Program-made: the position numbers and the translations under genes
Assembly: GCA_020161265.1 (NCBI GenBank)
Contig: JAIUOC010000012.1
Span: forward strand, 62,001 to 126,000
Length of the DNA stretch: 64,000 bases
Direction: 5' to 3'
From: Chloroflexota bacterium
Lineage (GTDB): Bacteria > Chloroflexota > Chloroflexia > Chloroflexales > Herpetosiphonaceae
Shown: in pieces, positions 1 to 64,000 of the stretch
How the letters are laid out: every line of letters starts with the position of its first letter
How positions within the stretch are numbered: the first letter of the stretch is position 1
The notes under the pieces: generated by a model
The model's database searches: none
Told to the model about the DNA's origin: nothing
The model's input: the letters and a program-made list of their open reading frames with translations, nothing else

Positions 1-189
1 CAAACGCCGTTGAAGCTCATGCAAGGCCTGCATCTGAGCACTTTTTGGGTCAAGCCCACGCGCAGCATACCACAGCGAAAAGCGATGCTGAGGCGCTGCC
101 TGCGCGGCAACCTGAGTTATTTCGCGAACAAAGCGGCCAATTCCGCCGCCCTGCCGCACTGCTGCATTGTAATCAATTGCTATGTGCAT
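1..189 (-). CDS. Glycosyltransferase family 4, N-terminal fragment (truncated by window edge)
   Basis: Reading the minus strand from an ATG at 189 gives an open frame of exactly 63 codons running off the window start. It begins MHIAIDYNAAVRQGGGIGRF and continues with VREITQVAAQA. A short beta strand followed by a glycine-rich GGGIGRF turn and a helix is the classic N-terminus of GT-B fold, GT4-type sugar transferases (acceptor domain), which act at the membrane in polysaccharide or glycolipid assembly. The catalytic C-terminal domain lies outside the window, so donor and acceptor cannot be inferred. It heads away from a dispersed repeat at 200-401 and lies on the same strand as the polysaccharide genes that follow, which fits a surface-glycan role. 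Confidence 0.7.
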   Translation of the reverse strand, partial: MHIAIDYNAAVRQGGGIGRFVREITQVAAQAAPQHRFSLWYAARGLDPKSAQMQALHELQRRL

Positions 190-199
190 AAGTTTTTTA

Positions 200-401
200 G
201 GGGTCGGGGGTCAGGGGCTGGGGGGCAGTTCACCATTCAATTCCCCAACACCAACCCGTAGCCAATCCACTTCCGATAGTCAATAGCCTAGAGCCTCATC
301 CTTCATCCCTTCGCGTCCTTCGTGTCCTTCGCGGTTTCAGATCTTAGCATCTTTCGTGATGGCAATTTTACTGGCCCCTGGCCCCCAGCTCCTGACCCCT
401 C
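200..401. repeat. Dispersed intergenic repeat, copy A
   Basis: A composite non-coding stretch. It holds a G-rich arm at 207-224 (GGGGTCAGGGGCTGGGGG), the phrase CCGATAGTCAATAGCC at about 274, a run of CCTTCG/TCCTTCGTG units at 302-341, and a C-rich arm at 382-400 that is nearly the reverse complement of the first arm. The same phrases recur near 13.1, 54.6 and 55.2 kb. The right arm runs into the 3' end of the DinB-like gene and supplies its last codons. It appears to be an unnamed chromosomal repeat; function unknown. Confidence 0.7.
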
Positions 402-862
402 GTTATCACCTGACCAATTTGCTCAAGATGCAGTTCGCCGTGACGGGCATAATACCGCGCCACTTGCTCAAGCGTCATTTCGCCATTTTCGGGATGCCAA
501 CCAGTGCGTTCAAAACTAGCTAAATCGAGCGAATTGACTAAGGTTGCCGCCCGTTCTTGCAAGCCTTGCAAAATCGTCAAGGATGTTTCGATTGCACCAA
601 TACTATCAGCGGTTGTGACCCATGTATCCTGCGCAAATGGCTTGAGCGTTGGGTAATCTTCCAACAACAAAAGTTTCATGCGAATAAACAAATTCATCTG
701 GCCATCAGCAAGATGATGGATGTTTTGGGCGATTGTCCATTCATTCGGTATATAGGCCGTGTTCAATTGCTCAAGATCCAAACGATCGACCAAGGCGTGT
801 AATTGAGCAGGCAAGTGTAAAATGGTCGCTACAAGTGCATCGCGTTCGCTAGCAGTTAACAT
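368..862 (-). CDS. DinB/YfiT-like metal-dependent protein
   Basis: A 164-residue protein that reads as a four-helix-bundle DinB-superfamily member. The presumed metal triad is visible as His50 (NIHHLADGQ) plus His141 and His145 (ARHGELHLEQI), the spacing seen in YfiT-like thiol transferases and related DinB proteins. Those enzymes use a divalent metal to activate a low-molecular-weight thiol; the substrate here is unknown. The ATG lies about 7 bases after the stop of the upstream membrane protein gene, so the two are probably co-transcribed. The last residues (GQELGARGQ) are encoded by the arm of a dispersed repeat, so the original C-terminus has probably been replaced. Confidence 0.8.
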   Translation of the reverse strand: MLTASERDALVATILHLPAQLHALVDRLDLEQLNTAYIPNEWTIAQNIHHLADGQMNLFIRMKLLLLEDYPTLKPFAQDTWVTTADSIGAIETSLTILQGLQERAATLVNSLDLASFERTGWHPENGEMTLEQVARYYARHGELHLEQIGQVITRGQELGARGQ

Positions 863-869
863 GGCTGGC

Positions 870-2054
870 TCACTTTCGTTTGCTGAACAGATACAAAACC
901 AACCCCAAAATCACGATGCTCCAATAATTGATGATCCGATCGAGAAACGCCACGGCAGTGCTGGTGGTTTGGCCCACGCTAAACAACATCATCACCCCAG
1001 CAATCCCAACCTCGACCAAGCCCAAGCCACCAGGCAAGGCCGGCACGGCGGTCAGCAACGAGCTAGCTAAGGCCACAAAAATAATTGCTGATAACGATAA
1101 GCCTAAGCCACCCATGGCCTCAATTACGAAAAACAAGCGCATCGACTCGCCCAACCACACGATGATTGTCAAAATCAGCAAAATTGGCAGGCGTGAAGGC
1201 CGAAACGATGAAAGCGTGCCTTCCTCGAAGCGAGCATAAAAATCGTGGAAACGTTGGGGCAAGGCGCGGCGAATCAACGGACTCAGATAGCGCATCGACA
1301 TCAAACCAATGACCAGCAAAATCGTAAAAACAATCCCGATGATAAATAATTTTTCAGTCCAGCTATTGAGGTGACCTTGAAACACCAATAAGCCCGAAAC
1401 CACCAACATGCCAAAGAGCACAATCATATCGACGATGCGTTCGGCGAAAATTGTGCCCAAGGTACGCGAGAATGAGGCGTTACCATTTTTCTTAACCAAA
1501 TAGCCACGATAGGCATCGCCCAGTTTGGCGGGCACAACGCAGTTGGCAAACCACGAAAGCCCAATAAACTCGCTTAATGCCGCAAGCCCCGACCAATTTT
1601 TACGTGATTGCGGGCTATCAACCTCAAAGCCAGCGCTGCGCAAGATAATTCGCCAGCGCCAGGCCCGAATTGGAAAAAGACCATAGAAAACAATAAAACC
1701 AGCGCTATACAGCCAAAGATTGGTCTGAAGAATCTGCTGCCACATCTCGGCGAGGTTGATATCGGCTCGCCAAAATGCTAAGCCCAGAATCGCAAAGGCA
1801 ATGCCAAACGAAGCCAGCGATTTGATATTCAGAAATTTGTCGCGCAGCGAAAAGCCGCTCGAACGCACATCGGCTAAATCTTCGGGCAGTGCCTCAGCGG
1901 GTAACGGAGCAGCCTCGGCGGCCTGTTCAACCAATTGTTCGAGCGATTCGGTTTCAGCCGGACGCGGCAAGCCTTGGTTGGTTTGCTCAGGGCGTAAACT
2001 AGCAGGATTTGCTTGCGTTTGCGATTTCATAATGATCCAGTTTGTTTCTAACAC
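870..2054 (-). CDS. Flippase-like integral membrane protein (lysylphosphatidylglycerol synthase TM / UPF0104 family)
   Basis: A 394-residue polytopic protein with an N-terminal cytoplasmic segment rich in Glu, Ala and Pro (about residues 10-70), then some eight hydrophobic helices. The blocks SWFANCVVPAKLGDAYRGYLV and AVPALPGGLGLVEVG are typical of the YbhN/AglD/MprF-flippase-type membrane family, often found beside glycosyltransferases and thought to move lipid-linked substrates. The GTG at 2054 and an ATG at 2030 are both possible starts; neither has a strong ribosome site. It lies 9 bases downstream of the SDR gene on the same strand, so it probably belongs to the surface-polysaccharide operon. 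Substrate is unknown. Confidence 0.8.
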   Translation of the reverse strand: MLETNWIIMKSQTQANPASLRPEQTNQGLPRPAETESLEQLVEQAAEAAPLPAEALPEDLADVRSSGFSLRDKFLNIKSLASFGIAFAILGLAFWRADINLAEMWQQILQTNLWLYSAGFIVFYGLFPIRAWRWRIILRSAGFEVDSPQSRKNWSGLAALSEFIGLSWFANCVVPAKLGDAYRGYLVKKNGNASFSRTLGTIFAERIVDMIVLFGMLVVSGLLVFQGHLNSWTEKLFIIGIVFTILLVIGLMSMRYLSPLIRRALPQRFHDFYARFEEGTLSSFRPSRLPILLILTIIVWLGESMRLFFVIEAMGGLGLSLSAIIFVALASSLLTAVPALPGGLGLVEVGIAGVMMLFSVGQTTSTAVAFLDRIINYWSIVILGLVLYLFSKRK

Positions 2055-2063
2055 GATGCCGAT

Positions 2064-3017
2064 CTAGCAATCGTACTCGGTTTTATACCAATGCCAATAG
2101 CGCTCTAGGCCATCCTCGATATCGGTGGTTGGCTTCCAACCCAGCAATTGTTGCGCCTTGGTGGTGTCGGCAAAGGTAATTGGCGGGTCGGCAGATGATA
2201 AAGGCTTGGCTTCAATAATTGCATTCAAGCCAGTAATTGCTTGCAGCGTATCAATAAAACTGCGTAGCATCACCGGAGTTGAGTTGCCTAAATTGAAAAT
2301 ATCAAAGGCGCGATCGCTATCGAGCACCGCAATCACCCCTGAAACAATATCGTCAACGTAGGTCCAATCGCGGTAAACATCAACCCCGCCATTGTAAAGC
2401 ACAATTGGCTCTTGCTTGCGCATGGCCTCAACAAAAATTGTTGGGGTCATATCGGGGCGGCCTTTGGGGCCATAGACCGTGAAAAAGCGCACCACGCGGG
2501 TTGGAATTTGGGTTTGGTAGTGGAAGGTATAGGCTAGTAGTTCTGAGGCTTTTTTGGTAGCAGCATAGGGCGATAATGGTCGATCGGTGGCTAATTCCTC
2601 ATGCCATGGAGTTGGCGCAAGCCCATACACCGACGACGTTGAGGCTTGAACAAAGGCCTGAATGCCATATTGAATCGCTGCTTGCCAGACATTGACCGAG
2701 CCTTCAACGTTGACTGCGCTATACAAAGCGGGGTATTGCAACGAATAGCGCGGGTTGGCCATGCCTGCCAAATGCGCTACATAGCTTGGACGATGTTGCT
2801 CAAACAAGGCCAATAAACTGGCCGGATCGCGCAAATCGCCTTCCCACAGTACAAAATTAGGATGATCAAGCAAACCTGCTACATTACGGCGTTTGCGTTC
2901 AGGGCTGTAATAATCGTTGAAATTATCGAATGCAATGACACGTTCGCCACGCTGCAACAGTGTTTCGCACAAATGCGAGCCAATAAAACCCGCACCACCC
3001 GTTACTAAATATGTCAT
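2064..3017 (-). CDS. NAD-dependent SDR epimerase, UDP-glucuronate 4-epimerase-like
   Basis: Starting at the ATG at 3017 gives 317 residues. The Rossmann motif TGGAGFIG is at residues 6-13, the catalytic triad is represented by the STSSVYG serine and YAATK (Tyr/Lys), and the phrase FFTVYGPKGRPDM matches UDP-glucuronate 4-epimerases. It would interconvert UDP-glucuronate and UDP-galacturonate, or act on a closely related nucleotide sugar, for polysaccharide synthesis. Its ATG overlaps the TGA of the upstream O-antigen ligase-like gene (ATGA), which implies translational coupling. A longer frame from 3062 exists but would sit inside that gene and adds no family sequence. Confidence 0.85.
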   Translation of the reverse strand: MTYLVTGGAGFIGSHLCETLLQRGERVIAFDNFNDYYSPERKRRNVAGLLDHPNFVLWEGDLRDPASLLALFEQHRPSYVAHLAGMANPRYSLQYPALYSAVNVEGSVNVWQAAIQYGIQAFVQASTSSVYGLAPTPWHEELATDRPLSPYAATKKASELLAYTFHYQTQIPTRVVRFFTVYGPKGRPDMTPTIFVEAMRKQEPIVLYNGGVDVYRDWTYVDDIVSGVIAVLDSDRAFDIFNLGNSTPVMLRSFIDTLQAITGLNAIIEAKPLSSADPPITFADTTKAQQLLGWKPTTDIEDGLERYWHWYKTEYDC

Positions 3018-4438
3018 GCACGCCACCCTTGGCGCTGTGTCAGAACCACACATAAGGCCCACACCGCGCTCAAATGAATTCCAAAATTCAATACATGGAG
3101 ATTATCGAAAACGTTATGCAATTGAATGGCGGTTATGATACCACAGCAGCCAATTGCTACCATCTGCCAAACCGTGCCGCGCGTCGCCTGAATTGCCAAA
3201 TAGGCTTGACGATAGACCGCCGCAATCAGCACGAGGTAGGCAATCAAGCCCAACATGCCAGCTTCTGCCGCAATATGAATGTAGTAGTTGTGCGAGTGGC
3301 CTTGTGATTCCGACCAACGCCCGACAAAAAATTCGGGATAGGCTCGATTGAAGTTGTCGGGGCCAACTCCGAGCAGCGGATGGGCCAAAAACATATTTGC
3401 CCCCGCTTGCCAATGCGCCATGCGTTCGACCACCGCAAAATTTTCGTCGGTAACTGTTACCCGCCCAGCATCAAAAATTCGCAAATTGTTGGTTAGGCTG
3501 CTAATTCGCTCGGTAATCACTGGCGGAAATAGCTCAGGCTGGCTGATAATTGCCAACAACAAGATTCCACCAAGGGCAATTAATGGCAAGGCTCGCCGTC
3601 GATCAACCGCCAGCAGCATCACCACCACCGCACCCATAATGCCAATCCAAGCGCCGCGCGAAAAACTAACCCCAATTGCCGCCAAAATGATCAGGCTTGT
3701 ACCAGCACTCAAGGCCGAGCCAATTAAATAGTGCCAGCGTTGGCGCTGTTGCCACCAAAACCAGAGCAAGCCCAAGGCTACACTCAAAGTCATGGGCCAC
3801 ATCAACTCCAAAAAGCCGGCAAAGGTGTTGGGCTTACCGATTGTGCCATAAGCCCGCACAGTTTCGCCAATGGCAAATGGGCCAGCACCCACGCGATATT
3901 GCTGAATACCAATCAGTGCCTCAATGACCCCAACCGTGAACATCACCGCAATCAGGCCAATCGCGCGTTTGGGCGTGGTGATCGTGGCAACCGTCACCAC
4001 AAAGGCCAGAAAGGCCATGAACCAACGAACCACTTGCTTCAAGGCATCAACCGCGTTGTATTCGGTTAGCCCCGCCGAGAGCAGCAAGGCCATCAAAAAC
4101 AGGCTCCATGGCACGAGTAAGGTTGTATCGATGATGATTTTGCGCTGCGCCATGCCATACAGCAACCACGCCCCCAGCGCCATAATCCCAATCACATGGG
4201 TGGCGGTCAGGCCCAGCGGAAAGCTCAATAACTCTTGAAGCATAACCGTGGCAACCGTCAGGCTCAAACCTACGGCAGGCTGAATCAGCATGCAAACAAG
4301 CAGCATGCCACAAATAATTAACGTTGCTGCCTGCGTGAAGGGCAGCAGAGTAATAATTGCCACTCCTGCCAGCCCCAAGCTAGCTAGCAACCAATCCAAT
4401 GGCTGCACGGAGCGCCAAGTTAATGCGTGACGCTGCAT
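3014..4438 (-). CDS. O-antigen ligase-family membrane protein (Wzy/WaaL-like)
   Basis: 474 residues from the ATG at 4438, which has a GAGGAAGG ribosome site a few bases upstream. About twelve hydrophobic helices are separated by short loops, with a larger loop near residues 300-370 containing HPLLGVGPDNFNRAYPEFF and GHSHNYYIHIAAEAGMLG. That pattern (large periplasm-side loop with GVGxxNF and HNxYxxxAAExG) is characteristic of the Wzy_C/O-antigen ligase family, which transfers or polymerises lipid-linked glycans outside the membrane. Polymerase or ligase cannot be decided from sequence alone. Its stop overlaps the start of the downstream epimerase gene. Confidence 0.85.
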   Translation of the reverse strand: MQRHALTWRSVQPLDWLLASLGLAGVAIITLLPFTQAATLIICGMLLVCMLIQPAVGLSLTVATVMLQELLSFPLGLTATHVIGIMALGAWLLYGMAQRKIIIDTTLLVPWSLFLMALLLSAGLTEYNAVDALKQVVRWFMAFLAFVVTVATITTPKRAIGLIAVMFTVGVIEALIGIQQYRVGAGPFAIGETVRAYGTIGKPNTFAGFLELMWPMTLSVALGLLWFWWQQRQRWHYLIGSALSAGTSLIILAAIGVSFSRGAWIGIMGAVVVMLLAVDRRRALPLIALGGILLLAIISQPELFPPVITERISSLTNNLRIFDAGRVTVTDENFAVVERMAHWQAGANMFLAHPLLGVGPDNFNRAYPEFFVGRWSESQGHSHNYYIHIAAEAGMLGLIAYLVLIAAVYRQAYLAIQATRGTVWQMVAIGCCGIITAIQLHNVFDNLHVLNFGIHLSAVWALCVVLTQRQGWRA

Positions 4439-4485
4439 GGCCTTCCTCGGCTCTTTCGTTGCAAATGCGGCAAATCGATCGCATA

Positions 4486-4519
4486 CCAAAAGCCCGAGCC
4501 ATCCACGCCGATGCTCGGG
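4486..4519 (-). terminator. Candidate intrinsic terminator after the UDP-glucuronate decarboxylase gene
   Basis: On the minus strand CCCGAGC and GCTCGGG are separated by 13 bases and followed by CTTTTGG. It sits between the UXS stop and the O-antigen ligase start, so it may reduce read-through between the two. The T-run is short. Confidence 0.5.
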
Positions 4520-4543
4520 AGTTTGGAATAGCCTATGTTGGGC

Positions 4544-5500
4544 TTATTTAATTTCGCCACGTTGGCGCAATTGCTCAGCAAACCACGGAATCGTTTGTTC
4601 CAAGCCCGCTTGCAAGGTGACTTGTGGCTCCCAATTCAGCACCCGTTTGGCTTTGCTAATATCAGGCTGGCGATTTTGTGGATCGTCTTTGATGCGCAGT
4701 TCGGGCTTAACCACCGTTCCAGCCGGATTGCCAGTCATGGCATTGACGATTTCGGCGAACTCGCGCATGGTGAACTCGTGAGGATTGCCAATATTAACTG
4801 GCTCGACCTCATCGGAGAGTAACAAACGATACACGCCTTCGACCAAATCGCCAACGAATTGGAATGAGCGGGTTTGCAAGCCATCGCCATAAAGGGTCAG
4901 TGGCTCGCCACGCAACGATTGTTGAATAAAGTTGGGTACAACTCGACCATCAGCCAAGCGCATGCGTGGGCCATAGGTGTTGAAAATCCGCACAATCCGT
5001 GTTTGCACGCCGTGGTAGGTGTGGTAGGCCATGGTCATGGCTTCGGCAAAGCGTTTGGCTTCATCGTAAACCCCGCGTGGCCCGATTGGATTGACGTGGC
5101 CCCAATAGGTTTCGGGTTGGGGATGAACTTGCGGATCGCCATAAACCTCAGAAGTTGAGGCGATCAAAAAGCGTGCGCCTTTGGCTTTGGCCAAACCGAG
5201 GGCATTGTGGGTTCCCAAAGCCCCAACCTTGAGCGTTTGAATCGGCAGTTCAAGATAATCGATTGGCGAGGCTGGCGAGGCAAAGTGCAAAACTGCATCG
5301 AGCGGGCCAGGCAAGAAAATATAGTTGGTCACATCGTGACGAATAAATTGAAAGCCTTCGCGGCCAACTAAATGGGCAATATTTTCAGGGTTGCCAGTGA
5401 TGAAATTATCCATCCCAACAACCGAATGACCTTCGGCCAGAAACCGCTCACACAAGTGCGAGCCTAAAAACCCTGCTGCTCCCGTGATCAACACGCGCAT
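4544..5500 (-). CDS. UDP-glucuronate decarboxylase (UDP-xylose synthase)
   Basis: 318 residues from the ATG at 5500, preceded by a strong AAGGAG site. An in-frame TTG further upstream overlaps this site and is unlikely to be used. The protein has the Rossmann motif [11 protein letters not shown], the phrase [20 protein letters not shown], the serine/tyrosine/lysine catalytic set ([14 protein letters not shown]) and [19 protein letters not shown]. These are diagnostic of UXS enzymes, which oxidise, decarboxylate and re-reduce UDP-glucuronate to UDP-xylose in the cytosol. With the neighbouring epimerase it points to a surface glycan built from uronic acids and pentose. Confidence 0.92.
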
Positions 5501-5609
5501 CGTGAACTCCTTCAAACAGAATATTGGCGCAGAAGTCGCCCTATTCTAAACGCAGATTGCTTGGCTGAAAATTAATTGTCGCTAAGCGTTGCTTCGACGA
5601 AGCAGCTGC

Positions 5610-6245
5610 TTATTCATTGGTTGCCGATTCTGATTCGAGTTCAGCATCGGGGCGTTTTTTACGCGCCAACAAACCGCGCCGTTTGAGGCGTGCATTTTCA
5701 CTTTCTTTGCGATAATCGACCAATTTGCTTTCTTCGGTCATGCGGTCGGTAAACATAATCCCATCAAGGTGATCAAACTCGTGCTGAGCAATATGCCCAA
5801 CTTTGTAATCTTCAGCGGGAATATGGCGCAAGCGCTGTTCGCGACCCTTCAAATCGTAATATTTGATCGTTACCCATTTGTTGCGCGGCACTTTGGTATA
5901 GCGGCCAGGCATGCTCAAACAGCCTTCTTGCAGCATATGGGTTTCTTCGCTGGCTTTGATAATCTCTGGGTTGACCATCACATACAGCACGGCGGGAGCA
6001 ATTTGGGTCTGCGTACCATCTTCATGTTCTTCGTATTGGGCTGGTTCTTCAATTACCACCACACGCCGCGAAACCCCAACTTGTGGCGCAGCAATGCCAA
6101 CGCCGCGAGCTTCGCGCATGGTTTCAATCATATCATCAACTAAACCAGCCAAACTTTGATCAAAACTGGTGATGCGTTTGGCCTTGGCCCGTAACACCAC
6201 TGCATCAGTTGGATCTTCTATTTGCAATACCCGACGTACTGCCAT
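5610..6245 (-). CDS. def: Peptide deformylase
   Basis: 211 residues from the ATG at 6245, chosen because AAGGAGGT lies 6 bases upstream; longer in-frame starts lack a site. All three family motifs are present: GVGIAAPQ (48-55), EGCLS with the metal ligand Cys109, and HEFDH (155-159). The enzyme removes the N-formyl group from nascent proteins at the ribosome. The C-terminus is longer than in minimal deformylases, with a basic segment (KRRGLLARKKR) and an acidic end. It stands alone, divergent from the PhoX-type gene. Confidence 0.95.
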   Translation of the reverse strand: MAVRRVLQIEDPTDAVVLRAKAKRITSFDQSLAGLVDDMIETMREARGVGIAAPQVGVSRRVVVIEEPAQYEEHEDGTQTQIAPAVLYVMVNPEIIKASEETHMLQEGCLSMPGRYTKVPRNKWVTIKYYDLKGREQRLRHIPAEDYKVGHIAQHEFDHLDGIMFTDRMTEESKLVDYRKESENARLKRRGLLARKKRPDAELESESATNE

Positions 6246-6402
6246 GGGGGAACCTCCTTGATTGTTGCTAGCGTTCATTATAGCACCCTCATTTCTTAAT
6301 CTGATCTTTACATACTGATGAGTTGGGCTTGACATGGCTTACGTATGCTTTGGCTGTGTCCAGTTGAAATGAATGGTGTGTTGCCAACTTGGAGGGATTT
6401 CA

Positions 6403-8166
6403 ATGACCAGCCACGATCAGCGTGCAGAGCGCAAAAGTATTTGGCACGATTTATTAGAACGTCGGATCAATCGCCGGACCCTTGTTGCCAGTGGTGCTGC
6501 CGCTGCTGCGGTCGCGGCCTTACCCTTAGATCTGCAAACTGCTGAAGCGGCGCACTATCATGCTCCATTGTCAGCCCCAGCCTTGGCTCAACGCCAAGCG
6601 CAAGGTTCATTGCCCTTCAAGCCAATCAGCCCCAGCACCGCCGACGATTTGATTTTGCCCGAAGGCTTCCGCTACGATTTGCTAGCCCACCGTGGCCACG
6701 ATATGGGCGATGGCAGCTTGTTTGGCGAAAATGCCGATTTTCTGGCGTTCTTCCCAATCGATATGCTGCAAAAAGGCCTCGACCAAAATCGCCCACAATT
6801 TGGCTTTACCCGCAGCGATTTATCCAGCACCGATGGTTTGTTGCTGGTCAACCACGAATATATCAACCCCATGTTTATCTCGGGCTACACTGGCTCAGGC
6901 GCAAAATCTGGCGATCAAATCAACGCCGAAAAGCATATGGTTGGCATGAGTGTGATTCGGGTTAAGCGCAATAGCGATGGCCGTTGGTATTTCGACCAAA
7001 CTGATACTGCCCACAATCGCCGCATCGATGCAACCACGCCAATCACCTTAACTGGCCCAGCCGCCACTATCGACGGTGGTCCAATGGCGATTGGCTCACT
7101 TGGCAATTGTTCCGGTGGCGTAACGCCTTGGGGCACAGCCTTGAGTTGCGAAGAAAACTTCCAAGATTATCCAAATCCAGCGCCAACTGGCTATGGCTGG
7201 GAACCAGAAATCTATGGCAAGCGCCACTATGGCTGGGTCGTCGAAGTTGATCCATTCGATAAAAACAGCACGCCACGCAAACATACCGCCATGGGCCGCT
7301 TCCGCCACGAAAATGTAGCGGTACGGGTTGGTGGCGACGGCACAGTTGTGGCCTATATGGGCGACGACAAAGCCGATTCATGCGTCTATAAATTTGTGGC
7401 TGACCGCAAATTGACCAACTTGGCAGATCGCCCAGGCAATATGCAAATTCTCGAAAGCGGCCAACTCTACGCCGCCGACTTCGCCAATGGCAAGTGGATT
7501 TTGCTCGATTACAATAGCCAAAGCGCCTTGCAAAGTGCCAAAGATAGCAAAGGCAATTTGCTATTCAGCTCACAAGCCGATGTTTTGGCCGATACCCAAG
7601 CCGCTGCCATGGCGCTCAAAGCCACGCCCGTTGATCGCCCAGAAGATATTGAAATTCACCCACTCGATGGCAGTGTCTATGTTGCCTTGACCAACAACAC
7701 GGGCCACGGCAATTTCCACGGCCAAATCGTGCGTATGGCCGAAACCGACAATAATCCAGCTGCAACCAGCTTCGAATGGAGCATCTTCGCGGTTGGTGGC
7801 TCACAAAGCGGCTTCTCATCGCCCGACAACTTGGTGTTCGATGGTGAAGGCAACTTGTGGATGGTAACCGACATCTCATCATCACGCACCAATAAAGGGA
7901 TCTACAAATTCCAAGGCAACAACGGTCTCTTCTTCTTCCGCACCAGCGGCCCCGATGCTGGGATCGCCTTCCAATTTGCCTCAGGGCCGGTGGAAAGCGA
8001 AATGACTGGGCCATGCTGGTCGCCTGATGGCCGAACCCTGTTCTTGGCGATTCAACACCCAGGTGAAGAATCCAAGAGCTTGACCGAACTGAGCAGCCAC
8101 TGGCCAATCGGTGGTAACGAAGTGCCACGCTCAGGGGTTGTCGCAATTACAGGATTCAAGCGCTAG
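6403..8166 (+). CDS. Tat-exported PhoX-type phosphatase (DUF839)
   Basis: 587 residues from the ATG at 6403 (GGAGG a few bases upstream). The N-terminus carries a twin-arginine signal (NRRTLVASG at about 23-31, then an Ala-rich stretch), so the folded protein is probably exported by the Tat system. The phrases LGNCSGGVTPWGTALSCEENF, YGWVVEVDPFD and GRFRHENVAV are typical of PhoX, calcium/iron-dependent alkaline phosphatases that release phosphate from organic esters outside the cell. Other DUF839 members are uncharacterised, so the activity is inferred. A clear terminator follows the gene. No phosphate-regulon operator was recognised. Confidence 0.85.
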   Translation: MTSHDQRAERKSIWHDLLERRINRRTLVASGAAAAAVAALPLDLQTAEAAHYHAPLSAPALAQRQAQGSLPFKPISPSTADDLILPEGFRYDLLAHRGHDMGDGSLFGENADFLAFFPIDMLQKGLDQNRPQFGFTRSDLSSTDGLLLVNHEYINPMFISGYTGSGAKSGDQINAEKHMVGMSVIRVKRNSDGRWYFDQTDTAHNRRIDATTPITLTGPAATIDGGPMAIGSLGNCSGGVTPWGTALSCEENFQDYPNPAPTGYGWEPEIYGKRHYGWVVEVDPFDKNSTPRKHTAMGRFRHENVAVRVGGDGTVVAYMGDDKADSCVYKFVADRKLTNLADRPGNMQILESGQLYAADFANGKWILLDYNSQSALQSAKDSKGNLLFSSQADVLADTQAAAMALKATPVDRPEDIEIHPLDGSVYVALTNNTGHGNFHGQIVRMAETDNNPAATSFEWSIFAVGGSQSGFSSPDNLVFDGEGNLWMVTDISSSRTNKGIYKFQGNNGLFFFRTSGPDAGIAFQFASGPVESEMTGPCWSPDGRTLFLAIQHPGEESKSLTELSSHWPIGGNEVPRSGVVAITGFKR

Positions 8167-8185
8167 AATTTAGACCGCAGTTATA

Positions 8186-8224
8186 GCGCAGCCTCCAATG
8201 ATGTGGGCTGCGCCTTTATTTTGA
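8186..8224 (+). terminator. Intrinsic terminator after the PhoX-type gene
   Basis: GCGCAGCC (8186-8193) pairs with GGCTGCGC (8206-8213), followed by CTTTATTTTG. An 8-pair GC-rich stem plus a U-rich tail; it ends the phosphatase transcript about 15 bases before the next small gene. Confidence 0.8.
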
Positions 8225-8240
8225 ATTGTTTGGAGTTACG

Positions 8241-8561
8241 ATGACTATGCAAGAACTTTTGGTTCACGAGCGCACGTTGTTAGGCGCTTTGGATAGTTTT
8301 GCTGGAACGTTGGTGCGCACTCGCCCGCAACTTGCCGCCGATTACAACGAATATCTCGACGATTTTGCTCAGCGCTGGATCGATAGTGGCTATCCCAACG
8401 AACTCGATAGCATTTCAACCTATTGGGTGCAAGCCTATTTGAGCAGCCTCAGTTTGGCGCAACGTGAAGTTGCCAAGGCCGCCTTGCATAGCTTTTTCGA
8501 TTGGGCCGTGAGCCAAGGGTTAATTGATCAAGCCCCATTGAATGGTGGCTATCTTTCTTGA
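8241..8561 (+). CDS. Solo SAM-like (integrase N-terminal/core-binding-type) small protein
   Basis: 106 residues from the ATG at 8241, with TTGGAG just upstream. The pattern of four amphipathic helices, including YNEYLDDFAQRWIDSG, VQAYLSSL, REVAKAALHSFFDWAVSQGLI and a final LNGGYLS, resembles the SAM-like core-binding domain at the N-terminus of tyrosine recombinases (the helix ending in F-x-W-A/L-x-x-x-G-L-I/L is characteristic). No catalytic domain follows: the next 180 bases contain no recombinase frame. It may be a domain remnant or a stand-alone DNA-binding protein. Function unknown. Confidence 0.55.
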   Translation: MTMQELLVHERTLLGALDSFAGTLVRTRPQLAADYNEYLDDFAQRWIDSGYPNELDSISTYWVQAYLSSLSLAQREVAKAALHSFFDWAVSQGLIDQAPLNGGYLS

Positions 8562-8709
8562 ATCGTCTTGGCTTGCACCAAACCAGATTCTGCCCAACAA
8601 CCCCAAATTCTCTACTAAATCCGAGCGCAGGCCGCTCGATTATCGGCATCAAGCACTGATGCTAGTTTGGGCGTGAGCAAAAAGCCGTCTTTGCTCACGC
8701 TAGGCCCAA

Positions 8710-8738
8710 TTGCCTCAATGGGCAGCCTCGCGTACAAT
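8710..8738 (+). promoter_or_regulatory. Promoter of the histidine kinase gene, giving a probable leaderless mRNA
   Basis: TTGCCT at 8710-8715 and TACAAT at 8733-8738 are spaced by exactly 17 bases. The expected start point, about 7 bases further on, falls at the ATG of the kinase gene (8745), so the transcript would begin with its own start codon. Confidence 0.6.
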
Positions 8739-8744
8739 CGCCAT

Positions 8745-10331
8745 ATGCATGAACGCTGGAATCGCTTGTTGTATAGTCGTTGGTGGTATGCTGCGGCCTT
8801 GCTGTATTTGGCAGCAGCCCTGCTTTGGCCCGCACTCGGCAAACGTTCGGCCCCAATCAGTCGCTTGATTGAGGTGATTATTTTGCTGGTGTGTGTCGGG
8901 CGTTTTTGGCTGCCTGCAATTCAACGCCCGCATTCAGCCTTGGCGAAGGGCTGGCGAATTTTAGCGGTGCAATGGGGCATGTTGGCCTTCTATCGTGGCT
9001 TGGGTGGTTCGTTAACCAGCATCAAAGGCTTAAGCCAAGTTGCGCTGCCAATTATTATTTATGTGCCAACCGTGGTGATGGCTGGGGCATTTTTTGTCAG
9101 TTTGCCGTTCAGTCAGCGCCGCCGTAGTAGCATTGCGCTCGATTGGTTTGCCCTCAGCGTTGGCTTGATGATTATCACAACCATTGCGATTCGCCAAGTT
9201 GTACCGAATGTTGCTTGGTACGATGGCCTGTTTGTCGGTGCTGATCTTTCGTTACTCTATGCGCTTGATCTGATTCGCCAGCAGCAGCCTCAACGCTGGC
9301 AACAACTGTTTCGCCAACTGAGCAGCGGTATTTTGGCCTTGAGCTTGGTCGATTTGGCCTGGATTTTCGACCGAAGCAAGTTGGTTGTCTTGCCAATTGG
9401 CGCATTATATTGCGTGGCTTGGCTGATTTTAGCCCACGCTGCGGCGATTCATCCTAACGCTAGTAGCCCGCGCAGCGATCAGCTAGCGATCGATACCTTT
9501 GCCAAACGCAGCATTCCCTATGTGATTTTACTTGGTGGCTTGGCTTTTACAATTGCCACTGGCGAGTTGAATTTTGCATTGCTGCTACTGCCATTATTTT
9601 TGCTGCGGATCAGCGTTGAGATGAGCGAAGCCCAACAACTTTCGTTACGCCTCGAACAAGCGCGACGCGAGGCCACCCACGCCCGCGATGAAGCCGAATT
9701 TCTGCGCGAACTGTTGCGCTCATCAATTCATGATCTGCGTTCGCCGATCGATGGAGCCACAGGCCTAATTGGTGTGTTAGAAGTACAGCCACAACGCCCA
9801 CAATTATGGAACTTGCTGCGCGTACAAATTGAAGATATCGGCCAGCAAATGCATGATCTGTTGGATATTGCCCGAGCACAAACCAAGGCCATGCTCCAAC
9901 AAACTCCGGTCGATTTAGCCGAACTTTGTTGTGCTGAAACTGCTCGTTTAGAGGCCAGCGCCGCCTTTGCCCAAAAAGCCAACAAACCGCAAATTCAACT
10001 TAATATTCAAAATCTGCAAGTGCACACCAACCAACGCTTGCTTGGTCGGGCGATTTATAATCTATTGAAAAATAGCCTTGATCATGGTGGCGAGCAGATT
10101 CGCTTAATTGTTGAGCCACATGCTGAGCAGGTTAGCATCATTATTCACGATAATGGGGCTGGCTTTCCCCAGCATGTGCTCGATTTAGCCCCCAGCAACA
10201 GCGATGGGCGCGGCTATGGCTTTGGTTTACGCGGCGTTTTAGCCAATCTCAGCCTGATTGAGGCCAAACTTCAGCTGGAAAATCGCCAAGGCGCTTGGGC
10301 TTGTATCCAATTGCCCCGCCTATCAGCCTAG
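8745..10331 (+). CDS. Membrane sensor histidine kinase
   Basis: 528 residues from the ATG at 8745; an upstream in-frame ATG at 8667 would lie before the promoter. About eight hydrophobic segments occupy residues 10-300, a coiled coil follows (about 300-340, LSLRLEQARREATHARDEAEFL), then the dimerisation domain with the phosphorylated His in SSIHDLRSPIDG, the N box NLLKNSLDHG and the ATP-lid motifs DNGAGF and GRGYGFGLRG. The many-helix sensor region has no recognised input domain, so the signal is unknown. The response regulator begins 19 bases after its stop, so they should form a two-component pair. Confidence 0.9.
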   Translation: MHERWNRLLYSRWWYAAALLYLAAALLWPALGKRSAPISRLIEVIILLVCVGRFWLPAIQRPHSALAKGWRILAVQWGMLAFYRGLGGSLTSIKGLSQVALPIIIYVPTVVMAGAFFVSLPFSQRRRSSIALDWFALSVGLMIITTIAIRQVVPNVAWYDGLFVGADLSLLYALDLIRQQQPQRWQQLFRQLSSGILALSLVDLAWIFDRSKLVVLPIGALYCVAWLILAHAAAIHPNASSPRSDQLAIDTFAKRSIPYVILLGGLAFTIATGELNFALLLLPLFLLRISVEMSEAQQLSLRLEQARREATHARDEAEFLRELLRSSIHDLRSPIDGATGLIGVLEVQPQRPQLWNLLRVQIEDIGQQMHDLLDIARAQTKAMLQQTPVDLAELCCAETARLEASAAFAQKANKPQIQLNIQNLQVHTNQRLLGRAIYNLLKNSLDHGGEQIRLIVEPHAEQVSIIIHDNGAGFPQHVLDLAPSNSDGRGYGFGLRGVLANLSLIEAKLQLENRQGAWACIQLPRLSA

Positions 10332-10350
10332 CGTTTCAGGAGGATTATCG

Positions 10351-11154
10351 GTGAGCTATCGTGCATTTGTGGTCGAAGATAGTGAGGTTCATGCCACTTT
10401 AGCCGAGCTGCTATTACAAGAAGCAGGCTTCGAAGTAACAATTTGGCGTTCAATTCGCCAGGCTTGGCATTGGTTCGAGCAGGATCAAAGCAAGCAACCC
10501 ATGTTGGGCTTGTTGGATATTAAGTTGCCCGACCCAACCTTGCCGCGCTTGGAAAGCACAGTTTTGGCGGCAGCAATTAGCGATGCCGCCGCCCAAGGTC
10601 GTCATGCTCCAGTGCATTTGGTGGCGATCAGCAGTGAACTAACGCCACAACGCGAATGGGCGGCACTGGCTACTGGTTGTAGCGCCGTACTGAGCAAACC
10701 GCTAACCCCACTCAAAGCTCAATGGCTCGCCGAATTAATCACCCAGCCAATGCCAACCCTCAGCGACGAAATTAGCGCGGTCGCCTTTCGCCAAGGCCAA
10801 CTCGATGTGCTAAATTTATTGGAGCTACAACAACGCCCGCCACGACGAATTTGGCATATTGAGGACGTGCGAAATCTGTTGGCAGTGCTCACAGCGGGGT
10901 TTCATGTGGGTGAGCAAGGGCGACAAGCAGGATTAAATTTACAACATGAATTTGGCGGATCAACCGCCGCTCATGTTGCATTACGGGCATGTTTGCCGTT
11001 ATTGGAAAGCGAGCAAGCCCGTTTGCTAGGGCTTTTGCTGCATGGGGTTGCCCAACAAACCATCGCTGGCCGGTTGGGGCTTGGGCGACGCAAACTTGAG
11101 GGGCAGATTGAGCAACTTTTGCAACAGCTGGCCATTTTGCTGAGCCAGGGTTGA
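10351..11154 (+). CDS. Response regulator with LuxR-like C-terminal helix-turn-helix
   Basis: 267 residues from the GTG at 10351, preceded by CAGGAGG; an apparent longer frame starts inside the kinase gene and is not supported. The receiver domain shows the acidic pair Glu9/Asp10, the phosphoacceptor Asp56 (GLLDIKLPD) and Lys116 (LSKPLTP). A middle region (about 130-215) is not recognised. The last 50 residues (LLGLLLHGVAQQTIAGRLGL and what follows) resemble a degenerate GerE/LuxR helix-turn-helix, so it is probably a DNA-binding output. Targets are unknown. It converges on rex with only 8 bases between the stops. Confidence 0.8.
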   Translation: MSYRAFVVEDSEVHATLAELLLQEAGFEVTIWRSIRQAWHWFEQDQSKQPMLGLLDIKLPDPTLPRLESTVLAAAISDAAAQGRHAPVHLVAISSELTPQREWAALATGCSAVLSKPLTPLKAQWLAELITQPMPTLSDEISAVAFRQGQLDVLNLLELQQRPPRRIWHIEDVRNLLAVLTAGFHVGEQGRQAGLNLQHEFGGSTAAHVALRACLPLLESEQARLLGLLLHGVAQQTIAGRLGLGRRKLEGQIEQLLQQLAILLSQG

Positions 11155-11162
11155 TCGCTGGC

Positions 11163-11822
11163 TCAATGCTCGTTCATGGCGTGGTGTTCATCTTCACGCG
11201 AAAGATAATAGGTCATGCTATGCAACAGCGCTACCGGATCGATATGGCGCACCCAAACATTATCGGGGGTTTGCACCACAATTGGCGCGTAGTTCAAAAT
11301 GCCTTGAACCCCGTTTTGCACCAATACATCGACGACTTCTTGAGCGCGAACCGCTGGCACAGCCACAATCGCCAAGCGAATATTATGCTCTTGCAAAATT
11401 TTCGGTAAATCGGAATCGGGCTGGACGGTGTTGCGGCCTAATTGCAAGCCAATTTTCGAGGTATCGTTATCGAAAACCCCAATAATATCGATGCCGCGGG
11501 TACGAAAGCCCTCGTAGCGAGCGATGGCCTGACCTAGTGGCCCGACCCCAACCAACACGACGGGCCAAACTTCGTGCAAACCCAAAATCCGTCGAATATG
11601 CCCCAGCAAATACTCGACGTTATAGCCAATGCCTTGCTTGCCAAATTCACCAAAATAAGAAAGATCTTTACGAATTTGAGCGGCAGTAACCCCAATTCGT
11701 TCGCCTAACTCCTGCGAGGAAACCGAACGAACACCTTCTTCAGCCAAATAACTCAGGCTACGTGCGTAAATTGGCAATCGCCGCACTACAACATCGGGAA
11801 TTGCGTTGGGGGAGATGTCCAT
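11163..11822 (-). CDS. rex: Redox-sensing transcriptional repressor Rex
   Basis: 219 residues from the ATG at 11822 with AAGGAG 8 bases upstream (a GTG three codons earlier is too close to that site). It has an N-terminal winged helix ([51 protein letters not shown]) followed by a Rossmann domain with [15 protein letters not shown]. This is the standard Rex architecture and length. Rex binds DNA at low NADH/NAD+ and releases it when NADH rises, so it controls respiration and fermentation genes. The promoter upstream contains a Rex-like operator, indicating autoregulation. Confidence 0.95.
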
Positions 11823-11925
11823 CCCGCACACTCCTTTGGAAACACCACAAAACGAGCCGCTCTTGCCAAGCGAATTTGAGGCTGCCCAACCGAGGCTCGC
11901 GCCCCGTCGCGCAGCTTAATTGATA

Positions 11926-11959
11926 TTGTGAAGTATAGTGCAAACTATTGATATGTCAA
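11926..11959 (-). promoter_or_regulatory. rex promoter with overlapping Rex-like operator
   Basis: On the minus strand TTGACA (11954-11959) and TATACT (11932-11937) are 16 bases apart. Overlying the -10 box is TTGCACTATACTTCACAA (11926-11943). Its right half TTCACAA matches the known Rex half-site exactly and its left half keeps only the outer TTG. Binding there would block RNA polymerase, giving negative autoregulation. Confidence 0.6.
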
Positions 11960-12048
11960 GCGCTTTTAGGCGATTCTAATGCTTTGTTTAGCTAGCTCGA
12001 TGGGCGATTTGGGGGGGGCTTGATTGATTTGGCGTGCAGGTTTGAGCC

Positions 12049-12609
12049 TCATTTGCTATGCAGTGGATACTCCATAAATACTCGGCCTGTTTTATCTACA
12101 ATTTCGACTTTCACTGCTGGATTCGACAGCGAGACCAAGAGTGCCCGCAACCCAGACTCAGCCGGAAAATACAACACTTGACCATTTTTCAAAATAATTC
12201 TAGCTAGGCGGGCAACATCGTTGGGCATATACCCATAGACCACATAAAAAGGCTCATCGGGAATGGAAGCTTGGTAGACCCATGGTTCAGTTCCTTGATC
12301 GAGGGCATAAAAACTTGAGCCTTTTGAATGAAATTGTTGGGTTGCCTGATCGTGCCAGCCACTCAATATCCCCATGATCAAGCCATTCTTAGTTTTGAAT
12401 GAAAGGACAAACAGCTGATCAACCTCTAAACCTGGAACTGCCTGAATCGCCAGATCGTGCATATCGGCAAAGTCGGGAGTTTGTTTTATAGTCTCTTCGA
12501 TCGTTTGTTGCACACTGGGAGCGATTGGCGGCAGTGGGGTTGGCTGAGGGGCAGCATTAGCACAACCAGCAAGCATCAAACAAAGTAGCAACCAGTAAAG
12601 ATATTTCAT
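12049..12609 (-). CDS. Small predicted lipoprotein, function unknown
   Basis: 186 residues with a lipoprotein signal: hydrophobic MKYLYWLLLCLMLAGC with the lipobox LAGC (Cys16), then a Pro/Thr-rich linker. The mature part (about residues 30-186) is mixed alpha/beta with no motif I recognise. AGAGAGGAG lies 5 bases before the ATG. It follows the 112-residue gene on the same strand by 23 bases, so the two may be co-transcribed. Probably attached to the outer face of the cytoplasmic membrane. Confidence 0.7.
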   Translation of the reverse strand: MKYLYWLLLCLMLAGCANAAPQPTPLPPIAPSVQQTIEETIKQTPDFADMHDLAIQAVPGLEVDQLFVLSFKTKNGLIMGILSGWHDQATQQFHSKGSSFYALDQGTEPWVYQASIPDEPFYVVYGYMPNDVARLARIILKNGQVLYFPAESGLRALLVSLSNPAVKVEIVDKTGRVFMEYPLHSK

Positions 12610-12632
12610 AGTAAGCTCCTCTCTCTAAATTT

Positions 12633-12971
12633 TTACGATAAAGCCTTGAGTTCTTCGATTGTTAAAGGCTTTTGACGAAACCATGGATAGTCAAAAACCC
12701 GTTCGCGTTCTTGATCGAGATCCATCGTTGCCGAAGGAAAACCAGTGCTGGGAGTACCCTCAGCTTTGCGTACTACCAAAATTGTTATTGGGGGTAAAGT
12801 TTGTTTTTTGCAATAACGGAGCAGATGATCAAGGTGCATTGCTAATCCATGAGGCGGTAAACCAACCAATTTGCCGAGCGTTTCATAGGTTAGGGTTTGA
12901 CGCTGATGGGCAAAACCCATCAATACCTGATAAATTTGCAGTGCCCGTTCGTAGGTTGTCATCTCTGGCAT
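12633..12971 (-). CDS. Conserved-looking small protein, winged-helix-like
   Basis: 112 residues beginning MPEMTTYERALQIYQVLMGF; GGAG lies 8 bases before the ATG. The order of elements (YERALQIYQVLMGFAHQRQ, LTYETLGKLVGLPPHGLA, LDHLLRYCKK, LPPITILVVRK, then GTPSTGFP) resembles small winged-helix-like proteins seen in many bacteria that have no assigned role. There are no catalytic residues I can name. The downstream lipoprotein may be in the same transcript. Function unknown. Confidence 0.65.
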   Translation of the reverse strand: MPEMTTYERALQIYQVLMGFAHQRQTLTYETLGKLVGLPPHGLAMHLDHLLRYCKKQTLPPITILVVRKAEGTPSTGFPSATMDLDQERERVFDYPWFRQKPLTIEELKALS

Positions 12972-13068
12972 AACGGCTACTCCAATCGCAACGAAGCTTC
13001 ATGTCAATAATTGATTATCAAACATTTACAGCTTTTTCGTCAATAGTAATGAGGGAATTGGAATTTAC

Positions 13069-13245
13069 CGCAGATGTTTAAGGCTATAGGCTTTGGGCTA
13101 TCGGAGATGGCTGGGAAATATCAACAAATGTTCCGATAGTCAATAGCCGATAGCCATTATTCGTGTAATTCGTGGCTAAAATCGCCCTTAGCGCTCTTCA
13201 TGGCCTTCGTGGTTTCAGCCCTTCGCACCCAATCCCCAGTCCCCA
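13069..13245. repeat. Dispersed intergenic repeat, copy B
   Basis: Contains CCGATAGTCAATAGCCGATA at about 13130, the CTTCGTGGTTTCAG block near 13206 and CCCCAGTCCCCAAC near 13238, all shared with copies A, C and D. It abuts the 3' end of the methyltransferase gene. Confidence 0.7.
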
Positions 13246-13249
13246 ACTC

Positions 13250-13867
13250 CTACATTCGCTCAATACAAGCGGCAAGCGCAGTAACTGGCGGCCCAACGCG
13301 ATTGAGAAATTGGGCTGGTTGCAGATCGAGCACACGCCAACCACGCTGAGCAGTAAATCGACTGCGAATTTCATCCTCGGTGATGGCACGGGGCACATTG
13401 ACGCTGGCAAACTCGATTCCAAATGCCAATACATAATAACGCCCTTGGGGTTGCAAGGCTTGAGCCAAGTCGTCAATAAACGCTTCGGTATCAGCTTGAT
13501 TAAACAAATGGTAAAAGCCAGTATCGACGATCGCCCCAAATTTGGTTTCAAGCAAGGAGGGCTTGAGGCCATCACCAACCACAAAACGAAGGCGTTGGGC
13601 AACTTCACTGGGCAAGGCTGCTGCTTTGGCTTGGGCTTGCTCAATCGCGCTGGGCACAAAATCGACTCCAACCACCGTATAGCCACGTTGTGCCAAGCCA
13701 AGCGCTAAATCCCCCGAACCACAACCAACATCAAGAATAGGATTTTGCGGTGGAAAGGCGTTGATTAACTCAATCAAGGCAGGTTGGGGTGCAGCAACAT
13801 CCCATGGTGGCACATCGTTATAGACATTTTTAAAAAATTCCAGCGGTTCTGCACCAAAACGACTCAT
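13250..13867 (-). CDS. Class I SAM-dependent methyltransferase
   Basis: 205 residues from the ATG at 13867, set by TAGGAGGTG just upstream; a longer in-frame start lacks a site. The SAM-binding motif LDVGCGSGDLALGLA is followed by the acidic residue ending strand two (VVGVDFVPSAIEQA) and the later FVVGDGLKP, which define a class I Rossmann-like methyltransferase. The N-terminal phrase YNDVPPWDVAAPQPAL is typical of small-molecule methyltransferases of the thiopurine/tellurite-resistance-like group. The substrate is unknown. Its 3' end abuts a dispersed repeat. Confidence 0.85.
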   Translation of the reverse strand: MSRFGAEPLEFFKNVYNDVPPWDVAAPQPALIELINAFPPQNPILDVGCGSGDLALGLAQRGYTVVGVDFVPSAIEQAQAKAAALPSEVAQRLRFVVGDGLKPSLLETKFGAIVDTGFYHLFNQADTEAFIDDLAQALQPQGRYYVLAFGIEFASVNVPRAITEDEIRSRFTAQRGWRVLDLQPAQFLNRVGPPVTALAACIERM

Positions 13868-14085
13868 TACCCACCTCCTACATTTAACGCTTTTAGGAAC
13901 TATAACAAAGCAGTCGATATCGAAACTCAGCCTTGATACCGAATTGAGCACAGAAATTTACTGCCAAGTACTGGATTAAATCACTAAATGGCAGTAAAAA
14001 CCAATTGTTTGGCCCAATTATCCAGCTAGAGTAAGCAGTGAGATCAGCGATTCAAGTTGGTGGATTTTGAACTGGAGAATGATGT

Positions 14086-16032
14086 ATGCAACGTCGATCG
14101 AACTATTGGTTTTTGCTCATAAGCTTCGTTTTAGCTGCTTGTGGTCAACCAGATAGCTTGCTTTCAACAAACCCAACAGTAACAATAGCCGACCAAGCCA
14201 ACCCAACCAGCACGCCGATCAACGGTGGTCAGAGCAGCGATCTTGCCATAATCGAACAATTGCAACGGCCAGCCCAAAGCCAACCCTACGAGTTTGCGCC
14301 AAACCCAATGAGTGCTAGCATTAATGATCGGTTGTTGTTACTTATGCCGAAGGTTATGCTCAATCAGATTATGACGCTTGATCTCGATTCAAGCAGTAAT
14401 CCCAACGATTTACCAATTAAAGCAATTGACGATTATCTCACCGATACGCCAATCGATCAGCTGATTGATCATTATCAAACCAGCCTTGCCGCCACAAATT
14501 GGCTTGCCCAGCCGATTCAGCACATAAATCCCCAAGATACAACCTTGATATTTGAGCATGAGCAAACCCAGCTTTACATTTTTATCTTTACGCCGATGAA
14601 TACCGATCAATTGTTTGTTTCGATTAAATTGCTGCAAACGAATCATTCACGGCCAAACCTCGAACTCCCGTTGGTGAATACTTCAGATATCTTTACAGCT
14701 CACGATGTGCGCTTCCCATCAAACACCACAATCAATAACGGTTTGTTGAATGACCCAGCCAGGGGCGAATTGCTTAAACGCGATCTGTTGATGCCAATTC
14801 GGCAGCTGCAAAGTTTTTGGCCGGGCGAGATCACGCTCGAAGCGAGCCTCGTAGCTGAGACTTTCGGTTCTCAGCAGCTTACCTACGATTTAGCTAAAGC
14901 TATATCTGAACTTGGTGGCTGGCAAGCAAGCAATACATTATTGGGAACTGATAGTTATATCGGCCCTCCATTGTTACGTTTTGTTGATAATACAATTCAA
15001 GTACTGCTAATGAATCAACTCAGCGAGCATGAATATCTGGCCCAATCAAGCCCAAACGATTGGCTGTTGGGGATGCATTTGTTAACTCTGCGACCCTCCG
15101 AGCAGCCAAATTTCACGTTAGACCCCAGCTTTTTCAGCTCAATTGAAGCATTAGAAATCCCAACCCAACCAGATCAGCAGGATTATCAGCTTGGTACTGA
15201 TCGATTAGTTGATAGCTTGCTCTATGGTTGGCAACATAATCAGATCACCAAAACCAAGCTTCAGGCCTACATCAACACCAACTATCCACCAGAATCCACA
15301 TGTAGCCCAAGCACAGCCAACCCAACCGGCAACATTCGCTATAGTGTTTTCAGCAGCGACAGCAACCCAAGCCAAATATCAGCAATATATAAACAAACAT
15401 TAACTGAACCAAACGACTGGAATAATCTAGGAGACGAGACAACGTTTGCCTTTTATGGAGTCAGAACTGAGCAAGGCTATCATGGTGGCACGCTTAATCT
15501 GATTGAACGTAGTCGTTACAACCCTCAGTTAAGCGGTAGCATTGGGATTATCAGCGAATCAAGCGCAAATGGCGTAGCAACGATTAATTTTCGTGGGAAT
15601 CAATTCGATCTTAATAGCCCTGTATTTGAAGTTTTTGAGCCAATTACCCATAGTTTGCCATTACTACCGGATGCTGTTAAGTTCAACTCTGTTCCTCATG
15701 AACGTTTTAATCCCTATGTTTATGGTTGGCTTAATAATTTACGTTACCAACGCTCCAGTAACGATTGCAAGGAAATCACCTATATTGATGGCGTACAAGC
15801 CTTGGTCGTCGATTCAAGTGACTTAACGCTTGCACCCAATTTCTACGACCCAATTTTACTCAGCCAAGGCTGGCAGAAAATTGTGATGAGTGATCAGCAT
15901 CACCGCTACATCAAAACAGAGCAAGACGGCAAGATTATCAATACAATCAATATTCGCTGGCAACTTGGCAGCCGTGTCACAGGCGACATAATCCAAGTCG
16001 TGATGATCGATTCGAGCGTTACTCATCGCTAA
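14086..16032 (+). CDS. Repeat-bearing lipoprotein, paralogue 1
   Basis: 648 residues with the lipobox LAAC (Cys19) and a Ser/Thr/Pro-rich linker. I do not recognise the family. Four copies of a short unit of the type hydrophobic-x-Y-x(6-7)-G/N-W are visible (DQLIDHYQTSLAATNW, TYDLAKAISELGGW, ISAIYKQTLTEPNDW, FYDPILLSQGW), spaced roughly through the protein, which suggests four related domains. The next gene encodes a clear paralogue with the same lipobox position and the same end, IDSSVTHR. It is probably anchored on the outer surface. A hairpin terminator follows. Confidence 0.75.
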   Translation: MQRRSNYWFLLISFVLAACGQPDSLLSTNPTVTIADQANPTSTPINGGQSSDLAIIEQLQRPAQSQPYEFAPNPMSASINDRLLLLMPKVMLNQIMTLDLDSSSNPNDLPIKAIDDYLTDTPIDQLIDHYQTSLAATNWLAQPIQHINPQDTTLIFEHEQTQLYIFIFTPMNTDQLFVSIKLLQTNHSRPNLELPLVNTSDIFTAHDVRFPSNTTINNGLLNDPARGELLKRDLLMPIRQLQSFWPGEITLEASLVAETFGSQQLTYDLAKAISELGGWQASNTLLGTDSYIGPPLLRFVDNTIQVLLMNQLSEHEYLAQSSPNDWLLGMHLLTLRPSEQPNFTLDPSFFSSIEALEIPTQPDQQDYQLGTDRLVDSLLYGWQHNQITKTKLQAYINTNYPPESTCSPSTANPTGNIRYSVFSSDSNPSQISAIYKQTLTEPNDWNNLGDETTFAFYGVRTEQGYHGGTLNLIERSRYNPQLSGSIGIISESSANGVATINFRGNQFDLNSPVFEVFEPITHSLPLLPDAVKFNSVPHERFNPYVYGWLNNLRYQRSSNDCKEITYIDGVQALVVDSSDLTLAPNFYDPILLSQGWQKIVMSDQHHRYIKTEQDGKIINTINIRWQLGSRVTGDIIQVVMIDSSVTHR

Positions 16033-16041
16033 ATTCAATGC

Positions 16042-16085
16042 TCGCCCTGCTCATGCAAAAGCCATAGCAGGGCGATTGATTTGAT
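16042..16085 (+). terminator. Terminator-like hairpin after lipoprotein 1
   Basis: TCGCCCTGCT (16042-16051) pairs perfectly with AGCAGGGCGA (16066-16075), followed by TTGATTTGAT. The stem is good and the T-tract broken. Confidence 0.6.
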
Positions 16086-16202
16086 ACCTCACGGCAACGA
16101 TCAACCTAGCGATGTATCTAGCGATACATTGGCGCAATCAGCCCCAGAACTATAGTAATCCTAGCTTCAGTTTCAATCAGCCAACTACGAGGAAGGATTA
16201 TT

Positions 16203-18194
16203 ATGCGCTGGCGATTTACGCTCAATATTTTGCTCACCAGCTTCGTTTTAGCCGCATGTGGTCAGCCCCAAACTGCCCAACCAACCACGATAACCACAAT
16301 AATCACACCTGAAAAGGCTCAAAGTCGCGCTCAAGCTACGACCCAACCAACCGTCGCTGGCACTGCTACTCCAATCATTCCAGGGCTTTCAGCAGACCAA
16401 GTTAATGGCTTTATCGCTATAGGTGAGCTCGAACGCCCACCGCTCAGCCGTGATTATGTTGCTAAGGAAAACCAAGATATCGATGGCGATATGGGCTATT
16501 CAAGCATGGCCATGATGATGACGTATATGCCAGATGTCCTAGTACAGGCGAGTGATCCCGATCCAGCTGACCCGTATGCGATGTCGATGTTGCCCATTGA
16601 TACATACCTAACTCAAAGTTCAGTTGAAGCGACGATTGCATTTTATCAAACTGGTTTTGCAGCCAAAGGCTGGCAAGCTCAGCCAGTTCAACAGCAATCG
16701 CCTGATTCTGCGGCTTTATTTTTTGAGCAGGGCCAACATGTTGTTTCAGTGCTGATGTTTACGCCCTCAAAGCGTACAGAGCTCTATGTCATGCTGCTGC
16801 TGACCCAAAAGCCTGCCGATGCGCCTGCGCTAAACCTACCCTTGCCAGCCAACCACGATATTTTCGCAGCCAACGCGATTCCCATCCCGCCAAGTGCAAC
16901 ACTCAATACCAGCCTTGGCAATGACCCATTAGCAAAATCGGATATTTACGAGCCACACTATAGCCTTGAAAGCTTTTGGACAGGTTCGGTAAAATTCGAG
17001 GGCTATCAAATTTTAGAGCTAAGCAGCAGCCAAGCAGAAACTTTTGATTTTTACGAAACCTTGTTGGTGCATGCAGGCTGGCAAAATAACTTACGAATTC
17101 TTGGCCAAAATGACCATGGCATTCTTGGCACTGGTCGGATATTGCTGCGCTTTGTCGATAACGATATTCAAGTGCTTACCCTTTATCAGATGATTCACAC
17201 CCTCAATCAACCAACTGATGACAAATGGCTTTTAGCCATGACCTTGCTCACGCTCAAGCCAGCCAAGCCTTCAAACTTTAGCATCGATCAGCAAGCTTTT
17301 GCTCCACTTGAACGATTCACTGTTTCAACCCCGCCCGAACAAGTGGAGTATCAAGCAGGTAATGATCCAATTCTCGATACGTTCATTCAAAGTTGGCAAG
17401 CTGAATTACAAGCAAAAGCTCAGATGCAAGCGAATTATCAGAACACCAGCCGAGCTCGAACGATCTGCAATAGCATGCCCAACACCAATTACACGAGTTT
17501 CTTTATTAGCCAAGCCAGTCCACGCCAACTAGCCGATTTTTATGACCAAAAACTAACCGAGCAGGGCTTGCCGTTATACCAACCGAGTAGTGATACCATC
17601 CGCAGCTACTATACCGATACTGGCAAAGGCAGGCATGGATTTTCACTGGTTATGCTCGATCGAAGTAGTTATAACCCACAGCAAAGCGGAACTTTGGCGA
17701 TTATTCAGGAAAGCACCTCGGAGCGGCGGATTATGTTTCGTGGCGAGGATCATTACGATAATCAACTTTTCGATTTTGTCACGCCATTGAGCAATACCCT
17801 ACCACTCATGCCAAACGCTACGGCTTATACCTTCAAAAATGATGTAGGACTCGATCGGCAAGTGCGGAATTGGTTAGGTGATCTGCAATATGAAACCTAT
17901 AGCAACGATTGTAGTGAGGTGACTTATCTTGATGGAGCCACAGCTTCGTTATTGGAACTCAAAAGCGACAATGAAATCAACCAAATCATTGAATTTTACG
18001 ACTCAATCTGGTTAAACCAAGGCTGGAACAAATCGACCCTAGCAGACCGCCACGACCAGTATACCAAGCAGGAACAAGGCGGTGCAGTGCTGCATACAAT
18101 TAACTTGCGCTGGGAAAGCGCATCTAGCACGATGATTCCCTTTGATAAAACTATCATCTTGATTAAAATCGATTCAAGCGTTACCCATCGCTAA
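16203..18194 (+). CDS. Repeat-bearing lipoprotein, paralogue 2
   Basis: 663 residues; GAGGAAGGA precedes the ATG. The lipobox LAAC places Cys19 exactly as in the preceding paralogue, and the whole proteins align end to end (for example RPP-LS/AQS near the start, DLQYETYSNDCSEVTYLDG against NLRYQRSSNDCKEITYIDG, and identical IDSSVTHR ends). The repeated unit is clearer here: TIAFYQTGFAAKGW, TFDFYETLLVHAGW, LADFYDQKLTEQG and IIEFYDSIWLNQGW. Family not recognised. Tandem duplication plus divergence suggests a surface role; no enzyme motif is visible. Confidence 0.75.
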   Translation: MRWRFTLNILLTSFVLAACGQPQTAQPTTITTIITPEKAQSRAQATTQPTVAGTATPIIPGLSADQVNGFIAIGELERPPLSRDYVAKENQDIDGDMGYSSMAMMMTYMPDVLVQASDPDPADPYAMSMLPIDTYLTQSSVEATIAFYQTGFAAKGWQAQPVQQQSPDSAALFFEQGQHVVSVLMFTPSKRTELYVMLLLTQKPADAPALNLPLPANHDIFAANAIPIPPSATLNTSLGNDPLAKSDIYEPHYSLESFWTGSVKFEGYQILELSSSQAETFDFYETLLVHAGWQNNLRILGQNDHGILGTGRILLRFVDNDIQVLTLYQMIHTLNQPTDDKWLLAMTLLTLKPAKPSNFSIDQQAFAPLERFTVSTPPEQVEYQAGNDPILDTFIQSWQAELQAKAQMQANYQNTSRARTICNSMPNTNYTSFFISQASPRQLADFYDQKLTEQGLPLYQPSSDTIRSYYTDTGKGRHGFSLVMLDRSSYNPQQSGTLAIIQESTSERRIMFRGEDHYDNQLFDFVTPLSNTLPLMPNATAYTFKNDVGLDRQVRNWLGDLQYETYSNDCSEVTYLDGATASLLELKSDNEINQIIEFYDSIWLNQGWNKSTLADRHDQYTKQEQGGAVLHTINLRWESASSTMIPFDKTIILIKIDSSVTHR

Positions 18195-18212
18195 ATTGCC
18201 CCAATGCTCGCA

Positions 18213-18256
18213 AACTGCGCTATGGCGACAAACCCATGGCGCAGTTGCTCTTTTTA
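18213..18256 (+). terminator. Intrinsic terminator after lipoprotein 2
   Basis: AACTGCGCTATGG pairs with CCATGGCGCAGTT (one G-U pair) around an 8-base loop, followed by GCTCTTTTTAG. Confidence 0.85.
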
Positions 18257-18349
18257 GCCCTCAACGCTGCGTTTCAGCTAAATCCCTAAACCCTGATCTC
18301 TAGCCAGTCGCAATGATCAGCATTGTTATGATGCAGCGCATTATGCTGC

Positions 18350-18355
18350 TATAAT
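18350..18355 (+). promoter_or_regulatory. Candidate -10 box of the transaldolase-pgsA-plsY run
   Basis: TATAAT at 18350-18355, about 60 bases before the transaldolase ATG. No convincing -35 is seen at 16-18 bases. Confidence 0.45.
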
Positions 18356-18413
18356 GCATGCTGGAAGTCTGAGAGGCATAGGTTCTAACCAGGGCAATCA
18401 AAGGAGCAACTGG

Positions 18414-19079
18414 ATGAAAATCTTTTTGGATACTGCTGATGTCGAAGAGATTCGCCAAGGCGTGGCGATGGGTGTGGTTGATGGTGTGACCACCAACCCT
18501 TCATTAGCAGCAAAAGCAGGCCGCAACTTCCGTGATGTGGTTTTAGAGATTGTTGAAATTTGTCCCGGCCCAGTCAGTGCCGAAACCGTGGCATTGCAAG
18601 CCGATGAAATAGTCCGCGAAGGCCGAATTTTGGCCAAATGGGCACCAAACATTGTGGTCAAAGTGCCGTTGATGGCTGAAGGCTTGAAGGCTGTTAAGCA
18701 GTTGACCAGCGAAGGCATCAAAACCAATGTAACCTTGATTTTCTCAGCTTCCCAAGCCTTATTGGCTGCCAAAGCTGGGGCCACCTTTGTTAGCCCATTC
18801 CTTGGGCGGCTCGACGATATTGGCCAAGATGGCATGATTTTGATTCGCGATATTGTCCAGATTTTCAAAAACTACAATATCCAAACTGAAGTTTTGGCGG
18901 CCTCAATTCGTCACCCAGTGCACGTTTTGCAATCGGCATTGGCTGGATCGCATGTTGCTACCATGCCATTCAAAGTGCTACAACAACTGGTCAAGCACCC
19001 GTTAACTGACAAAGGCATCGAAACCTTCTTAGTCGATTGGCAACAAGTGCCCGATGCCGCAACCGTGTTTGCTGAGTAA
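18414..19079 (+). CDS. tal: Transaldolase / fructose-6-phosphate aldolase-like (small subfamily)
   Basis: 221 residues from the ATG at 18414 with AAGGAG upstream; the longer frame starting at 18354 lies in the leader. Motifs [21 protein letters not shown], the Schiff-base lysine at position 83 in [29 protein letters not shown] and [12 protein letters not shown] define the short TalC/FSA group of aldolases. It either transfers dihydroxyacetone units in the non-oxidative pentose phosphate pathway or cleaves fructose 6-phosphate; sequence alone does not decide. It leads into pgsA 3 bases after its stop. Confidence 0.9.
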
Positions 19080-19082
19080 TCA

Positions 19083-19793
19083 ATGAGTAATGCACCTTCA
19101 TCAGGGCAATCACCAGCACCGCGTTTTCAACGCAGTAAACGCCCCCCGCTGCTTCGTCGGAAGGAGCGGGCGGGGCGTAAGCCTTGGGTGAACCCATGGA
19201 ATTTGGCCAACATTTTAAGTTCGATCCGCATCATCGCAACGATTCCGTTGTTGATGTTGTTGCTTAACGACACTGCCACCAGTTATTTCTGGGCATTTTG
19301 GTTTTATGTGGTGGTTGCGCTCACCGATATGCTCGATGGCCAACTGGCCCGAAAATATGGCTGGGTCAGCAATTTAGGCATCTTCCTCGATCTGACTGCC
19401 GATAAAATTTATACCGCCGGAATCTTGATCTGTTTGGTTGCCACCAATCTGCTTGACCCATGGGCGGCGATTATTATTTTGGTACGCGAATTTGTGGTGA
19501 CTGGCTTGCGCTCGCTCGCCGCTTCCGAGGGGGTGGTTATTCCATCGGGGCGTTGGGGTAAGCTCAAAATGATCATCACAATCATTGCGATCGGCTGGAT
19601 CATGGTTCGGGCCAACCTCGACCGTGACGGCTGGTTTAAGTTCATCGATTTTGCTGGCGGTTTGACCTGGCTGAGCCATTTATCGTCGATTGTGCTGTGG
19701 CTCGCGGTATTGCTCACGATTATGTCGGGAGTTGAATACATCTGGGGCGCTCGGGCGATTTTCCGCCAACCACCACGCCAAAAACAAGACTAA
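19083..19793 (+). CDS. pgsA: CDP-diacylglycerol-glycerol-3-phosphate 3-phosphatidyltransferase
   Basis: 236 residues. The CDP-alcohol phosphatidyltransferase signature is complete: Asp82-x2-Asp85-Gly-x2-Ala-Arg90-x8-Gly99-x3-Asp103-x3-Asp107. Several membrane helices follow (about 110-230). An N-terminal basic, proline-rich extension of some 40 residues precedes the first helix. It makes phosphatidylglycerophosphate, committing to phosphatidylglycerol. It sits 3 bases after transaldolase and 9 bases before plsY, another phospholipid gene, so these form a membrane-lipid operon. Confidence 0.92.
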   Translation: MSNAPSSGQSPAPRFQRSKRPPLLRRKERAGRKPWVNPWNLANILSSIRIIATIPLLMLLLNDTATSYFWAFWFYVVVALTDMLDGQLARKYGWVSNLGIFLDLTADKIYTAGILICLVATNLLDPWAAIIILVREFVVTGLRSLAASEGVVIPSGRWGKLKMIITIIAIGWIMVRANLDRDGWFKFIDFAGGLTWLSHLSSIVLWLAVLLTIMSGVEYIWGARAIFRQPPRQKQD

Positions 19794-19802
19794 GGAGGCT
19801 CT

Positions 19803-20417
19803 GTGAACTATTTGCTGATTGCAGTGATCAGTTATTTGCTTGGGTCGATTCCTTTTGGATTGTTGATTGGGCGGATGGTTGGTGGGATTGATGTGCGCTC
19901 GTATGGTTCGAAGCGCACTGGGGCAACCAATGTGTTGCGCACGCTTGGGCCACGCTATGGCGGCTTGGTCTTTGTGCTCGATGCGCTTAAAGGCATTGCC
20001 GCCATTTGGGCGGCGCGTTGGCTTATGCCCGATAATGCTTGGGCTATGGTTATGGCTGCCACAATTGCGGTGGTTGGCCATATTTACCCAATTTTTGCTG
20101 GTTTTCATGGTGGCCGTGGGGTGGCAACTGGCTTGGGCGGCGTTTTAGGCCTCTTTCCATGGGGCTTTTTGGCAGCGGCCTTGGTTTGGTGGGCGGTCGT
20201 ATTGTTGACTCGCTACGTTTCGTTGGCCTCAATTTTGGCCAGCATTGCCGCCGCGATTACCGCTGGCGTGTTTTTTATGCTTGATCAAAGCCATATTGCG
20301 ATTGTGACCTACTGCGCCTTGATCGCCTTAGCGGTAGTGGTTTCGCATCGTGATAACATTAGCCGACTGCGCAACGGCACCGAAAGCAAGTTTGGCCAGC
20401 GGGTCAGCGTCGAATAG
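19803..20417 (+). CDS. plsY: Acyl-phosphate:glycerol-3-phosphate acyltransferase
   Basis: 204 residues from the GTG at 19803, with AAGGAGG just before it. The three PlsY motifs are visible: SYLLGSIPFGLLIG (first helix), GSKRTGATNVLRTLG with conserved Ser/Arg/Asn, and GFHGGRGVATGLG for acyl-phosphate binding. A later HRDNISRLRNGTE completes the family pattern. This polytopic enzyme performs the first acylation of glycerol 3-phosphate. It directly follows pgsA, so precursor supply and head-group synthesis are co-expressed. Confidence 0.95.
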   Translation: MNYLLIAVISYLLGSIPFGLLIGRMVGGIDVRSYGSKRTGATNVLRTLGPRYGGLVFVLDALKGIAAIWAARWLMPDNAWAMVMAATIAVVGHIYPIFAGFHGGRGVATGLGGVLGLFPWGFLAAALVWWAVVLLTRYVSLASILASIAAAITAGVFFMLDQSHIAIVTYCALIALAVVVSHRDNISRLRNGTESKFGQRVSVE

Positions 20418-20453
20418 TCAGCCTATCGAGAATCAGACAAACCTAAATTCGTG

Positions 20454-20459
20454 TACAAT
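20454..20459 (+). promoter_or_regulatory. Candidate -10 box of the uracil-DNA glycosylase gene
   Basis: TACAAT preceded by GTG (GTGTACAAT), about 50 bases before the ATG. The same GTGTAYAAT form recurs near 55.58 and 61.15 kb. No clear -35. Confidence 0.45.
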
Positions 20460-20509
20460 ACCAACACATGATTTCTTAGGTTGTTGAACTCTGAGTTTGA
20501 TTTGCGCTT

Positions 20510-21172
20510 ATGACGCATGCAGCAGCAACACTTGCGGCCATTGCTGAAGAAGTCGCCCAATGCACTGCCTGCCCACTTTGTCGTACCCGAACCAACGCAG
20601 TGCCAGGCGAAGGCCCAGCCAATGCCGAGATTTTGTTAATTGGGGAAGGGCCAGGCCAACGTGAAGATGCACTTGGTCGGCCTTTTGTCGGGCCTTCGGG
20701 CGATTTGTTGGAACAATGGTTGGCCGAAATTGGCCTAAACCGTGAACAAGTCTTTATCGCCAATGTGGTGAAATGTCGGCCACCTGGCAACCGCGACCCT
20801 GAGCCAAGCGAAATCGCCGCTTGTGCCCATTTTTTAGATCGCCAGATTGCGGCTTTGGCTCCCAAGTTGATAGCGACGCTTGGGCGACATTCGATGAACA
20901 AGTTTTTTCCTGGTGGCAAAATTACCAAAATTCATGGCATTCGTGGGGTTAAACGCCAAGGCCAAACGGTATTTCTGCCCTTATTTCACCCAGCCTATGT
21001 GCTGCGTAACATGAACGCCATGCCCGATGCCATCGCCGATATCAAGTTGATACCACGGCTGATTGCGCGGCTCAACCAGCGTTTGCAAGAAGAAACCAAC
21101 GAAACAACTGAGCCAAATTTGCCCGAAACCGACGAGCCAACAACGCCACCACAACAAATGTCAATGTTTTAA
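20510..21172 (+). CDS. Type-4 (iron-sulfur) uracil-DNA glycosylase
   Basis: 220 residues. Catalytic motif GEGPGQREDALGRPFVG and the late motif HPAYVLRN identify a family-4 uracil-DNA glycosylase. The 4Fe-4S ligands are Cys18, Cys21, Cys89 and Cys105 (last two 16 residues apart). It excises uracil from DNA produced by cytosine deamination. A flexible tail of about 30 residues, rich in Glu, Pro and Thr, ends in QQMSMF, which matches the bacterial sliding-clamp-binding consensus QL[SD]LF in form; this is the last thing in the protein and so is accessible. Clamp binding is inference. Confidence 0.92.
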   Translation: MTHAAATLAAIAEEVAQCTACPLCRTRTNAVPGEGPANAEILLIGEGPGQREDALGRPFVGPSGDLLEQWLAEIGLNREQVFIANVVKCRPPGNRDPEPSEIAACAHFLDRQIAALAPKLIATLGRHSMNKFFPGGKITKIHGIRGVKRQGQTVFLPLFHPAYVLRNMNAMPDAIADIKLIPRLIARLNQRLQEETNETTEPNLPETDEPTTPPQQMSMF

Positions 21173-21231
21173 GGTCTCACCGCCGAAACCCCAGAACATC
21201 CGATTGATTGCTAGACCTAGAAGGATGCTGA

Positions 21232-21741
21232 ATGAGCTTTTTTCGGCAACGTAGATCGTTAATTGTGCTGAGCTTGCTGAACATCGGCTTATTAATCACA
21301 ACATGGTGGCTTTTATTGCGGCTTTTGGGTTTAGAACTAACGGCATTGCCTAGCTCATGGCGGCAACAAGCCCCAAGCTGGACTGATGGTCAAAAAGTTA
21401 CGGCGTTTTTCTTGCTAAGTTTGGGTTTAACCCTGCCACGCATGCTCTGGCAATTACTCTTGGAGTGGAATACCAGCTATCAAGTCGAGGCTGATGGACT
21501 GACAATTCGCACGCTTGGCTTGCTACAGTATTACCCATGGCAAGCGTTGGCCCAATTGCGGCCAAATTATAGCTATGACGATTATGTGCAGCGAATTGAT
21601 GTACTGATCGCGCCAGAATTTAGCCAAACTCGTTGGTATCGGCGCTGGTTCTATCGCCATTACTACAACAAAGTGCCGTTATATGCCACATCGGGGCAAC
21701 TCGTAAGCTTGCTAAGCCAAATTAAACAGCATTGTGGCTAA
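21232..21741 (+). CDS. Membrane protein with bacterial PH-like domain
   Basis: 169 residues; AAGGATG precedes the ATG. Two hydrophobic helices (about 10-32 and 55-78) are followed by YQVEADGLTIRTLGLLQYYPWQALAQLRP, the strand-turn-strand pattern of bacterial PH-domain proteins in which a GL-x-I/V-R motif precedes a tryptophan. Such proteins are membrane associated with no assigned activity. It sits between the uracil-DNA glycosylase and RNase J genes. Function unknown. Confidence 0.7.
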   Translation: MSFFRQRRSLIVLSLLNIGLLITTWWLLLRLLGLELTALPSSWRQQAPSWTDGQKVTAFFLLSLGLTLPRMLWQLLLEWNTSYQVEADGLTIRTLGLLQYYPWQALAQLRPNYSYDDYVQRIDVLIAPEFSQTRWYRRWFYRHYYNKVPLYATSGQLVSLLSQIKQHCG

Positions 21742-21874
21742 CATGGGCTTTTGGGCAATTGCGCAAAGGCTTGATCTGAAGAACTGCTACTCATCGTTAT
21801 GTGGAGTGGTACAAGAAAATTCTATTTAACAACTATCTCAGCCAAATCGGGCTGGGATTATTCAGAAAGGAGCC

Positions 21875-21925
21875 ATGACGACAGTGCAGGCCTACTTGCA
21901 CTGTGGTTTGTATTCGTATGACTAA
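21875..21925 (+). CDS. 16-codon leader ORF overlapping the RNase J start
   Basis: A micro-ORF, MTTVQAYLHCGLYSYD and a stop, with AAAGGAG 3 bases before its ATG. Its last codons overlap the RNase J ATG (21918) in another frame (TATGACTAA). The RNase J start has no ribosome site of its own. Codons 3-10 span a perfect 8-pair hairpin. It is best read as a translational-coupling or regulatory leader rather than a functional peptide. Confidence 0.5.
   Translation: MTTVQAYLHCGLYSYD
21881..21904 (+). promoter_or_regulatory. Perfect hairpin just upstream of the RNase J start
   Basis: ACAGTGCA (21881-21888) and TGCACTGT (21897-21904) are perfect complements around an 8-base loop, 13 bases before the rnj ATG. 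No T-run follows, so it is not a terminator. A ribosome reading the leader ORF would open it. Confidence 0.6.
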
Positions 21926-23627
21926 AAACAAATTACGGGTTATCCCACTTGGGGGCGCATCGGAAGTTGGCCGCAACATGTGGGTTTTTGAGTATGAAGA
22001 AGATATTGTCATCTGCGATATGGGTGTGATGTTTCCCGAAAGCGAGATGATGGGCGTTGATCTGGTGTTGCCTGATATCACCTATTTGCGCGATAAAGTT
22101 GCCAATATTCGCGGTATTTTGCTGACCCACGGCCACGAAGACCACATCGGAGCCGTGCCTTGGTTGATTGGCGATCTAGGCTTTCCAACGGTGTATGGCA
22201 CAACCTTAACCCTTGGTTTGCTCTCGAATAAGCTCAAAGAACATCGGTTAACTGATAAAGTTGAAACCAAAGTCATCGCGCCAGGCGATAAATTCCAGCT
22301 TGGTTGCTTCACGATTGAGCCATTTCACATTGCCCACTCCATCCCCGATTCAGTCGGCTTTGGCTTGACCTCGCCGGCTGGTTTGGCCTTGTACATCACC
22401 GACTGGAAGCTTGACCATACCCCTGTCGATAATTGGCCAACCGAAATTGATCGGTTGGTTGATTTTGGCCGTCGCAACCCAATCGTGTTGGTTACCGACT
22501 GCGTGCGGGTTGAATCGAAAGGCTACACCCCATCGGAGCGAGTGGTGGGCGATGCCTTTGATCAAATTTTTGCCACGGCTCCTGGTCGGGTCATTATGGC
22601 CACTTTTGCCTCAAATATCTCACGGGTACAAATGGCAATTAACGCGGCGATTGATTATGGCCGCAAGGTTGTGCCAGTTGGTCGCTCGATGGAAAACAAC
22701 ACCACGATCGCCCGTGAATTGGGCTACCTTGAAGTGCCCGATGGTACGTTGATTCGGCCAAGCGATATGAAAAACTTGCCCGATGATCAAATTGCGATTG
22801 TGTGTACGGGCAGCCAAGGCGAGCCAATGGCGGCGCTCTCACGGATGGCCAATCGCGACCATCGCCAAATTTCAATTCAGCGCGGCGATACCGTAGTAAT
22901 CTCAGCCTCACCAATTCCAGGCAACGAAGTATCGGTCTATAAAGTGATCGATAATTTGTACAAACTTGGAGCAAATGTGATCTATGGTTCAGATTTGCCA
23001 GTGCACGTTTCTGGTCACGCCGCCCAAGAAGAGCTGAAAATGCTGCTCAACTTGGTGCAACCACAGTATGTTATCCCATTCCACGGCGATTATCGCCACT
23101 TGGCTCGCTATAAGCAATTGGCCGAGGGCATGGGCTTTAATGGCGATAACGTACTGATTGCCGAGGGCGGCTCGATTATGGAATTCAGTCAAAATTATGG
23201 CAAACTGGTGAGCCGCGCACCCGTTGGTCATGTCTTTGTTGATGGCGTTTCGGTCGGCGATATTGGTGGGGCTGTGGTGCGCGACCGCCAAATGCTTTCC
23301 AAAGATGGCATCCTGATGGTTGTCGTTTCGGTCGATCTCCAAACTGGCAACTTGGTGGCTGGGCCAGATATTGTGAGCCGCGGCTTTGTTTCGACCCGCG
23401 ATTCAACCGATTTGATCGAGGGAGCCAAAGAAGCAGTGCGAGCCTCGTTCAGCGAAAGCTATGTGGTGCCAGCACGGGCATTTAGCGATGGTGAAGAAAC
23501 CGCCGAAGGCAATTCGCCAGCAGTTTCCTCGCCCGCAGCTCGCAAAATCAAAGAAGTGGTTGGGCGCTTTCTCTACGAACGCACCCGCCGTCGCCCGATG
23601 GTTATCCCGGTGGTGATGGAAGTTTAA
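21918..23627 (+). CDS. rnj: Ribonuclease J
   Basis: 569 residues from the ATG at 21918. The metallo-beta-lactamase motif is THGHEDHIGAVPW (His71, His73, Asp75, His76). The beta-CASP part is seen in VGRSMENNTTIARELG, CTGSQGEPMAALSRMA and HVSGHAAQEELKMLLNLVQP. Later FVDGVSVGDIGG and the C-terminal KIKEVVGRFLYERTRRRPMV complete the bacterial RNase J form. It is an endo- and 5'-3' exoribonuclease that matures and degrades RNA in the cytosol. Translation seems to depend on the leader ORF that overlaps its start. A long hairpin terminator follows. Confidence 0.95.
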   Translation: MTKNKLRVIPLGGASEVGRNMWVFEYEEDIVICDMGVMFPESEMMGVDLVLPDITYLRDKVANIRGILLTHGHEDHIGAVPWLIGDLGFPTVYGTTLTLGLLSNKLKEHRLTDKVETKVIAPGDKFQLGCFTIEPFHIAHSIPDSVGFGLTSPAGLALYITDWKLDHTPVDNWPTEIDRLVDFGRRNPIVLVTDCVRVESKGYTPSERVVGDAFDQIFATAPGRVIMATFASNISRVQMAINAAIDYGRKVVPVGRSMENNTTIARELGYLEVPDGTLIRPSDMKNLPDDQIAIVCTGSQGEPMAALSRMANRDHRQISIQRGDTVVISASPIPGNEVSVYKVIDNLYKLGANVIYGSDLPVHVSGHAAQEELKMLLNLVQPQYVIPFHGDYRHLARYKQLAEGMGFNGDNVLIAEGGSIMEFSQNYGKLVSRAPVGHVFVDGVSVGDIGGAVVRDRQMLSKDGILMVVVSVDLQTGNLVAGPDIVSRGFVSTRDSTDLIEGAKEAVRASFSESYVVPARAFSDGEETAEGNSPAVSSPAARKIKEVVGRFLYERTRRRPMVIPVVMEV

Positions 23628-23640
23628 AAAATATCACACG

Positions 23641-23682
23641 CAAAGGCCGCCTTGGAAATACTCCAAGGCGGCCTTTGCTTTA
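23641..23682 (+). terminator. Intrinsic terminator after RNase J
   Basis: A perfect 16-pair stem (23641-23656 with 23662-23677, ends CAAAGGCC and GGCCTTTG) around AATAC, then CTTTAA. Its stem is symmetrical and may stop transcription from both sides of this convergent junction. Confidence 0.85.
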
Positions 23683-23692
23683 ACCGAATTAA

Positions 23693-23726
23693 CTGGCAGT
23701 TATTGAGATTTTTCAGTAACTGCCAG
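23693..23726. terminator. Second hairpin at the RNase J / subtilase convergence
   Basis: CTGGCAGTTA (23693-23702) pairs with TAACTGCCAG (23717-23726); on the plus strand CTTGTTTTAG follows. It lies 7 bases past the stop of the minus-strand subtilase and probably marks its 3' end, though the minus-strand T-run is poor. Confidence 0.55.
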
Positions 23727-23732
23727 CTTGTT

Positions 23733-26700
23733 TTAGTTCTTGCTGACCATTGGTAAGTAGATCTTACGGGTTGGATCAACATTCTCAGTCACGTTGATCG
23801 TCACTGGAATTTGAACATTTGGTTGGGCTGTGTCGTTGGTTTGGATACACAGGTTGACTGTGTGGAGACCAGCGGCCAAGCCATTGGTGTTGAATTCAAG
23901 TGCCACATTGGCTGAGCCATCGGCTGCAATCGTGCCACTATTTGGCACTGAGCGAACCCATGGAGCAGCATCAGCAACACATGAAGCGCCACCACTGAGG
24001 TCAAGTGAAATATCATCAAGGAAGAAGTTGCTATTACCGCCAGCCTGAACAACTGATTCAACCGTCAGGGTATGGTTTGTTCCAGCGGCTAGCGCCGATG
24101 CGTTGATCGGTACTTCGACCAAGGTGTAGGTTGGGAAGCCAGTCCGTTCTGGGTTGGTTACTCGATAGACTTCATTGCCATCGATCAAAACGCGCATAAA
24201 GTCGTTTGGACGATCGGCAACTGCTGTAATAAACATCCAGAACGAGAGTGTTCCGCTGCTACCGGTTGGGGCAACAAAGCTTTGCTGCATTGTAGCAGTT
24301 TCGGTTGGCATCGTGTTGTCGATCCCACCGAACCATGCAAACCAGGTTCCGGTATGTGGAACATCCGAGGTTGAGTTTGGATCACAGGCAGTTGTACAGA
24401 ACACAACCCCAAAATTGGTTGAGCTTTGGCTCCAGAATGGGTTTGAGTTGCTATTGCCTGCGGCAACAGTTGCCTCAAAACTACCATCTTGGACCACTTC
24501 AGCGGCAGGTGCTGTTTGCTTGCTACCCGCAGAGCGTAAGTGGGCTGGGACTGGTTTGCGGGTAGCTACTTCGCCACTTGGGGCTTGGCGGCCACTGGCA
24601 GCCAGTTCAGCAATTGTCCAAGTCAAGGGTGCTGCACCATTGTTATCCAAGGTCAGGGTTTGAGTTGTGATGGTGTTGATTCCAACAGTCTCGCTGATTG
24701 GCGTGGTATCAACATCCAAACATGGTGCATTCAAGCGCAGTTGGCCATTTTGGGTAACCGCACCAGCTGCCGTAACCGTCACGTTGTAGGTTTGGGTAAC
24801 ATAGCCAGCCTTGGCAACCGTAATCGTATAGCTACCAGCAGCTAAGCTATAGCTGTATGATCCAGAGCCGCTGGTGGTCAAGACCGTTGCTGGAGTAGTG
24901 TTGATCGTCACAGTTGCGCCACTTAATGGAGCAGGTGAGACATCACATGCAGCTAAGCCTTGAATTGTCCCACTAATTGAACCGAAGTTCGGTGGAGCAG
25001 TAACCGTCAAGGTTACAGGGATAGTTACGCCTGGTAGTGGTGCATTGTGGGTCAAGACCAAGTTACCAGTGTAGACCCCAGCTTGGGTCAGGCCATTGGT
25101 CGAGAAGACCACATTGACCACTTGATTAGTCACTGGCGTACCGGGTAAGCCAGTAATCGTATTTGGCGTTTCAGTCAACCATGAAATAGCATCACAGCTA
25201 GCAGAAACACACAAGGCCATTTCGCTGCGCAGGCGAGCTTGGTTGAAGCTGAATTGAGCAGCTTGAGCCGTGCTTGCACCACGAACACCAACGGTTGCAC
25301 TCAAACCATTGTTGAATGATGGATTGCCATAATCGAGATCTTTGTATTGGTAAATCATGCCACCTTGTTCGTTGATCACAACTTGGAAGGTTGCATTACC
25401 AATATTGTCGTAGTGTGGGCGATTTTCCCATTGAACGATCAATGAGCGATTTGGCGCAGTACCGACAACTTTCCAGTAGGTTGCCCCTGATTCATCATCA
25501 ACATCATCCCAGAATGGTGAGATAACATTGTTGGTTGCGCCAGTCAGCAACGATTCGTTGGTTGCAGCGACATCACCAGTGGTTGCACCGACCAGGACAA
25601 CCCCATTGTTAGCAACCCGCAAGTTACGGCTGCTGGTGTTGAAGATGGTTACGGTAAATGGGCTGGTAATGTTGGCTTCTGCATCGTCAGTCAAGTTCAG
25701 GTTCGTACCATCGTTGGCTTCGATCCAGTTATATGGAATTTCCGAGATGGTATAGCCAGCTTGGCTGATGGCGCTGCGGCTTTGCTCGCTGATTGTTGCA
25801 TTGAGCGGAGCAGCACCCTTGCTGGTTACAACCAACGTTTGAGTTACAGGGGCAGCACCCAATTGGAGTGATGCACTCAATGAAGTTGGACCAGCGGTCA
25901 AACAAGCTTTGTTCAAGCGCAAGGTGAAGTTTTGGGTAACTTCAGCACCATCAGCAACCGTGACGCTTTGTGATTGACCAAGATGATCAACAGCACTAGC
26001 AGCAACGGTATAGGTACCACCTTGAGGCACGAAGAAGGCATATTCACCATTGGCATTGGTAGTAACTGTTGCAGTCATCCCGCTGGTATAGGTGATCAAG
26101 ATCTTAGCGCCAGCAGCTGGAGCAGGAATCGTATCACAAACACCTGATGAAACAACCGTACCACCAATCCGTGCTTGGGTAGCAGCGGGGTTGATGATCA
26201 TTGTCACTGGAATGTTGAATGTTTGGCTAATCACTGCTGAGTAACCAAGGTTCAGGCTGCCAGTGTAGGTACCAGGTTGGGTAATCACACCAGGATTCCA
26301 GCCGATTGCCACGTCGGTGCTTGCACCGCCAGCAATCACTCCAGTCGCAGGGGCTTCCTGCAACCATGGAATACTATCGCCGCTACCAATAATTGCTTGC
26401 AGCACACGCTCAAGCACAGTGCGTTCGATCGCTTCACCACTGGCACTGGTGCCTAGGCTAATGAAGTCGGTTGCAAGGTAGACTGCTTTGTAACCATTAC
26501 GTTGGATGAAGCTACCGCCAACTGCATTATTGACATAGCGGAAGATCACCGTCGATGAACTACCTGGGGTATAGAAGTCAGGGAATGAGTCTGCTGAAGC
26601 AGCATTCACACCAGCCATGAAATCGAAGCCAGTCAAGGCCCGATTCGCAGCACCTGGATCATCACCACCATAGGTTGAGTCAAGCATGGTTCGGTAGAAC

Positions 26701-29700
26701 GTACCTGAGTTGGTGAAGAAACCAAGGTCGTTATCAGCAATAAACAGCTTACCACCTGCGTTGAGGTATGCGGTAAGTTTGGTTTCGCTGGCATTATTGG
26801 CGGTTGCGTTAGTTGTGCCAAGGAAGATTACTGCATCAAAAGTTTGCAAGTTGGCCAAGCTACGGGCTTCGAATGCAACGTTATCGATTGATTCAAAGGT
26901 ATAGCCAAGCGCGGTCAAAGCCGTCGTTGCAGCAGTGGCCGAGGTTGCCGAGTTGCGTTGAACCACCAACACGTTGCCACCAGCGCGGTTGACCGCTGGA
27001 GTAAAGCCAGTCGCACCATTTTCGCGAATGGTGTAGGTGAATGGCTGAGTACCGTTGTTGGTTAATTCTAAACCAACAGTATCGGTGAATGGAGCATCAC
27101 CAAAGGTAAAGGTACGGGTCAAGCTGGCTGGGGTATAACCAAAGACTGGAGTAATTTCCAGATCTTGGGTTGTTGTAACCCCATTGCTAATCGTCAAGCT
27201 CGCGCTATCAGCAGCAAAACCAATCTTCGAAGCGGTCAGGGTATGGCTGCCTGGCTCCAAGCGAATGGCAAAGCTACCGTCAGCTTTGGTCTTGACGTAT
27301 TGGTTGCTGATGGCGACCGTTGCATCGCCAACTGGTGCGCCGTTCGCGCTGTTGGTCACAATCCCTGCGACCGCGCCAGCAGCCAAGGTGAAGTCTTGGG
27401 TCGCCGTGCCAGCATCAACCACCGTTACTGATTGTGATTGCGTGACATATTTTGGCGCACTGACCGTTACCGTGGTTGAACCAACATTGGCCACCGGAAT
27501 GGTGTATTGGCCAGCGGCATTGGTTGTGGTGCTATAGCCAGTGACCGACACATTTGCCCCAACAACTGGGTTGCTTGGGCTAAAGGCATCACGCACCGTC
27601 CCTGTAATTGAGCCGTAGCTCAAGACAAAGTTTTGGGTCGTGGTGACATTTTCAGTAATTGATACGCTTGGGACGACTTGGAATGCACCTTGCAAGCTAG
27701 CGGTTACAGCATAGGTACCAACTGGTACGATCATGCTGTAGTTACCACTGGCGTTGGTCAAAGCACTTGAGCCGCCGCTGGTGCGAACCATTGCGCCAAC
27801 AACTGGGTTGCTGTTGCTTTGGGTTACTTGGCCAGTCAAGGTACCGGTTGGGCCAACTGAGCCGTTGTAAACATACAAGGCAAAGTCTTGGTCGGTGGTG
27901 TCAGCATTGCCTGGAATGGCATCGCCAGCAATGTTGCGGGCAATGACTTTGACTTGGATTGCACCGCTTGCGCCTGCTGGCAAGTAAACACCTTCGATGT
28001 TGTTCTTGTTATCAGCAGTGCCGCCAGTGGTTGAAAGTGCGCCGTTGAAGACGTTACCTTTGTAGGTTTGGCCACCAACTGTCACTTCGAGATCAAGGTC
28101 GTTGACATAGCTGTTACCAGTAGTGCTACCAACTGCGTCAGTCCATGCCAAGGTAATTCGCATTGGTTTGGCTGAATCGGCAACTTGGCCCACTTGGGTA
28201 AATTCTTCACCGGTTGCGCCGAAGGTGCGGCTTTGGTCTACCACAATCCGTGGGGTGCTATCCAAGGCCGGAGCCAAGTTCATATCGCCCCAACCTTGAT
28301 TGTTTGATGGCAAGGTGCCACCCGTACCGCTGCCGTTCATGTAGCGGGTTGAAGCCAACATATAGGCTTTCAACATTGCTGGGCTTGGAGCAACCCCGCC
28401 ACCAAAGCTGGTGCGATATTTGGTGTAGAGCAATGAGGCTGCCCCTGCCACCGCTGGGGTTGAGTGGCTTGTACCGCTCGACCACGTGTAGAGTGTTTGG
28501 CCCGTTGGATAGTAGGCACTACCAGCGATTGCACAAACACTGTCGCCACTGAAGTCGGCTTGTTGTGAAGCTGGACCCATCACGTGCGTTCCAGGAGCCA
28601 TAATGTCGGGTTTTACCCGTGCATCATCGGTTGGACCACGGCTTGAGAACGTAGCAATGTCATCAGCGTTATCGGCATTTGGCTCATTACAACCATCCGA
28701 TACGCCTTCGTCGCGCACGTTTTCGGTTGCGCCTACGGTGATAACGTTCTTGGCAGTACCAGGTGAGCCAACCGTGTTCGTACCTGAACCAGCGTTACCA
28801 GCGGCAACGATGTGCGCCATTTCTTGGTTGCCAGCAGTGGTGCTGCTTGCATCACGAGTTCCTTGGTCGTAGGCTTGTGATGAAGCGGTATACGCGCCAC
28901 CACTGTTTGAACCCCAACTGTTGGATGAGATAGCAGCGCCATGGGTATAAGCCATAGCAATGATCCCAATGTAGTTGCTACCGCCACCACAATTGGTCAA
29001 ATCAAAAGTACCACCATTGTTGAAAATCTTGGTGCTAGCCATCCGCCCGAATGGCGAAATACCTAGGCCAACGCGATAGCCGCCAGCAATCCCTGAGCTA
29101 GCGCCGTCAACGTGGGGCGAGCCAGTCAGGTTATTGTAGCTACCAACAATCCCTACATTGAGGTGACCGTGACCATCTTGGTTTGACCCAGAAGCATCAG
29201 CTGTACAGTTACCAACCGCGGCAATCCGCGAAGTACCAGGCCGAACCCCATTGACATAGAAGTCGGGGTGAATGGGCGAGGTCGTGCCGTTATCCAAACC
29301 ATCATCGATAACATCGACAATTGGATATTGGTTGGGGTCGGTTGGCACGCCTTGGCTTTGCAACCAGCTTAAGTAGCCTGGGCCGTTCGGCACCACTTTG
29401 CCACCAGCAGTGGTTACGTTACCAGCAATAATTTGGCCTTGGCGCTCATCCATTTTTTGAGGAGCTTCCCACGCTTCAATGTTGTAGACATTGGCGCGGC
29501 GAGCAATTGGAGCCAAGGCGGCTTCGCTGACTTGCACCGAAATCGTGGTGAAGTTGAGCACTTGCCATGGGGTTGCGTAAACTTGGGCGCTGGCATCAAG
29601 CACTTCGCGCACATCACGCTCAACCGTCGCACTGTTATAGAACTGAATCGTAATATCGACCAGCCCCTTCGCATCGGGGTTGCTGGCTTTTTGGCGGAAC

Positions 29701-30281
29701 TCAGGAGCTAGGCGATATTCGGGGTGATAGGCACCAGCCCATTGAATCGCCCCATTGCTCTTGCTGAGTGCATCAAGTTTGGCCACGGTTTGGCCATTTG
29801 CCCAAACGAGGTAAGCATTGTTGGGCATGTAAATCACACGTTCCGCGCCAGCTTTGGTCAGTTCATCCAACCAAGCATCCTTGAGTGGCCCCGCAAATTG
29901 CACCAACCACAATTGTTGGTCGGCAGTTGGGCTTTGGCTCAGGCTTGGTTGTACTGTGGGAACGTTCTTTAAAGGATTGAAGCTGATTCCGCGTAAGCCA
30001 ATCGTATCCAGATCGGCGGCTTGTGCGCCAGCTAATTGGTTGAGGCTATTGGCGTTGCTCGTGGCAACTTGCCAGACTGAAAAAGAGCCATAATCGGCAA
30101 TCAACGTACCATTCGTGCGAACAAATTTGTTGGCTGGGCTGTTTGGTTCAACGAGGAACTTGGTCGTCGCAGTCGGAGCACGCATTACTTCGGCACGGGC
30201 TGGTTGCGCCGCACCTTGAAGTCCCAATGAGAGCGTCATTGCAATGAGGGCTGCTTGCCGAATGAAGGGGAATTTGGCCAT
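23733..30281 (-). CDS. Giant secreted subtilisin-like protease (S8) with repeat domains, paralogue 1
   Basis: 2,182 residues from the ATG at 30281 (GGAGG upstream). A signal peptide (about 1-32, ending QPARA) precedes a pro-region, then the S8 domain with Asp near 325 (PIVDVIDDGLDNG), His near 370 (GHGHLNVGI) and Ser near 603 (SSGTSHSTPAVAG). Three carboxypeptidase-regulatory-like beta domains follow (near 815-1050), a Rossmann-like segment near 1120-1230 (FDAVIFLG, GGKLFIADND), two more regulatory-like domains, a MAM-like module near 1930-2090 and a final beta domain. The end, IYLPMVSKN, is shared with other secreted proteins here. It should degrade protein outside the cell, fitting predatory or scavenging nutrition. 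The paralogue lies immediately upstream. Confidence 0.9.
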   Translation of the reverse strand: MAKFPFIRQAALIAMTLSLGLQGAAQPARAEVMRAPTATTKFLVEPNSPANKFVRTNGTLIADYGSFSVWQVATSNANSLNQLAGAQAADLDTIGLRGISFNPLKNVPTVQPSLSQSPTADQQLWLVQFAGPLKDAWLDELTKAGAERVIYMPNNAYLVWANGQTVAKLDALSKSNGAIQWAGAYHPEYRLAPEFRQKASNPDAKGLVDITIQFYNSATVERDVREVLDASAQVYATPWQVLNFTTISVQVSEAALAPIARRANVYNIEAWEAPQKMDERQGQIIAGNVTTAGGKVVPNGPGYLSWLQSQGVPTDPNQYPIVDVIDDGLDNGTTSPIHPDFYVNGVRPGTSRIAAVGNCTADASGSNQDGHGHLNVGIVGSYNNLTGSPHVDGASSGIAGGYRVGLGISPFGRMASTKIFNNGGTFDLTNCGGGSNYIGIIAMAYTHGAAISSNSWGSNSGGAYTASSQAYDQGTRDASSTTAGNQEMAHIVAAGNAGSGTNTVGSPGTAKNVITVGATENVRDEGVSDGCNEPNADNADDIATFSSRGPTDDARVKPDIMAPGTHVMGPASQQADFSGDSVCAIAGSAYYPTGQTLYTWSSGTSHSTPAVAGAASLLYTKYRTSFGGGVAPSPAMLKAYMLASTRYMNGSGTGGTLPSNNQGWGDMNLAPALDSTPRIVVDQSRTFGATGEEFTQVGQVADSAKPMRITLAWTDAVGSTTGNSYVNDLDLEVTVGGQTYKGNVFNGALSTTGGTADNKNNIEGVYLPAGASGAIQVKVIARNIAGDAIPGNADTTDQDFALYVYNGSVGPTGTLTGQVTQSNSNPVVGAMVRTSGGSSALTNASGNYSMIVPVGTYAVTASLQGAFQVVPSVSITENVTTTQNFVLSYGSITGTVRDAFSPSNPVVGANVSVTGYSTTTNAAGQYTIPVANVGSTTVTVSAPKYVTQSQSVTVVDAGTATQDFTLAAGAVAGIVTNSANGAPVGDATVAISNQYVKTKADGSFAIRLEPGSHTLTASKIGFAADSASLTISNGVTTTQDLEITPVFGYTPASLTRTFTFGDAPFTDTVGLELTNNGTQPFTYTIRENGATGFTPAVNRAGGNVLVVQRNSATSATAATTALTALGYTFESIDNVAFEARSLANLQTFDAVIFLGTTNATANNASETKLTAYLNAGGKLFIADNDLGFFTNSGTFYRTMLDSTYGGDDPGAANRALTGFDFMAGVNAASADSFPDFYTPGSSSTVIFRYVNNAVGGSFIQRNGYKAVYLATDFISLGTSASGEAIERTVLERVLQAIIGSGDSIPWLQEAPATGVIAGGASTDVAIGWNPGVITQPGTYTGSLNLGYSAVISQTFNIPVTMIINPAATQARIGGTVVSSGVCDTIPAPAAGAKILITYTSGMTATVTTNANGEYAFFVPQGGTYTVAASAVDHLGQSQSVTVADGAEVTQNFTLRLNKACLTAGPTSLSASLQLGAAPVTQTLVVTSKGAAPLNATISEQSRSAISQAGYTISEIPYNWIEANDGTNLNLTDDAEANITSPFTVTIFNTSSRNLRVANNGVVLVGATTGDVAATNESLLTGATNNVISPFWDDVDDESGATYWKVVGTAPNRSLIVQWENRPHYDNIGNATFQVVINEQGGMIYQYKDLDYGNPSFNNGLSATVGVRGASTAQAAQFSFNQARLRSEMALCVSASCDAISWLTETPNTITGLPGTPVTNQVVNVVFSTNGLTQAGVYTGNLVLTHNAPLPGVTIPVTLTVTAPPNFGSISGTIQGLAACDVSPAPLSGATVTINTTPATVLTTSGSGSYSYSLAAGSYTITVAKAGYVTQTYNVTVTAAGAVTQNGQLRLNAPCLDVDTTPISETVGINTITTQTLTLDNNGAAPLTWTIAELAASGRQAPSGEVATRKPVPAHLRSAGSKQTAPAAEVVQDGSFEATVAAGNSNSNPFWSQSSTNFGVVFCTTACDPNSTSDVPHTGTWFAWFGGIDNTMPTETATMQQSFVAPTGSSGTLSFWMFITAVADRPNDFMRVLIDGNEVYRVTNPERTGFPTYTLVEVPINASALAAGTNHTLTVESVVQAGGNSNFFLDDISLDLSGGASCVADAAPWVRSVPNSGTIAADGSANVALEFNTNGLAAGLHTVNLCIQTNDTAQPNVQIPVTINVTENVDPTRKIYLPMVSKN

Positions 30282-30532
30282 GCCATCCTCCACACACAAG
30301 TGTGTAATACCAGTTAATTCCAAGAGGTACAATCGTGAGCATGTGGCTAAAATATCAAAAAAATAATATTAAACTGTATCCCTCCTTTCAATAAAAGGGG
30401 ATTGTCGCGGGTTGGTGAGAGTAATAGCTTAAAAAAGCCCGTTCACTGGCTATGGGCGTATTCTAACGCTTCAGTTTGAGGCGCTACGGGGCAACAATCT
30501 CTTATATCCATTATCCCGTTGGGGATAGGACT
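30282..30532 (-). promoter_or_regulatory. Long 5' leader of subtilase 1 with internal terminator-like hairpin
   Basis: Between the candidate promoter (30533-30561) and the ATG lie about 245 transcribed bases with no ORF of note. On the minus strand GCCC-13 bases-GGGC followed by TTTTTT (30431-30454) resembles an attenuator. ACACAC-TT-GTGTGT (about 30291-30304) ends directly at the GGAGG site and could hide it. No known riboswitch was recognised. Confidence 0.4.
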
Positions 30533-30561
30533 ATTGTACTAGCAAGCATTTTTTTATGCAA
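30533..30561 (-). promoter_or_regulatory. Candidate promoter of subtilase 1
   Basis: On the minus strand TTGCAT (30556-30561) and TACAAT (30533-30538), 17 bases apart. Confidence 0.5.
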
Positions 30562-30610
30562 ATTTAACTTAATTGCCCATTCTAATCAGCAAAATCTAAT
30601 ATTCGCTTAA

Positions 30611-30650
30611 TAAAAACCCCCTGTGATCTGCAATTCACAGGGGGTTTTGC
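30611..30650 (-). terminator. Intrinsic terminator after subtilase 2
   Basis: A perfect 14-pair stem (AAAACCCCCTGTGA with its complement, 30613-30626 and 30635-30648) around an 8-base loop; on the minus strand it is followed by TTTTTATTAAG. Confidence 0.9.
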
Positions 30651-30679
30651 TTGATGAGTTTTAAAATCAGGCTATGTAC

Positions 30680-33600
30680 TTAGTTGCGCATAATGATAGG
30701 TAGATACAGCGGATAGTTCGGGATCGCCGCTGGCTCAACCGTCAAACTAACTGGAATCCGCACATTTTGGCGATTGGGGTTGTTGGTGATCAAGCATAAA
30801 CTGGCAGTATGCGTGCCAACTGCCAAGCCCGTTGGATCAAGCGCAACATCAATTGTTTGCTGGCTATCAGCAGCAATATTGCCACTGTTCGGCACAACGT
30901 GCAGCCAATCCACTGCATCACCAGCACAGCTTTGGACTAAATCAAGGCTCAGATCATCAATAAAGAAGTTGGTGTTGCCGCCTTGCACAATTTGGGCTTC
31001 AAAGCGAATGCTATGCAGCTCGCGCCCACCAAGCACTTGCTCATTAATCGGCACAGTTACTAGGGTATAGCTGCTGTAATTGGCCCGATCGGCATTGGTC
31101 ACTCGAAATACTTCATTGTTGTTGATCAGGACTCGCATGTAATCATCAGGTCGATCCATCGGCGCAGTAACCGATAACCAGAAACTCAAGGTACCTGCGC
31201 TAAAGCTGGTTTGGCTGAAGTCTTGGCTGAAATAGCTGGTTTCAGTGCCAAAGTTTGACCCAATCCCTCCCATCCAAATAAACCAATCACCAGTATGCGG
31301 CATAACATCATCACACTCCACAGTGCAGAGCAAGCTGGCAAAGTTGCGCGAATCTTGGCTCCAATAGGGGTTGGTCGCCACATTATCGCTAATCGTAGTG
31401 GCCTCGAAGCCGCCATCAAGCAAACGTTCGCTAGCTGGAACCAGTTGCGGTTGAGCTTCTGTTTGGCTGGTCGTTACTCGTTGGGCATTGGCTGCCAAGG
31501 CTTTTTGTTGTGGCAAGCGTTCTTCAATTTGCCAATCGAGCACACCTGCGCCGAGATTGCTCAAGCTAAAGCTGGCGGTGATCGGCGTGTTCAGTTCGGT
31601 GGTGGCGGTAATCGCTGGCGTGCTGCTGGTATCCAAACATGGCGCTTTCAAGCGTAGCAGCGAATCTTGCTGATAGGTCTGGCCTGCCTCAACCGTTAAT
31701 GGATAGCTGACACTGGTAAATGCCCCCGGGTAGCCTTCAACCAAGACGTTGTAGCTGCCTGCCGGAATTGGGCGGCTGTAGTTGCCAATGCCATTGGTAT
31801 ATAAAACTGTTGGCGGCTCAGTGTCAATCGTAATTTTGACGTTGGCCAAAGGCATTGGGTTGACATCGCAAACCAAAGTTGTTTCAACCAAACCATTCAG
31901 CACGCCATAACCTTCGGGCAAGGTTACATTGACGGTTACAGGAACAACTACTGGCGGCTGTGGCGTGGTGTGGTTCAGCACCAAATTGGTGGTGTAAACG
32001 CCAACTGTATCAAAGTTGCTGGTATCAATCGCGAGATCAACCATTCGGAAACTTGATGGTGTACCAGTCAAATTGCTAAGTTTATTCGGGCTAACGCTCA
32101 GCCAATTCAAACTATCGCAAGTTTGTGAGATACACAAGGCCATGCGATCACGTAGGACTGGCCGATCAACGCTATATTGGGCAATCTCGTTGCGTGTGCC
32201 ACGCACCCCAATCGTAGCACTGGCCCCAAAATCTAAGAATGGTTCGTTGAAATCCACATCCTTGTATTGGAACAAAATATCGCCTTGTTCTGAGAGCACC
32301 GCTTGGAAAGTGGTGTTATCCCAGTTGTTGTAGTGTGGGCGATGTTCCCACTGCACTACCACCGCGCGATTGGGCGCTTCGCCGACGACTTTCCAATACA
32401 CGCCGCCTGTTTCATCATCCAAATCGTCCCAGTAAGGTGCAATCACATAGTTATGGATGGCATTCTCTAGGCTGGGGTTGAAGATTTCGATCAAGCCAGT
32501 CAAATTGTTGAGGATCATTACGCCGTTATTCGAGATGCGCAAATCGGTGGTGCTCACGCCATACAAATTAATCGGAAATGGCGTGACGATATTGACCAAA
32601 TCGTAAGCACCCATATTCAAATTTGTGCCGTCGCTGGCTTCGATCCAGTTGTAATCAACTTCGGTCAGTGTTAGATCGCCGCTGTTGACGGTTTTGGCAC
32701 GAGTTTCGCTAATTGCCACATCGAGCGCTTGTGCTCCGGTGCTGATCACAAACAGCTGCTCGGTTTTGCTTTCGCCAAACACGATGCTAGTATTGATCGC
32801 ATTTGGCCCAACAATCAGACACCCTTTATCCAGCCGCAATTGCATATTATTGACACTTGGCTCGCCATCGCCAACAGTAATACTTTGGCTGCTGGCAACG
32901 TGGTCGGTTGCGCTAAATTCAAGGCTATACTCGCCGCCTGCTGGAACAAACACCACATACTCGCCTGCGCTATTGGTGCGCACGCTGGTAACCAAGCCTT
33001 GTTGATCATTGATCGTCACCAAGGCATTGGCTAATGGCGCTGGGGTATTGCTACAAACGCCCGAGCCAGTCACAACGCCGCTTAGTCGGGCTTGGCTGGT
33101 GTTGGGCGTGATCGTAATGCTGACTGGAATTTCGGCAGTTTGGGTGTAGACCGCAGTTTGGGCCAAAACCACCGTGCCAGTGTAGGTTCCAGGTTGAGTT
33201 AATCGATCAGGGAACCAGCTAACTGCCACCGAACTGTTTTGTCCTGCCGCCACCTCGCCGCGCAATGGCGCAAGCTCCACCCAATTAATTTGATCGGTGG
33301 TTCCTAGCAATTGGGCAAGACTGACTTCAACAATATCGCGTTCGATGCGCTCACCAAAGGCGTTTGTGCCGAAATTGTGAAAATCAACCGCTAAATAAAT
33401 TGCTTTGTAGCCGTTGCGCTCAATGTACGAGCCACCAACCGAGCCATCACTGTAGCGGAAGATTGCGCGTGATGAGCTGCCAGGCGTGAAATAATCAGGG
33501 AAGAAATCAACCACCATAGGATTGATTCCGGCCATGAAATCCAGCCCAATCAAGTTGTAATTGGCAGTTTCAGGGTCATCGCCGCCAAAACTCGCATCAA

Positions 33601-36600
33601 GATATTGCTGATAAAAACTGCCGCTGTTGGTGAAGTAGCCCAAATCGTTATCAGCAATCAACAGCCGCCCGCCAGCATCGAGATATTCGGCCAATTTGGC
33701 TTCGATCGGATTATTGGCGGCATTATCAGTCATTCCAAGATAAATTAGCGCGTCGTAGGCCTGAATATCGGCCAAACTCATTGTGGCAAATTCGCCAAAT
33801 TCAATCTGATCGTATGCATAGCCCAGCTGGCTCAGCGGAATGGTGGCTGCATTGGCATCATCGCTACCAGTGCGCAGCACCACCAAAATCCGTTGTTGGT
33901 TGCGGGCAGGCGTAAAGCCAGCATCGCTCAATTCGCGCAGGCTATAACTAATTGGCTGAGTCGTATTGTTGGTTAATTCCAAGTTCAGGCTATCGCTAAT
34001 CGGAGCCGCCCCAAACTCAAAGCTTCGGCTCAGGCCGCTCGGTGTATAGCTGAGCAATGGAATCAAACTCAGGTTTAATGTGCTGGTCAGACCATTACTG
34101 AGGCTCAAATTCTGCGTTTCGGCGATTAGTCCAACTTTGCTGGCTCCAACGCTATAGCTGCCCAAGGGCAAGCGCAAGCTGTAGTAACCCGCCGCATTGG
34201 TTTTGACCGTGTAACTGCCAAGCGTGACCACAGCATCCTTGACTCCTAGGCCGCTGCTGGCATCGCTAATTATCCCTTCAACCGCACCCGCCGCCAAATT
34301 GAAATTGCCTATGGTGGTGGTATTGGCAACTACACTCAGATTTTGCTGCTGCGGCGTGTAACGATCGGCCTGAACATTCAGCGCCACCGTGCCCGGCGCG
34401 GCCACCGGAATTTGATAGGCACCAGTGCTATCGGTAAAGGTGCTGAAGCCAGCGGTCGAAACCAAGGCTCCAACAATTGGCAAACTTGGGGTAAAGCTAT
34501 CGCGCACCACCCCGCTAATGCTGCCATATACCAAGGTAAAGTTTTGGCTAATTTGGGCATTTTGGCCAACAGTAATGGTTGGCACACTTTGAAATACCCC
34601 ATTTATGCTAGCCGTCAGGGCATAGGTGCCAACCGGCAATACCAAACGATAGTTGCCATCGGCATCGCTCACGGTACTCAAATTAGTGTTGGTGGCAATT
34701 CGCACGTTGGCAACAGGTGCATTGCTGGCGTTGCTCACCCGCCCCGTAACTGTGCCAATCGCGCCCTCGCTAGCATTGTAGACATACAGGGCAAAATCTT
34801 GGTCGGTGCTATCAGCATTACCTGGAATAGCATCGCCAGCAATATTGCGGGCAATTACCCGCACCTGAATCGAGCCACTTGCCCCAGCTGGCAGGTAAAC
34901 CGATTCAACATTGTTTTTGGCATCGGCCACGCCGCCAGTTGTTGAGAGCGCTCCATTAAACACATTGCCTTTATAAACTTGGCCGCCAACCGTCACTTCG
35001 AGATCAAGGTCATTGACGAAGGCATCGCCCGTAGTACCGCCCGCCGCATCAGTCCATGTGAGGGCGACCCGCAAAGCTTTGTTGCTATCGGCAATTTGGC
35101 CTACTTGGCTGAAACTCTCGCCGCTAGCCCCAAACACATGGCTTTGATCAACCACAATTCTGGGAGTGCTATCGAGCGCGGTTTTCAGGTAGACATCGCC
35201 CCAACCTTGCTGATTGGTTGGCAAGTTGCCGCCAGTATTCACACCATCTAAATAACGGCTCGAAGCCAACAAATAGGCCTTGAGCATGGCCGGGCTTGGA
35301 GTTGCCCCATTGCCAAAGCTTGTACGATATTTGGTATACAGCAACGAAGCTGCGCCTGCCACCGCCGGAGTTGAGTGGCTAGTACCGCTTGACCATGTGT
35401 AAAGGGTTTGATTATCGGGATAATATGGATTAGTTAGACCACCACAAACGCCATCGCCCCAAAAGCCCGCTTCTTGGGGGGCTGGGCCAATTACGTGGGT
35501 GCCAGGAGCCATAATATCGGGCTTGATTCGGCTATCATCGGTTGGGCCTTTGCTCGAAAAAATCGCCAAATCATCAGCATTATCGGCCTGTGAAATCTCA
35601 CAGCCATTGCCATCCAAAACGCCTTCATCGCGCACATTTTCGGTTGCGCCGACTGAAATCACGTTTTTGGCGGTGCTCGGCGCGCTAACCGTATTTGCCC
35701 CAAATTCACCCACATTGCCTGCGGCAAAAATATGCAACATCGCTTGGTTACCCGCATCGTCGCCGCTCGCGTCGCGGGTGAGTTGGTCGTAAAGCTGCGA
35801 ATAAATGTTATACGCACCCATTGAGGCTGGTTGGCCCCAGCTATTCGAGGTAATTGCCGCTTGATGCTCATAACCAGCAGTCACAATATCGGCGTAGCTA
35901 TCGCCACCATCACAATTGCTAATGCTGAATGCGCCACTATTGCGAAAGATTTTGGTGCTGGCCATACGGGTATAGGGCGCAATCCCAAGCCCAATATTAT
36001 AGCCACCAGCAATCCCAGAGCTAGCTTCATCGATATAGGGAAACCCTGTGAGATTGTTGTAGCCGCCGATAATTCCGGCGTTGATTTGGCCGTGACCCGC
36101 CAAACTATTGCCGCGCGGGTCAAGAGTACAGTTGGATGTGGCGGTGATGCGCGAAGTTCCAGGTCGCACGCCATTTAGATAAAAATCAGGATGCAATGGA
36201 TTGATCGTGCCATCATCGAAGCCATCATCAACCACATCAACAATTGGATACTCGGCAGGGTTGTTGGGCAAGCCTTGGCTTTGCAACCAGCTTAAATAGC
36301 CAGGCCCACTTGGCACAGTTTTGCCATTCAGCGTCGTCACATTGCCTGCGATAATCTGGCCTTGACGTTCATCAAACAGCTCTGGCTCGCTCCAAGGCTC
36401 AATATTGTAGATATTCGCTCGTTGCGCCAACGCTGCCAATTCAGTTTCAGGCAGTTGGACCGAAAGTGTCGTGAAATTGAGCACCTGCCATGGCCGTGCA
36501 TGCAGCTTGCTACTCGCCGCAATGACTGCATCAACCGAGGCTTGCACATCGCCAGCATTGTAGATTTGCACGCTGACATCAACCAATTCAGTTCGTTTGG

Positions 36601-37195
36601 GACTACTTGCCTTAGTGCGTAGTTCTGGAGCCAAACGATATTCAGGCTGATAGACACCCATCCATTGAATAGCATGGCTGGTTTGTTGTAATTGATTGAG
36701 CTTATTGAGGCTCGCGCCATCAGCCCAAACCAAATAACTATTGCTCGGCACATAAATCACCAATTCGGCTCCAGCCTTGGTGAGTTGCTCCAGCCAAGCA
36801 TCTTTAATGGGGCCGATAAATTGAACCAACCACAATTGATGCTCAGCGGTTGGGCTTTGGGTTAATCTGAGACTTGGTTGAACTTTCAATGGATTGAAAC
36901 GAATCCCACGAAAATTAAGCGTATCCAGATCGCTGGCCGTCGCACCAGCCAATTGCTTAACCTGGTTCAATTGATTATCGGCAATCTGCCACAAGCCAAA
37001 TGCCCCATAATCGACCAGCAATTTGCCATGAGTTTGGGCGAAACGGCTCGCTGAGCTACCCGTATCGATCAACAGTTTGCTGAATGTTTGCGGGTTTGCC
37101 GAAGTTTGGGCGGCGCTTGGTTGCACAACTGGCACAGCCAAACCCACCAGCATCAACGCCAAAACCAGTTGGCGCACCAAAGAAAATCGAGCCAT
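30680..37195 (-). CDS. Giant secreted subtilisin-like protease (S8) with repeat domains, paralogue 2
   Basis: 2,171 residues from the ATG at 37195 (GTGGAGGA upstream); an upstream in-frame start at 37300 would give two hydrophobic segments and is less likely. Architecture matches paralogue 1 throughout: signal peptide, pro-region, S8 domain with Asp near 322 (VDVVDDGFDDG), His near 367 (GHGQINAGI) and Ser near 603 (GTSHSTPAVAG), regulatory-like beta repeats, the Rossmann-like insert (YDALIYLGMTD, GGRLLIADNDLGYF), a MAM-like module and a C-terminal beta domain. It ends YLPIIMRN. Codon usage matches the neighbours, so the duplication looks native. It has its own 3' terminator and is transcribed separately from paralogue 1. 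Confidence 0.9.
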   Translation of the reverse strand: MARFSLVRQLVLALMLVGLAVPVVQPSAAQTSANPQTFSKLLIDTGSSASRFAQTHGKLLVDYGAFGLWQIADNQLNQVKQLAGATASDLDTLNFRGIRFNPLKVQPSLRLTQSPTAEHQLWLVQFIGPIKDAWLEQLTKAGAELVIYVPSNSYLVWADGASLNKLNQLQQTSHAIQWMGVYQPEYRLAPELRTKASSPKRTELVDVSVQIYNAGDVQASVDAVIAASSKLHARPWQVLNFTTLSVQLPETELAALAQRANIYNIEPWSEPELFDERQGQIIAGNVTTLNGKTVPSGPGYLSWLQSQGLPNNPAEYPIVDVVDDGFDDGTINPLHPDFYLNGVRPGTSRITATSNCTLDPRGNSLAGHGQINAGIIGGYNNLTGFPYIDEASSGIAGGYNIGLGIAPYTRMASTKIFRNSGAFSISNCDGGDSYADIVTAGYEHQAAITSNSWGQPASMGAYNIYSQLYDQLTRDASGDDAGNQAMLHIFAAGNVGEFGANTVSAPSTAKNVISVGATENVRDEGVLDGNGCEISQADNADDLAIFSSKGPTDDSRIKPDIMAPGTHVIGPAPQEAGFWGDGVCGGLTNPYYPDNQTLYTWSSGTSHSTPAVAGAASLLYTKYRTSFGNGATPSPAMLKAYLLASSRYLDGVNTGGNLPTNQQGWGDVYLKTALDSTPRIVVDQSHVFGASGESFSQVGQIADSNKALRVALTWTDAAGGTTGDAFVNDLDLEVTVGGQVYKGNVFNGALSTTGGVADAKNNVESVYLPAGASGSIQVRVIARNIAGDAIPGNADSTDQDFALYVYNASEGAIGTVTGRVSNASNAPVANVRIATNTNLSTVSDADGNYRLVLPVGTYALTASINGVFQSVPTITVGQNAQISQNFTLVYGSISGVVRDSFTPSLPIVGALVSTAGFSTFTDSTGAYQIPVAAPGTVALNVQADRYTPQQQNLSVVANTTTIGNFNLAAGAVEGIISDASSGLGVKDAVVTLGSYTVKTNAAGYYSLRLPLGSYSVGASKVGLIAETQNLSLSNGLTSTLNLSLIPLLSYTPSGLSRSFEFGAAPISDSLNLELTNNTTQPISYSLRELSDAGFTPARNQQRILVVLRTGSDDANAATIPLSQLGYAYDQIEFGEFATMSLADIQAYDALIYLGMTDNAANNPIEAKLAEYLDAGGRLLIADNDLGYFTNSGSFYQQYLDASFGGDDPETANYNLIGLDFMAGINPMVVDFFPDYFTPGSSSRAIFRYSDGSVGGSYIERNGYKAIYLAVDFHNFGTNAFGERIERDIVEVSLAQLLGTTDQINWVELAPLRGEVAAGQNSSVAVSWFPDRLTQPGTYTGTVVLAQTAVYTQTAEIPVSITITPNTSQARLSGVVTGSGVCSNTPAPLANALVTINDQQGLVTSVRTNSAGEYVVFVPAGGEYSLEFSATDHVASSQSITVGDGEPSVNNMQLRLDKGCLIVGPNAINTSIVFGESKTEQLFVISTGAQALDVAISETRAKTVNSGDLTLTEVDYNWIEASDGTNLNMGAYDLVNIVTPFPINLYGVSTTDLRISNNGVMILNNLTGLIEIFNPSLENAIHNYVIAPYWDDLDDETGGVYWKVVGEAPNRAVVVQWEHRPHYNNWDNTTFQAVLSEQGDILFQYKDVDFNEPFLDFGASATIGVRGTRNEIAQYSVDRPVLRDRMALCISQTCDSLNWLSVSPNKLSNLTGTPSSFRMVDLAIDTSNFDTVGVYTTNLVLNHTTPQPPVVVPVTVNVTLPEGYGVLNGLVETTLVCDVNPMPLANVKITIDTEPPTVLYTNGIGNYSRPIPAGSYNVLVEGYPGAFTSVSYPLTVEAGQTYQQDSLLRLKAPCLDTSSTPAITATTELNTPITASFSLSNLGAGVLDWQIEERLPQQKALAANAQRVTTSQTEAQPQLVPASERLLDGGFEATTISDNVATNPYWSQDSRNFASLLCTVECDDVMPHTGDWFIWMGGIGSNFGTETSYFSQDFSQTSFSAGTLSFWLSVTAPMDRPDDYMRVLINNNEVFRVTNADRANYSSYTLVTVPINEQVLGGRELHSIRFEAQIVQGGNTNFFIDDLSLDLVQSCAGDAVDWLHVVPNSGNIAADSQQTIDVALDPTGLAVGTHTASLCLITNNPNRQNVRIPVSLTVEPAAIPNYPLYLPIIMRN

Positions 37196-37300
37196 GCTAT
37201 TTCCTCCACACAGCGAGATCACGGCAACAAGTGCCAACCACAGCCAATTCAATCGACCAGACCAGCGTGATTGAACCGACTGCCCCCTTGACTTGAGCAC

Positions 37301-37660
37301 AGCAAAGCCAACCTAGGAAGGTTGTAGTTGCATTCAAGCTTCGATTATTCAGTTGTTGCAGCATTGCAGGGAACGTAGCCAAACCAGCATTCGTACTCGA
37401 ACGTGTTCGCTAAAGAGACCGGTTCCAGAGACTGCGATCCAAAGGTGTTGCGTTTAAGAATGCTTGGTACTATGTCCGCCAATGGACGAATTAAGCGAGC
37501 AGCCTTCCTCGGACGGTGCGTGGTGTAGGAGCAACAGCGGGCCTAGATGACGCGAAGTATGAGGCACTTCATCGTGGGGCTGAGCAATAATCGTGATTGA
37601 TTATTGGGATCGGTCTCATTTTACTAAAAATTTTATTTTTTGCAACTAGCTCAATCTTTG
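37301..37660. other. Non-coding stretch between subtilase 2 and the leuS leader
   Basis: No gene, tRNA or recognised RNA motif was found on either strand. It must hold the promoter and leader of the minus-strand subtilase; no strong minus-strand -10/-35 pair stood out. Composition is ordinary until an AT-rich run at 37620-37650. Confidence 0.4.
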
Positions 37661-37662
37661 GA

Positions 37663-37693
37663 TTGATGTTTGCAAATCAAGCCGTGGTATAAT
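37663..37693 (+). promoter_or_regulatory. Promoter of the leuS T-box transcript
   Basis: TATAAT at 37688-37693, preceded by GTGG; TTGATG at 37663-37668 is a -35 candidate with a long 19-base spacer. It lies just before the T-box. Confidence 0.55.
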
Positions 37694-37704
37694 CGCCCTA
37701 AATC

Positions 37705-37936
37705 AGAATCTGGTTCGCGGGAGTATTAAGCGCGTTTTTGCAGAGAGTAGCTGGCTGGTGCAAAGCTACAACCAGCGCCCAACTCGCCCGTTTATGCCCC
37801 ATCGGGGAACAGCTTCGGCTTAGTAGTTGGTGGCGGGTGCGCCCGTTATTGCGCCTACGAGTGATGTGCTTCGGCTCATAAGCAGGGTGGTACCACGGGG
37901 TTTTGCTCCGTCCCTGACATGGGTTCGGAGTTTTTT
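37705..37936 (+). promoter_or_regulatory. Leucine T-box riboswitch
   Basis: The invariant T-box AGGGTGGTACCACGG is at 37884-37898 and the terminator CTCCG-TCCC-loop-GGG-TT-CGGAG followed by TTTTTT is at 37906-37936. Stem I shows AGTA (37722-37725) opposite AACTC, the AGAGAG and GGCTGGTGCAA elements at 37743-37762, and a closing CGGG/CCCG pairing. This places CTC (37783-37785), a leucine codon, as the specifier. Uncharged leucine tRNA would pair with CTC and the T-box bulge, prevent the terminator and allow leuS transcription. Confidence 0.92.
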
Positions 37937-37984
37937 GTTTTAGATTTTTGCCAATTGCAGATATTTTTAGCCAAGGAGTTGATG

Positions 37985-40429
37985 ATGGCCACTCGCTATG
38001 ACAGTAGCATTACCGAGCCAAAATGGCGCGAACGTTGGGAACGCGACGGCATTTATCGCTTTGAGCCAGACAGCGATAAACCCAAACATTATGCAGTGAC
38101 AATGTTGCCCTATCCATCGGGCAATCTGCACATTGGCCACTGGTATGCCATGTCGCCTAGCGACGTGCATGCCCGCTACATGCGTATGCGTGGCTACAAT
38201 GTCTTTTTCCCAATGGGCTTCGATGCCTTCGGCTTGCCCGCCGAAAACGCCGCGATCAAAAACAACTTAGATCCGCGCAAATGGACTTATTCCAACATCG
38301 AATATATGCGTGGTCAATTGCAATCGATGGGCATGATGGTCGATTGGAATCAACAGATTGTTAGCGCCGACCCTGAATATTATCGCTGGAATCAGTGGTT
38401 TTTTATTCAGTTTTTCAAGCGTGGCTTGGCCTACAAAAAATTCTCAGCCGTCGATTGGTGTCCCAAGTGTAATACGACCTTGGCCCGCGAACAGGTTGTG
38501 GGCGATGAACGGCGCTGCGAACGTTGCGACAGCTTAGTCACCAAGCGCGATTTGGATCAATGGTATTTCAAAATTACTTCATATGCTGATGAATTGCTGA
38601 ATTTCTCAGAGTTAGATTGGCCTGAGCGCATCACAACCATGCAGCGCAATTGGATTGGCCGCTCAGAAGGAGCCGAAATCACCTTCAAATCTGAGGCTGG
38701 CGACCCTATTACGGTCTTTTCAACTCGCCCCGACACCTTGTGGGGTGCGACCTTTATGGTATTGGCTCCTGAACATCCTTTGGTTGCCAAATTGACCAGC
38801 GCCGAGCAAAAAGCCAGCGTTGATGCCTATGTAGCCGAGGCAGTTCGCAAAACCGAAGTTGAGCGCCAATCGACCGACGACGAAAAGCCCAAAACTGGCG
38901 TGTGGATCGGTGCGTATGCGATCAATCCAGTGAGCCAAGAGCGCGTGCCAATTTGGATTGCCGATTATGTGTTGATGACCTATGGCACTGGCGCGATCAT
39001 GGCGGTGCCTGGCCACGATGAACGCGATTTTGCCTTTGCCAAAACCTTTGGCTTGGAAATCAAGCGCGTCGTTGTCCAAGCTGAGCAAACTGCCGAAACT
39101 CCGTTGGAAGCAGCCGAGCCAGCCTATGGTACGGTCGTTAATTCGGGCCAAATCGATGGCTTAAGCTCAGCCGAGGCCAAAGAAGCTGTAATTAACTGGC
39201 TGGAAGCCGAGCAATTGGGCAAACGAGCGATTAATTATCGTTTGCGCGATTGGCTGGTCAGCCGCCAACGCTATTGGGGCACACCAATCCCGATGATTTA
39301 TTGCCCAACATGTGGTACTGTACCCGTGCCAGAAGATCAATTACCATTGTTGCTGCCTGATAGTGTTGATTTCAAGCCAACAGGCGAATCGCCCTTGAAA
39401 TTGCACCCAACCTGGCGCTTTACCACATGCCCAACTTGTGGCGGCGAGGCTGAGCGCGACACCGACACCATGGATACATTTGTCGATTCGTCGTGGTATC
39501 AAGTGCGCTACTTAAGCCCGCACGAAGCAAATGCGCCCTTTACCAAAGCTATCACCGACAAATGGTTGCCAGTTGATCAATACACTGGTGGTCGCGAACA
39601 TGCCGTGATGCACTTGCTGTACACCCGTTTTTGGTGGAAAGCCATGCGCGATATGGGCTTGGTCAGCGCTAACGAGCCAATGACCCGCTTAATCAACCAA
39701 GGGGTGATTTTAGGCGAAGATAGTAATAAAATGTCGAAATCACGCGGCAATGTGATTGATCCAGATATGCTGGTAGCCCAATATGGTGCTGACACCGTGC
39801 GCACTTTCTTGATGTTCATCGGCCCGTGGGAGCAAGGCGGCCCATGGAACAATCGCGGGATCGAAGGCTGTGTGCGCTTCTTGGATCGGGCTTGGCGAGT
39901 CGTGACTGATACGCCACAACGCCATGATGCTGCGGGCGATGCTAGCACCTTGGAGCGCCAAACCCATCGGATCATCAAAAAAGTTGGCGACGATTTGCAG
40001 CGTTTTGCCTTTAACACCGCCATTGCTGGCTTGATGGAGTTCGTCAACGAATTGATGAAAGCCCGCGAAACCGATGTGTATGGCACTGCAACTTGGCGCA
40101 AGGCAACCGAAACCTTGACCTTGTTGTTAGCACCAATTGCTCCTCATATTGCTGAAGAATTGTGGGAATTTTTGGGCAACAGCCAAAGCGTGCATTTGCA
40201 AGCCTGGCCTAGCTACGATGAAGCCTTATTGATCGACGAATCGATTGAATTGCCAGTGCAAATAAATGGTAAAGTTCGCGGTAAAATACAGGTAGCCGCC
40301 ACCGCCGATGAACCAAGCATCATTGCAACCGCTTTGGCCGATGAAAAGATTGCCCCCTTGGTTGAGGGCAAAACCATCGTCAAGCAAATTGTAGTACCAA
40401 ATCGCTTGGTCAATATCGTAATCAAATAA
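37985..40429 (+). CDS. leuS: Leucyl-tRNA synthetase
   Basis: 814 residues from the ATG at 37985 (AAGGAG 6 bases upstream; an ATG three bases earlier is also possible). HIGH signature in PYPSGNLHIGHWYAMSPSD (49-52), zinc-type Cys pairs CPKCNTTL/CERC and CPTCG, the editing CP1 domain with TGAIMAVPGHDERDFAFA, and NKMSKSRGNVIDP near 582. It charges tRNA-Leu in the cytosol and edits misactivated amino acids. Expression is controlled by the T-box directly upstream. Length is normal for the bacterial form. Confidence 0.97.
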   Translation: MATRYDSSITEPKWRERWERDGIYRFEPDSDKPKHYAVTMLPYPSGNLHIGHWYAMSPSDVHARYMRMRGYNVFFPMGFDAFGLPAENAAIKNNLDPRKWTYSNIEYMRGQLQSMGMMVDWNQQIVSADPEYYRWNQWFFIQFFKRGLAYKKFSAVDWCPKCNTTLAREQVVGDERRCERCDSLVTKRDLDQWYFKITSYADELLNFSELDWPERITTMQRNWIGRSEGAEITFKSEAGDPITVFSTRPDTLWGATFMVLAPEHPLVAKLTSAEQKASVDAYVAEAVRKTEVERQSTDDEKPKTGVWIGAYAINPVSQERVPIWIADYVLMTYGTGAIMAVPGHDERDFAFAKTFGLEIKRVVVQAEQTAETPLEAAEPAYGTVVNSGQIDGLSSAEAKEAVINWLEAEQLGKRAINYRLRDWLVSRQRYWGTPIPMIYCPTCGTVPVPEDQLPLLLPDSVDFKPTGESPLKLHPTWRFTTCPTCGGEAERDTDTMDTFVDSSWYQVRYLSPHEANAPFTKAITDKWLPVDQYTGGREHAVMHLLYTRFWWKAMRDMGLVSANEPMTRLINQGVILGEDSNKMSKSRGNVIDPDMLVAQYGADTVRTFLMFIGPWEQGGPWNNRGIEGCVRFLDRAWRVVTDTPQRHDAAGDASTLERQTHRIIKKVGDDLQRFAFNTAIAGLMEFVNELMKARETDVYGTATWRKATETLTLLLAPIAPHIAEELWEFLGNSQSVHLQAWPSYDEALLIDESIELPVQINGKVRGKIQVAATADEPSIIATALADEKIAPLVEGKTIVKQIVVPNRLVNIVIK

Positions 40430-40433
40430 GTTT

Positions 40434-40480
40434 TTGGCCAGACAATGGAAGGGTCGTAGAGAAACCCTTCCGTTGGCCAA
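40434..40480 (+). terminator. Nested hairpin between leuS and the first STAS gene
   Basis: Inner stem GGAAGGGT/ACCCTTCC and outer TTGGCCA/TGGCCAA enclose the leuS 3' end. No T-run follows, so it may be a processing or weak termination structure. Confidence 0.4.
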
Positions 40481-40539
40481 CCCAAGAAGCGAGATAGCTT
40501 GGCAATTCGGAAACGTTGCCAACAATTCAAGGAGCCTGC

Positions 40540-41355
40540 ATGACCAACTATTACGAAATGTTCAAGCAGCACGAAGAATCGATCGTCGAAACCATCATTA
40601 CTACCTTGCAAACCCAAATTCCTACCTACGGCAAAATATCACGCGATGATGTTCGCAAACGGGTCATTGCTGGGCTTGATCCATATGCCCGCGACTTAGA
40701 TACAGAGCATCCCAAGGCTTTTCCTGATTATTGGCGCGAAACGAGCTACTTACGGGCGCAACAAGGTATTCCGATTGGCGATTTCTTGCAGGTTTTGCTC
40801 CTTTCCACCGATATTATGATTCAGGGTTTGCGCCAAGCCTACCCCGATAGCACCGCTGATCAAATTAATGTGATTGAAAAAGGCCATCAAATTACGACCG
40901 CCGCGATTGCTGCTGTCTACGAAGGCTTTCAACAACACAAAGATGAAATTATCTCATCGCAAACCTATGCACTGGCCGAAGTTTCATCACCAATCGTGCC
41001 AGTCTATGAAGGCGTTTTGGTCTTGCCCTTAATTGGCTCAATCGATTCGATGCGAGCAGGCCAAATTATGGAATCGCTGCTTGAATCAATCAATACCTAC
41101 AGCGCTGATGTGGTGATTTTGGATATTACGGGTGTTCCAGTGATCGACACTGGCGTTGCCAATTATTTGTTGCAATCGGCTCGCGCCGCACGTTTGCTCG
41201 GTTCAACCGTGGTATTGGTAGGGATTGGCGCTGAAATTGCCCAAACGATTGTTCAATTGGGCATCGATCTTACGGGCATCGTCACCCGCGCCAATTTACA
41301 ATCGGGCATCGAATACGCCCTAGATTTACAAGGCTTGGCGATTCGCCCCCGTTAA
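40540..41355 (+). CDS. RsbR-type STAS-domain protein, paralogue 1 (stressosome)
   Basis: 271 residues from the ATG at 40540 (CAAGGAGCC upstream). An all-helical N-terminal sensor domain (about 1-140, RsbRD-N-like) is followed by a STAS domain (about 150-271) with the RsbR-like strand-turn VILDITGVPVIDTGVANYLLQ. Thr204 lies where RsbT phosphorylates RsbR in Bacillus, and Ser170 replaces the other phosphorylated threonine. Such proteins form the stressosome, sensing stress and releasing a kinase. No RsbT, RsbS or sigma gene is nearby. The C-terminal domain is nearly identical to that of the next gene. Confidence 0.85.
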   Translation: MTNYYEMFKQHEESIVETIITTLQTQIPTYGKISRDDVRKRVIAGLDPYARDLDTEHPKAFPDYWRETSYLRAQQGIPIGDFLQVLLLSTDIMIQGLRQAYPDSTADQINVIEKGHQITTAAIAAVYEGFQQHKDEIISSQTYALAEVSSPIVPVYEGVLVLPLIGSIDSMRAGQIMESLLESINTYSADVVILDITGVPVIDTGVANYLLQSARAARLLGSTVVLVGIGAEIAQTIVQLGIDLTGIVTRANLQSGIEYALDLQGLAIRPR

Positions 41356-41464
41356 TTAGGCTCAACGCTGTTAAATCAGCATAGTTTTAGCGACTCGGCA
41401 GATCGCAGTAGGTTGGCATTTTTATCGCAATCAAAAAACCTAAGGTTTAGGAGGACTCGCAACT

Positions 41465-42280
41465 ATGTCCGATTTAGCAGCTTTTTACACCAAACACTTT
41501 GATGAAATTATCGACTCTACGATCGAATTAATTCAAGCCAATGTCGTTGAATATAGCAAAATGGCGCGTGACGAACTTAAAAAACGTGCTGTTGCCGCCA
41601 TCGATGCATTAATCCGCGATTTACGTGAGCCAGATGTTCATGCGTATCAACAGCATATGCGAGCGATCAGCTATGAGCGCTTCCGTCAAAATATTCCATT
41701 AAATAGCGTTCAACAAGTCTTACGTAGTATTAACCAAGCGACCGCCAATACATTTCGCAAATATTATGCTGAAGATCCCATCCTTTTGCTCGAAATGGTT
41801 GAACGCTTACATGAGCTAACCGAAGAAGGCATGATGGGCATGTTCAATGGCTACGAAGATGCTCAGATCGAAATTATCTCCAACCAAGAATCTGCCTTAG
41901 CCGAAGTTTCATCACCAATCGTGCCGGTTTATGGTGGAATTCTGGTGTTACCACTAATTGGCTCGGTTGATTCGCGGCGGGCTGGCCAAATCATGGAAGC
42001 CTTACTCGAAGCGATCAACACCTATAGCGCCGATGTCGTGATTTTGGATATTACGGGTGTTCCGGTGATCGACACTGGCGTTGCTAATTATCTCCTGCAA
42101 GCTGCCCGTGCTGCGCGTTTGCTCGGCTCGACCGTGGTGCTGGTGGGGATTGGCGCTGAAATTGCCCAAACGATTGTTCAATTGGGCATCGATTTGACTG
42201 GGATTGTTACCCGCGCCAACTTGCAAGCTGGAGTTGAATATGCGCTCGAATTGCAAGGCCTAGCTATTCGCCCACGCTAA
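41465..42280 (+). CDS. RsbR-type STAS-domain protein, paralogue 2
   Basis: 271 residues, the same length as paralogue 1, with AGGAGG 10 bases before the ATG. The N-terminal helical domain (LAAFYTKHFDEIIDSTIEL onward) has diverged, while the STAS domain matches almost residue for residue from ALAEVSSPIVPVY to LQGLAIRPR. Ser170 and Thr204 are conserved. Different sensor domains on a common core are how mixed stressosomes are built, so it probably co-assembles with paralogue 1. It converges on the membrane STAS gene. Confidence 0.85.
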   Translation: MSDLAAFYTKHFDEIIDSTIELIQANVVEYSKMARDELKKRAVAAIDALIRDLREPDVHAYQQHMRAISYERFRQNIPLNSVQQVLRSINQATANTFRKYYAEDPILLLEMVERLHELTEEGMMGMFNGYEDAQIEIISNQESALAEVSSPIVPVYGGILVLPLIGSVDSRRAGQIMEALLEAINTYSADVVILDITGVPVIDTGVANYLLQAARAARLLGSTVVLVGIGAEIAQTIVQLGIDLTGIVTRANLQAGVEYALELQGLAIRPR

Positions 42281-42323
42281 ACATTAATTGCCCGAGCCAC
42301 GTCATTTTTTGGTTTGGCGTGGC

Positions 42324-43805
42324 TTAGCGTTTGGCAATAATTTGGCCAATCGCAGCCTGGAGAGTTGCGGCGGTCGCGACATGCTGCAAATTAGTCCCCA
42401 TACCAACCAAGGCTTGGGCTACCTCAGGCCGCACCCCGATTAATGTTGTTTGTGCACCAAGCAAATAAGCTGCCCGCAACATTCGCTGCATGCCAATTGC
42501 ACCTTCAGCATCGATCAACTGCACTCCGGTCAAATCTATCAACAAACGTTGAACTGGCTGCTGATTCAACGATTCCATCAAAACTCGCTGACATTCAGCA
42601 ATTCGCTGCTGATCAAGCACTCCGATCAGGGGTAGCACCAGCACGCCTGGCAAAACCGGAATCGTTGGAAATGAGAGCGCCTGAACTGCTTGAGCCAATT
42701 GATTGCGTTGGATTTGTTCCTGCTCAAGTTGTTCTACTGTCACGCTCAAGCGCCGCCGTTCCTGCTCCAACAAAGCCGTGCGCCGCTCCAACTCGGTAAT
42801 ATCCCGAATGAACAACATCGTACCTTGGCTCTGTCCAGCACTATCCAAAATTGGTGATACTGCATTTTCTAACAAGCGCAAAGGGTTTCCCAAGGCTAGG
42901 GTTTGAGTAAAAGCTTGTACTTGTGGCTGCGCTAATGCTTTAGCTAAGGCCTCAACATCATCAGCTGCAACTCCAATAGTTCGAAACGCCTGCTGAAGTG
43001 GTTGTTGAGATTTCAAGCCAAGTTGATGCGCAGCAGCATTATTGAGATAAACGATCATTCCTTCGCGATCAACGACCACCATCGCTTCGCTCATGGTTTG
43101 CAAAGCCTGCTGCACCGCCACTTGTTTGGTCTGAAACAAACTTCCTCGCAAAACAATGTAGGTCAAACTTAAAACCAAGGGCAACGTTTGTAGCACGCTT
43201 GCCAACTGACCACTTGGCTCAAACTTAACAATCCCCAATACCGAGTTGGTCAATGCTGAAAAGAGAATTGCAAAAGCCAACCAACTAATCGAGCGGCGGG
43301 TTGCTGGTTGTCGCCAAAATACCATGCCCAACAATCCAAGCTGTATCAACCACCCAAGGCTAAATAAAGCCAACATCAAACCCGCCGCTGGCCCAGCGAT
43401 TGGCCGATAGCTGCCATTGGCTAATTCGATCCCAGCAGTGAACCAGCCAAATTGCCCAATCAGATCAAGTGCTAATAAGCCAATCGATAGGCCATAAACC
43501 AATGAAATTGGGCGAATTGGGCGTGAGCCTTCCCACCATTGCGGCATAAACAACGCTGCAAACAAGAGCAACATCAACCAACACAGCAAACCAAGGCTCA
43601 CCAGCGCAACCCCAACCAATCCATACGAAGTAGCATAATCAGTTGTTAAATTACGGGCAAGCGCAGTGCTATTAATGACTACCAGGCACAGGGTTAAGCC
43701 AAAAAAGATTCGGGCTGGGCGGTAATGGCTAGATCGTGCCAAAATAAACGTGCCCAAAGCCGTTTCAAGCACCACAAATACCAAATTAATCCAATAAGCA
43801 AGCAT
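42324..43805 (-). CDS. Membrane 7TM-PAS-STAS protein
   Basis: 493 residues. Seven to eight hydrophobic helices (about 5-215) resemble the N-terminal membrane region of histidine kinases; a PAS domain follows (about 235-340, AMVVVDREGMIVYLNNAAAHQLG), then a Glu/Gln-rich coiled coil (345-375) and a STAS domain (about 385-493, PTIPVLPGVLVLPLIGVLDQQ onward). The expected STAS phospho-sites are replaced: VLDQQRI where paralogues 1 and 2 have the serine, and LIDAEGA where they have IDTGVA. It may be a membrane input that joins or opposes the stressosome without being phosphorylated. Confidence 0.8.
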   Translation of the reverse strand: MLAYWINLVFVVLETALGTFILARSSHYRPARIFFGLTLCLVVINSTALARNLTTDYATSYGLVGVALVSLGLLCWLMLLLFAALFMPQWWEGSRPIRPISLVYGLSIGLLALDLIGQFGWFTAGIELANGSYRPIAGPAAGLMLALFSLGWLIQLGLLGMVFWRQPATRRSISWLAFAILFSALTNSVLGIVKFEPSGQLASVLQTLPLVLSLTYIVLRGSLFQTKQVAVQQALQTMSEAMVVVDREGMIVYLNNAAAHQLGLKSQQPLQQAFRTIGVAADDVEALAKALAQPQVQAFTQTLALGNPLRLLENAVSPILDSAGQSQGTMLFIRDITELERRTALLEQERRRLSVTVEQLEQEQIQRNQLAQAVQALSFPTIPVLPGVLVLPLIGVLDQQRIAECQRVLMESLNQQPVQRLLIDLTGVQLIDAEGAIGMQRMLRAAYLLGAQTTLIGVRPEVAQALVGMGTNLQHVATAATLQAAIGQIIAKR

Positions 43806-43888
43806 CTATTTTTGATCCTAGGTTGATTGGTGTAACAACTGTATGATAGCGGATCGTCTAGAGCTTGCCCATCCTCTGTAGGGGTCAG

Positions 43889-43906
43889 TTAGGTCAAATT
43901 AGGCTA
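43889..43906. repeat. Direct repeat bounding the 43.9-49.1 kb block (left copy)
   Basis: TTAGGTCAAATTAGGCTA; the right copy at 49053-49069 differs by one missing A. Confidence 0.6.
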
Positions 43907-43960
43907 ATTGTAATGCTTTGCTCATCCAGCCCATGTTCCGCCAACTGGAGAATAACCAGT

Positions 43961-44022
43961 GCATGCTAGATCTTGGTTGTGTAAAGCGAACTACTTCAAA
44001 GATGTTCAATAATCTAGCATGC
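43961..44022. repeat. Inverted repeat pair
   Basis: GCATGCTAGAT (43961-43971) and ATCTAGCATGC (44012-44022) are perfect inverse copies 40 bases apart, just past the 3' end of the small membrane protein gene. Could be a terminator-like structure or a mobile-element end. Confidence 0.5.
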
Positions 44023-44038
44023 TTATGCGTTGATAAAT

Positions 44039-44455
44039 TTACCGATTGAACTTACGCCATGGCTTAGCCCGATGCCAAACAACCAAGGTTATTGTCACCG
44101 AAAAAAGTGTTACCACACCCCAACCAATTTGATCAGCATCACTAAAATCGACCCGCATAAAGCCCATGAGAAATATATTTAGCAATAGCAAGCTACTTCC
44201 GGTAATTGCTAAAGTTCCCAGCGCATACATTCTTTGCCAAATAAATGGATTCAGCAGTAACAAACCAATCGGAAGCCAAATAAATGTTGCATAATCTAAT
44301 CGATACCCTGGATCATCGAGCCACCAACGGGCAATTCTTGAAGCACTAAAAATAGTTAGAAAGATCATTAGCGAATATAACCCAATATTCACAAAATAGA
44401 GGGATTGTTGTAAACGACGATACTGCCACCGACTGGTTTTTGGTACATGATACAT
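44039..44455 (-). CDS. Small four-helix membrane protein, function unknown
   Basis: 138 residues with AAGGAG 6 bases before the ATG. Four hydrophobic helices (near 18-40, 55-72, 80-98, 110-127) with a basic N-terminus and basic end (HRAKPWRKFNR). No family recognised. It lies 67 bases downstream of the 1,469-residue secreted protein on the same strand, within the direct-repeat-bounded block, so it was probably acquired with it. An immunity or accessory role is possible but not shown. Confidence 0.65.
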   Translation of the reverse strand: MYHVPKTSRWQYRRLQQSLYFVNIGLYSLMIFLTIFSASRIARWWLDDPGYRLDYATFIWLPIGLLLLNPFIWQRMYALGTLAITGSSLLLLNIFLMGFMRVDFSDADQIGWGVVTLFSVTITLVVWHRAKPWRKFNR

Positions 44456-44522
44456 TGATTACTCCTTCATAATAATGTTTTATACATCACACTAAATTAT
44501 TACTTAATGTATTTAATGATAT

Positions 44523-47500
44523 TTAACATGGTCCAGAGAGGTAGTCTATATAGTAGAAGGGATAAATTACTCGTTCAGGAAAACGATGATAACTTCTGCT
44601 ATGAGAAATAGGTATAATAAAATTAATCTTTATATAACTCTTATTATTTACTTTTTTTGTAAAACAGGCCACAGTTGCTTCTGTATGAGCAGTTGTATCA
44701 ATATCTGCCAAGTATAATGTGGAAATAGATAAATTTGTTCTTAGCGTATACGGGGGTGGTATTTCCGTTATTGGAAATGCTCCAATTTTACTGCTTGATG
44801 TACGTGACCCAAAATCGCCAAGAGGTAGTGCGGCAGCAATTGCCAAAGGCTTCCAGCCAAATGATGAGCCTAGTCTTAATCCAATACTAATCTCTTCCTG
44901 ATCGTAGAATGGTAAGACCCGTGCCTCCATTGCAGCATATTCTACTTCTTGGAATACATCTCCTTGATCAGATGTATCGCTACCAAGGATATAGTCATTT
45001 CCTAAGGAAACATCATCAGAACCTAACCCTAAACCACTAATTTCAGAATCAGCACCATCACAAGCAGTAGCTGGCCAAGTATCACGCATATGGGGTCGAA
45101 CTTCACCATTTGTTCGTTGATGAGTAATTTTGATTGTGGCAAAAAATATACCTTGCCCGCCACCAATATTATTAGATCCTCGAATATATGTCTTAAAATC
45201 AATCTGTTGAATAATAGTGCATGTTTCATTTTCATCTACCCAAGAATACCAATGAAATTTTTCTTGGTTGGGAGAATTATAATGTGTACTAGCATCCTCT
45301 TCTTCAAATGATTGACTAATAGGATTAAATATCTTTGTATGCCAGTAGTCATCAGTATAAGCTGGGCCATATTTTGCTTTCACCTCTAGAATATCGCTTA
45401 TAATATTATTATTAATTGTAAAGGTAGTATATTGATACTTATAATGTTCTTGTAGGGTAATAACCATATTAGGATTATTTGTAAATCGATCTGTCATAAC
45501 TGCGGGAACAGACTTTGAACGTGCTGCCACATTTATAACTTTGAAGTTATGGAGTTTATCTTGTAAAACTAACACTTTATCCTTTATATCACCAATAACT
45601 GAGTAGTATATATCCCCTGAAAATTCGAATGGAAAATTGATATTTTCGTAGCTAATAAAACCAGACATATCTAAATATTCATCATAGACAACGAGCGAGG
45701 TAATCGTCATCATCGCAGTTGTAGTAGGACCACCTAATTCGGTAAGTGGTACATTCAAATAGGCTGTACCATTAGCAGCGATCGGATTCGTAAGAGTGGC
45801 GCGAGGGCTGAGCAAAGCGACCTTATCAATCCGAACAATGGGGTCAGAGACCCAATCAGGCGCAATAAAGCGAATTTTAATCGTTTGATTTTGGAATTGC
45901 TGAACCGGCAATTGCGCGATCTTCCAGCCATCATTAAGTGAATAGCGCAATTGATGCTGATCAATCCTGGTTATCGTTGTAAAATTGGCTCCAGAGAGCA
46001 CTTCAACCGCTAAATGATGCTGTGCATTCCCATGATCTTTACTGCCAATTTGATACTCAAAGCGTAAGAATTGGCTATCGCTAGCAAGATCAAAGCTCGA
46101 ACTGGTAACATGCTGACCACTCCGCGAAAGCTCAATAAAAGCATTATCAGGAGCTGCTTGACTTCCCTGATTACTAGAAGTTGGGCCGACAATCAACTCA
46201 AGATTGTCAATCCACGAGGTGGAATAACCATGACCTTGATGCTTAAATTGAAGCTTAATTAGCTGATTTTGGAATTGAGCTAGATTGAGATTAGCCTCAT
46301 GCCAGCCATTATCAGGATCATTGCCACTGCCATGAACCCAGCCAATTGGCGTAATAATTTCGAAGTTATTGCCACTTAACACATTTACTTCGATTACTGA
46401 CTGCCACCATGCCTCGGGATGTTGAGTTTTATAACTAAATTGCAGTGCTTGGGTATCTGATAAGACAGTCCAAGCATCACTCGTAAATGTCGCATTATTC
46501 CCAGCAAATTGAATGCTCTGCCCATTAGAGCTACCTGCTACTAGGCTAATGGGTGCATGTTCACTGCTTGACCAGCCCTCGACTACTTGAGCGATTTGAA
46601 AACTATCAAGTCGCAAATAAGCCATTGGATGCGTTTCTAATTGAAAGCGTAGTTTGATAACTTGGCCTTGGAATCGTTGTAGATCGATGGCTAGACTTTG
46701 CCAGCCCTGGTTGGTTGCGCTAAACAAATAATGGTAGGGCAAAGCTGTAGAAATATGAAAAGATTCACCACTTAGGATACTAATCGCAACTCGTTGACGG
46801 GCTGCATCATCAGTTATAAAGCCTGATTGATAAGCAAAACGAACTTGTTGAGCAGTTAGCGGTACAGTAAACTCAAGCGAGGTTAATTGGGTGGTATGCC
46901 CATGTAGATACAAATGGTTACCTTGGGCTGGATTAGTATCGACCTTAATTAATTGGTGATTCGATGTTTCCCAATTTGGTACATCTTGGATCAGCTTTAA
47001 GTGCTTAATTTGACTGGTCGGGTTGCCCCATGTTGGATTGATAAATTGCAATTTAATCGTCTTGCCACGATAACCAACAAGATCAATTCGGCCTTGCAGC
47101 CAACCCGCTTGGCTAGAACTAAAAAATTCATGGCCGCGAGGAAACTCGCGAATTTCGAAATTTTCACCACTGAGAATCGCAATTGCCAGCAATTGGTTAA
47201 GATTAGGATTATCTAAATCGCCAACTAGATATTCAAAGTGAATACTGGTGGCAGCGGTTGGCACGGCAAATTCAGCACTCGTTGCGGTTGCATTGAGTCC
47301 CGCCAAGCCAATCGGTGCTTGTTCTAGTTCAGCCAGCAACAGATTGGATTGCTCAAAATCAGCATTTTCAAGGACATCAAAGGCAACTAAATCTTGCTCA
47401 AAATCAGCATTTAATAGGGTAATGTCGTTAGTCGATGGAACATGGGCACTATTGGTACGCACAAAACTGGCATTGGAAACATCCCAGCCTGGTACAGCCC

Positions 47501-48932
47501 AGTTTAGAGTGAAGCTATCAAGTGAGGTAACTTGTGGCTCGTGGGGCCACCAATCGTTGATGATTTTGATTTTGATAGTTTGTCCACGAAAGGCTTGAAG
47601 ATCGAGCATTGCTTCGCGCCAACCATCAGTCAATCTTCCACCAACAGTCCATTGATCAATCCGGGTTGCTGTGGCAAAGTTTGCCCCACTCAACACCTCA
47701 ACAAATACTGGCGCATGACCATCGTTCAACCAGCGACCTGTCCGATAACGAAATACGAGGCTCTGGGTTTGGTTGGTAATATCGATCGGGGCTGAGGTCA
47801 GGCTGGCATTGGCTCCCGTGATCACTGCATGAGCACCGATGAGATCGTCATGGTGAATCGCGAATTCGCCAATATTCGATAGCTCCCAATCAGGAATCTC
47901 TTGGGTCAAATGCAGATTTCGCACCTGTGCCGACGGTTGATCAACCCACCACCAGTCGTTAATAAAGCGCAGTTTAATTGTTTGACCACGAAAGGCTTGA
48001 ATATTTAATAAACCAGTTTGCCAGCCCAGCCGATATTGGCTCTTGATGCGGTTATGACTGATATTAGTAACGATGTTAAAATCAACGCCGCTCAAAACTT
48101 CGACATGTAGTGGCGTGATACTATCGGCAGTTTTGCGCCCCACCAAATATTCAAATATCAACATTTGGGTAGATTCAGGTACAGCTACTGATTCCGTTGT
48201 AAACGATTGGCTAGCATGTTCAAGGCTGAAGGTTTCAGGGCTAAGCGTGGCTAGAATTTCGCGATCTCGCGCAAATTCACAATTTAATGGGTAGTTTGGG
48301 CGTGGCAAGGCTTGATTGGTATGGGTAACCCTAGCATTTTGGGGTTGATTTGGCATTGGCTCCAAAGCTGGTAAATCAAGGCTGGCGGCAGGCTCAGGGC
48401 ATGGATCAGTTTCTAAATCAAGACTAGAATGTTCAGCAGCCGACACTAATGGTTCGCTGACTGTGGCAGTAATTCGATAGCTACCAGTACGAGTACCAGC
48501 ATGATCACGTACCCAAACGGCATAACGGCCTGTGGTTTCAGCAATTGCCGAGCCAATCAATGGATTGCCATCAAAACCACTATTATCGTCGTTGGCAATC
48601 AAGTTATCTTCGGGATCAAACAGTGATAGCTCTCCATTTAACAACTCTTCGTCGGCAGAGCGCTGCATTTCAACGGTAATTTCTTGCTGCGCCTCTGCAT
48701 CAATATAAAAGATGTCTTGATCAGTTTTTGGTGAGATTGTGGCAAGATTAGAGGGTTGACCGCTGATTAACACTTGATAATCATCAGCATCAAGCAAAAT
48801 ATCGTTTAATGTTGCTTGATCGGCGGTGGATTGAAGCTTGGGCGCGGTTGATTGCACTGGTTTTGAAGGGACGATACCAATCATCATACTACTTACAATC
48901 AACATACTCATAACACGGCGTATTGGAATCAT
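44523..48932 (-). CDS. Secreted modular protein: PPC domain, six beta repeats, unusual AT-rich C-terminus
   Basis: 1,469 residues; GGAAGG lies 5 bases before the ATG. A signal peptide (about 1-28) is followed by a bacterial pre-peptidase C-terminal (PPC) domain (about 45-165, TDQDIFYIDAEAQQEITVEM, SYRITATV). Six repeats of about 135 residues follow, each with the motif Q-x-F-R/Q-G/N-Q-x-I-K-[LI]-x-F near 319, 452, 620, 754, 889 and 1014, probably carbohydrate- or surface-binding beta domains. The last 400 residues are encoded by strikingly AT-rich DNA (44.5-45.8 kb) and match nothing I know. It lacks the YLP tail of other secreted proteins here. A chimera with a foreign C-terminal module is likely. 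Confidence 0.75.
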   Translation of the reverse strand: MIPIRRVMSMLIVSSMMIGIVPSKPVQSTAPKLQSTADQATLNDILLDADDYQVLISGQPSNLATISPKTDQDIFYIDAEAQQEITVEMQRSADEELLNGELSLFDPEDNLIANDDNSGFDGNPLIGSAIAETTGRYAVWVRDHAGTRTGSYRITATVSEPLVSAAEHSSLDLETDPCPEPAASLDLPALEPMPNQPQNARVTHTNQALPRPNYPLNCEFARDREILATLSPETFSLEHASQSFTTESVAVPESTQMLIFEYLVGRKTADSITPLHVEVLSGVDFNIVTNISHNRIKSQYRLGWQTGLLNIQAFRGQTIKLRFINDWWWVDQPSAQVRNLHLTQEIPDWELSNIGEFAIHHDDLIGAHAVITGANASLTSAPIDITNQTQSLVFRYRTGRWLNDGHAPVFVEVLSGANFATATRIDQWTVGGRLTDGWREAMLDLQAFRGQTIKIKIINDWWPHEPQVTSLDSFTLNWAVPGWDVSNASFVRTNSAHVPSTNDITLLNADFEQDLVAFDVLENADFEQSNLLLAELEQAPIGLAGLNATATSAEFAVPTAATSIHFEYLVGDLDNPNLNQLLAIAILSGENFEIREFPRGHEFFSSSQAGWLQGRIDLVGYRGKTIKLQFINPTWGNPTSQIKHLKLIQDVPNWETSNHQLIKVDTNPAQGNHLYLHGHTTQLTSLEFTVPLTAQQVRFAYQSGFITDDAARQRVAISILSGESFHISTALPYHYLFSATNQGWQSLAIDLQRFQGQVIKLRFQLETHPMAYLRLDSFQIAQVVEGWSSSEHAPISLVAGSSNGQSIQFAGNNATFTSDAWTVLSDTQALQFSYKTQHPEAWWQSVIEVNVLSGNNFEIITPIGWVHGSGNDPDNGWHEANLNLAQFQNQLIKLQFKHQGHGYSTSWIDNLELIVGPTSSNQGSQAAPDNAFIELSRSGQHVTSSSFDLASDSQFLRFEYQIGSKDHGNAQHHLAVEVLSGANFTTITRIDQHQLRYSLNDGWKIAQLPVQQFQNQTIKIRFIAPDWVSDPIVRIDKVALLSPRATLTNPIAANGTAYLNVPLTELGGPTTTAMMTITSLVVYDEYLDMSGFISYENINFPFEFSGDIYYSVIGDIKDKVLVLQDKLHNFKVINVAARSKSVPAVMTDRFTNNPNMVITLQEHYKYQYTTFTINNNIISDILEVKAKYGPAYTDDYWHTKIFNPISQSFEEEDASTHYNSPNQEKFHWYSWVDENETCTIIQQIDFKTYIRGSNNIGGGQGIFFATIKITHQRTNGEVRPHMRDTWPATACDGADSEISGLGLGSDDVSLGNDYILGSDTSDQGDVFQEVEYAAMEARVLPFYDQEEISIGLRLGSSFGWKPLAIAAALPLGDFGSRTSSSKIGAFPITEIPPPYTLRTNLSISTLYLADIDTTAHTEATVACFTKKVNNKSYIKINFIIPISHSRSYHRFPERVIYPFYYIDYLSGPC

Positions 48933-49052
48933 CTCGGCCTTCCTTGTTTTTTTTGTTAGAAGCTGACAATCGTAGCGCTACACCACACCCTAGATACACA
49001 AACCCACTATTTTTGGCATGCTAGCTAAACCATTTGGCTAAATTGGCTAAAA

Positions 49053-49069
49053 TTAGGTCAATTAGGCTA
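49053..49069. repeat. Direct repeat bounding the 43.9-49.1 kb block (right copy)
   Basis: TTAGGTCAATTAGGCTA, matching 43889-43906 with one deleted base. It lies between the large secreted gene and the transposase remnant. Confidence 0.6.
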
Positions 49070-49224
49070 GGACGAGGCAACCACATGGCACGGTATAAAA
49101 GGTACTTTGGGGAGTTTTGGCAATTTTAATTCTACTAATGATCATCGCTATAGGCGAGACACTGTGCCACAGCATGCTGGCTCTTCTGCGTTTTGGTGCA
49201 GCCAAGGTATGGTACGATGACGCG

Positions 49225-49920
49225 ATGCATGATGATGTATGCTCCACCCTCGCCCAGGTGCTCTTTCTGAACCACCCCATTACGATCACCGCCTATTCCG
49301 ATGATCCGCACCTGAGCACGCTCACCGCCCTCAGGACGGCGGCTACCAGTGCATGCCCACAGTAGTGTGGCCATCATGCATGTTCGCGGCATCGTACCTA
49401 GACCCGTCGTCTCGCGGACTGCACCCTCACGGCCCAATCCGTGCGCATCCTGCGTCAGGTGCGGCGGTTTCGGTGTCGCGTTGGCATGTGTCCCCAACGG
49501 ATTTTTACCGAATGCCTTCCGACACTCGTTTCCCGATCGGCCAGCCAACCCCAGCGACTACGAATCTGGCAGCAAACCATCGTACTCGCCCTTGGCAGTG
49601 CTCCTGCGGCCCGCCTTTGCCATCATCTCGCGATGCCGCATGTAACATCTCCGCCGCCCACACCTGCCCCAACGGTGATTGGCATTGATGACTGGGCATG
49701 GCGCAAAGGCACGTCCTACGGCGGTATTGTGGTCGATTTACCGACCCATCGCATGCTTGATCTCCTCCCTGACCAAGCCCAGCACAGGATTGTCGCATGG
49801 CTCCGCCATCATCCATTGATCCAGATTGTCAGCCGCGATCGGGGCGGTGGCTTTGCGACGGCCATCACCACCGCACTCCCCACGGCAACCCACATCGTTG
49901 ATCGCTGGCTCCGAATAATA
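49225..49920 (+). pseudogene. ISL3-family transposase remnant
   Basis: Fragments of an ISL3-type transposase lie in different frames. The N-terminus (MHDDVCSTLAQVLFL, HPITITAY) ends at a stop near 49365; the zinc-finger side (SVRILRQVRRFRC, RVGMCPQRIFTECLP) and the start of the DDE domain (TVIGIDDWAWRKGTSYGG, LPDQAQHRIVAWLRHHP, IVSRDRGGGFATA) continue in the frame open from 49441. After THIVDRW the homology stops and the C-terminal half of the domain is missing. Frameshifts, an in-frame TAG near 49399 and the truncation show it is dead. Its composition is more GC-rich than the flanking block. Confidence 0.8.
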
Positions 49921-50001
49921 GTTCATCAAGCTCAGGTGGTGGCCATTCGAATGGCGCGTGGTAGCCATGGTACAATTGGCGCATAGGAAAGGGATTTACC
50001 G

Positions 50002-51372
50002 ATGCGCCGATTGTTGTGTTTGCTGATCATTCTGCTGCTTTGGCCGCATCCTGTGGCTGCTCAAACCAGCCTTCCTCAATGGCTTGAACGCAAAACCACC
50101 TATATTTCTATTTTGTATCCCCAAGGCAGCGAAGCCGAAGCCGAGCGCTATGCTGGCTATAGCGACGCGATTTACGAGGAAGTTACGGCAGTTGTTGGTT
50201 ATCGACCTGCCCCACCCTTGACGCTGCGCATCTACCCCACCAAAGAACTGTATCAGCAAGTAAACCCTGCGGCCCGTTGGCTGGAAGGTATCGTAGCCCA
50301 TGCTCACACTGGGCGACGCGAAATTAGCATTGCTGTGCAGCAAACTGTCGGCATGAGCGATGAAGAATTACGCAATAATGTGCGCCATGAATTAATGCAT
50401 ATCATCGCTGCCGAGCTTTCCGATGGCCGATTAAGTACGATGTGGCAGGAAGGCATTGCCCAATATGTTGAAGTGCCAACCAGCCAAAGCGGTTACAAAA
50501 TTGCCTTGCTCAAACAATCCCTAGAGAATAACGATCTTGCGACCTGGCGATTATTGGATAGTGCTGGCGCAGTCTACGATAATCCAGCACTGGGCTATCC
50601 GCAAAGCTGGTCGATGGTTTCATTCTTAATTCAACGCTATGGTATGGCTCGGTTTTTGGCGTTTTTAGAGGCATTACGCACCGCCAGCGGCTATCGTTCA
50701 GCCCTCAGCCAAGCCTATAGTCTTAGCGCCGAAAGCCTTGAAAGCGAATGGCTGGCTCAGTTGCCAACCTGGATCGATGGTGGTTGGAAGCAAGCGCCAA
50801 GTGTCGCCTTCGATCAAGCGAGCATCGAAACTGCTCTGGCTGCTGGACGTTATAGCGAGGCCTTGACTGCCGCTGAAACCGCCCTGACCATCAAGGATGA
50901 TCCGGCGATTGCGGCTTTGCGCGAACAAGCTCGCAGAGGCGTGCAAGCCGAAGATGCTGCTGCCGCCGCCCGCGTGGCGCTCTTGGAAGGCCGTTATGCT
51001 GAGGCCAAAACTGCCATCGAACAAGCGTTGCCATTATTTGCTGATTTGGCGCGAATTGATCGCCAAAAGCTGCTGAATGATTACCTACAACGTGCCGACC
51101 AAGGCCTCAAAGCCCAGCAGTTACTCGAAACCGCCCGCCGTGATTTGAATGGAATTCGTATAGTTGCTGCGCGTAATAATATTGAGCAAGCTGCCAATTT
51201 ATTTAGCCAACTTGGCGATAACAATGGGCGCAGCCAAGCCGCTCAGTTGCTTGAATCGCTTAATCTGCGGCTAAAAATTGTGGGGATTGGCTTGATTGTG
51301 GTGGTGGGGCTGGGTTTGGCGTGGAATATTGATCGGCGACGAGCTATGCGCAAGCGGATGTTGCCGCTGTAG
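50002..51372 (+). CDS. Secreted/membrane-anchored zincin-type peptidase (peptidase MA-like)
   Basis: 456 residues. A signal peptide (1-20, ending VAA) is followed by a metallopeptidase domain with HELMH (129-133) and the downstream glutamate in WQEGIAQYVE (Glu150), the gluzincin-like arrangement of MA-like peptidases. Helical repeats of TPR type follow (about 265-410, ALAAGRYSEALTAAETAL, ALLEGRYAEAKTAIEQAL), and a C-terminal helix (about 425-445) with a basic end anchors it in the membrane, catalytic part outside. TACAAT at 49971-49976 is a candidate -10. It is followed closely by a cupin gene. Substrate unknown. Confidence 0.85.
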   Translation: MRRLLCLLIILLLWPHPVAAQTSLPQWLERKTTYISILYPQGSEAEAERYAGYSDAIYEEVTAVVGYRPAPPLTLRIYPTKELYQQVNPAARWLEGIVAHAHTGRREISIAVQQTVGMSDEELRNNVRHELMHIIAAELSDGRLSTMWQEGIAQYVEVPTSQSGYKIALLKQSLENNDLATWRLLDSAGAVYDNPALGYPQSWSMVSFLIQRYGMARFLAFLEALRTASGYRSALSQAYSLSAESLESEWLAQLPTWIDGGWKQAPSVAFDQASIETALAAGRYSEALTAAETALTIKDDPAIAALREQARRGVQAEDAAAAARVALLEGRYAEAKTAIEQALPLFADLARIDRQKLLNDYLQRADQGLKAQQLLETARRDLNGIRIVAARNNIEQAANLFSQLGDNNGRSQAAQLLESLNLRLKIVGIGLIVVVGLGLAWNIDRRRAMRKRMLPL

Positions 51373-51383
51373 GGAGCATGCTG

Positions 51384-51737
51384 ATGATGGTTAATCTCAA
51401 CAATGCTGAACATTACGTTTGGGGTGATGGTTGCGACGGCTGGTTTTTACATAAATCAGCGGCATTCACCCTGATTCAAGAGCGCGTGCCAGTTGGTAAG
51501 GCCGAGGTTCGCCATTACCACGAATATGCCGACCAAGTGTTTTATGTGTTGCAAGGCGTTGCGACGCTTGAAGTTGATGGCATAATTCACCAGCTTCGAG
51601 CAGGCGATTCGCTGGCGATTCCGGTTGGAGCAGCCCATCAATTGAGCAATCAAGGCCCAGATGAGCTGCATTTTTTGCTGATTTCGCAGCCCAATAGCCA
51701 TGGCGATCGAGTCTTAGCACCGCTTGAATCAGCTTGA
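51384..51737 (+). CDS. Small cupin-domain protein
   Basis: 117 residues from the ATG at 51384; alternatives at 51378 and 51387 exist, and AGGGAG favours the inner ones. A single cupin barrel shows G-x5-H-x-H-x(5)-Q (VGKAEVRHYHEYADQVFYVLQG) and the second motif PVGAAHQLSNQG, with metal-binding His residues. Such proteins may be sugar-modifying or regulatory; the role is unknown. Its last nine bases overlap the 3' end of the convergent flippase gene, so no room is left for a terminator between them. Confidence 0.8.
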   Translation: MMVNLNNAEHYVWGDGCDGWFLHKSAAFTLIQERVPVGKAEVRHYHEYADQVFYVLQGVATLEVDGIIHQLRAGDSLAIPVGAAHQLSNQGPDELHFLLISQPNSHGDRVLAPLESA

Positions 51738-53357
51738 GGCTTGGGGTCGTAACTTTTTGAGCATCCGCGCCGCCAATTCGCGTTCAGTTTGGCCGATACT
51801 GCCGCTGAACCATAAACCAGCGCCATAGATTAATCCGGTCACGACTCCCGCCAAATACACATTTATCCCAAGTAGCAACCAGCCGATACCACCAGCCAGC
51901 AATGCTGCCAGCGCAGGCCGCCAAAATAGGCTAGCCAAGTTGATATTAATCTGTTCACGCCGCAACACCAGCCAGAGCGGCAAAAATAACACAAGCTCAG
52001 AAACAATCGTGATTGCAGCGGCGGCAACATAGCTATAGCGTGGAATCAACCAAATATTCAAGCCTAAATTGACCATTGCGGTCAAACCAAAAGCCTTGGT
52101 AATTGCCTGCTTCTTGCCCAGCGCAATAATCACATATTGAGTCAGGCCATTCAGATAGCTGCCTGGTAAATACCAAATCGTAATCATCAAGGCATAGACG
52201 CTGCCTGGCAAATATTCGGGTCGATCGGCCAGCCATGTGGTCAGTGGCACAGCGATAATTGTCGCCACGACGGCGATGCCAAACGCTAAATTCAGCAACA
52301 TACGCAATGTGCCAGCATACGCCCGACTCATTCCAGCTCGATCATCACCGGAACGGCGAATTAGCGTCGGGAAAATCGCATTAACTACAATTGGTGGCAC
52401 AATTTGAGTGAAATTAATCAGTTTATAGGCTACGCCATAGGTTGCCGAGACCACAAAGCCATGGAAGGCGCTCAACAAAATTGTATCGAAACGAAAAAAG
52501 ATCGTCATCAACAAACTATTGAGCAAGAGCGGGTAGCCCTCTTTGAGCAAGGGTTTGGCGGGTAAGGTTGGGCCAAACCACGCTACTTCGGGGAAGAAAC
52601 GCCGCATCGCCAGCCAAAATAAGAGTGCACTGAGCAACGCTCCTGCCAAGGCTCCACTGGCAATCCCGATAATGCCAAAGCCCAAAATCAAGGCGGTTAA
52701 GCGAAATGCTGCACTCCCGATATTGGTCAAAAGATTGACGACCGCAGCCGCGACCAAGCGTTCTTGGCCTTGCAACCAAGCGGTGACGCTGGCCGAAAGT
52801 GCTGCTGGAAACAAGGTCAGCATCAAAATCGCGATCACCGTAATTTGCTGACTGGTCAGGCCAACCGCCGTAATCTCAGCCTGTGCCAAGCCGTTGTAAA
52901 TCAACACAAAAATCATGGCAATTGGCAAGGCTAGAATTGCAAAACGCAAGCGTAGCCAGAGCGTTGTGCGAAATGTTTGGGGCGCTTGGCTTGGCTGGCG
53001 CACAATTTCATGCGTTGCCAAAACCGTTAAGCCCCAATCGGCGATTGTGCCAAAATAGTTGACGACAATCACCGCCGCAAAGTCGTAGGCTCCGACGGTT
53101 TCGGCAGCCAAAAAGCGATAGAGAATCATCGCAAAGACCAAATCGAGCATGCGACTGGTCATTTGCAGGGCAAAGGGAATGCTGGTGTTGCGGCCAATCG
53201 TGCTCAAATGGTCGTCAGTTGCTTGGCGTGGCTTGCTCCACCGCCGAATGCCTGCCAAGGTCAAGCCCAACAAGCCAATCAGCCCCAAACTAAATAAGCC
53301 TACCAAAACCCAGCTTCGCAATGAAACTGTTGGTAGGCTTAGTAATTGTATTGCCAC
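51729..53357 (-). CDS. Wzx-like polysaccharide/oligosaccharide flippase (MOP superfamily)
   Basis: 542 residues from the GTG at 53357, chosen because AAGGGAG lies 6 bases upstream; an ATG at 53378 that overlaps the queE stop lacks such a site. About fourteen hydrophobic helices, with family-like stretches GRNTSIPFALQMTSRMLDLVFAM, LLKEGYPLLLNSLLMTIFFRFDTILL, SATYGVAYKLINF and LPGSYLNGLTQYVIIALGKKQAI. It should flip lipid-linked glycan units across the membrane. It follows queE closely but is functionally unrelated; the polysaccharide genes near 1-5 kb are its likely partners. Confidence 0.85.
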   Translation of the reverse strand: MAIQLLSLPTVSLRSWVLVGLFSLGLIGLLGLTLAGIRRWSKPRQATDDHLSTIGRNTSIPFALQMTSRMLDLVFAMILYRFLAAETVGAYDFAAVIVVNYFGTIADWGLTVLATHEIVRQPSQAPQTFRTTLWLRLRFAILALPIAMIFVLIYNGLAQAEITAVGLTSQQITVIAILMLTLFPAALSASVTAWLQGQERLVAAAVVNLLTNIGSAAFRLTALILGFGIIGIASGALAGALLSALLFWLAMRRFFPEVAWFGPTLPAKPLLKEGYPLLLNSLLMTIFFRFDTILLSAFHGFVVSATYGVAYKLINFTQIVPPIVVNAIFPTLIRRSGDDRAGMSRAYAGTLRMLLNLAFGIAVVATIIAVPLTTWLADRPEYLPGSVYALMITIWYLPGSYLNGLTQYVIIALGKKQAITKAFGLTAMVNLGLNIWLIPRYSYVAAAAITIVSELVLFLPLWLVLRREQININLASLFWRPALAALLAGGIGWLLLGINVYLAGVVTGLIYGAGLWFSGSIGQTERELAARMLKKLRPQASS

Positions 53358-53377
53358 ACAGAACTCCCTTGGAAGCA

Positions 53378-54070
53378 TTAGACAAGCCGTTTTTGGCCCC
53401 AAATCAGCACATGCATTTGCGGCAGCACGCGCACATTGAACGGTCGCCATTCAGGCAATTGAGCGCGTTCGGCCAGCCATTCGAGGGCATGAGCATAATC
53501 GCGCTCGGCCCAGCGGCCTTCTGGCTGCCAAATAATTGGCAATTGGGCTGCGGCAAAAGCCTGATGTTCGCTGACAAATTGATGCAATTGAGCTAAATCG
53601 CTCTCGCCAGTAATCACAAATTTCCATTGTTGCTGTTCGGCTGGCAATTGCATAAATTGACGCAGTGGTTCGAGCCGCAACATGCCGGTGTTGGCTCCGG
53701 CCAATTTTGGCGATAAGCTCCAGAGATTGATCAACTCAACCAGTTCAGGGCGAAAGAGGGTACTATTGGTTTCAACTGTTAGATGATGACCAGCAGCTCG
53801 AAGAGTTTGGGCCAAGGCTGGCAATTCGCGCTGCAACATTGGCTCGCCGCCAGTTAAGACGACATGGCGTGCCCCTTGGTCGGCGATGCGTTGCGCGAGG
53901 GTCGCAATTGGCAAATCTTCCCATTTACCACCCTCTTTGACGCTCCATGAATATTTGGTATCACACCAGCTACAGCGCAAATTGCAGGCAAAAAAGCGTA
54001 CAAACGTGGTTGGCACACCCATCAAGGTGCCTTCGCCTTGCACCGAACGATAAACTTCCATCACATTCAT
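53378..54070 (-). CDS. queE: 7-carboxy-7-deazaguanine synthase (radical SAM)
   Basis: 230 residues. The radical-SAM cluster Cys29-x3-Cys33-x2-Cys36 (CNLRCSWC) is the QueE form, with the preceding SVQGEGTLMGVPTTFVR and the later VLTGGEPMLQRELPAL and VETNST. It rearranges 6-carboxytetrahydropterin to 7-carboxy-7-deazaguanine on the way to queuosine. Its ATG overlaps the queD stop (ATGA), which couples the two consecutive steps. queC and queF are not in this window. Confidence 0.93.
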   Translation of the reverse strand: MNVMEVYRSVQGEGTLMGVPTTFVRFFACNLRCSWCDTKYSWSVKEGGKWEDLPIATLAQRIADQGARHVVLTGGEPMLQRELPALAQTLRAAGHHLTVETNSTLFRPELVELINLWSLSPKLAGANTGMLRLEPLRQFMQLPAEQQQWKFVITGESDLAQLHQFVSEHQAFAAAQLPIIWQPEGRWAERDYAHALEWLAERAQLPEWRPFNVRVLPQMHVLIWGQKRLV

Positions 54071-54468
54071 GGCTGGGCCTCGCGTTCGGCACGGCTAATT
54101 TCAACATAGCCACTGGCAGTCTCCCACAGCCGGATGCGCCACAGCAAGGCAGCAAATTCAGGTGCTTGTTGTTCAAGCTGATCCCACATCCAATGGGCGA
54201 TATTTTCGGCGGTGCTGGGCACACTCAAAAAATCGTTAAGATTATAGTGATCAACGCGGGTAATAATAATTTCGTTGACCAACTGCTTAATGTGTTCTAA
54301 ATCAATCACCATGCCGTCATCGCTTTGACCACGGGCAGGCTGAATCGGCCCACGCACGCTGACCTCTAATAAATAGGAATGGCCATGTAACCGCGCACAT
54401 TTGCCGCGATGATTGGGGAGTTGATGGGCTGCTTCGAAGCGAAATTGTTTGGTAAGAATCGCGTACAT
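54067..54468 (-). CDS. queD: 6-carboxytetrahydropterin synthase
   Basis: 133 residues from the ATG at 54468; a longer in-frame start at 54564 adds a stretch that overlaps the promoter. Zinc ligands His15 (FEAAHQL), His28 and His30 (LHGHSY), catalytic Cys24 and the C-terminal AENIAHW and LWETASGY motifs fit QueD. It converts dihydroneopterin triphosphate to 6-carboxytetrahydropterin, the substrate of the next gene, queE. The start region of its transcript contains a terminator-like hairpin (54494-54517). Confidence 0.92.
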   Translation of the reverse strand: MYAILTKQFRFEAAHQLPNHRGKCARLHGHSYLLEVSVRGPIQPARGQSDDGMVIDLEHIKQLVNEIIITRVDHYNLNDFLSVPSTAENIAHWMWDQLEQQAPEFAALLWRIRLWETASGYVEISRAEREAQP

Positions 54469-54493
54469 ATCATCTACTAGGTGTTTAAATGTC

Positions 54494-54531
54494 AAAAAAA
54501 GCGCCAACGGTTGACGCACATGGCTATTGTA
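54494..54531 (-). promoter_or_regulatory. queD promoter with promoter-proximal terminator-like hairpin
   Basis: On the minus strand TACAAT (54526-54531) is followed, right where transcription should start, by GCGTCAACCGTTGGCGC (54501-54517; 7-pair stem with one G-U pair and a 3-base loop) and TTTTTTT (54494-54500). A stem plus seven U so close to the start is unusual for a gene leader. Confidence 0.5.
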
Positions 54532-54539
54532 CCATGGGG

Positions 54540-54640
54540 ACGGGGCAAGTAGAACATAGAGCAAAGAACATAGAACATAGAAGTTGGGGATTAGTTGTCG
54601 GGGGCTGGGGATCGGTATTTACTGCAAAGAATGTTTGGCT
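54540..54640. repeat. Dispersed intergenic repeat, copy D, with AGAACATAGA array
   Basis: Contains tandem imperfect copies of AGAACATAGA (about 54551-54581), then GTTGGGGATTAGTTGTCGGG and GGGGCTGGGGATCGG, related to the G-rich arm of copy A. It covers the 5' edge of queD and the intergenic gap. Confidence 0.6.
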
Positions 54641-54675
54641 ATCGGCTAGCGGAACAATTTTTGGTATCGCAGTGG

Positions 54676-55044
54676 TTAAAAAATATAAATAAAGAGATAG
54701 AGCAAATTCCAAATACTCAAGGTCATACAGCTTAGGCTGACTAGTTGGAGGAATAGAATCAGATTGTATTTACGTTTGGATTCTTGCCACTGCTTTTTAA
54801 TAGAGTGTGACCAGAAAAATGCCGCCAATGCTAAGCTACCCAAAATGCTTATGCTAAGAATTTGCCAACTACTATTAATTGCATTCGATCTTGCACCAAA
54901 ATAAAAATCATCAATTACCTTGGATGTTTGATACGCAAAGAAAACTATAGGAATCGAAAGAATACATAAACAGCCAAAAATAATCAGTATGATCTTTCTG
55001 ATTCGCGTGTTGCCTCGTGGATTATTTGGCACTTGATAGCTCAT
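54676..55044 (-). CDS. Small membrane protein, function unknown
   Basis: 122 residues with AGAGG 5 bases before the ATG. Basic N-terminus (NPRGNTRIRK) followed by three hydrophobic helices (near 17-39, 60-78, 93-120). The C-terminus is very hydrophobic and aromatic (WNLLYLFIYIF). No family recognised. It sits alone between dispersed repeats, and its AT content is higher than the neighbours, so it may be of outside origin. Confidence 0.6.
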   Translation of the reverse strand: MSYQVPNNPRGNTRIRKIILIIFGCLCILSIPIVFFAYQTSKVIDDFYFGARSNAINSSWQILSISILGSLALAAFFWSHSIKKQWQESKRKYNLILFLQLVSLSCMTLSIWNLLYLFIYIF

Positions 55045-55149
55045 CGATACCTCTAATGAGTGAATCCAAAACGATCATATCAGTAGCATAGCAGAAGAAT
55101 CCTGTTTATCTAAGCTAATTGACGGATGTAACACAAAGGCGCAGGAGAT

Positions 55150-55320
55150 GTTTAGCTATTGGCTCTTGTAACAATGAATTGGTATTTCCCATGAATTTCC
55201 AGCCTATAGTCAATGTTCCTTAGCGTTCTTCGTGTTCTTCGTGGTTAAAAAACACTCTTTTAGTTTCAAAAATATTATGCTTCCAGACCTCGATCCCCAA
55301 CAACCGATCCCCGATCATCA
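55150..55320. repeat. Dispersed intergenic repeat, copy C
   Basis: CTATAGTCAATGTTCC (about 55203), TTCTTCGTGTTCTTCGTGG (about 55226) and ATCCCCAACAACCGATCCCC (about 55294) match phrases of copies A and B. It fills most of the 344-base gap before the tRNA genes. Confidence 0.65.
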
Positions 55321-55323
55321 AAT

Positions 55324-55352
55324 TTGACAAGGCAGGGCTTTCGTGGTAATCT
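55324..55352 (+). promoter_or_regulatory. tRNA operon promoter
   Basis: TTGACA (55324-55329) and TAATCT (55347-55352), 17 bases apart, with the first tRNA starting 37 bases later. This is the best -35 seen in the window. Confidence 0.7.
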
Positions 55353-55388
55353 AATGCGGCTGTCGTGACTGAGAGCCAATGAACTTGA

Positions 55389-55465
<77 letters not shown>

Positions 55466-55482
55466 GTTAACAACATCAATAA

Positions 55483-55568
55483 GCCGAAGTGGCGGAATGG
55501 CAGACGCGATGGTCTCAAAAACCATTGAGGGCAACCTCATGTGGGTTCGACTCCCACCTTCGGCACCA
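55483..55568 (+). tRNA. tRNA-Leu (CAA)
   Basis: 86 bases including encoded CCA and a long variable arm, as expected for leucine. Acceptor GCCGAAG/CTTCGGC, anticodon arm ATGGT-CTCAAAA-ACCAT with anticodon CAA, T arm TGGGTTCGACTCCCA. A perfect terminator follows 6 bases later. Confidence 0.96.
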
Positions 55569-55574
55569 AATTGA

Positions 55575-55609
55575 TCAACTGTGTATAATGTACACAGTTG
55601 ATTTTTTTT
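55575..55609 (+). terminator. Terminator of the tRNA operon
   Basis: TCAACTGTGTA (55575-55585) and TACACAGTTGA (55591-55601) form a perfect 11-pair stem around TAATG, then eight T. The same bases contain TATAAT (55584-55589), so it could double as the -10 box of the next gene. Confidence 0.9.
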
Positions 55610-55627
55610 GTTCACGAGGTTGTTATT

Positions 55628-57385
55628 TTGCGCAAATTTGGTTTATTGCTTGTGATCCTCTTCGGGCTTGTTACCCCTGCTCCGGCTGCTCCCGATGCGC
55701 CGTCAGCCCAGCCCAGCACAATCACGCCTTGGGGCATCAATGGCTACCTCACCAAAAACGAGCGGGTGGCTGGTGGCGATAATGTGGCACAACTGGCCCA
55801 AACCATGGCCTCGGCCAACGCCGATTGGTCGCTCGAAGAGTTGCCATGGGCCGAAATCGAGCCAAATAATGGCACATTTCGCACCACCTACGATAGCCGC
55901 ATCAAAACCGTCGCCGATGCCAACCTTGGGATTATTGGCATGCTGCTGACGACCCCAGCGTGGGCACGTGAATCTTCGTGTGCTGGCAATAACAACTACT
56001 GGTGTCCACCGAGCGATCCGGCCCAATACGCCGAGTTTGCCGCTTGGATGGTCGAGCGCTACGATGGCGATGGAGTCAGTGATGCTCCAGGCTCGCCGCG
56101 CATCGCCGCTTGGCAAATTTGGAACGAGCCAAACTTTGTTGCTACTTGGAGTTCAATCAACAATAACGAGGCCTTGCGCCGCCGTCGTTATGGCGAAATC
56201 TTGGTCGCCGCCTATAACGCTATCAAACAAGCTGATCCGACGGCGATTGTGGTGGCTGGCGGGGTGTATGTGTTCGATGGCTTTAGCGATGGCTTCGATT
56301 TTCTCAATGGCACCAATGGCGTGTTTCGCCAAATACCTGAGGCCAAAACGAGCTTTGATGTGCTAGGAATTCACCCCTATATGCCAACGATTGCCCCCGA
56401 TGCGATCGGGACGTTTTCGAGCGTCACGCTCGAAGGGCGTTTGCTCAACACCCGTAATTGGCTGACCAACGATATTGGCCGCCCTAGCGCCCCAATTTGG
56501 ATCACTGAGATTGGTTGGTGTACTAGCCCTGGCTCGACCAGTTGCCCCGTGGTGAGCGCCGAAAATCAAGCCCGCTACTTAATTCGCAGCTTTGTGATTG
56601 CCCAACAATTGGGCGTGCAGCATATTAATTGGTTGCAACTTGAAGATGCTTTCAATGGTGGACACCCATTTAGTGGCTCGGAAATGGTCGGCAATCTATC
56701 GAATAATAGCTACACTCCTAAATCGGCCTATACCGCTTTTCAAACCATGGCTGGTTTATTGAATGAAGCCACCCCGCTGGGCATTCGGGCTGGCGTGCAT
56801 ACCCACAATTATGTTGCCAATAGCAATAACACTGGTGGTGTGTATGCCTATCGTTATAGCCGTGGCAACACCGAAATCGATGCATTGTGGACTCCTGGGG
56901 CTAACACCACAATTCAGTTTCCGCTGACTGCTGGCAAGCAATGGATTTTCCGCACTCGCAATAATCAATCGTTTACCCCAACGATTAATGGTACAACCGC
57001 TAGTATTGTGCTGACCAATGACCCGATTTTTATTGTGCAGAAAATTCCGGTCAGTTTGAATGTACAAAATTCGCTGAGTTTATTGGCCGAAGTTGGTAGC
57101 GCTGAGGCACGAGCCGATATTCCGTTGAGCAATGGTGGCAGCGAAAATGCCCTCGTTTGGAATATTAGCAATGCTTCGGCAGGTTTAACCGTTACGCCGA
57201 GCAGTGGTAGCGTGGTTGGCACCGCCAATTTGACGATCAAGGCACAAGTTGGTAGCCTAAATGCCGGAACCTATAATTATCAGTTTACGGTTAATGGCGA
57301 TGGTGTTGCTTCACGCACCGTTCAAGTAAGCCTGCGGGTGGTTGATCAGCTTCAGCCCATCTATTTGCCGCTGACTAGAAAATAG
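55628..57385 (+). CDS. Secreted glycoside hydrolase, clan GH-A (GH39/GH5-like) with C-terminal beta domain
   Basis: 585 residues if the TTG at 55628 is the start (GAGG 9 bases before); a TTG at 55598 lies inside the terminator stem and is unlikely. A signal peptide ends near VTPAPAA. The TIM barrel shows the acid/base glutamate in WNEPN (near 166) and the nucleophile glutamate in ITEIGW (near 293), which are the clan GH-A marks, with [22 protein letters not shown] before them. An Ig-like domain (about 480-575) follows, and the protein ends IYLPLTRK, the tail shared with the subtilases. It probably cuts plant or microbial polysaccharide outside the cell; the exact substrate is not evident. Confidence 0.85.
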
Positions 57386-57389
57386 CATT

Positions 57390-57926
57390 ATGCCCGTAGA
57401 GTATTGTATTCAAACCAGCCCCTTTGGGCGTTTGCTGCTGGCGGCTGCGTCCGAGGGGTTGTTGTTGGCCAGTTTTGCCGATGATGATAGTGAGTTGTTG
57501 GCTGAATTAACCGAAGCCTACCCTGATCAGTTGTTGCTCTATCGCTCCAATGGGTTGCTCGACCAAGCGTTTGCTCAATATCAGGCCTATTTTTCGGGCC
57601 AACGCCAGCAATTTGAGTTACCAATTGCCTGGCATGGCTCGGCGCAGCAGCAAGCAATTTGGCAACAATTAATCCAAATTCCCTTTGGTCAGCAATGGTC
57701 ATATCAACAGCTTGCCCAAATATTGCCGACGCCATATCAAGCCGCTCACGCGATCAATCAAGCCTTGCGCCATAATCCTTTAGCATTAATTATTCCCTGT
57801 CATCGTTTATCCAATTCGCCGCAAGGGCTTGGCTACTACCGCTGGGGGCGGGTTCGGCAACAACAACTCTGTGATCGTGAAGCAAGTCCGGTTATTGCCA
57901 CATATTCAATGGAGATGATGTCATGA
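57390..57926 (+). CDS. ogt: Methylated-DNA-protein-cysteine methyltransferase
   Basis: 178 residues. The active site is in LALIIPCHRLS (Cys137), after NQALRHNP, the Asn hinge; the helix-turn-helix part AIWQQLIQIPFGQQWSYQQLA is typical. It directly repairs O6-alkylguanine by transferring the alkyl group to its own cysteine. A small divergent N-terminal domain is present (residues 1-80). It begins 4 bases after the glycosidase stop and overlaps the next gene by ATGA. Confidence 0.92.
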   Translation: MPVEYCIQTSPFGRLLLAAASEGLLLASFADDDSELLAELTEAYPDQLLLYRSNGLLDQAFAQYQAYFSGQRQQFELPIAWHGSAQQQAIWQQLIQIPFGQQWSYQQLAQILPTPYQAAHAINQALRHNPLALIIPCHRLSNSPQGLGYYRWGRVRQQQLCDREASPVIATYSMEMMS

Positions 57927-58483
57927 TTGTTGGACGCTTGCCTGATGTGCCACTCGATGCCGATTTGCCAATAAGCGCGAGCCTGATCTCTCAAGGATTA
58001 GAACATTATCAAGCAGTAGCCCGCTGGATTGCGACGCTGCCGTTTGGGCGCAATACTAACCCACTCGATTGGCGCTTGGTCTTGAGCGAAAAACGTGGTA
58101 CCAGCAGCACCAAACATGCCTTCTTGGCCGAGTTGGCCCGCGAATTAGCTTTGCCAATTAATTTATATTTTGGGATTTATCTGATGGATGGCAAGAATAC
58201 GCCAGGTGTGGGTGAAACGCTTGCCTCGAATAATTTACCCTCGATTCCCGAAGCCCATTGTTTTTTACGCTATGGCCGCTGGAATATCGATGTAACGCGC
58301 TCGCCAAAGGCTGAGCCAATTTTGCAATTTTTTGAAGAGCAACAGATTACACCTGAGCAAATTGGCGATTTCAAACGAACTGTTCATCGTAATTTTCTCT
58401 TGAAATGGGCCACCAGCCAAGGGCTAAGCCTGACCAAAGCATGGGCGATTCGCGAGGCCTGTATGGCTTCGTTGAGCCAATGA
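57923..58483 (+). CDS. Transglutaminase-like protein of unknown function
   Basis: 186 residues; the start overlaps the ogt stop and a GGAG lies 8 bases upstream. The core RGTSSTKHAFLAELARELALP resembles a transglutaminase-like family in which the first helix starts with a catalytic Cys; here that position reads Ser (GTSSTKHA). A candidate His and Asp follow in EAHCFLRYGRWNIDVT. If the alignment is right, the nucleophile has been replaced, so the protein may be non-catalytic. Translation is coupled to both neighbours. I do not know its role. Confidence 0.5.
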   Translation: MIVGRLPDVPLDADLPISASLISQGLEHYQAVARWIATLPFGRNTNPLDWRLVLSEKRGTSSTKHAFLAELARELALPINLYFGIYLMDGKNTPGVGETLASNNLPSIPEAHCFLRYGRWNIDVTRSPKAEPILQFFEEQQITPEQIGDFKRTVHRNFLLKWATSQGLSLTKAWAIREACMASLSQ

Positions 58484-59859
58484 GCGCCTGCTTGCCGCCA
58501 AATTTTGCTTGGCCTCAAACTAGCCAGCAATTTGGCGGGTTAAGTGTATTTGTGCCCCAACCAAGCCCCAGCCAGATGTTGCAATTGGTCGAGCATTTAC
58601 ATTCCAGCGCCAGCACCTTGCAACAAATCCCAATCGCCACAATTGTGGCAGCGATCGATCGGGCGGCCCAACAATGGCTTGTGCCAGATTATCCGCCGCG
58701 TTTGCAATTACTTGATCAATTACCCCAAATTAATGGCTATAGCCCGGCAATGCTGAACGAAGTGCTCGATCGCATGCTGGCCGATTGGCGTGCTCCGCAA
58801 CTTTGGCAACGCTTGAACGAGCAATTTGGCGATCCATTGTTGCTTGATGGCTGGCGGCCAAGTGTGGTTGGCGAAAGTCGCCTATTTGGCCCGCACCTGA
58901 CCTGGCATATTTGCGCTGGCAATGTGCCAGGTGTGGCGATTCAAAGCCTGATCGATGGCTTGCTGGTCAAGTCGCCAAGCTTGGTTAAGGTGGCTCGTGG
59001 CGAGCCATTGTGGGCAGCGGCCTTTGCCACGAGTTTAATTGAGCAACTGCCTGCATTGGCCGAGAGTCTGGCAGTGCTCTGGTGGAGTGGCGGCGATCAC
59101 GCGCTCGAAGCGCCAATTTTGGCCAAAACCGAGGCGATTATTGCCAATGCCAGCGATGCAGCGATTGCGGCGGTACGCCAGCGTAGCCCTGCCCATATTC
59201 GTTGGCTGGATTATGGCTCGCGTTACTCGTTGGCCTATATTAGCCAAAGCAGGCTATCTGCCCCAGACTTGGCTGAAATTGCCAGCAAATTGGCCTATGA
59301 CAGCGTGATGCTTGAGCAACAAGGCTGCGTTTCACCCCAAGCAATTATGCTTGAAGCGCCAACGGCTGCGCAATTAAGCCAATTTGGGCTAGCCCTAAAC
59401 CAAGCCTTGGACGATTTGAGCCAGCGCTATCCTGCGAGTAGCTCAATTCTGGCTGCTACTCGCCGTAGTGCTGATGACTATGAGTGGCAAGCCCTGAGCG
59501 GCCAGCCAATTCAATTGTTGAGTCAGCCGGAGCAGCCATGGCTCGTGGTAGTTGATCAACGTGAAGCCTTGCCCTCAGCGGCTGGGCGCTTGATTAAAAT
59601 CGTGCCAGTGGCCGATCTAGCTGAGCTTGCAACGCGATTAAAGCCATTGCATCAACATCTGCAAAGTGTTACGCTGGTATGTAGTGCTGCACAGCGTCAT
59701 GAATTGGCTGAGGCGCTGGCGGCAATCGGCGTTTTGCGCATCTGCCAAGCGGGGCAACAAGCCTTTCCCCAAGCGGCTTGGCATCACGATGGGCGTGATC
59801 CCTTGCGCAATTTAGTGCGCTGGGTCGATTTAGAACGATCAGCCGATCCTCGCGTATAA
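58480..59859 (+). CDS. LuxC-type acyl-CoA reductase
   Basis: 459 residues from the ATG at 58480, which overlaps the previous stop (ATGA). The middle NADP-binding segment and the cysteine in EQQGCVSPQAIML (Cys283) match LuxC-like fatty acyl reductases, distant relatives of aldehyde dehydrogenases; HICAGNVPGVAIQSLIDGLL and VKVARGEPLWAA are also characteristic. It would reduce acyl-CoA, or an acyl-enzyme, to fatty aldehyde. No LuxE-type acyl-protein synthetase or luciferase is present, so bioluminescence is not implied; a fatty aldehyde or lipid path is more likely. An acyl-CoA dehydrogenase gene follows. Confidence 0.85.
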   Translation: MSACLPPNFAWPQTSQQFGGLSVFVPQPSPSQMLQLVEHLHSSASTLQQIPIATIVAAIDRAAQQWLVPDYPPRLQLLDQLPQINGYSPAMLNEVLDRMLADWRAPQLWQRLNEQFGDPLLLDGWRPSVVGESRLFGPHLTWHICAGNVPGVAIQSLIDGLLVKSPSLVKVARGEPLWAAAFATSLIEQLPALAESLAVLWWSGGDHALEAPILAKTEAIIANASDAAIAAVRQRSPAHIRWLDYGSRYSLAYISQSRLSAPDLAEIASKLAYDSVMLEQQGCVSPQAIMLEAPTAAQLSQFGLALNQALDDLSQRYPASSSILAATRRSADDYEWQALSGQPIQLLSQPEQPWLVVVDQREALPSAAGRLIKIVPVADLAELATRLKPLHQHLQSVTLVCSAAQRHELAEALAAIGVLRICQAGQQAFPQAAWHHDGRDPLRNLVRWVDLERSADPRV

Positions 59860-59860
59860 T
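59855..59860 (+). promoter_or_regulatory. Candidate -10 box of the acyl-CoA dehydrogenase gene
   Basis: TATAAT (GCGTATAAT) overlaps the 3' end of the LuxC-type gene, about 40 bases before the GTG start. It suggests separate transcription of the dehydrogenase. No convincing -35. Confidence 0.5.
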
Positions 59861-59898
59861 CACGATTAAGCGCATTCGACAGATTTGGAGGAATCAAC

Positions 59899-61038
59899 GT
59901 GGATTTCAAGCTCTCGGACGATCAGGAATTTATGCGTAAAGCGGCTCGCGAATTTGCCGAAGGTGAAATTCGGGCAACGGTTGCTGAGCGTGATGAGCAT
60001 AAAATTTGGCCGACTGACATTGTACAGAAGATGGGCCAATTGGGCTTTATGGGTGTGGCGATCGATGAAGCCTATGGCGGGGCAGGCCTCGATTACGTTT
60101 CATATGCGATTATGATCGAAGAGCTTTCGCGGGTTGATGCCTCGGTTGGGGTCATTGCCTCGGTCAATAATTCATTGGTGTGTGCTGGGATTGAAAAATT
60201 TGGCACTGAAGAACAAAAACGCGATATCCTAGCCCCCTTGGCCAGCGGCCAAAAACTCGGCGCTTTCTCGCTCTCCGAGCCTGGAGCTGGCTCGGATGCA
60301 GCGGCCCAGAAAACCCGTGCGGTCGAAGATGGCGATTACTACATCATTACGGGCACCAAAAACTGGGTTACCAATGGCTCAAAAGCCGACACGATTTTGT
60401 TGATGACCATGACTGCTCCAGAAAAAGGAGTCAAAGGGATCACAGCATTTTTAATTGATACCCATGAACCAGGTGTTTCAATCCTCAAGGTTGAAGATAA
60501 ATTGGGCATTCGTTCGGCTCAATCGGCTCAAATGTCGTATGATGGCTATCGTGTGCACAAAAGTCGCATGCTCGGCCAACCTGGCGAAGGCTTCAAAATC
60601 GCTATGACGATCTTGAATGGTGGCCGGATTGGCATCGCCTCGCAGGCATTGGGGATTGCCCAAGGAGCCTATGAAGCGGCCTTGGATTATGCCAAAGTTC
60701 GCGAACAATTTGGCCAATCGATCATCAACTTTCAAGCGGTGGGCTTTACCTTAGCTGATATGGCCACGCGGATCAAAGCAGCTCGGATGTTGACCTATCA
60801 TGCTGCTTGGCTCAAAGATCAGGGCGAAAATTATATTGCAGCGGCGGCGATGGCCAAAGTTTATGCCTCGGAAACCGCCATGTGGACAGCCACCAAAGCC
60901 GTACAAATCTTCGGCTCGAACGGCTACTCCAAAGAATATCCGGTTGAACGCTACTTCCGTGATGCCAAGATTACCGAAATTTACGAAGGCACGAGCGAAA
61001 TTCAACGTTTGGTGATTTCGCGCGAGATTGCCAAATAA
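59899..61038 (+). CDS. Short-chain-type acyl-CoA dehydrogenase
   Basis: 379 residues from a GTG with GGAGG 8 bases upstream. The FAD-binding/substrate motif [15 protein letters not shown], the FAD/tetramer region [18 protein letters not shown] and the catalytic glutamate in [17 protein letters not shown] (Glu363) fit short-chain and butyryl-CoA dehydrogenases. It catalyses alpha,beta-desaturation of acyl-CoA in fatty-acid or branched-chain amino-acid breakdown. Chain length cannot be settled here. A perfect 17-pair hairpin follows. Confidence 0.93.
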
Positions 61039-61045
61039 AATATTG

Positions 61046-61083
61046 AATAATGAGCCAGCATCAACGATGCTGGCTCATTATTT
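61046..61083 (+). terminator. Intrinsic terminator after the acyl-CoA dehydrogenase
   Basis: A 17-pair perfect stem (61046-61062 with 61066-61082; ends AATAATGAG and CTCATTATT) with loop AAC, T-run short. Confidence 0.8.
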
Positions 61084-61151
61084 AACCACTCTTTAATCAT
61101 TAGCAAGCTTGATCTGCTTGCAAAGCTGTGATAGACAGTTGATCGATCGTG

Positions 61152-61157
61152 TATAAT
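61152..61157 (+). promoter_or_regulatory. Promoter -10 box of the tad/Flp pilus genes
   Basis: TATAAT in CGTGTATAATAGC, 77 bases before the cpaB ATG. It repeats the GTGTATAAT form found at 55.58 kb. No clear -35. Confidence 0.5.
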
Positions 61158-61233
61158 AGCCGCGAACCTCACCATAAAACGGGGGCACGCTTGCCTCACG
61201 AGCTCCCAATATTGTTTCGGAGGACGTATTTTT

Positions 61234-62325
61234 ATGCGCCAAAACTCAGCTCTGGGCATGATTATTGCCGTCGTTGTTCTCATAGCAGCCCTTGCTGGCG
61301 GTTATGTGTATCTAACCAATCAGCAAAAAAACCAACCTGGTGGTGACCCCTCATTACTTGAGCCAACCCCCATGCCGATTCCAAATGTGCAAATTTTGGA
61401 AGCGGCGACCGACATCGAAGCCAACAAATTGATTACTGGTGGCGATCTTGAGCAATATTTCAATGCCCTCGAAGTGCCCCCCAGTGATGTTACCCCCGAC
61501 GATGTACTCTACACGGAATTTTACAGCGTGGTTCAAGGGAAAGTAACCACCACCGATATTCGTGGTGGCGAGCGAATTAAAAAATCGACCTTCCGTAACG
61601 CTGGGATTGCCGAAAAGCTGCCAATTCCAGTCGCAGGTGAAGAATCGCTCAAAGCCTATAATATGTTTGTCAGCGATATTGGTGGGATTGTCGCCGAAGG
61701 CAACAACATTGATATTCTTGGCAGCTACAGCCTTGAGCAGCCCTATTTGCGCTTTACTGGGATTGATCGTGAAGGCGTGGTGACCCTTGTCGATGAAAAG
61801 TATCTTGATATTACGACCCATGTCTTAGCCCAAAACGTCCCGGTTTTGAAAGTTGTGGCTCCGCCATTAGTTTCACCTGATGGTCAACAAGCTGGTAGTG
61901 CTCCAGCCGCTGCCCAACCAACGATCGAAGTTGTGGTTGATGGTTCGCCAGTTGCGGCTCAACCTACGCCAGAGCCTGTCTTTACTGAAGGCTCACAATG
62001 GCAAATTGTGGTGGCCTTAACTGCCCAACAAGCTGAGCTTTTGGAATATACAAAAGCTAAAACTGGTAGTAAACTAAATATAGTCGTGCGGCGTGCTGAT
62101 GATCAAGATGATCAAATTGCAACAACTGGGGTTACCATGGATCTGTTGATGCGCTTGTATGGCGTACCACAAGTCTATGCTCAACCCAACATGATTGTGA
62201 AACTGTTGGATGCTCCTGCACCACCACAGCCACCACAACAACCAGCGGTTGTAATTCCATTCCCATTACCCAACGCACCACAACAACAACCATTGCCAAC
62301 AGCAGTGCCAACTCAAACGCCTTAA
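61234..62325 (+). CDS. cpaB: CpaB-like Flp/Tad pilus assembly protein (SAF domain)
   Basis: 363 residues; GGAGG lies 10 bases before the ATG. A single N-terminal membrane helix (about 8-28) is followed by a SAF-like domain (about 50-115, PNVQILEAATDIEANKLITG, VQGKVTTTDIRGGERI), then a domain with GGIVAEGNNIDILGSY, like CpaB/RcpC, which guide pilin export on the outer side of the membrane. A Pro/Gln/Ala-rich C-terminal tail (about 330-363) is specific to this organism. It begins a row with cpaE and cpaF, spaced by 19 and 18 bases. Confidence 0.85.
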   Translation: MRQNSALGMIIAVVVLIAALAGGYVYLTNQQKNQPGGDPSLLEPTPMPIPNVQILEAATDIEANKLITGGDLEQYFNALEVPPSDVTPDDVLYTEFYSVVQGKVTTTDIRGGERIKKSTFRNAGIAEKLPIPVAGEESLKAYNMFVSDIGGIVAEGNNIDILGSYSLEQPYLRFTGIDREGVVTLVDEKYLDITTHVLAQNVPVLKVVAPPLVSPDGQQAGSAPAAAQPTIEVVVDGSPVAAQPTPEPVFTEGSQWQIVVALTAQQAELLEYTKAKTGSKLNIVVRRADDQDDQIATTGVTMDLLMRLYGVPQVYAQPNMIVKLLDAPAPPQPPQQPAVVIPFPLPNAPQQQPLPTAVPTQTP

Positions 62326-62344
62326 TACAACCAAGGAGAATTGC

Positions 62345-63598
62345 ATGGCTGAGTCCGATAAAATTCGCGTACTAATTGTTGACGATATTGCAGATACTCG
62401 TGATAACCTCGAGAAACTCTTGTTTTTTGAGAAGGATATGCAAGTTGTCGGCAAAGCAGCAACGGGGCGCGAGGCCGTGACGCAGGCCAAGCAAATTCAA
62501 CCCGATGTTGTGTTGATGGACATTAACATGCCCGATATGGATGGCATTGCAGCAACTGAGGCGATCATGGCGCAGGTGCCGAATACGCAAGTCATTATGA
62601 TGAGCGTCCAAGGCGAAACCGATTACCTGCGCCGTGCAATGTTGGCTGGTGCTCGTCAGTTTCTCACCAAGCCCGTTGGTGGCGATGAACTCGCCAGCAG
62701 CATCCGCGAAGTCTATCGTTTGCAGCAAACCCAACGACGCTTTGTGGTAGCAGCTCAACAGGTTGAAGAAACTGATCAATCAACTGGCCAAATTATTGCT
62801 GTCTATAGCCCCAAAGGCGGTACTGGCAAGAGTGCAATTGCCTCGAATTTAGCAGTTGCCTTAAAATTATTGCCTGGTAATCGTAAAGTTTGTTTGGTCG
62901 ATGCTAGCTTGTTGTTTGGCGATATCGCGGTGATGTTCAACATCAATAGCTCCAAAACGATCAATGATCTCACCTCGCGAATTGATGATCTTGATAAGGA
63001 ATTATTGAATGATGTGATGACCACCCACGCCTCACAAATCAAGGTGTTGCTGGCCCCAGCCAACCCGCAAATGGGTGAACTGGTGACGGCTGATCATGTG
63101 CGAACAGTGCTTGATGCTCTGCGGCGTGAGTATGATTATGTGGTAGTTGATACCCAATCATCGTTCCAAGATCAAACCATGGCCGTGCTTGATGCCGCCC
63201 ATCGGATTGTCTTGCTGATGACGATGGAACTCTCATCGATTAAGAATATTCGCCAGTTTCTGGAAGTGGCCGAGTTGCTTGGCTACAACGATGAAAAACT
63301 GGTGTTGGTCTTGAACAAAGCTGATGCTAAATTTGGCATTCGGGTCGATCAAGTCGAGGCCAATATTCAACATAAGGTTGCGGCCCAAATTGGCAATGCC
63401 CCATTTGAAATGGTCAATGCGATTAATCGTGGCGTACCTTTGATTATCGATCAGCCGCGCCATCAAATCTCAATCGATGTGGCCAACTTGGCCTATCTGA
63501 TTTCAGGAACTACCCGCACCAGCCGCGAAGGCGCACGCCCACAGCAACCCAAAAAAGAAGAACCGAAGGGTCTCTTCGCTCGATTGACCAAACGTTAG
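62345..63598 (+). CDS. cpaE: CpaE-like protein: receiver domain plus MinD/ParA ATPase
   Basis: 417 residues; AAGGAG is 6 bases before the ATG. The N-terminal receiver domain keeps the phosphoacceptor Asp59 (VVLMDINMPDMDG), the acidic pair (VDDI) and Lys109 (FLTKPVG), so unlike some CpaE proteins it may still be phosphorylated. The C-terminal ATPase has the deviant Walker A YSPKGGTGKS (157-163) and VLVLNKAD. CpaE proteins place the Tad secretion apparatus. The last residues are basic. Its neighbours cpaB and cpaF confirm the pathway. Confidence 0.9.
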   Translation: MAESDKIRVLIVDDIADTRDNLEKLLFFEKDMQVVGKAATGREAVTQAKQIQPDVVLMDINMPDMDGIAATEAIMAQVPNTQVIMMSVQGETDYLRRAMLAGARQFLTKPVGGDELASSIREVYRLQQTQRRFVVAAQQVEETDQSTGQIIAVYSPKGGTGKSAIASNLAVALKLLPGNRKVCLVDASLLFGDIAVMFNINSSKTINDLTSRIDDLDKELLNDVMTTHASQIKVLLAPANPQMGELVTADHVRTVLDALRREYDYVVVDTQSSFQDQTMAVLDAAHRIVLLMTMELSSIKNIRQFLEVAELLGYNDEKLVLVLNKADAKFGIRVDQVEANIQHKVAAQIGNAPFEMVNAINRGVPLIIDQPRHQISIDVANLAYLISGTTRTSREGARPQQPKKEEPKGLFARLTKR

Positions 63599-63616
63599 AC
63601 GCATGGAGGGTGGCTT

Positions 63617-64000
63617 ATGTCGCTCCTAAAGCGTATTGCAGGAAATACGTCCCCATCCTCGGCTTCCGAATCAACAGCAGCAGCACAACCAAGTGCTGCT
63701 GCCACACGCCCTGATGGAGCTATTCCGCGCTCTGCTGCAGTTTCTTCCCAAGATCGCCTACTTGATGTGCGACATCGTGTCCAGCGTCGTTTGACCGAAG
63801 AAGTTCGCGATGTCAATAGCACCAATGAAACCAAAATCCGCCAAACGGTCGAAGATCTTTTGAGCGCCGTGCTCGACAGCGAAAATATCGTGTTAAGTCG
63901 GGTCGAACGCCAACAATTAGTCGAATCGTTGATGTCGGATATCGTTGGGCTTGGGCCGCTTGATTCGCTCCTCAAAGACGATAGCATTTCGGAAATCATG
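63617..64000 (+). CDS. cpaF: CpaF-like secretion ATPase, N-terminal part (truncated by window edge)
   Basis: 128 codons from the ATG at 63617 (GGAGGG just upstream) to the end of the window. After a low-complexity Ser/Ala/Pro linker (about 10-48), the all-helical N-domain includes DLLSAVLDSENIVLSRVERQ and SDIVGLGPLDSLLKDDSISE, which match CpaF/TadA-type ATPases. The Walker motifs lie beyond the edge. It powers pilus assembly from the cytoplasmic side. Confidence 0.85.
   Translation, partial: MSLLKRIAGNTSPSSASESTAAAQPSAAATRPDGAIPRSAAVSSQDRLLDVRHRVQRRLTEEVRDVNSTNETKIRQTVEDLLSAVLDSENIVLSRVERQQLVESLMSDIVGLGPLDSLLKDDSISEIM

Follow-up and report, generated by a model that had tools for sequence, protein, structure and literature searches.

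The window analysed here (the whole stretch of DNA under study, 64,000 nucleotides) comes from the genome of a Herpetosiphon relative, and its ORF at 20510-21172 encodes a protein that is, by predicted activity, a family-4 uracil-DNA glycosylase (UDG). The closest named orthologue is that of H. aurantiacus DSM 785, with 99.5% identity over 220 residues. In a profile search, the 220-aa product scored 178.7 bits against TIGR00758, for which the cut-off is 125.3 bits, and it matched PF03167 as well. Its core carries Cys18, Cys21, Cys89 and Cys105, which presumably serve as the ligands of an Fe-S cluster. Motif A reads GEGPG (residues 45-49) and motif B reads HPAYVLR (residues 160-166), both of which conform to the family-4 signature given in PMC10359453, namely GE[A/G]PG and HP..(L/V)(L/V)R. 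When the structural model was compared with solved structures, 4zbx, 1vk2 and 1ui0 were among the best matches (39-50% identity, rmsd 1.3-1.9 A), and the closest solved folds, 4zbx and 1ui0 among them, are those of family-4 enzymes. A UdgX identity can be ruled out, since motif A contains Gly where UdgX contains Gln (GEQPG) and the TIGR03914 score of 138.8 bits falls below the cut-off of 189.95. The same-strand neighbours of the gene are a transaldolase-like gene, genes for a CDP-alcohol phosphatidyltransferase, PlsY and a protein of 169 residues that matched no family, and a gene for RNase J. The parts of the UDG gene are listed in Table 1.

Table 1. Parts of the family-4 UDG gene, in window coordinates.
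Feature	Position	Strand	Basis
Family-4 uracil-DNA glycosylase gene	20510..21172	+	ATG start, 220 aa; TIGR00758, PF03167, fold
Catalytic core, residues 1-199	20510..21106	+	Core alignment; AlphaFold block pLDDT 93-99
Pro/Glu/Thr-rich linker, residues 200-215	21107..21154	+	Coil, pLDDT about 75; length and sequence variable in orthologues
QMSMF, predicted terminal beta-clamp-binding motif, residues 216-220	21155..21169	+	Kept in orthologues
TAA stop codon, directly 3' of the motif	21170..21172	+	ORF reading

The glycosylase terminates in ...EPNLPETDEPTTPPQQMSMF-stop, its final residues being TTPPQQMSMF, and the tail amounts to the final 20-25 residues, consisting of a linker and then a pentapeptide. 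The span of 21155-21172 that the earlier note had assigned to this ending is exact. In the AlphaFold model, residues 1-199, up to the end of the last helix, are confidently predicted and residues 200-220 form a coil with a block pLDDT of 75-77, which leaves QMSMF in an accessible terminal coil beyond the fold. A flexible tail is supported by this model, though the pLDDT is about 75 and not below 50. QMSMF fits the clamp-binding pentapeptide Qphix[L/M][F/L], as this motif is defined in passages of PMC11139829. The likeness to QL[SD]LF and the placement at the extreme end of a flexible tail, both of which the earlier note had proposed, are thereby borne out by the sequence and by the coil in the model. 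A PIP box of the type that binds PCNA (the octapeptide QxxLxxFF) is ruled out, as the UDG stops after QMSMF.

Since the pentapeptide is short and lies in a fast-evolving, disordered tail, it is conceivable that its likeness to a clamp motif arose by chance. To weigh this, Chloroflexota orthologues were scored for a strict motif, defined as Q[LMIV]x[LM][FL] within the final 12 residues, and the null was obtained by shuffling the last 45 residues of each tail. The Chloroflexota set, which was spread over families and is not a random sample, held 139 loci with 137 distinct tails and combined the best match per genome from 57 of 60 same-order genomes (own included), the 22 top matches in the phylum and 60 picked loci, chosen mostly as one genome per family not yet represented. 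The strict motif was present in 113 of the 137 distinct tails (own included), compared with 0.26 expected from shuffles, and a looser form in 125 of them, compared with 3.26 expected. Aligned in this way, the C-termini of Chloroflexota family-4 UDGs do not vary freely over their last five residues, a point on which the earlier note had made its reading depend. Among the same 137 tails, with no conditioning on the motif, Gln occupied position -5 in 118, Leu or Met position -4 in 114 and position -2 in 113, and Phe position -1 in 107; column entropy was 2.8-3.3 bits at -12 to -6 versus 1.0-2.5 bits at -5 to -1. The most variable position within the motif is -3, and three Herpetosiphon genomes carry Thr at motif position 2 (QTSMF), their tails being scored as misses in all strict tallies. 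Variability at -3, which clamps tolerate, and at motif position 2 agrees with passages of PMC11139829. QLSLF was the commonest variant among the first 112 loci (42 cases), with QLRLF, QLTLF and QMTLF at 9 each, and of the 55 Chloroflexota families sampled, 53 yielded one or more sequences bearing the motif in its strict or looser form. The linkers preceding the motif differ in both sequence and length among orthologues, and the motif is thus conserved beyond its surroundings, in keeping with a clamp-binding motif. A scan of the whole genome for Q[LIMF]x[LIMF]F followed by a stop gave 54 DNA matches, of which 32 had an in-frame terminal stop, and among these 32 only two frames of more than 113 codons were closed by the pattern, those of the UDG and of a DUF72 protein; from the composition of the window, chance alone would make about 0.15 proteins per 5000 end in Q[LM]x[LM]F. 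Because the counts of the orthologue survey exceed those from shuffled tails by a factor of hundreds, with no conservation in the neighbouring linker, a chance origin of QMSMF is untenable.

The composition of the linker brings up another alternative, in which the tail docks a partner other than the clamp, for example by imitating, with its acidic character and final Phe, the C-terminal tail of SSB, which ends in Asp-Asp-x-Pro-Phe. In the 111 Chloroflexota sequences with an exactly terminal motif, Pro (19%), Ala (18%), Glu (16%) and Asp (7%) make up most of the 20 preceding residues, and a linker rich in Glu, Asp and Pro on a protein that ends in Phe would suit such a mimic. Against it, the fixed Gln followed by L/M-x-L/M-F is the clamp consensus described in parts of PMC11139829 and is unlike the ending of SSB. 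Furthermore, Glu or Gln predominates at position -6 and Ser or Thr at position -3 in the Chloroflexota tails, which likewise argues against an SSB mimic, and we regard this alternative as improbable. Still less probable is a role of the tail in protein degradation or stability, as a C-terminal signal that plays no part in recruitment. Proteases can recognise short hydrophobic C-termini, which would make such a signal conceivable; the almost invariant Gln, with its defined spacing from the C-terminus, and the one to three residues that certain orthologues tolerate after the motif (QLDLFT, QLNLFES and QMTLFQEH) both speak against a strict terminal degron. A clamp-binding motif, with binding being predicted, is by far the best reading of the UDG tail.

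The motif was absent from the UDG-superfamily paralogues that were compared. Neither of the two further PF03167 proteins of the same genome carries it: a family-1-like Ung ends in IDWQIPNL, and the other protein, a more remote homologue, ends in ALLEE. In relatives, 13 loci of second UDG copies were fetched, one of which (L330) gave no match, and the 12 that were readable all lacked the motif. A single DnaN was found in the genome, with 27% identity to E. coli DnaN overall, and QNSLF is present in the DnaE of the same genome, in a setting that we take to resemble that of the internal motif QADMF of E. coli DnaE. When the peptide pocket of this DnaN was compared with that of E. coli over the 18 pocket residues listed in passages of PMC11139829, 12 were identical, 4 conservatively replaced (T172I, H175Y, V247F and V360L) and 2 changed non-conservatively (V344N and R152N, the latter beside an alignment gap). 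The two Asn replacements speak against the clamp-binding reading; according to the same source, Arg152 of the E. coli clamp contacts a terminal carboxylate in Pol IV. The kept pocket and the QNSLF of DnaE together argue that the clamp of this organism very probably reads QxSLF/QxSMF peptides.

When examining the distribution of the motif, it is evident that it extends to a second phylum. In Actinomycetota, 52 of 70 tails (30 best matches to the family model and 40 picked from the listing) carried the strict motif, mostly as QLGLF or QMGLF, compared with 0.06 expected from shuffles, and 14 of the 70 lacked even the looser pattern. A set of 80 named loci, from which L071 and L084 were dropped because their frames run off the stretch, gave the strict motif in 24 of 40 Chloroflexota, 10 of 13 Actinomycetota and none of 25 loci from Bacillota, Planctomycetota, Bacteroidota and further phyla. 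The strict motif was likewise absent from all 28 Pseudomonadota family-4 UDG tails counted from 30 listed loci, where L277 (same genome as the named L106; motif-free) was left uncounted and L384 was excluded for the same reason as L071 and L084. The Pseudomonadota enzymes (L361-L389) have no C-terminal tail, and their open frames extend N-terminally by about 35-180 residues; a relocated strict motif was sought in these extensions at 29 loci and found in none. Absences also occur close to the present genome, as the UDG tail is missing in 9 of 9 genomes of a genus of the same order (g6; L307, L308 and L311-L317), and among the named Dehalococcoidia the strict motif is present in 2 of 7 and missing in 5 of 7. 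The motif is evidently dispensable, given its absence from g6, from most of the named Dehalococcoidia in its strict form and from 14 of 70 Actinomycetota even in its looser form. Three named Chloroflexota (L051, L062 and L064) have UDG tails of QEPLL, ERLL or QERLL, which look like a degenerate motif at the edge of a motif-losing clade. A tree built from the cores only, with tails left out (156 rows; motif in 66 of 76 Chloroflexota and 35 of 45 Actinomycetota rows, with labels counting the looser motif), required only 12 changes of motif state; it came from a fast search on cores clustered at 72%, with no bootstrap, in which gain and loss are indistinguishable. This pattern would suit an ancient trait that was lost repeatedly as well as a trait gained few times.

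The second protein recovered by the genome scan, a DUF72 (YecE-like, PF01904) TIM-barrel protein encoded outside the window (contig C8, 405269-406117; L151, L156), ends in PPAPIQQLSMF. Its close Chloroflexota relatives (n = 35, own included; L157-L185 and L460-L464) carried the strict motif in 24 cases, with 0.08 expected from shuffles, and the looser form in 34, with 0.84 expected. More distant Chloroflexota DUF72 proteins are mostly without it, and in a negative comparison the motif was present in 0 of 30 Actinomycetota DUF72 proteins. In genus g6, the four DUF72 proteins seen (L182-L185) keep looser endings such as QASLF, QTSLF and QGSLF, though the UDG tails are absent there. Structures of DUF72 proteins exist without an assigned function (1vpq, 1vpy and 1ztv). 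Passages in the literature describe the member Tm1631 as a predicted endonuclease-IV-like DNA-repair enzyme (PMC3828134) and the family as a near relative of UV-damage endonuclease that is enriched in the vicinity of polB2 (PMC11791011). A clamp tail on DUF72 lends independent support to a role of this family in DNA repair, and the two tails together suggest that in this lineage the clamp serves as a docking site for more than one lesion-processing enzyme. It is possible, at somewhat less than even odds, that part of the class Chloroflexia possesses a clamp-docked lesion-processing set, in which the UDG would be joined by DUF72 as a clamp-recruited repair nuclease acting at the abasic site or at another lesion. 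If so, a widespread family of unknown function would gain one, with the tail as a concrete functional lead.

Based upon these features, we infer that QMSMF is a clamp-binding motif that docks the UDG on DnaN, with the enzyme patrolling freshly replicated DNA, and we put the probability of this reading at roughly 0.87. Presumably, QMSMF would enter the hydrophobic pocket of DnaN, with Gln occupying subsite II and Met-Phe subsite I, and the variable Pro/Glu-rich linker would allow the glycosylase core to reach DNA near the ring. The tethered enzyme could then patrol new DNA at and behind the fork, perhaps from clamps left on the lagging strand, and remove uracil there, whether misincorporated or derived from deamination. 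Repair at the replication fork, as suggested in the earlier note, would be a reasonable interpretation; clamps persist behind the fork too. One variant of the best explanation, which is compatible with the motif reading and which we consider a possible though less probable course, is that the UDG binds the clamp and acts away from the active fork, for instance by handing over abasic sites to clamp-bound polymerase and ligase in ordinary base excision repair, or during damage-induced synthesis only. The mycobacterial clamp stimulates the glycosylase Nei2 and also engages XthA during base excision repair, according to passages of PMC9690074, whereas human UNG2 requires PCNA binding for its localisation to forks, according to parts of PMC13292882. 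The sequence data fit fork-coupled repair and base-excision hand-over on the clamp alike. Under the clamp-docking reading, uracil repair is probably tied to replication across most of the two large phyla.

Both a clamp client motif and a clamp-tethered UDG are of known kinds, and it is the bacterial bearer that appears to be new. Human UNG2 is a family-1 enzyme that uses another clamp and a PIP-type motif, which is located at its N-terminus. Like the UDG described here, it is a uracil glycosylase, and clamp recruitment to forks has been described for it (PMC13292882, in part). Closer in enzyme family are the family-4 UDGs of Pyrobaculum aerophilum and Sulfolobus solfataricus, which interact with PCNA (passages of PMC4894655, citing Yang 2002 and Dionne & Bell 2005). 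The same enzyme family is placed on a replicative sliding clamp in this archaeal case, although the clamp is PCNA and the PIP consensus is unlike the bacterial pentapeptide (parts of PMC3950489). Mycobacterial Nei2 and XthA are, like the present enzyme, bacterial base-excision enzymes and use the beta clamp (PMC9690074, in part), but they belong to enzyme families other than UDG. Polymerases share the motif Qphix[L/M][F/L], several of them at a C-terminal tail (PMC11139829, in part), and differ in that the bearers are not glycosylases; in the main text of this 2024 review of bacterial clamps, the words "glycosylase", "uracil" and "UDG" do not occur. NucS/EndoMS of Archaea and Actinobacteria is likewise a repair enzyme whose clamp motif is C-terminal, but it is a mismatch endonuclease and the bacterial consensus given for it is looser (passages of PMC11109965). 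A search of open-access full text, with subscription papers outside its scope, found no report of a clamp motif on a bacterial UDG. If the clamp-docking reading holds, a tail on an "archaeal-type" glycosylase would link the excision of uracil to the replication clamp in two large bacterial phyla, in parallel to the PCNA-coupled uracil repair of archaea and humans. The five residues would also offer a direct experimental way to ask whether base excision repair in bacteria is coupled to replication.

Several other features of the window were observed. Three long proteins, at 23733-30332 (-), 30680-37300 (-) and 55598-57385 (+), exhibit a similar C-terminal signature, which is possibly a sorting or anchoring signal. 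The adjoining proteins at 14086-16032 and 16203-18194 (+; 648 and 663 residues) look like a tandem duplication, as they share the ending IDSSVTHR. Another adjoining pair, at 40516-41355 and 41465-42280 (+; 279 and 271 residues), has the common ending QGLAIRPR and is likely to be a tandem duplication as well.

What the first reader, a model, noticed from the sequence alone, without database searches (positions are those of the whole stretch)
23733..57385. Shared C-terminal YLP tail on three unrelated secreted enzymes: a possible undescribed sorting signal
Seen directly: subtilase 1 ends IYLPMVSKN, subtilase 2 ends LYLPIIMRN and the glycosidase ends IYLPLTRK. Each tail directly follows an Ig-like or other beta domain. 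The three share no other C-terminal sequence, and the two catalytic classes are different, so common descent of the whole protein cannot explain it for the glycosidase. The 1,469-residue secreted protein with a foreign-looking C-terminus lacks the tail. From memory, other Chloroflexota secreted proteins end this way. I infer that [IV/L]YLP-x(3,4)-K/R acts as a recognition tag for export, anchoring or processing on this envelope.
Basis: partly seen in the sequence, partly recalled or inferred. Interest (0 to 1): 0.75.

Follow-up and report, generated by a model that had tools for sequence, protein, structure and literature searches.

The report
Chloroflexota surface-protein tag: the YLP box
The short YLP ending on these secreted enzymes is a real peptide tag carried by dozens of unrelated exported proteins in many Chloroflexota; NCBI already lists it as a putative sorting motif, and the new point here is that the same tag also sits at the front of some mature proteins, which fits a docking tag rather than a strictly C-terminal sorting signal.

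Summary
The three tails are present as described, and the pattern is far above chance. In 1.26 Mb of this Herpetosiphon genome, 19 of 945 ORFs end in the motif against about 0.9 in shuffles. A GTDB-wide scan for the strict form found it at the end of real ORFs only in Chloroflexota. Tag-bearing proteins are very diverse, nearly all carry signal peptides, and many put the tag directly behind a Pro/Thr linker.

Three corrections. The two subtilases are 53% identical tandem paralogs, so the window holds two independent families, not three. The motif is not undescribed: NCBIfam 20.0 already has NF050076 and NF053834, "YLP-box putative sorting motif". It is not strictly C-terminal: at least 11 exported proteins in the loci read carry the same peptide at or near the mature N-terminus, one pair behind a twin-arginine-like signal.

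Known C-terminal sorting machineries do not fit. There is no transmembrane segment, no T9SS tail, exosortase in 1 of 12 tag-rich genomes, sortase absent from one tag-rich genome and present in tag-free ones, and no SLH domains.

Best explanation: a peptide tag recognised outside the membrane that docks secreted proteins on the envelope, probably non-covalently. The receptor is unknown and no experiment exists.

The parts
23736..23762 (-). YLP tag IYLPMVSKN at the C-terminus of subtilase 1
   Evidence: NCBIfam NF053834 13.7 bits (cut-off 10), NF050076 13.9 bits (cut-off 15)
23733..30332 (-). subtilase 1: signal peptide, Peptidase_S8, CarboxypepD_reg repeats, Ig-like C-terminal region, YLP tag
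   Evidence: SP-like heuristic
30683..30709 (-). YLP tag LYLPIIMRN at the C-terminus of subtilase 2
   Evidence: no NCBIfam YLP-box hit reported
30680..37300 (-). subtilase 2, tandem paralog of subtilase 1 (53% identical)
57359..57382 (+). YLP tag IYLPLTRK at the C-terminus of the glycosidase
   Evidence: found by the broad C-terminal motif and conserved in orthologs; not among the listed profile hits
55598..57385 (+). secreted glycosidase; nearest solved folds are PslG and GH39; BACON_2 domain at residues 498-577
57089..57328 (+). BACON_2 domain of the glycosidase; last predicted strand is residues 573-581, tail residues 588-595 lie outside it
44523..48932 (-). 1,469-aa secreted protein without a YLP tag (native C-terminus)

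Best explanation
The tail is the YLP box, a linear peptide tag of consensus [VI]-Y-L-P-[LIM]-[VI]-[VIML]-[RK] (looser in Herpetosiphon) that marks exported proteins of Chloroflexota for the cell envelope. Shown: it is a protein-level motif on very diverse signal-peptide proteins, mostly at the C-terminus but also at or near the mature N-terminus or in linkers. Inferred: it is read after export, outside the cytoplasmic membrane, by a phylum-specific surface receptor or scaffold that binds the hydrophobic peptide as an extended strand, most simply without a covalent link. It would thus hold enzymes and adhesins on the filament surface where other bacteria use LPXTG, PEP-CTERM, T9SS or SLH anchors. 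The receptor is not identified.
For: Enrichment over shuffle and truncation nulls. Strict motif in 2,087 ORFs: 126 C-terminal, 4 elsewhere; the 'rel' and 'gc' sets were selected for the motif, so only the own-genome 6 to 1 is unbiased. Phylum restriction: 105 sites in a scan of 84,980 species genomes, 87 ending ORFs of 70 aa or more; the 11 sites in records titled as other phyla all lie in tiny ORFs, and one of those (L159) looks like a misbinned Roseiflexus contig. Named genomes at E<=1: Ca. Viridilinea mediisalina 52, Ca. Chloroploca mongolica 39, Roseiflexus 629F.7 26; eight genomes of other phyla 1-4 each. Diverse carriers: 94 Pfam families in 46 tag proteins, none in more than 4 members, and NCBIfam 'choice-of-anchor' D, J and T domains among them. 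Peptide-level selection: Y, L, P and R use their synonymous codons freely. Host sample: tails on 16 of 124 'secreted' proteins, 0 of 49 lipoproteins, 0 of 10 with SP plus C-terminal TM. Linkers directly before the tag. N-terminal tags after signal peptides, two copies in L360, a Tat-like signal in L281/L282. No SLH in tag-rich genomes.
Against: No receptor, no conserved neighbour gene and no localisation data. Signal-peptide, lipoprotein and Tat calls are heuristics of mine. Many secreted proteins of the same genome have no tag, so it is not general. Whether the bond is covalent cannot be judged from sequence. 'Choice-of-anchor' is a database name, not a test.
Confidence: 0.5

Rival explanations
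1. C-terminal sorting signal of the sortase/exosortase/rhombosortase type: a membrane enzyme cuts at YLP and attaches the protein covalently.
For: Same kinds of carrier domains, Pro/Thr linkers, one tag per protein, dozens per genome. Sortases occur in most tag-rich genomes.
Against: No transmembrane helix or basic cluster follows; the protein ends at the tag. N-terminal tags lack the geometry. Tag-rich G168 has no sortase hit while tag-free f5 genomes of the same class do; exosortase passes its cut-off in 1 of 12. LPxT plus TM proteins exist beside the tags.
Confidence: 0.12
2. Export signal: the tag is read by a secretion or chaperone system that carries proteins across the outer envelope layers, as the T9SS C-terminal domain is.
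For: Some Chloroflexales have an outer-membrane-like layer by cryo-ET (PMC7332563). Short basic-ended hydrophobic strands would suit a chaperone (inference).
Against: T9SS tail domain in 0 of 12 tag-rich genomes. Roseiflexus is tag-rich (26), yet the cryo-ET study saw no outer membrane in R. castenholzii.
Confidence: 0.2
3. Structural cap: the tail is the last strand or clasp of its own protein and has no partner.
For: In the window the tails follow beta-rich C-terminal regions.
Against: AlphaFold places the glycosidase tail outside the sheet at pLDDT below 50; elsewhere tags follow Pro/Thr linkers or begin the mature chain. The model of the subtilase C-terminus is too poor to judge.
Confidence: 0.08
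4. Protease-related tag: a degradation or processing site outside the cell.
For: Hydrophobic C-termini are common ligands of tail-specific proteases (general knowledge); L269 has the motif between propeptide and trypsin domain.
Against: The R is usually the last residue, so nothing follows to be released; the tag is conserved on presumably functional enzymes and occurs at both ends.
Confidence: 0.08

Closest known systems
NCBIfam NF050076 sort_motif_YLP and NF053834 ultrashort_CTERM ('YLP-box putative sorting motif-containing protein')
   Same: Same 10-11 residue motif; tagged proteins of relatives and subtilase 1 of the window match, at both C- and N-terminal places.
   Different: Subtilase 2 and glycosidase tails (Herpetosiphon variants) are not reported by the models. 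The curators' notes could not be read, so whether N-terminal places are known to them is open.
LPXTG/sortase
   Same: LP core, linker before the tag, many unrelated surface proteins.
   Different: No TM helix or basic cluster; can be N-terminal; present in a genome with no sortase hit.
PEP-CTERM/exosortase, GlyGly-CTERM/rhombosortase, MYXO-CTERM/myxosortase
   Same: Many-substrate tag on signal-peptide proteins, dozens per genome (PMC1569441, PMC11980579).
   Different: Those signals are tripartite with a TM helix; this one is 8-9 residues.
T9SS C-terminal domain
   Same: Soluble secreted proteins, C-terminal, often basic end (last point from memory).
   Different: The CTD is a 75-position domain; absent from 12 tag-rich genomes.

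Membership tests
NCBIfam YLP-box (NF050076 / NF053834) | score over the curated cut-off (15 / 10 bits) | tested here: inconclusive
   subtilase 1 passes NF053834 (13.7) and misses NF050076 (13.9); subtilase 2 and glycosidase tails have no hit. Relatives L263 (16.6) and L346 (17.3) pass NF050076.
NCBIfam YLP-box (NF050076 / NF053834) | motif at the end of an exported Chloroflexota protein | tested here: met
LPXTG/sortase substrate | LPXTG-like motif followed by TM helix and basic cluster | tested here: not met
   The protein ends 4-5 residues after P in all three window proteins.
LPXTG/sortase substrate | sortase present wherever the signal is abundant | tested here: not met
   G168 has 9 tag hits at E<=1 and no sortase hit.
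PEP-CTERM/exosortase | exosortase (PF09721) in the genome | tested here: not met
   over the cut-off in 1 of 12 tag-rich genomes, none in the host.
MYXO-CTERM | invariant Cys motif, TM helix, Arg-rich end | tested here: not met
   no Cys, no TM helix.
T9SS C-terminal domain | Por_Secre_tail domain (PF18962) | tested here: not met
   0 of 12.
SLH-anchored protein | SLH domains (PF00395) | tested here: not met
   3 of 201 genomes, none tag-rich.
non-covalent surface-docking tag | binding to a surface receptor | not testable with these tools
   needs biochemistry

The most novel reading that the evidence does not exclude
The YLP box is a position-independent docking peptide: the same 8-residue tag works at the C-terminus, at the mature N-terminus or in a linker, and on Sec and perhaps Tat substrates. 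A phylum-specific extracellular scaffold binds it without a transpeptidase, which would be a surface-display system unlike the sortase, exosortase, T9SS and SLH kinds.
Probability: 0.4. Interest if true: 0.75.

Novelty: already known. Interest (0 to 1): 0.5.

Why it matters
How many Chloroflexota, which nearly all lack an SLH anchor and have a disputed envelope, keep enzymes on their surface is open. The YLP box marks a large set of their surface proteins in one search, gives a testable handle (an 8-residue peptide) for pulling out the receptor, and the N-terminal copies argue against the transpeptidase model that a C-terminal tag would suggest.

Tried and rejected
Conserved neighbour gene of tag genes: none found. 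Sortase, exosortase, T9SS and SLH as partners: rejected. Solved structure containing the tag: none by profile. Literature on the motif: none found in the held library. Nucleotide-level signal at the 3' end: rejected, synonymous codons vary. Foreign or frameshifted end of the 1,469-aa protein: rejected, orthologs align to its last residue. Subtilase C-terminal AlphaFold model: too poor (mean pLDDT 44.7).

Full report
Observation. The three tails are in the sequence exactly as reported. Two corrections: the subtilases at 23733-30332(-) and 30680-37300(-) are neighbouring paralogs, 53% identical over 2,206 columns, so the window contains two tagged families, not three. The 1,469-aa protein lacks the tail, but its end is native: in G034, G102, G043 and G110 the ortholog aligns to residue 1469. 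The window lies in a 6.04 Mb Herpetosiphon genome: G110, given as same genus, has the length of the H. aurantiacus DSM 785 chromosome, and that record carries the same hit.

Is it more than chance? I read 1.264 Mb of the host genome. Of 945 ORFs, 19 end in the broad motif, against 0.9 (max 5 in 300) for shuffled C-termini and 0.7 (max 4) for random truncation; 15 of them fall in the 124 proteins my heuristic calls secreted. With a slightly different motif, tails fall on 16 of 124 secreted proteins and on none of 49 lipoproteins, 518 cytosolic proteins or 10 proteins with signal peptide plus C-terminal helix. These classes are heuristic and noisy. A 12-position profile of the tag found 26 places in the whole genome at E<=10; 22 are precisely the C-termini of long ORFs.

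Distribution. A strict DNA pattern for [VIM]YLP[LIM][VIM][VIM]R-stop was scanned over one genome for each of 84,980 species. It gave 105 sites in 103 stretches; 87 end ORFs of at least 70 aa, in Chloroflexales, Anaerolineae groups and Ca. Aquidulcis (Limnocylindria). The sites in records of other phyla end ORFs of 2-19 aa; one of them, an 'Elioraea' contig (L159), carries the end of a Roseiflexus protein and is probably misbinned. In 201 genomes of the phylum the profile count is high in the host's order and in some others (G011 48, G166 27, G192 25), and zero in the f5 genomes of the same class and in G142 of the same order. Named genomes: Ca. Viridilinea mediisalina 52, Ca. Chloroploca mongolica 39, C. 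asiatica 30, Roseiflexus 629F.7 26, Thermoflexia J88 25, H. aurantiacus 13, Anaerolineales H5_CFX5 8, Thermanaerothrix 5; eight genomes of other phyla 1-4, those looked at lying in tiny frames.

Anatomy. In relatives the tag is [VI]YLP[LIM][VI][VIML]R with a sharp left edge (the pattern-selected rows inflate this). Codons for Y, L, P and R vary freely, so selection is on the peptide. Carriers are diverse: 185 tag proteins fall in 64 single-linkage clusters, 48 of them singletons (one large cluster of 90 is probably chained through common repeat domains). In 46 carriers 94 Pfam families were found, none in more than four. NCBIfam 'choice-of-anchor' D, J and T domains occur among them. In several proteins the tag directly follows a Pro/Thr linker. 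In the glycosidase the last predicted strand of the BACON domain is residues 573-581 and the tail lies beyond it with pLDDT under 50 from residue 591; orthologs that keep the BACON domain keep a looser tail (VYLPLMRR, LYVPIVGRNE, IHMPLIAR), those without the domain lack it.

The tag is not only C-terminal. Among profile hits in Chloroflexota read one by one, 62 are C-terminal, and 11 (13 by script, two of them chance on inspection: L257, L348) lie on the N-terminal side behind a signal peptide: L263 (expansin-like, AQ-NGAYTVYLPLVIRD), L276, L360 (two copies in a Pro/Thr linker), L367, L346 and L365 (CAP), L371, L362 (GHL10), L268, and L281/L282 behind a twin-arginine-like SRRSLL signal. L166:6365, L172 and L296 are further, weaker cases found by eye or by a looser search. 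A general loose test of such N-terminal places was weak (6 seen, 2.9 expected), so the case rests on the exact matches. In L296, a relative of the window glycosidase without BACON and tail, a looser TYLPTVFIPR follows the signal peptide.

Mechanism. A tag that may stand at either end, on very different folds, with no transmembrane segment, fits a peptide that docks outside the membrane. The Tat-like case would mean that reading happens after export, but the Tat call is by eye. Known partners fail: sortase is present in 138 of 201 genomes including tag-free ones and has no hit in tag-rich G168; exosortase 1 of 12; T9SS tail 0 of 12; SLH in 3 of 201, none tag-rich. No conserved neighbour was seen. 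The receptor therefore remains unknown, and non-covalent docking is inference.

Known or new. NCBIfam 20.0 holds NF050076 sort_motif_YLP and NF053834 ultrashort_CTERM, both named 'YLP-box putative sorting motif-containing protein'. I found this late, after building the case independently. Subtilase 1 passes NF053834; the other two window tails have no hit and are assigned by position, the broad motif and, for the glycosidase, orthologs. No paper found in the held library describes the motif.

Noticed in passing
window 23733-37300: Two subtilases of about 2,200 residues lie in tandem as 53% identical paralogs; both carry an internal VYLPAGASG that is part of a domain and not a tag.
   Followed up: partly
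L281:2212-3033 and L282:2215-3033: The ORF two genes upstream of the N-terminally tagged protein ends in a tag variant in both loci, TTYTPLVVR / SVYTPLIVR.
   Followed up: no
host C1:1114196 and L098:6181: LPATS / LPNTS followed by a hydrophobic helix: sortase-type substrates seem to exist beside the YLP tags; the host has 4 sortase hits.
   Followed up: no
L159: Contig CALFVI010000026.1 titled 'Elioraea' carries the end of a Roseiflexus protein; probable misbinning.
   Followed up: partly
G112: One Chloroflexota genome has 33 SLH matches and only one weak YLP hit, the reverse of its tag-rich relatives.
   Followed up: no
G142: A genome of the same family as tag-rich G166 with no tag hit; a natural contrast for finding the receptor.
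   Followed up: no
window 40516-41355 and 41465-42280: Two neighbouring ORFs with nearly identical C-terminal ends, probably a duplication.
   Followed up: no
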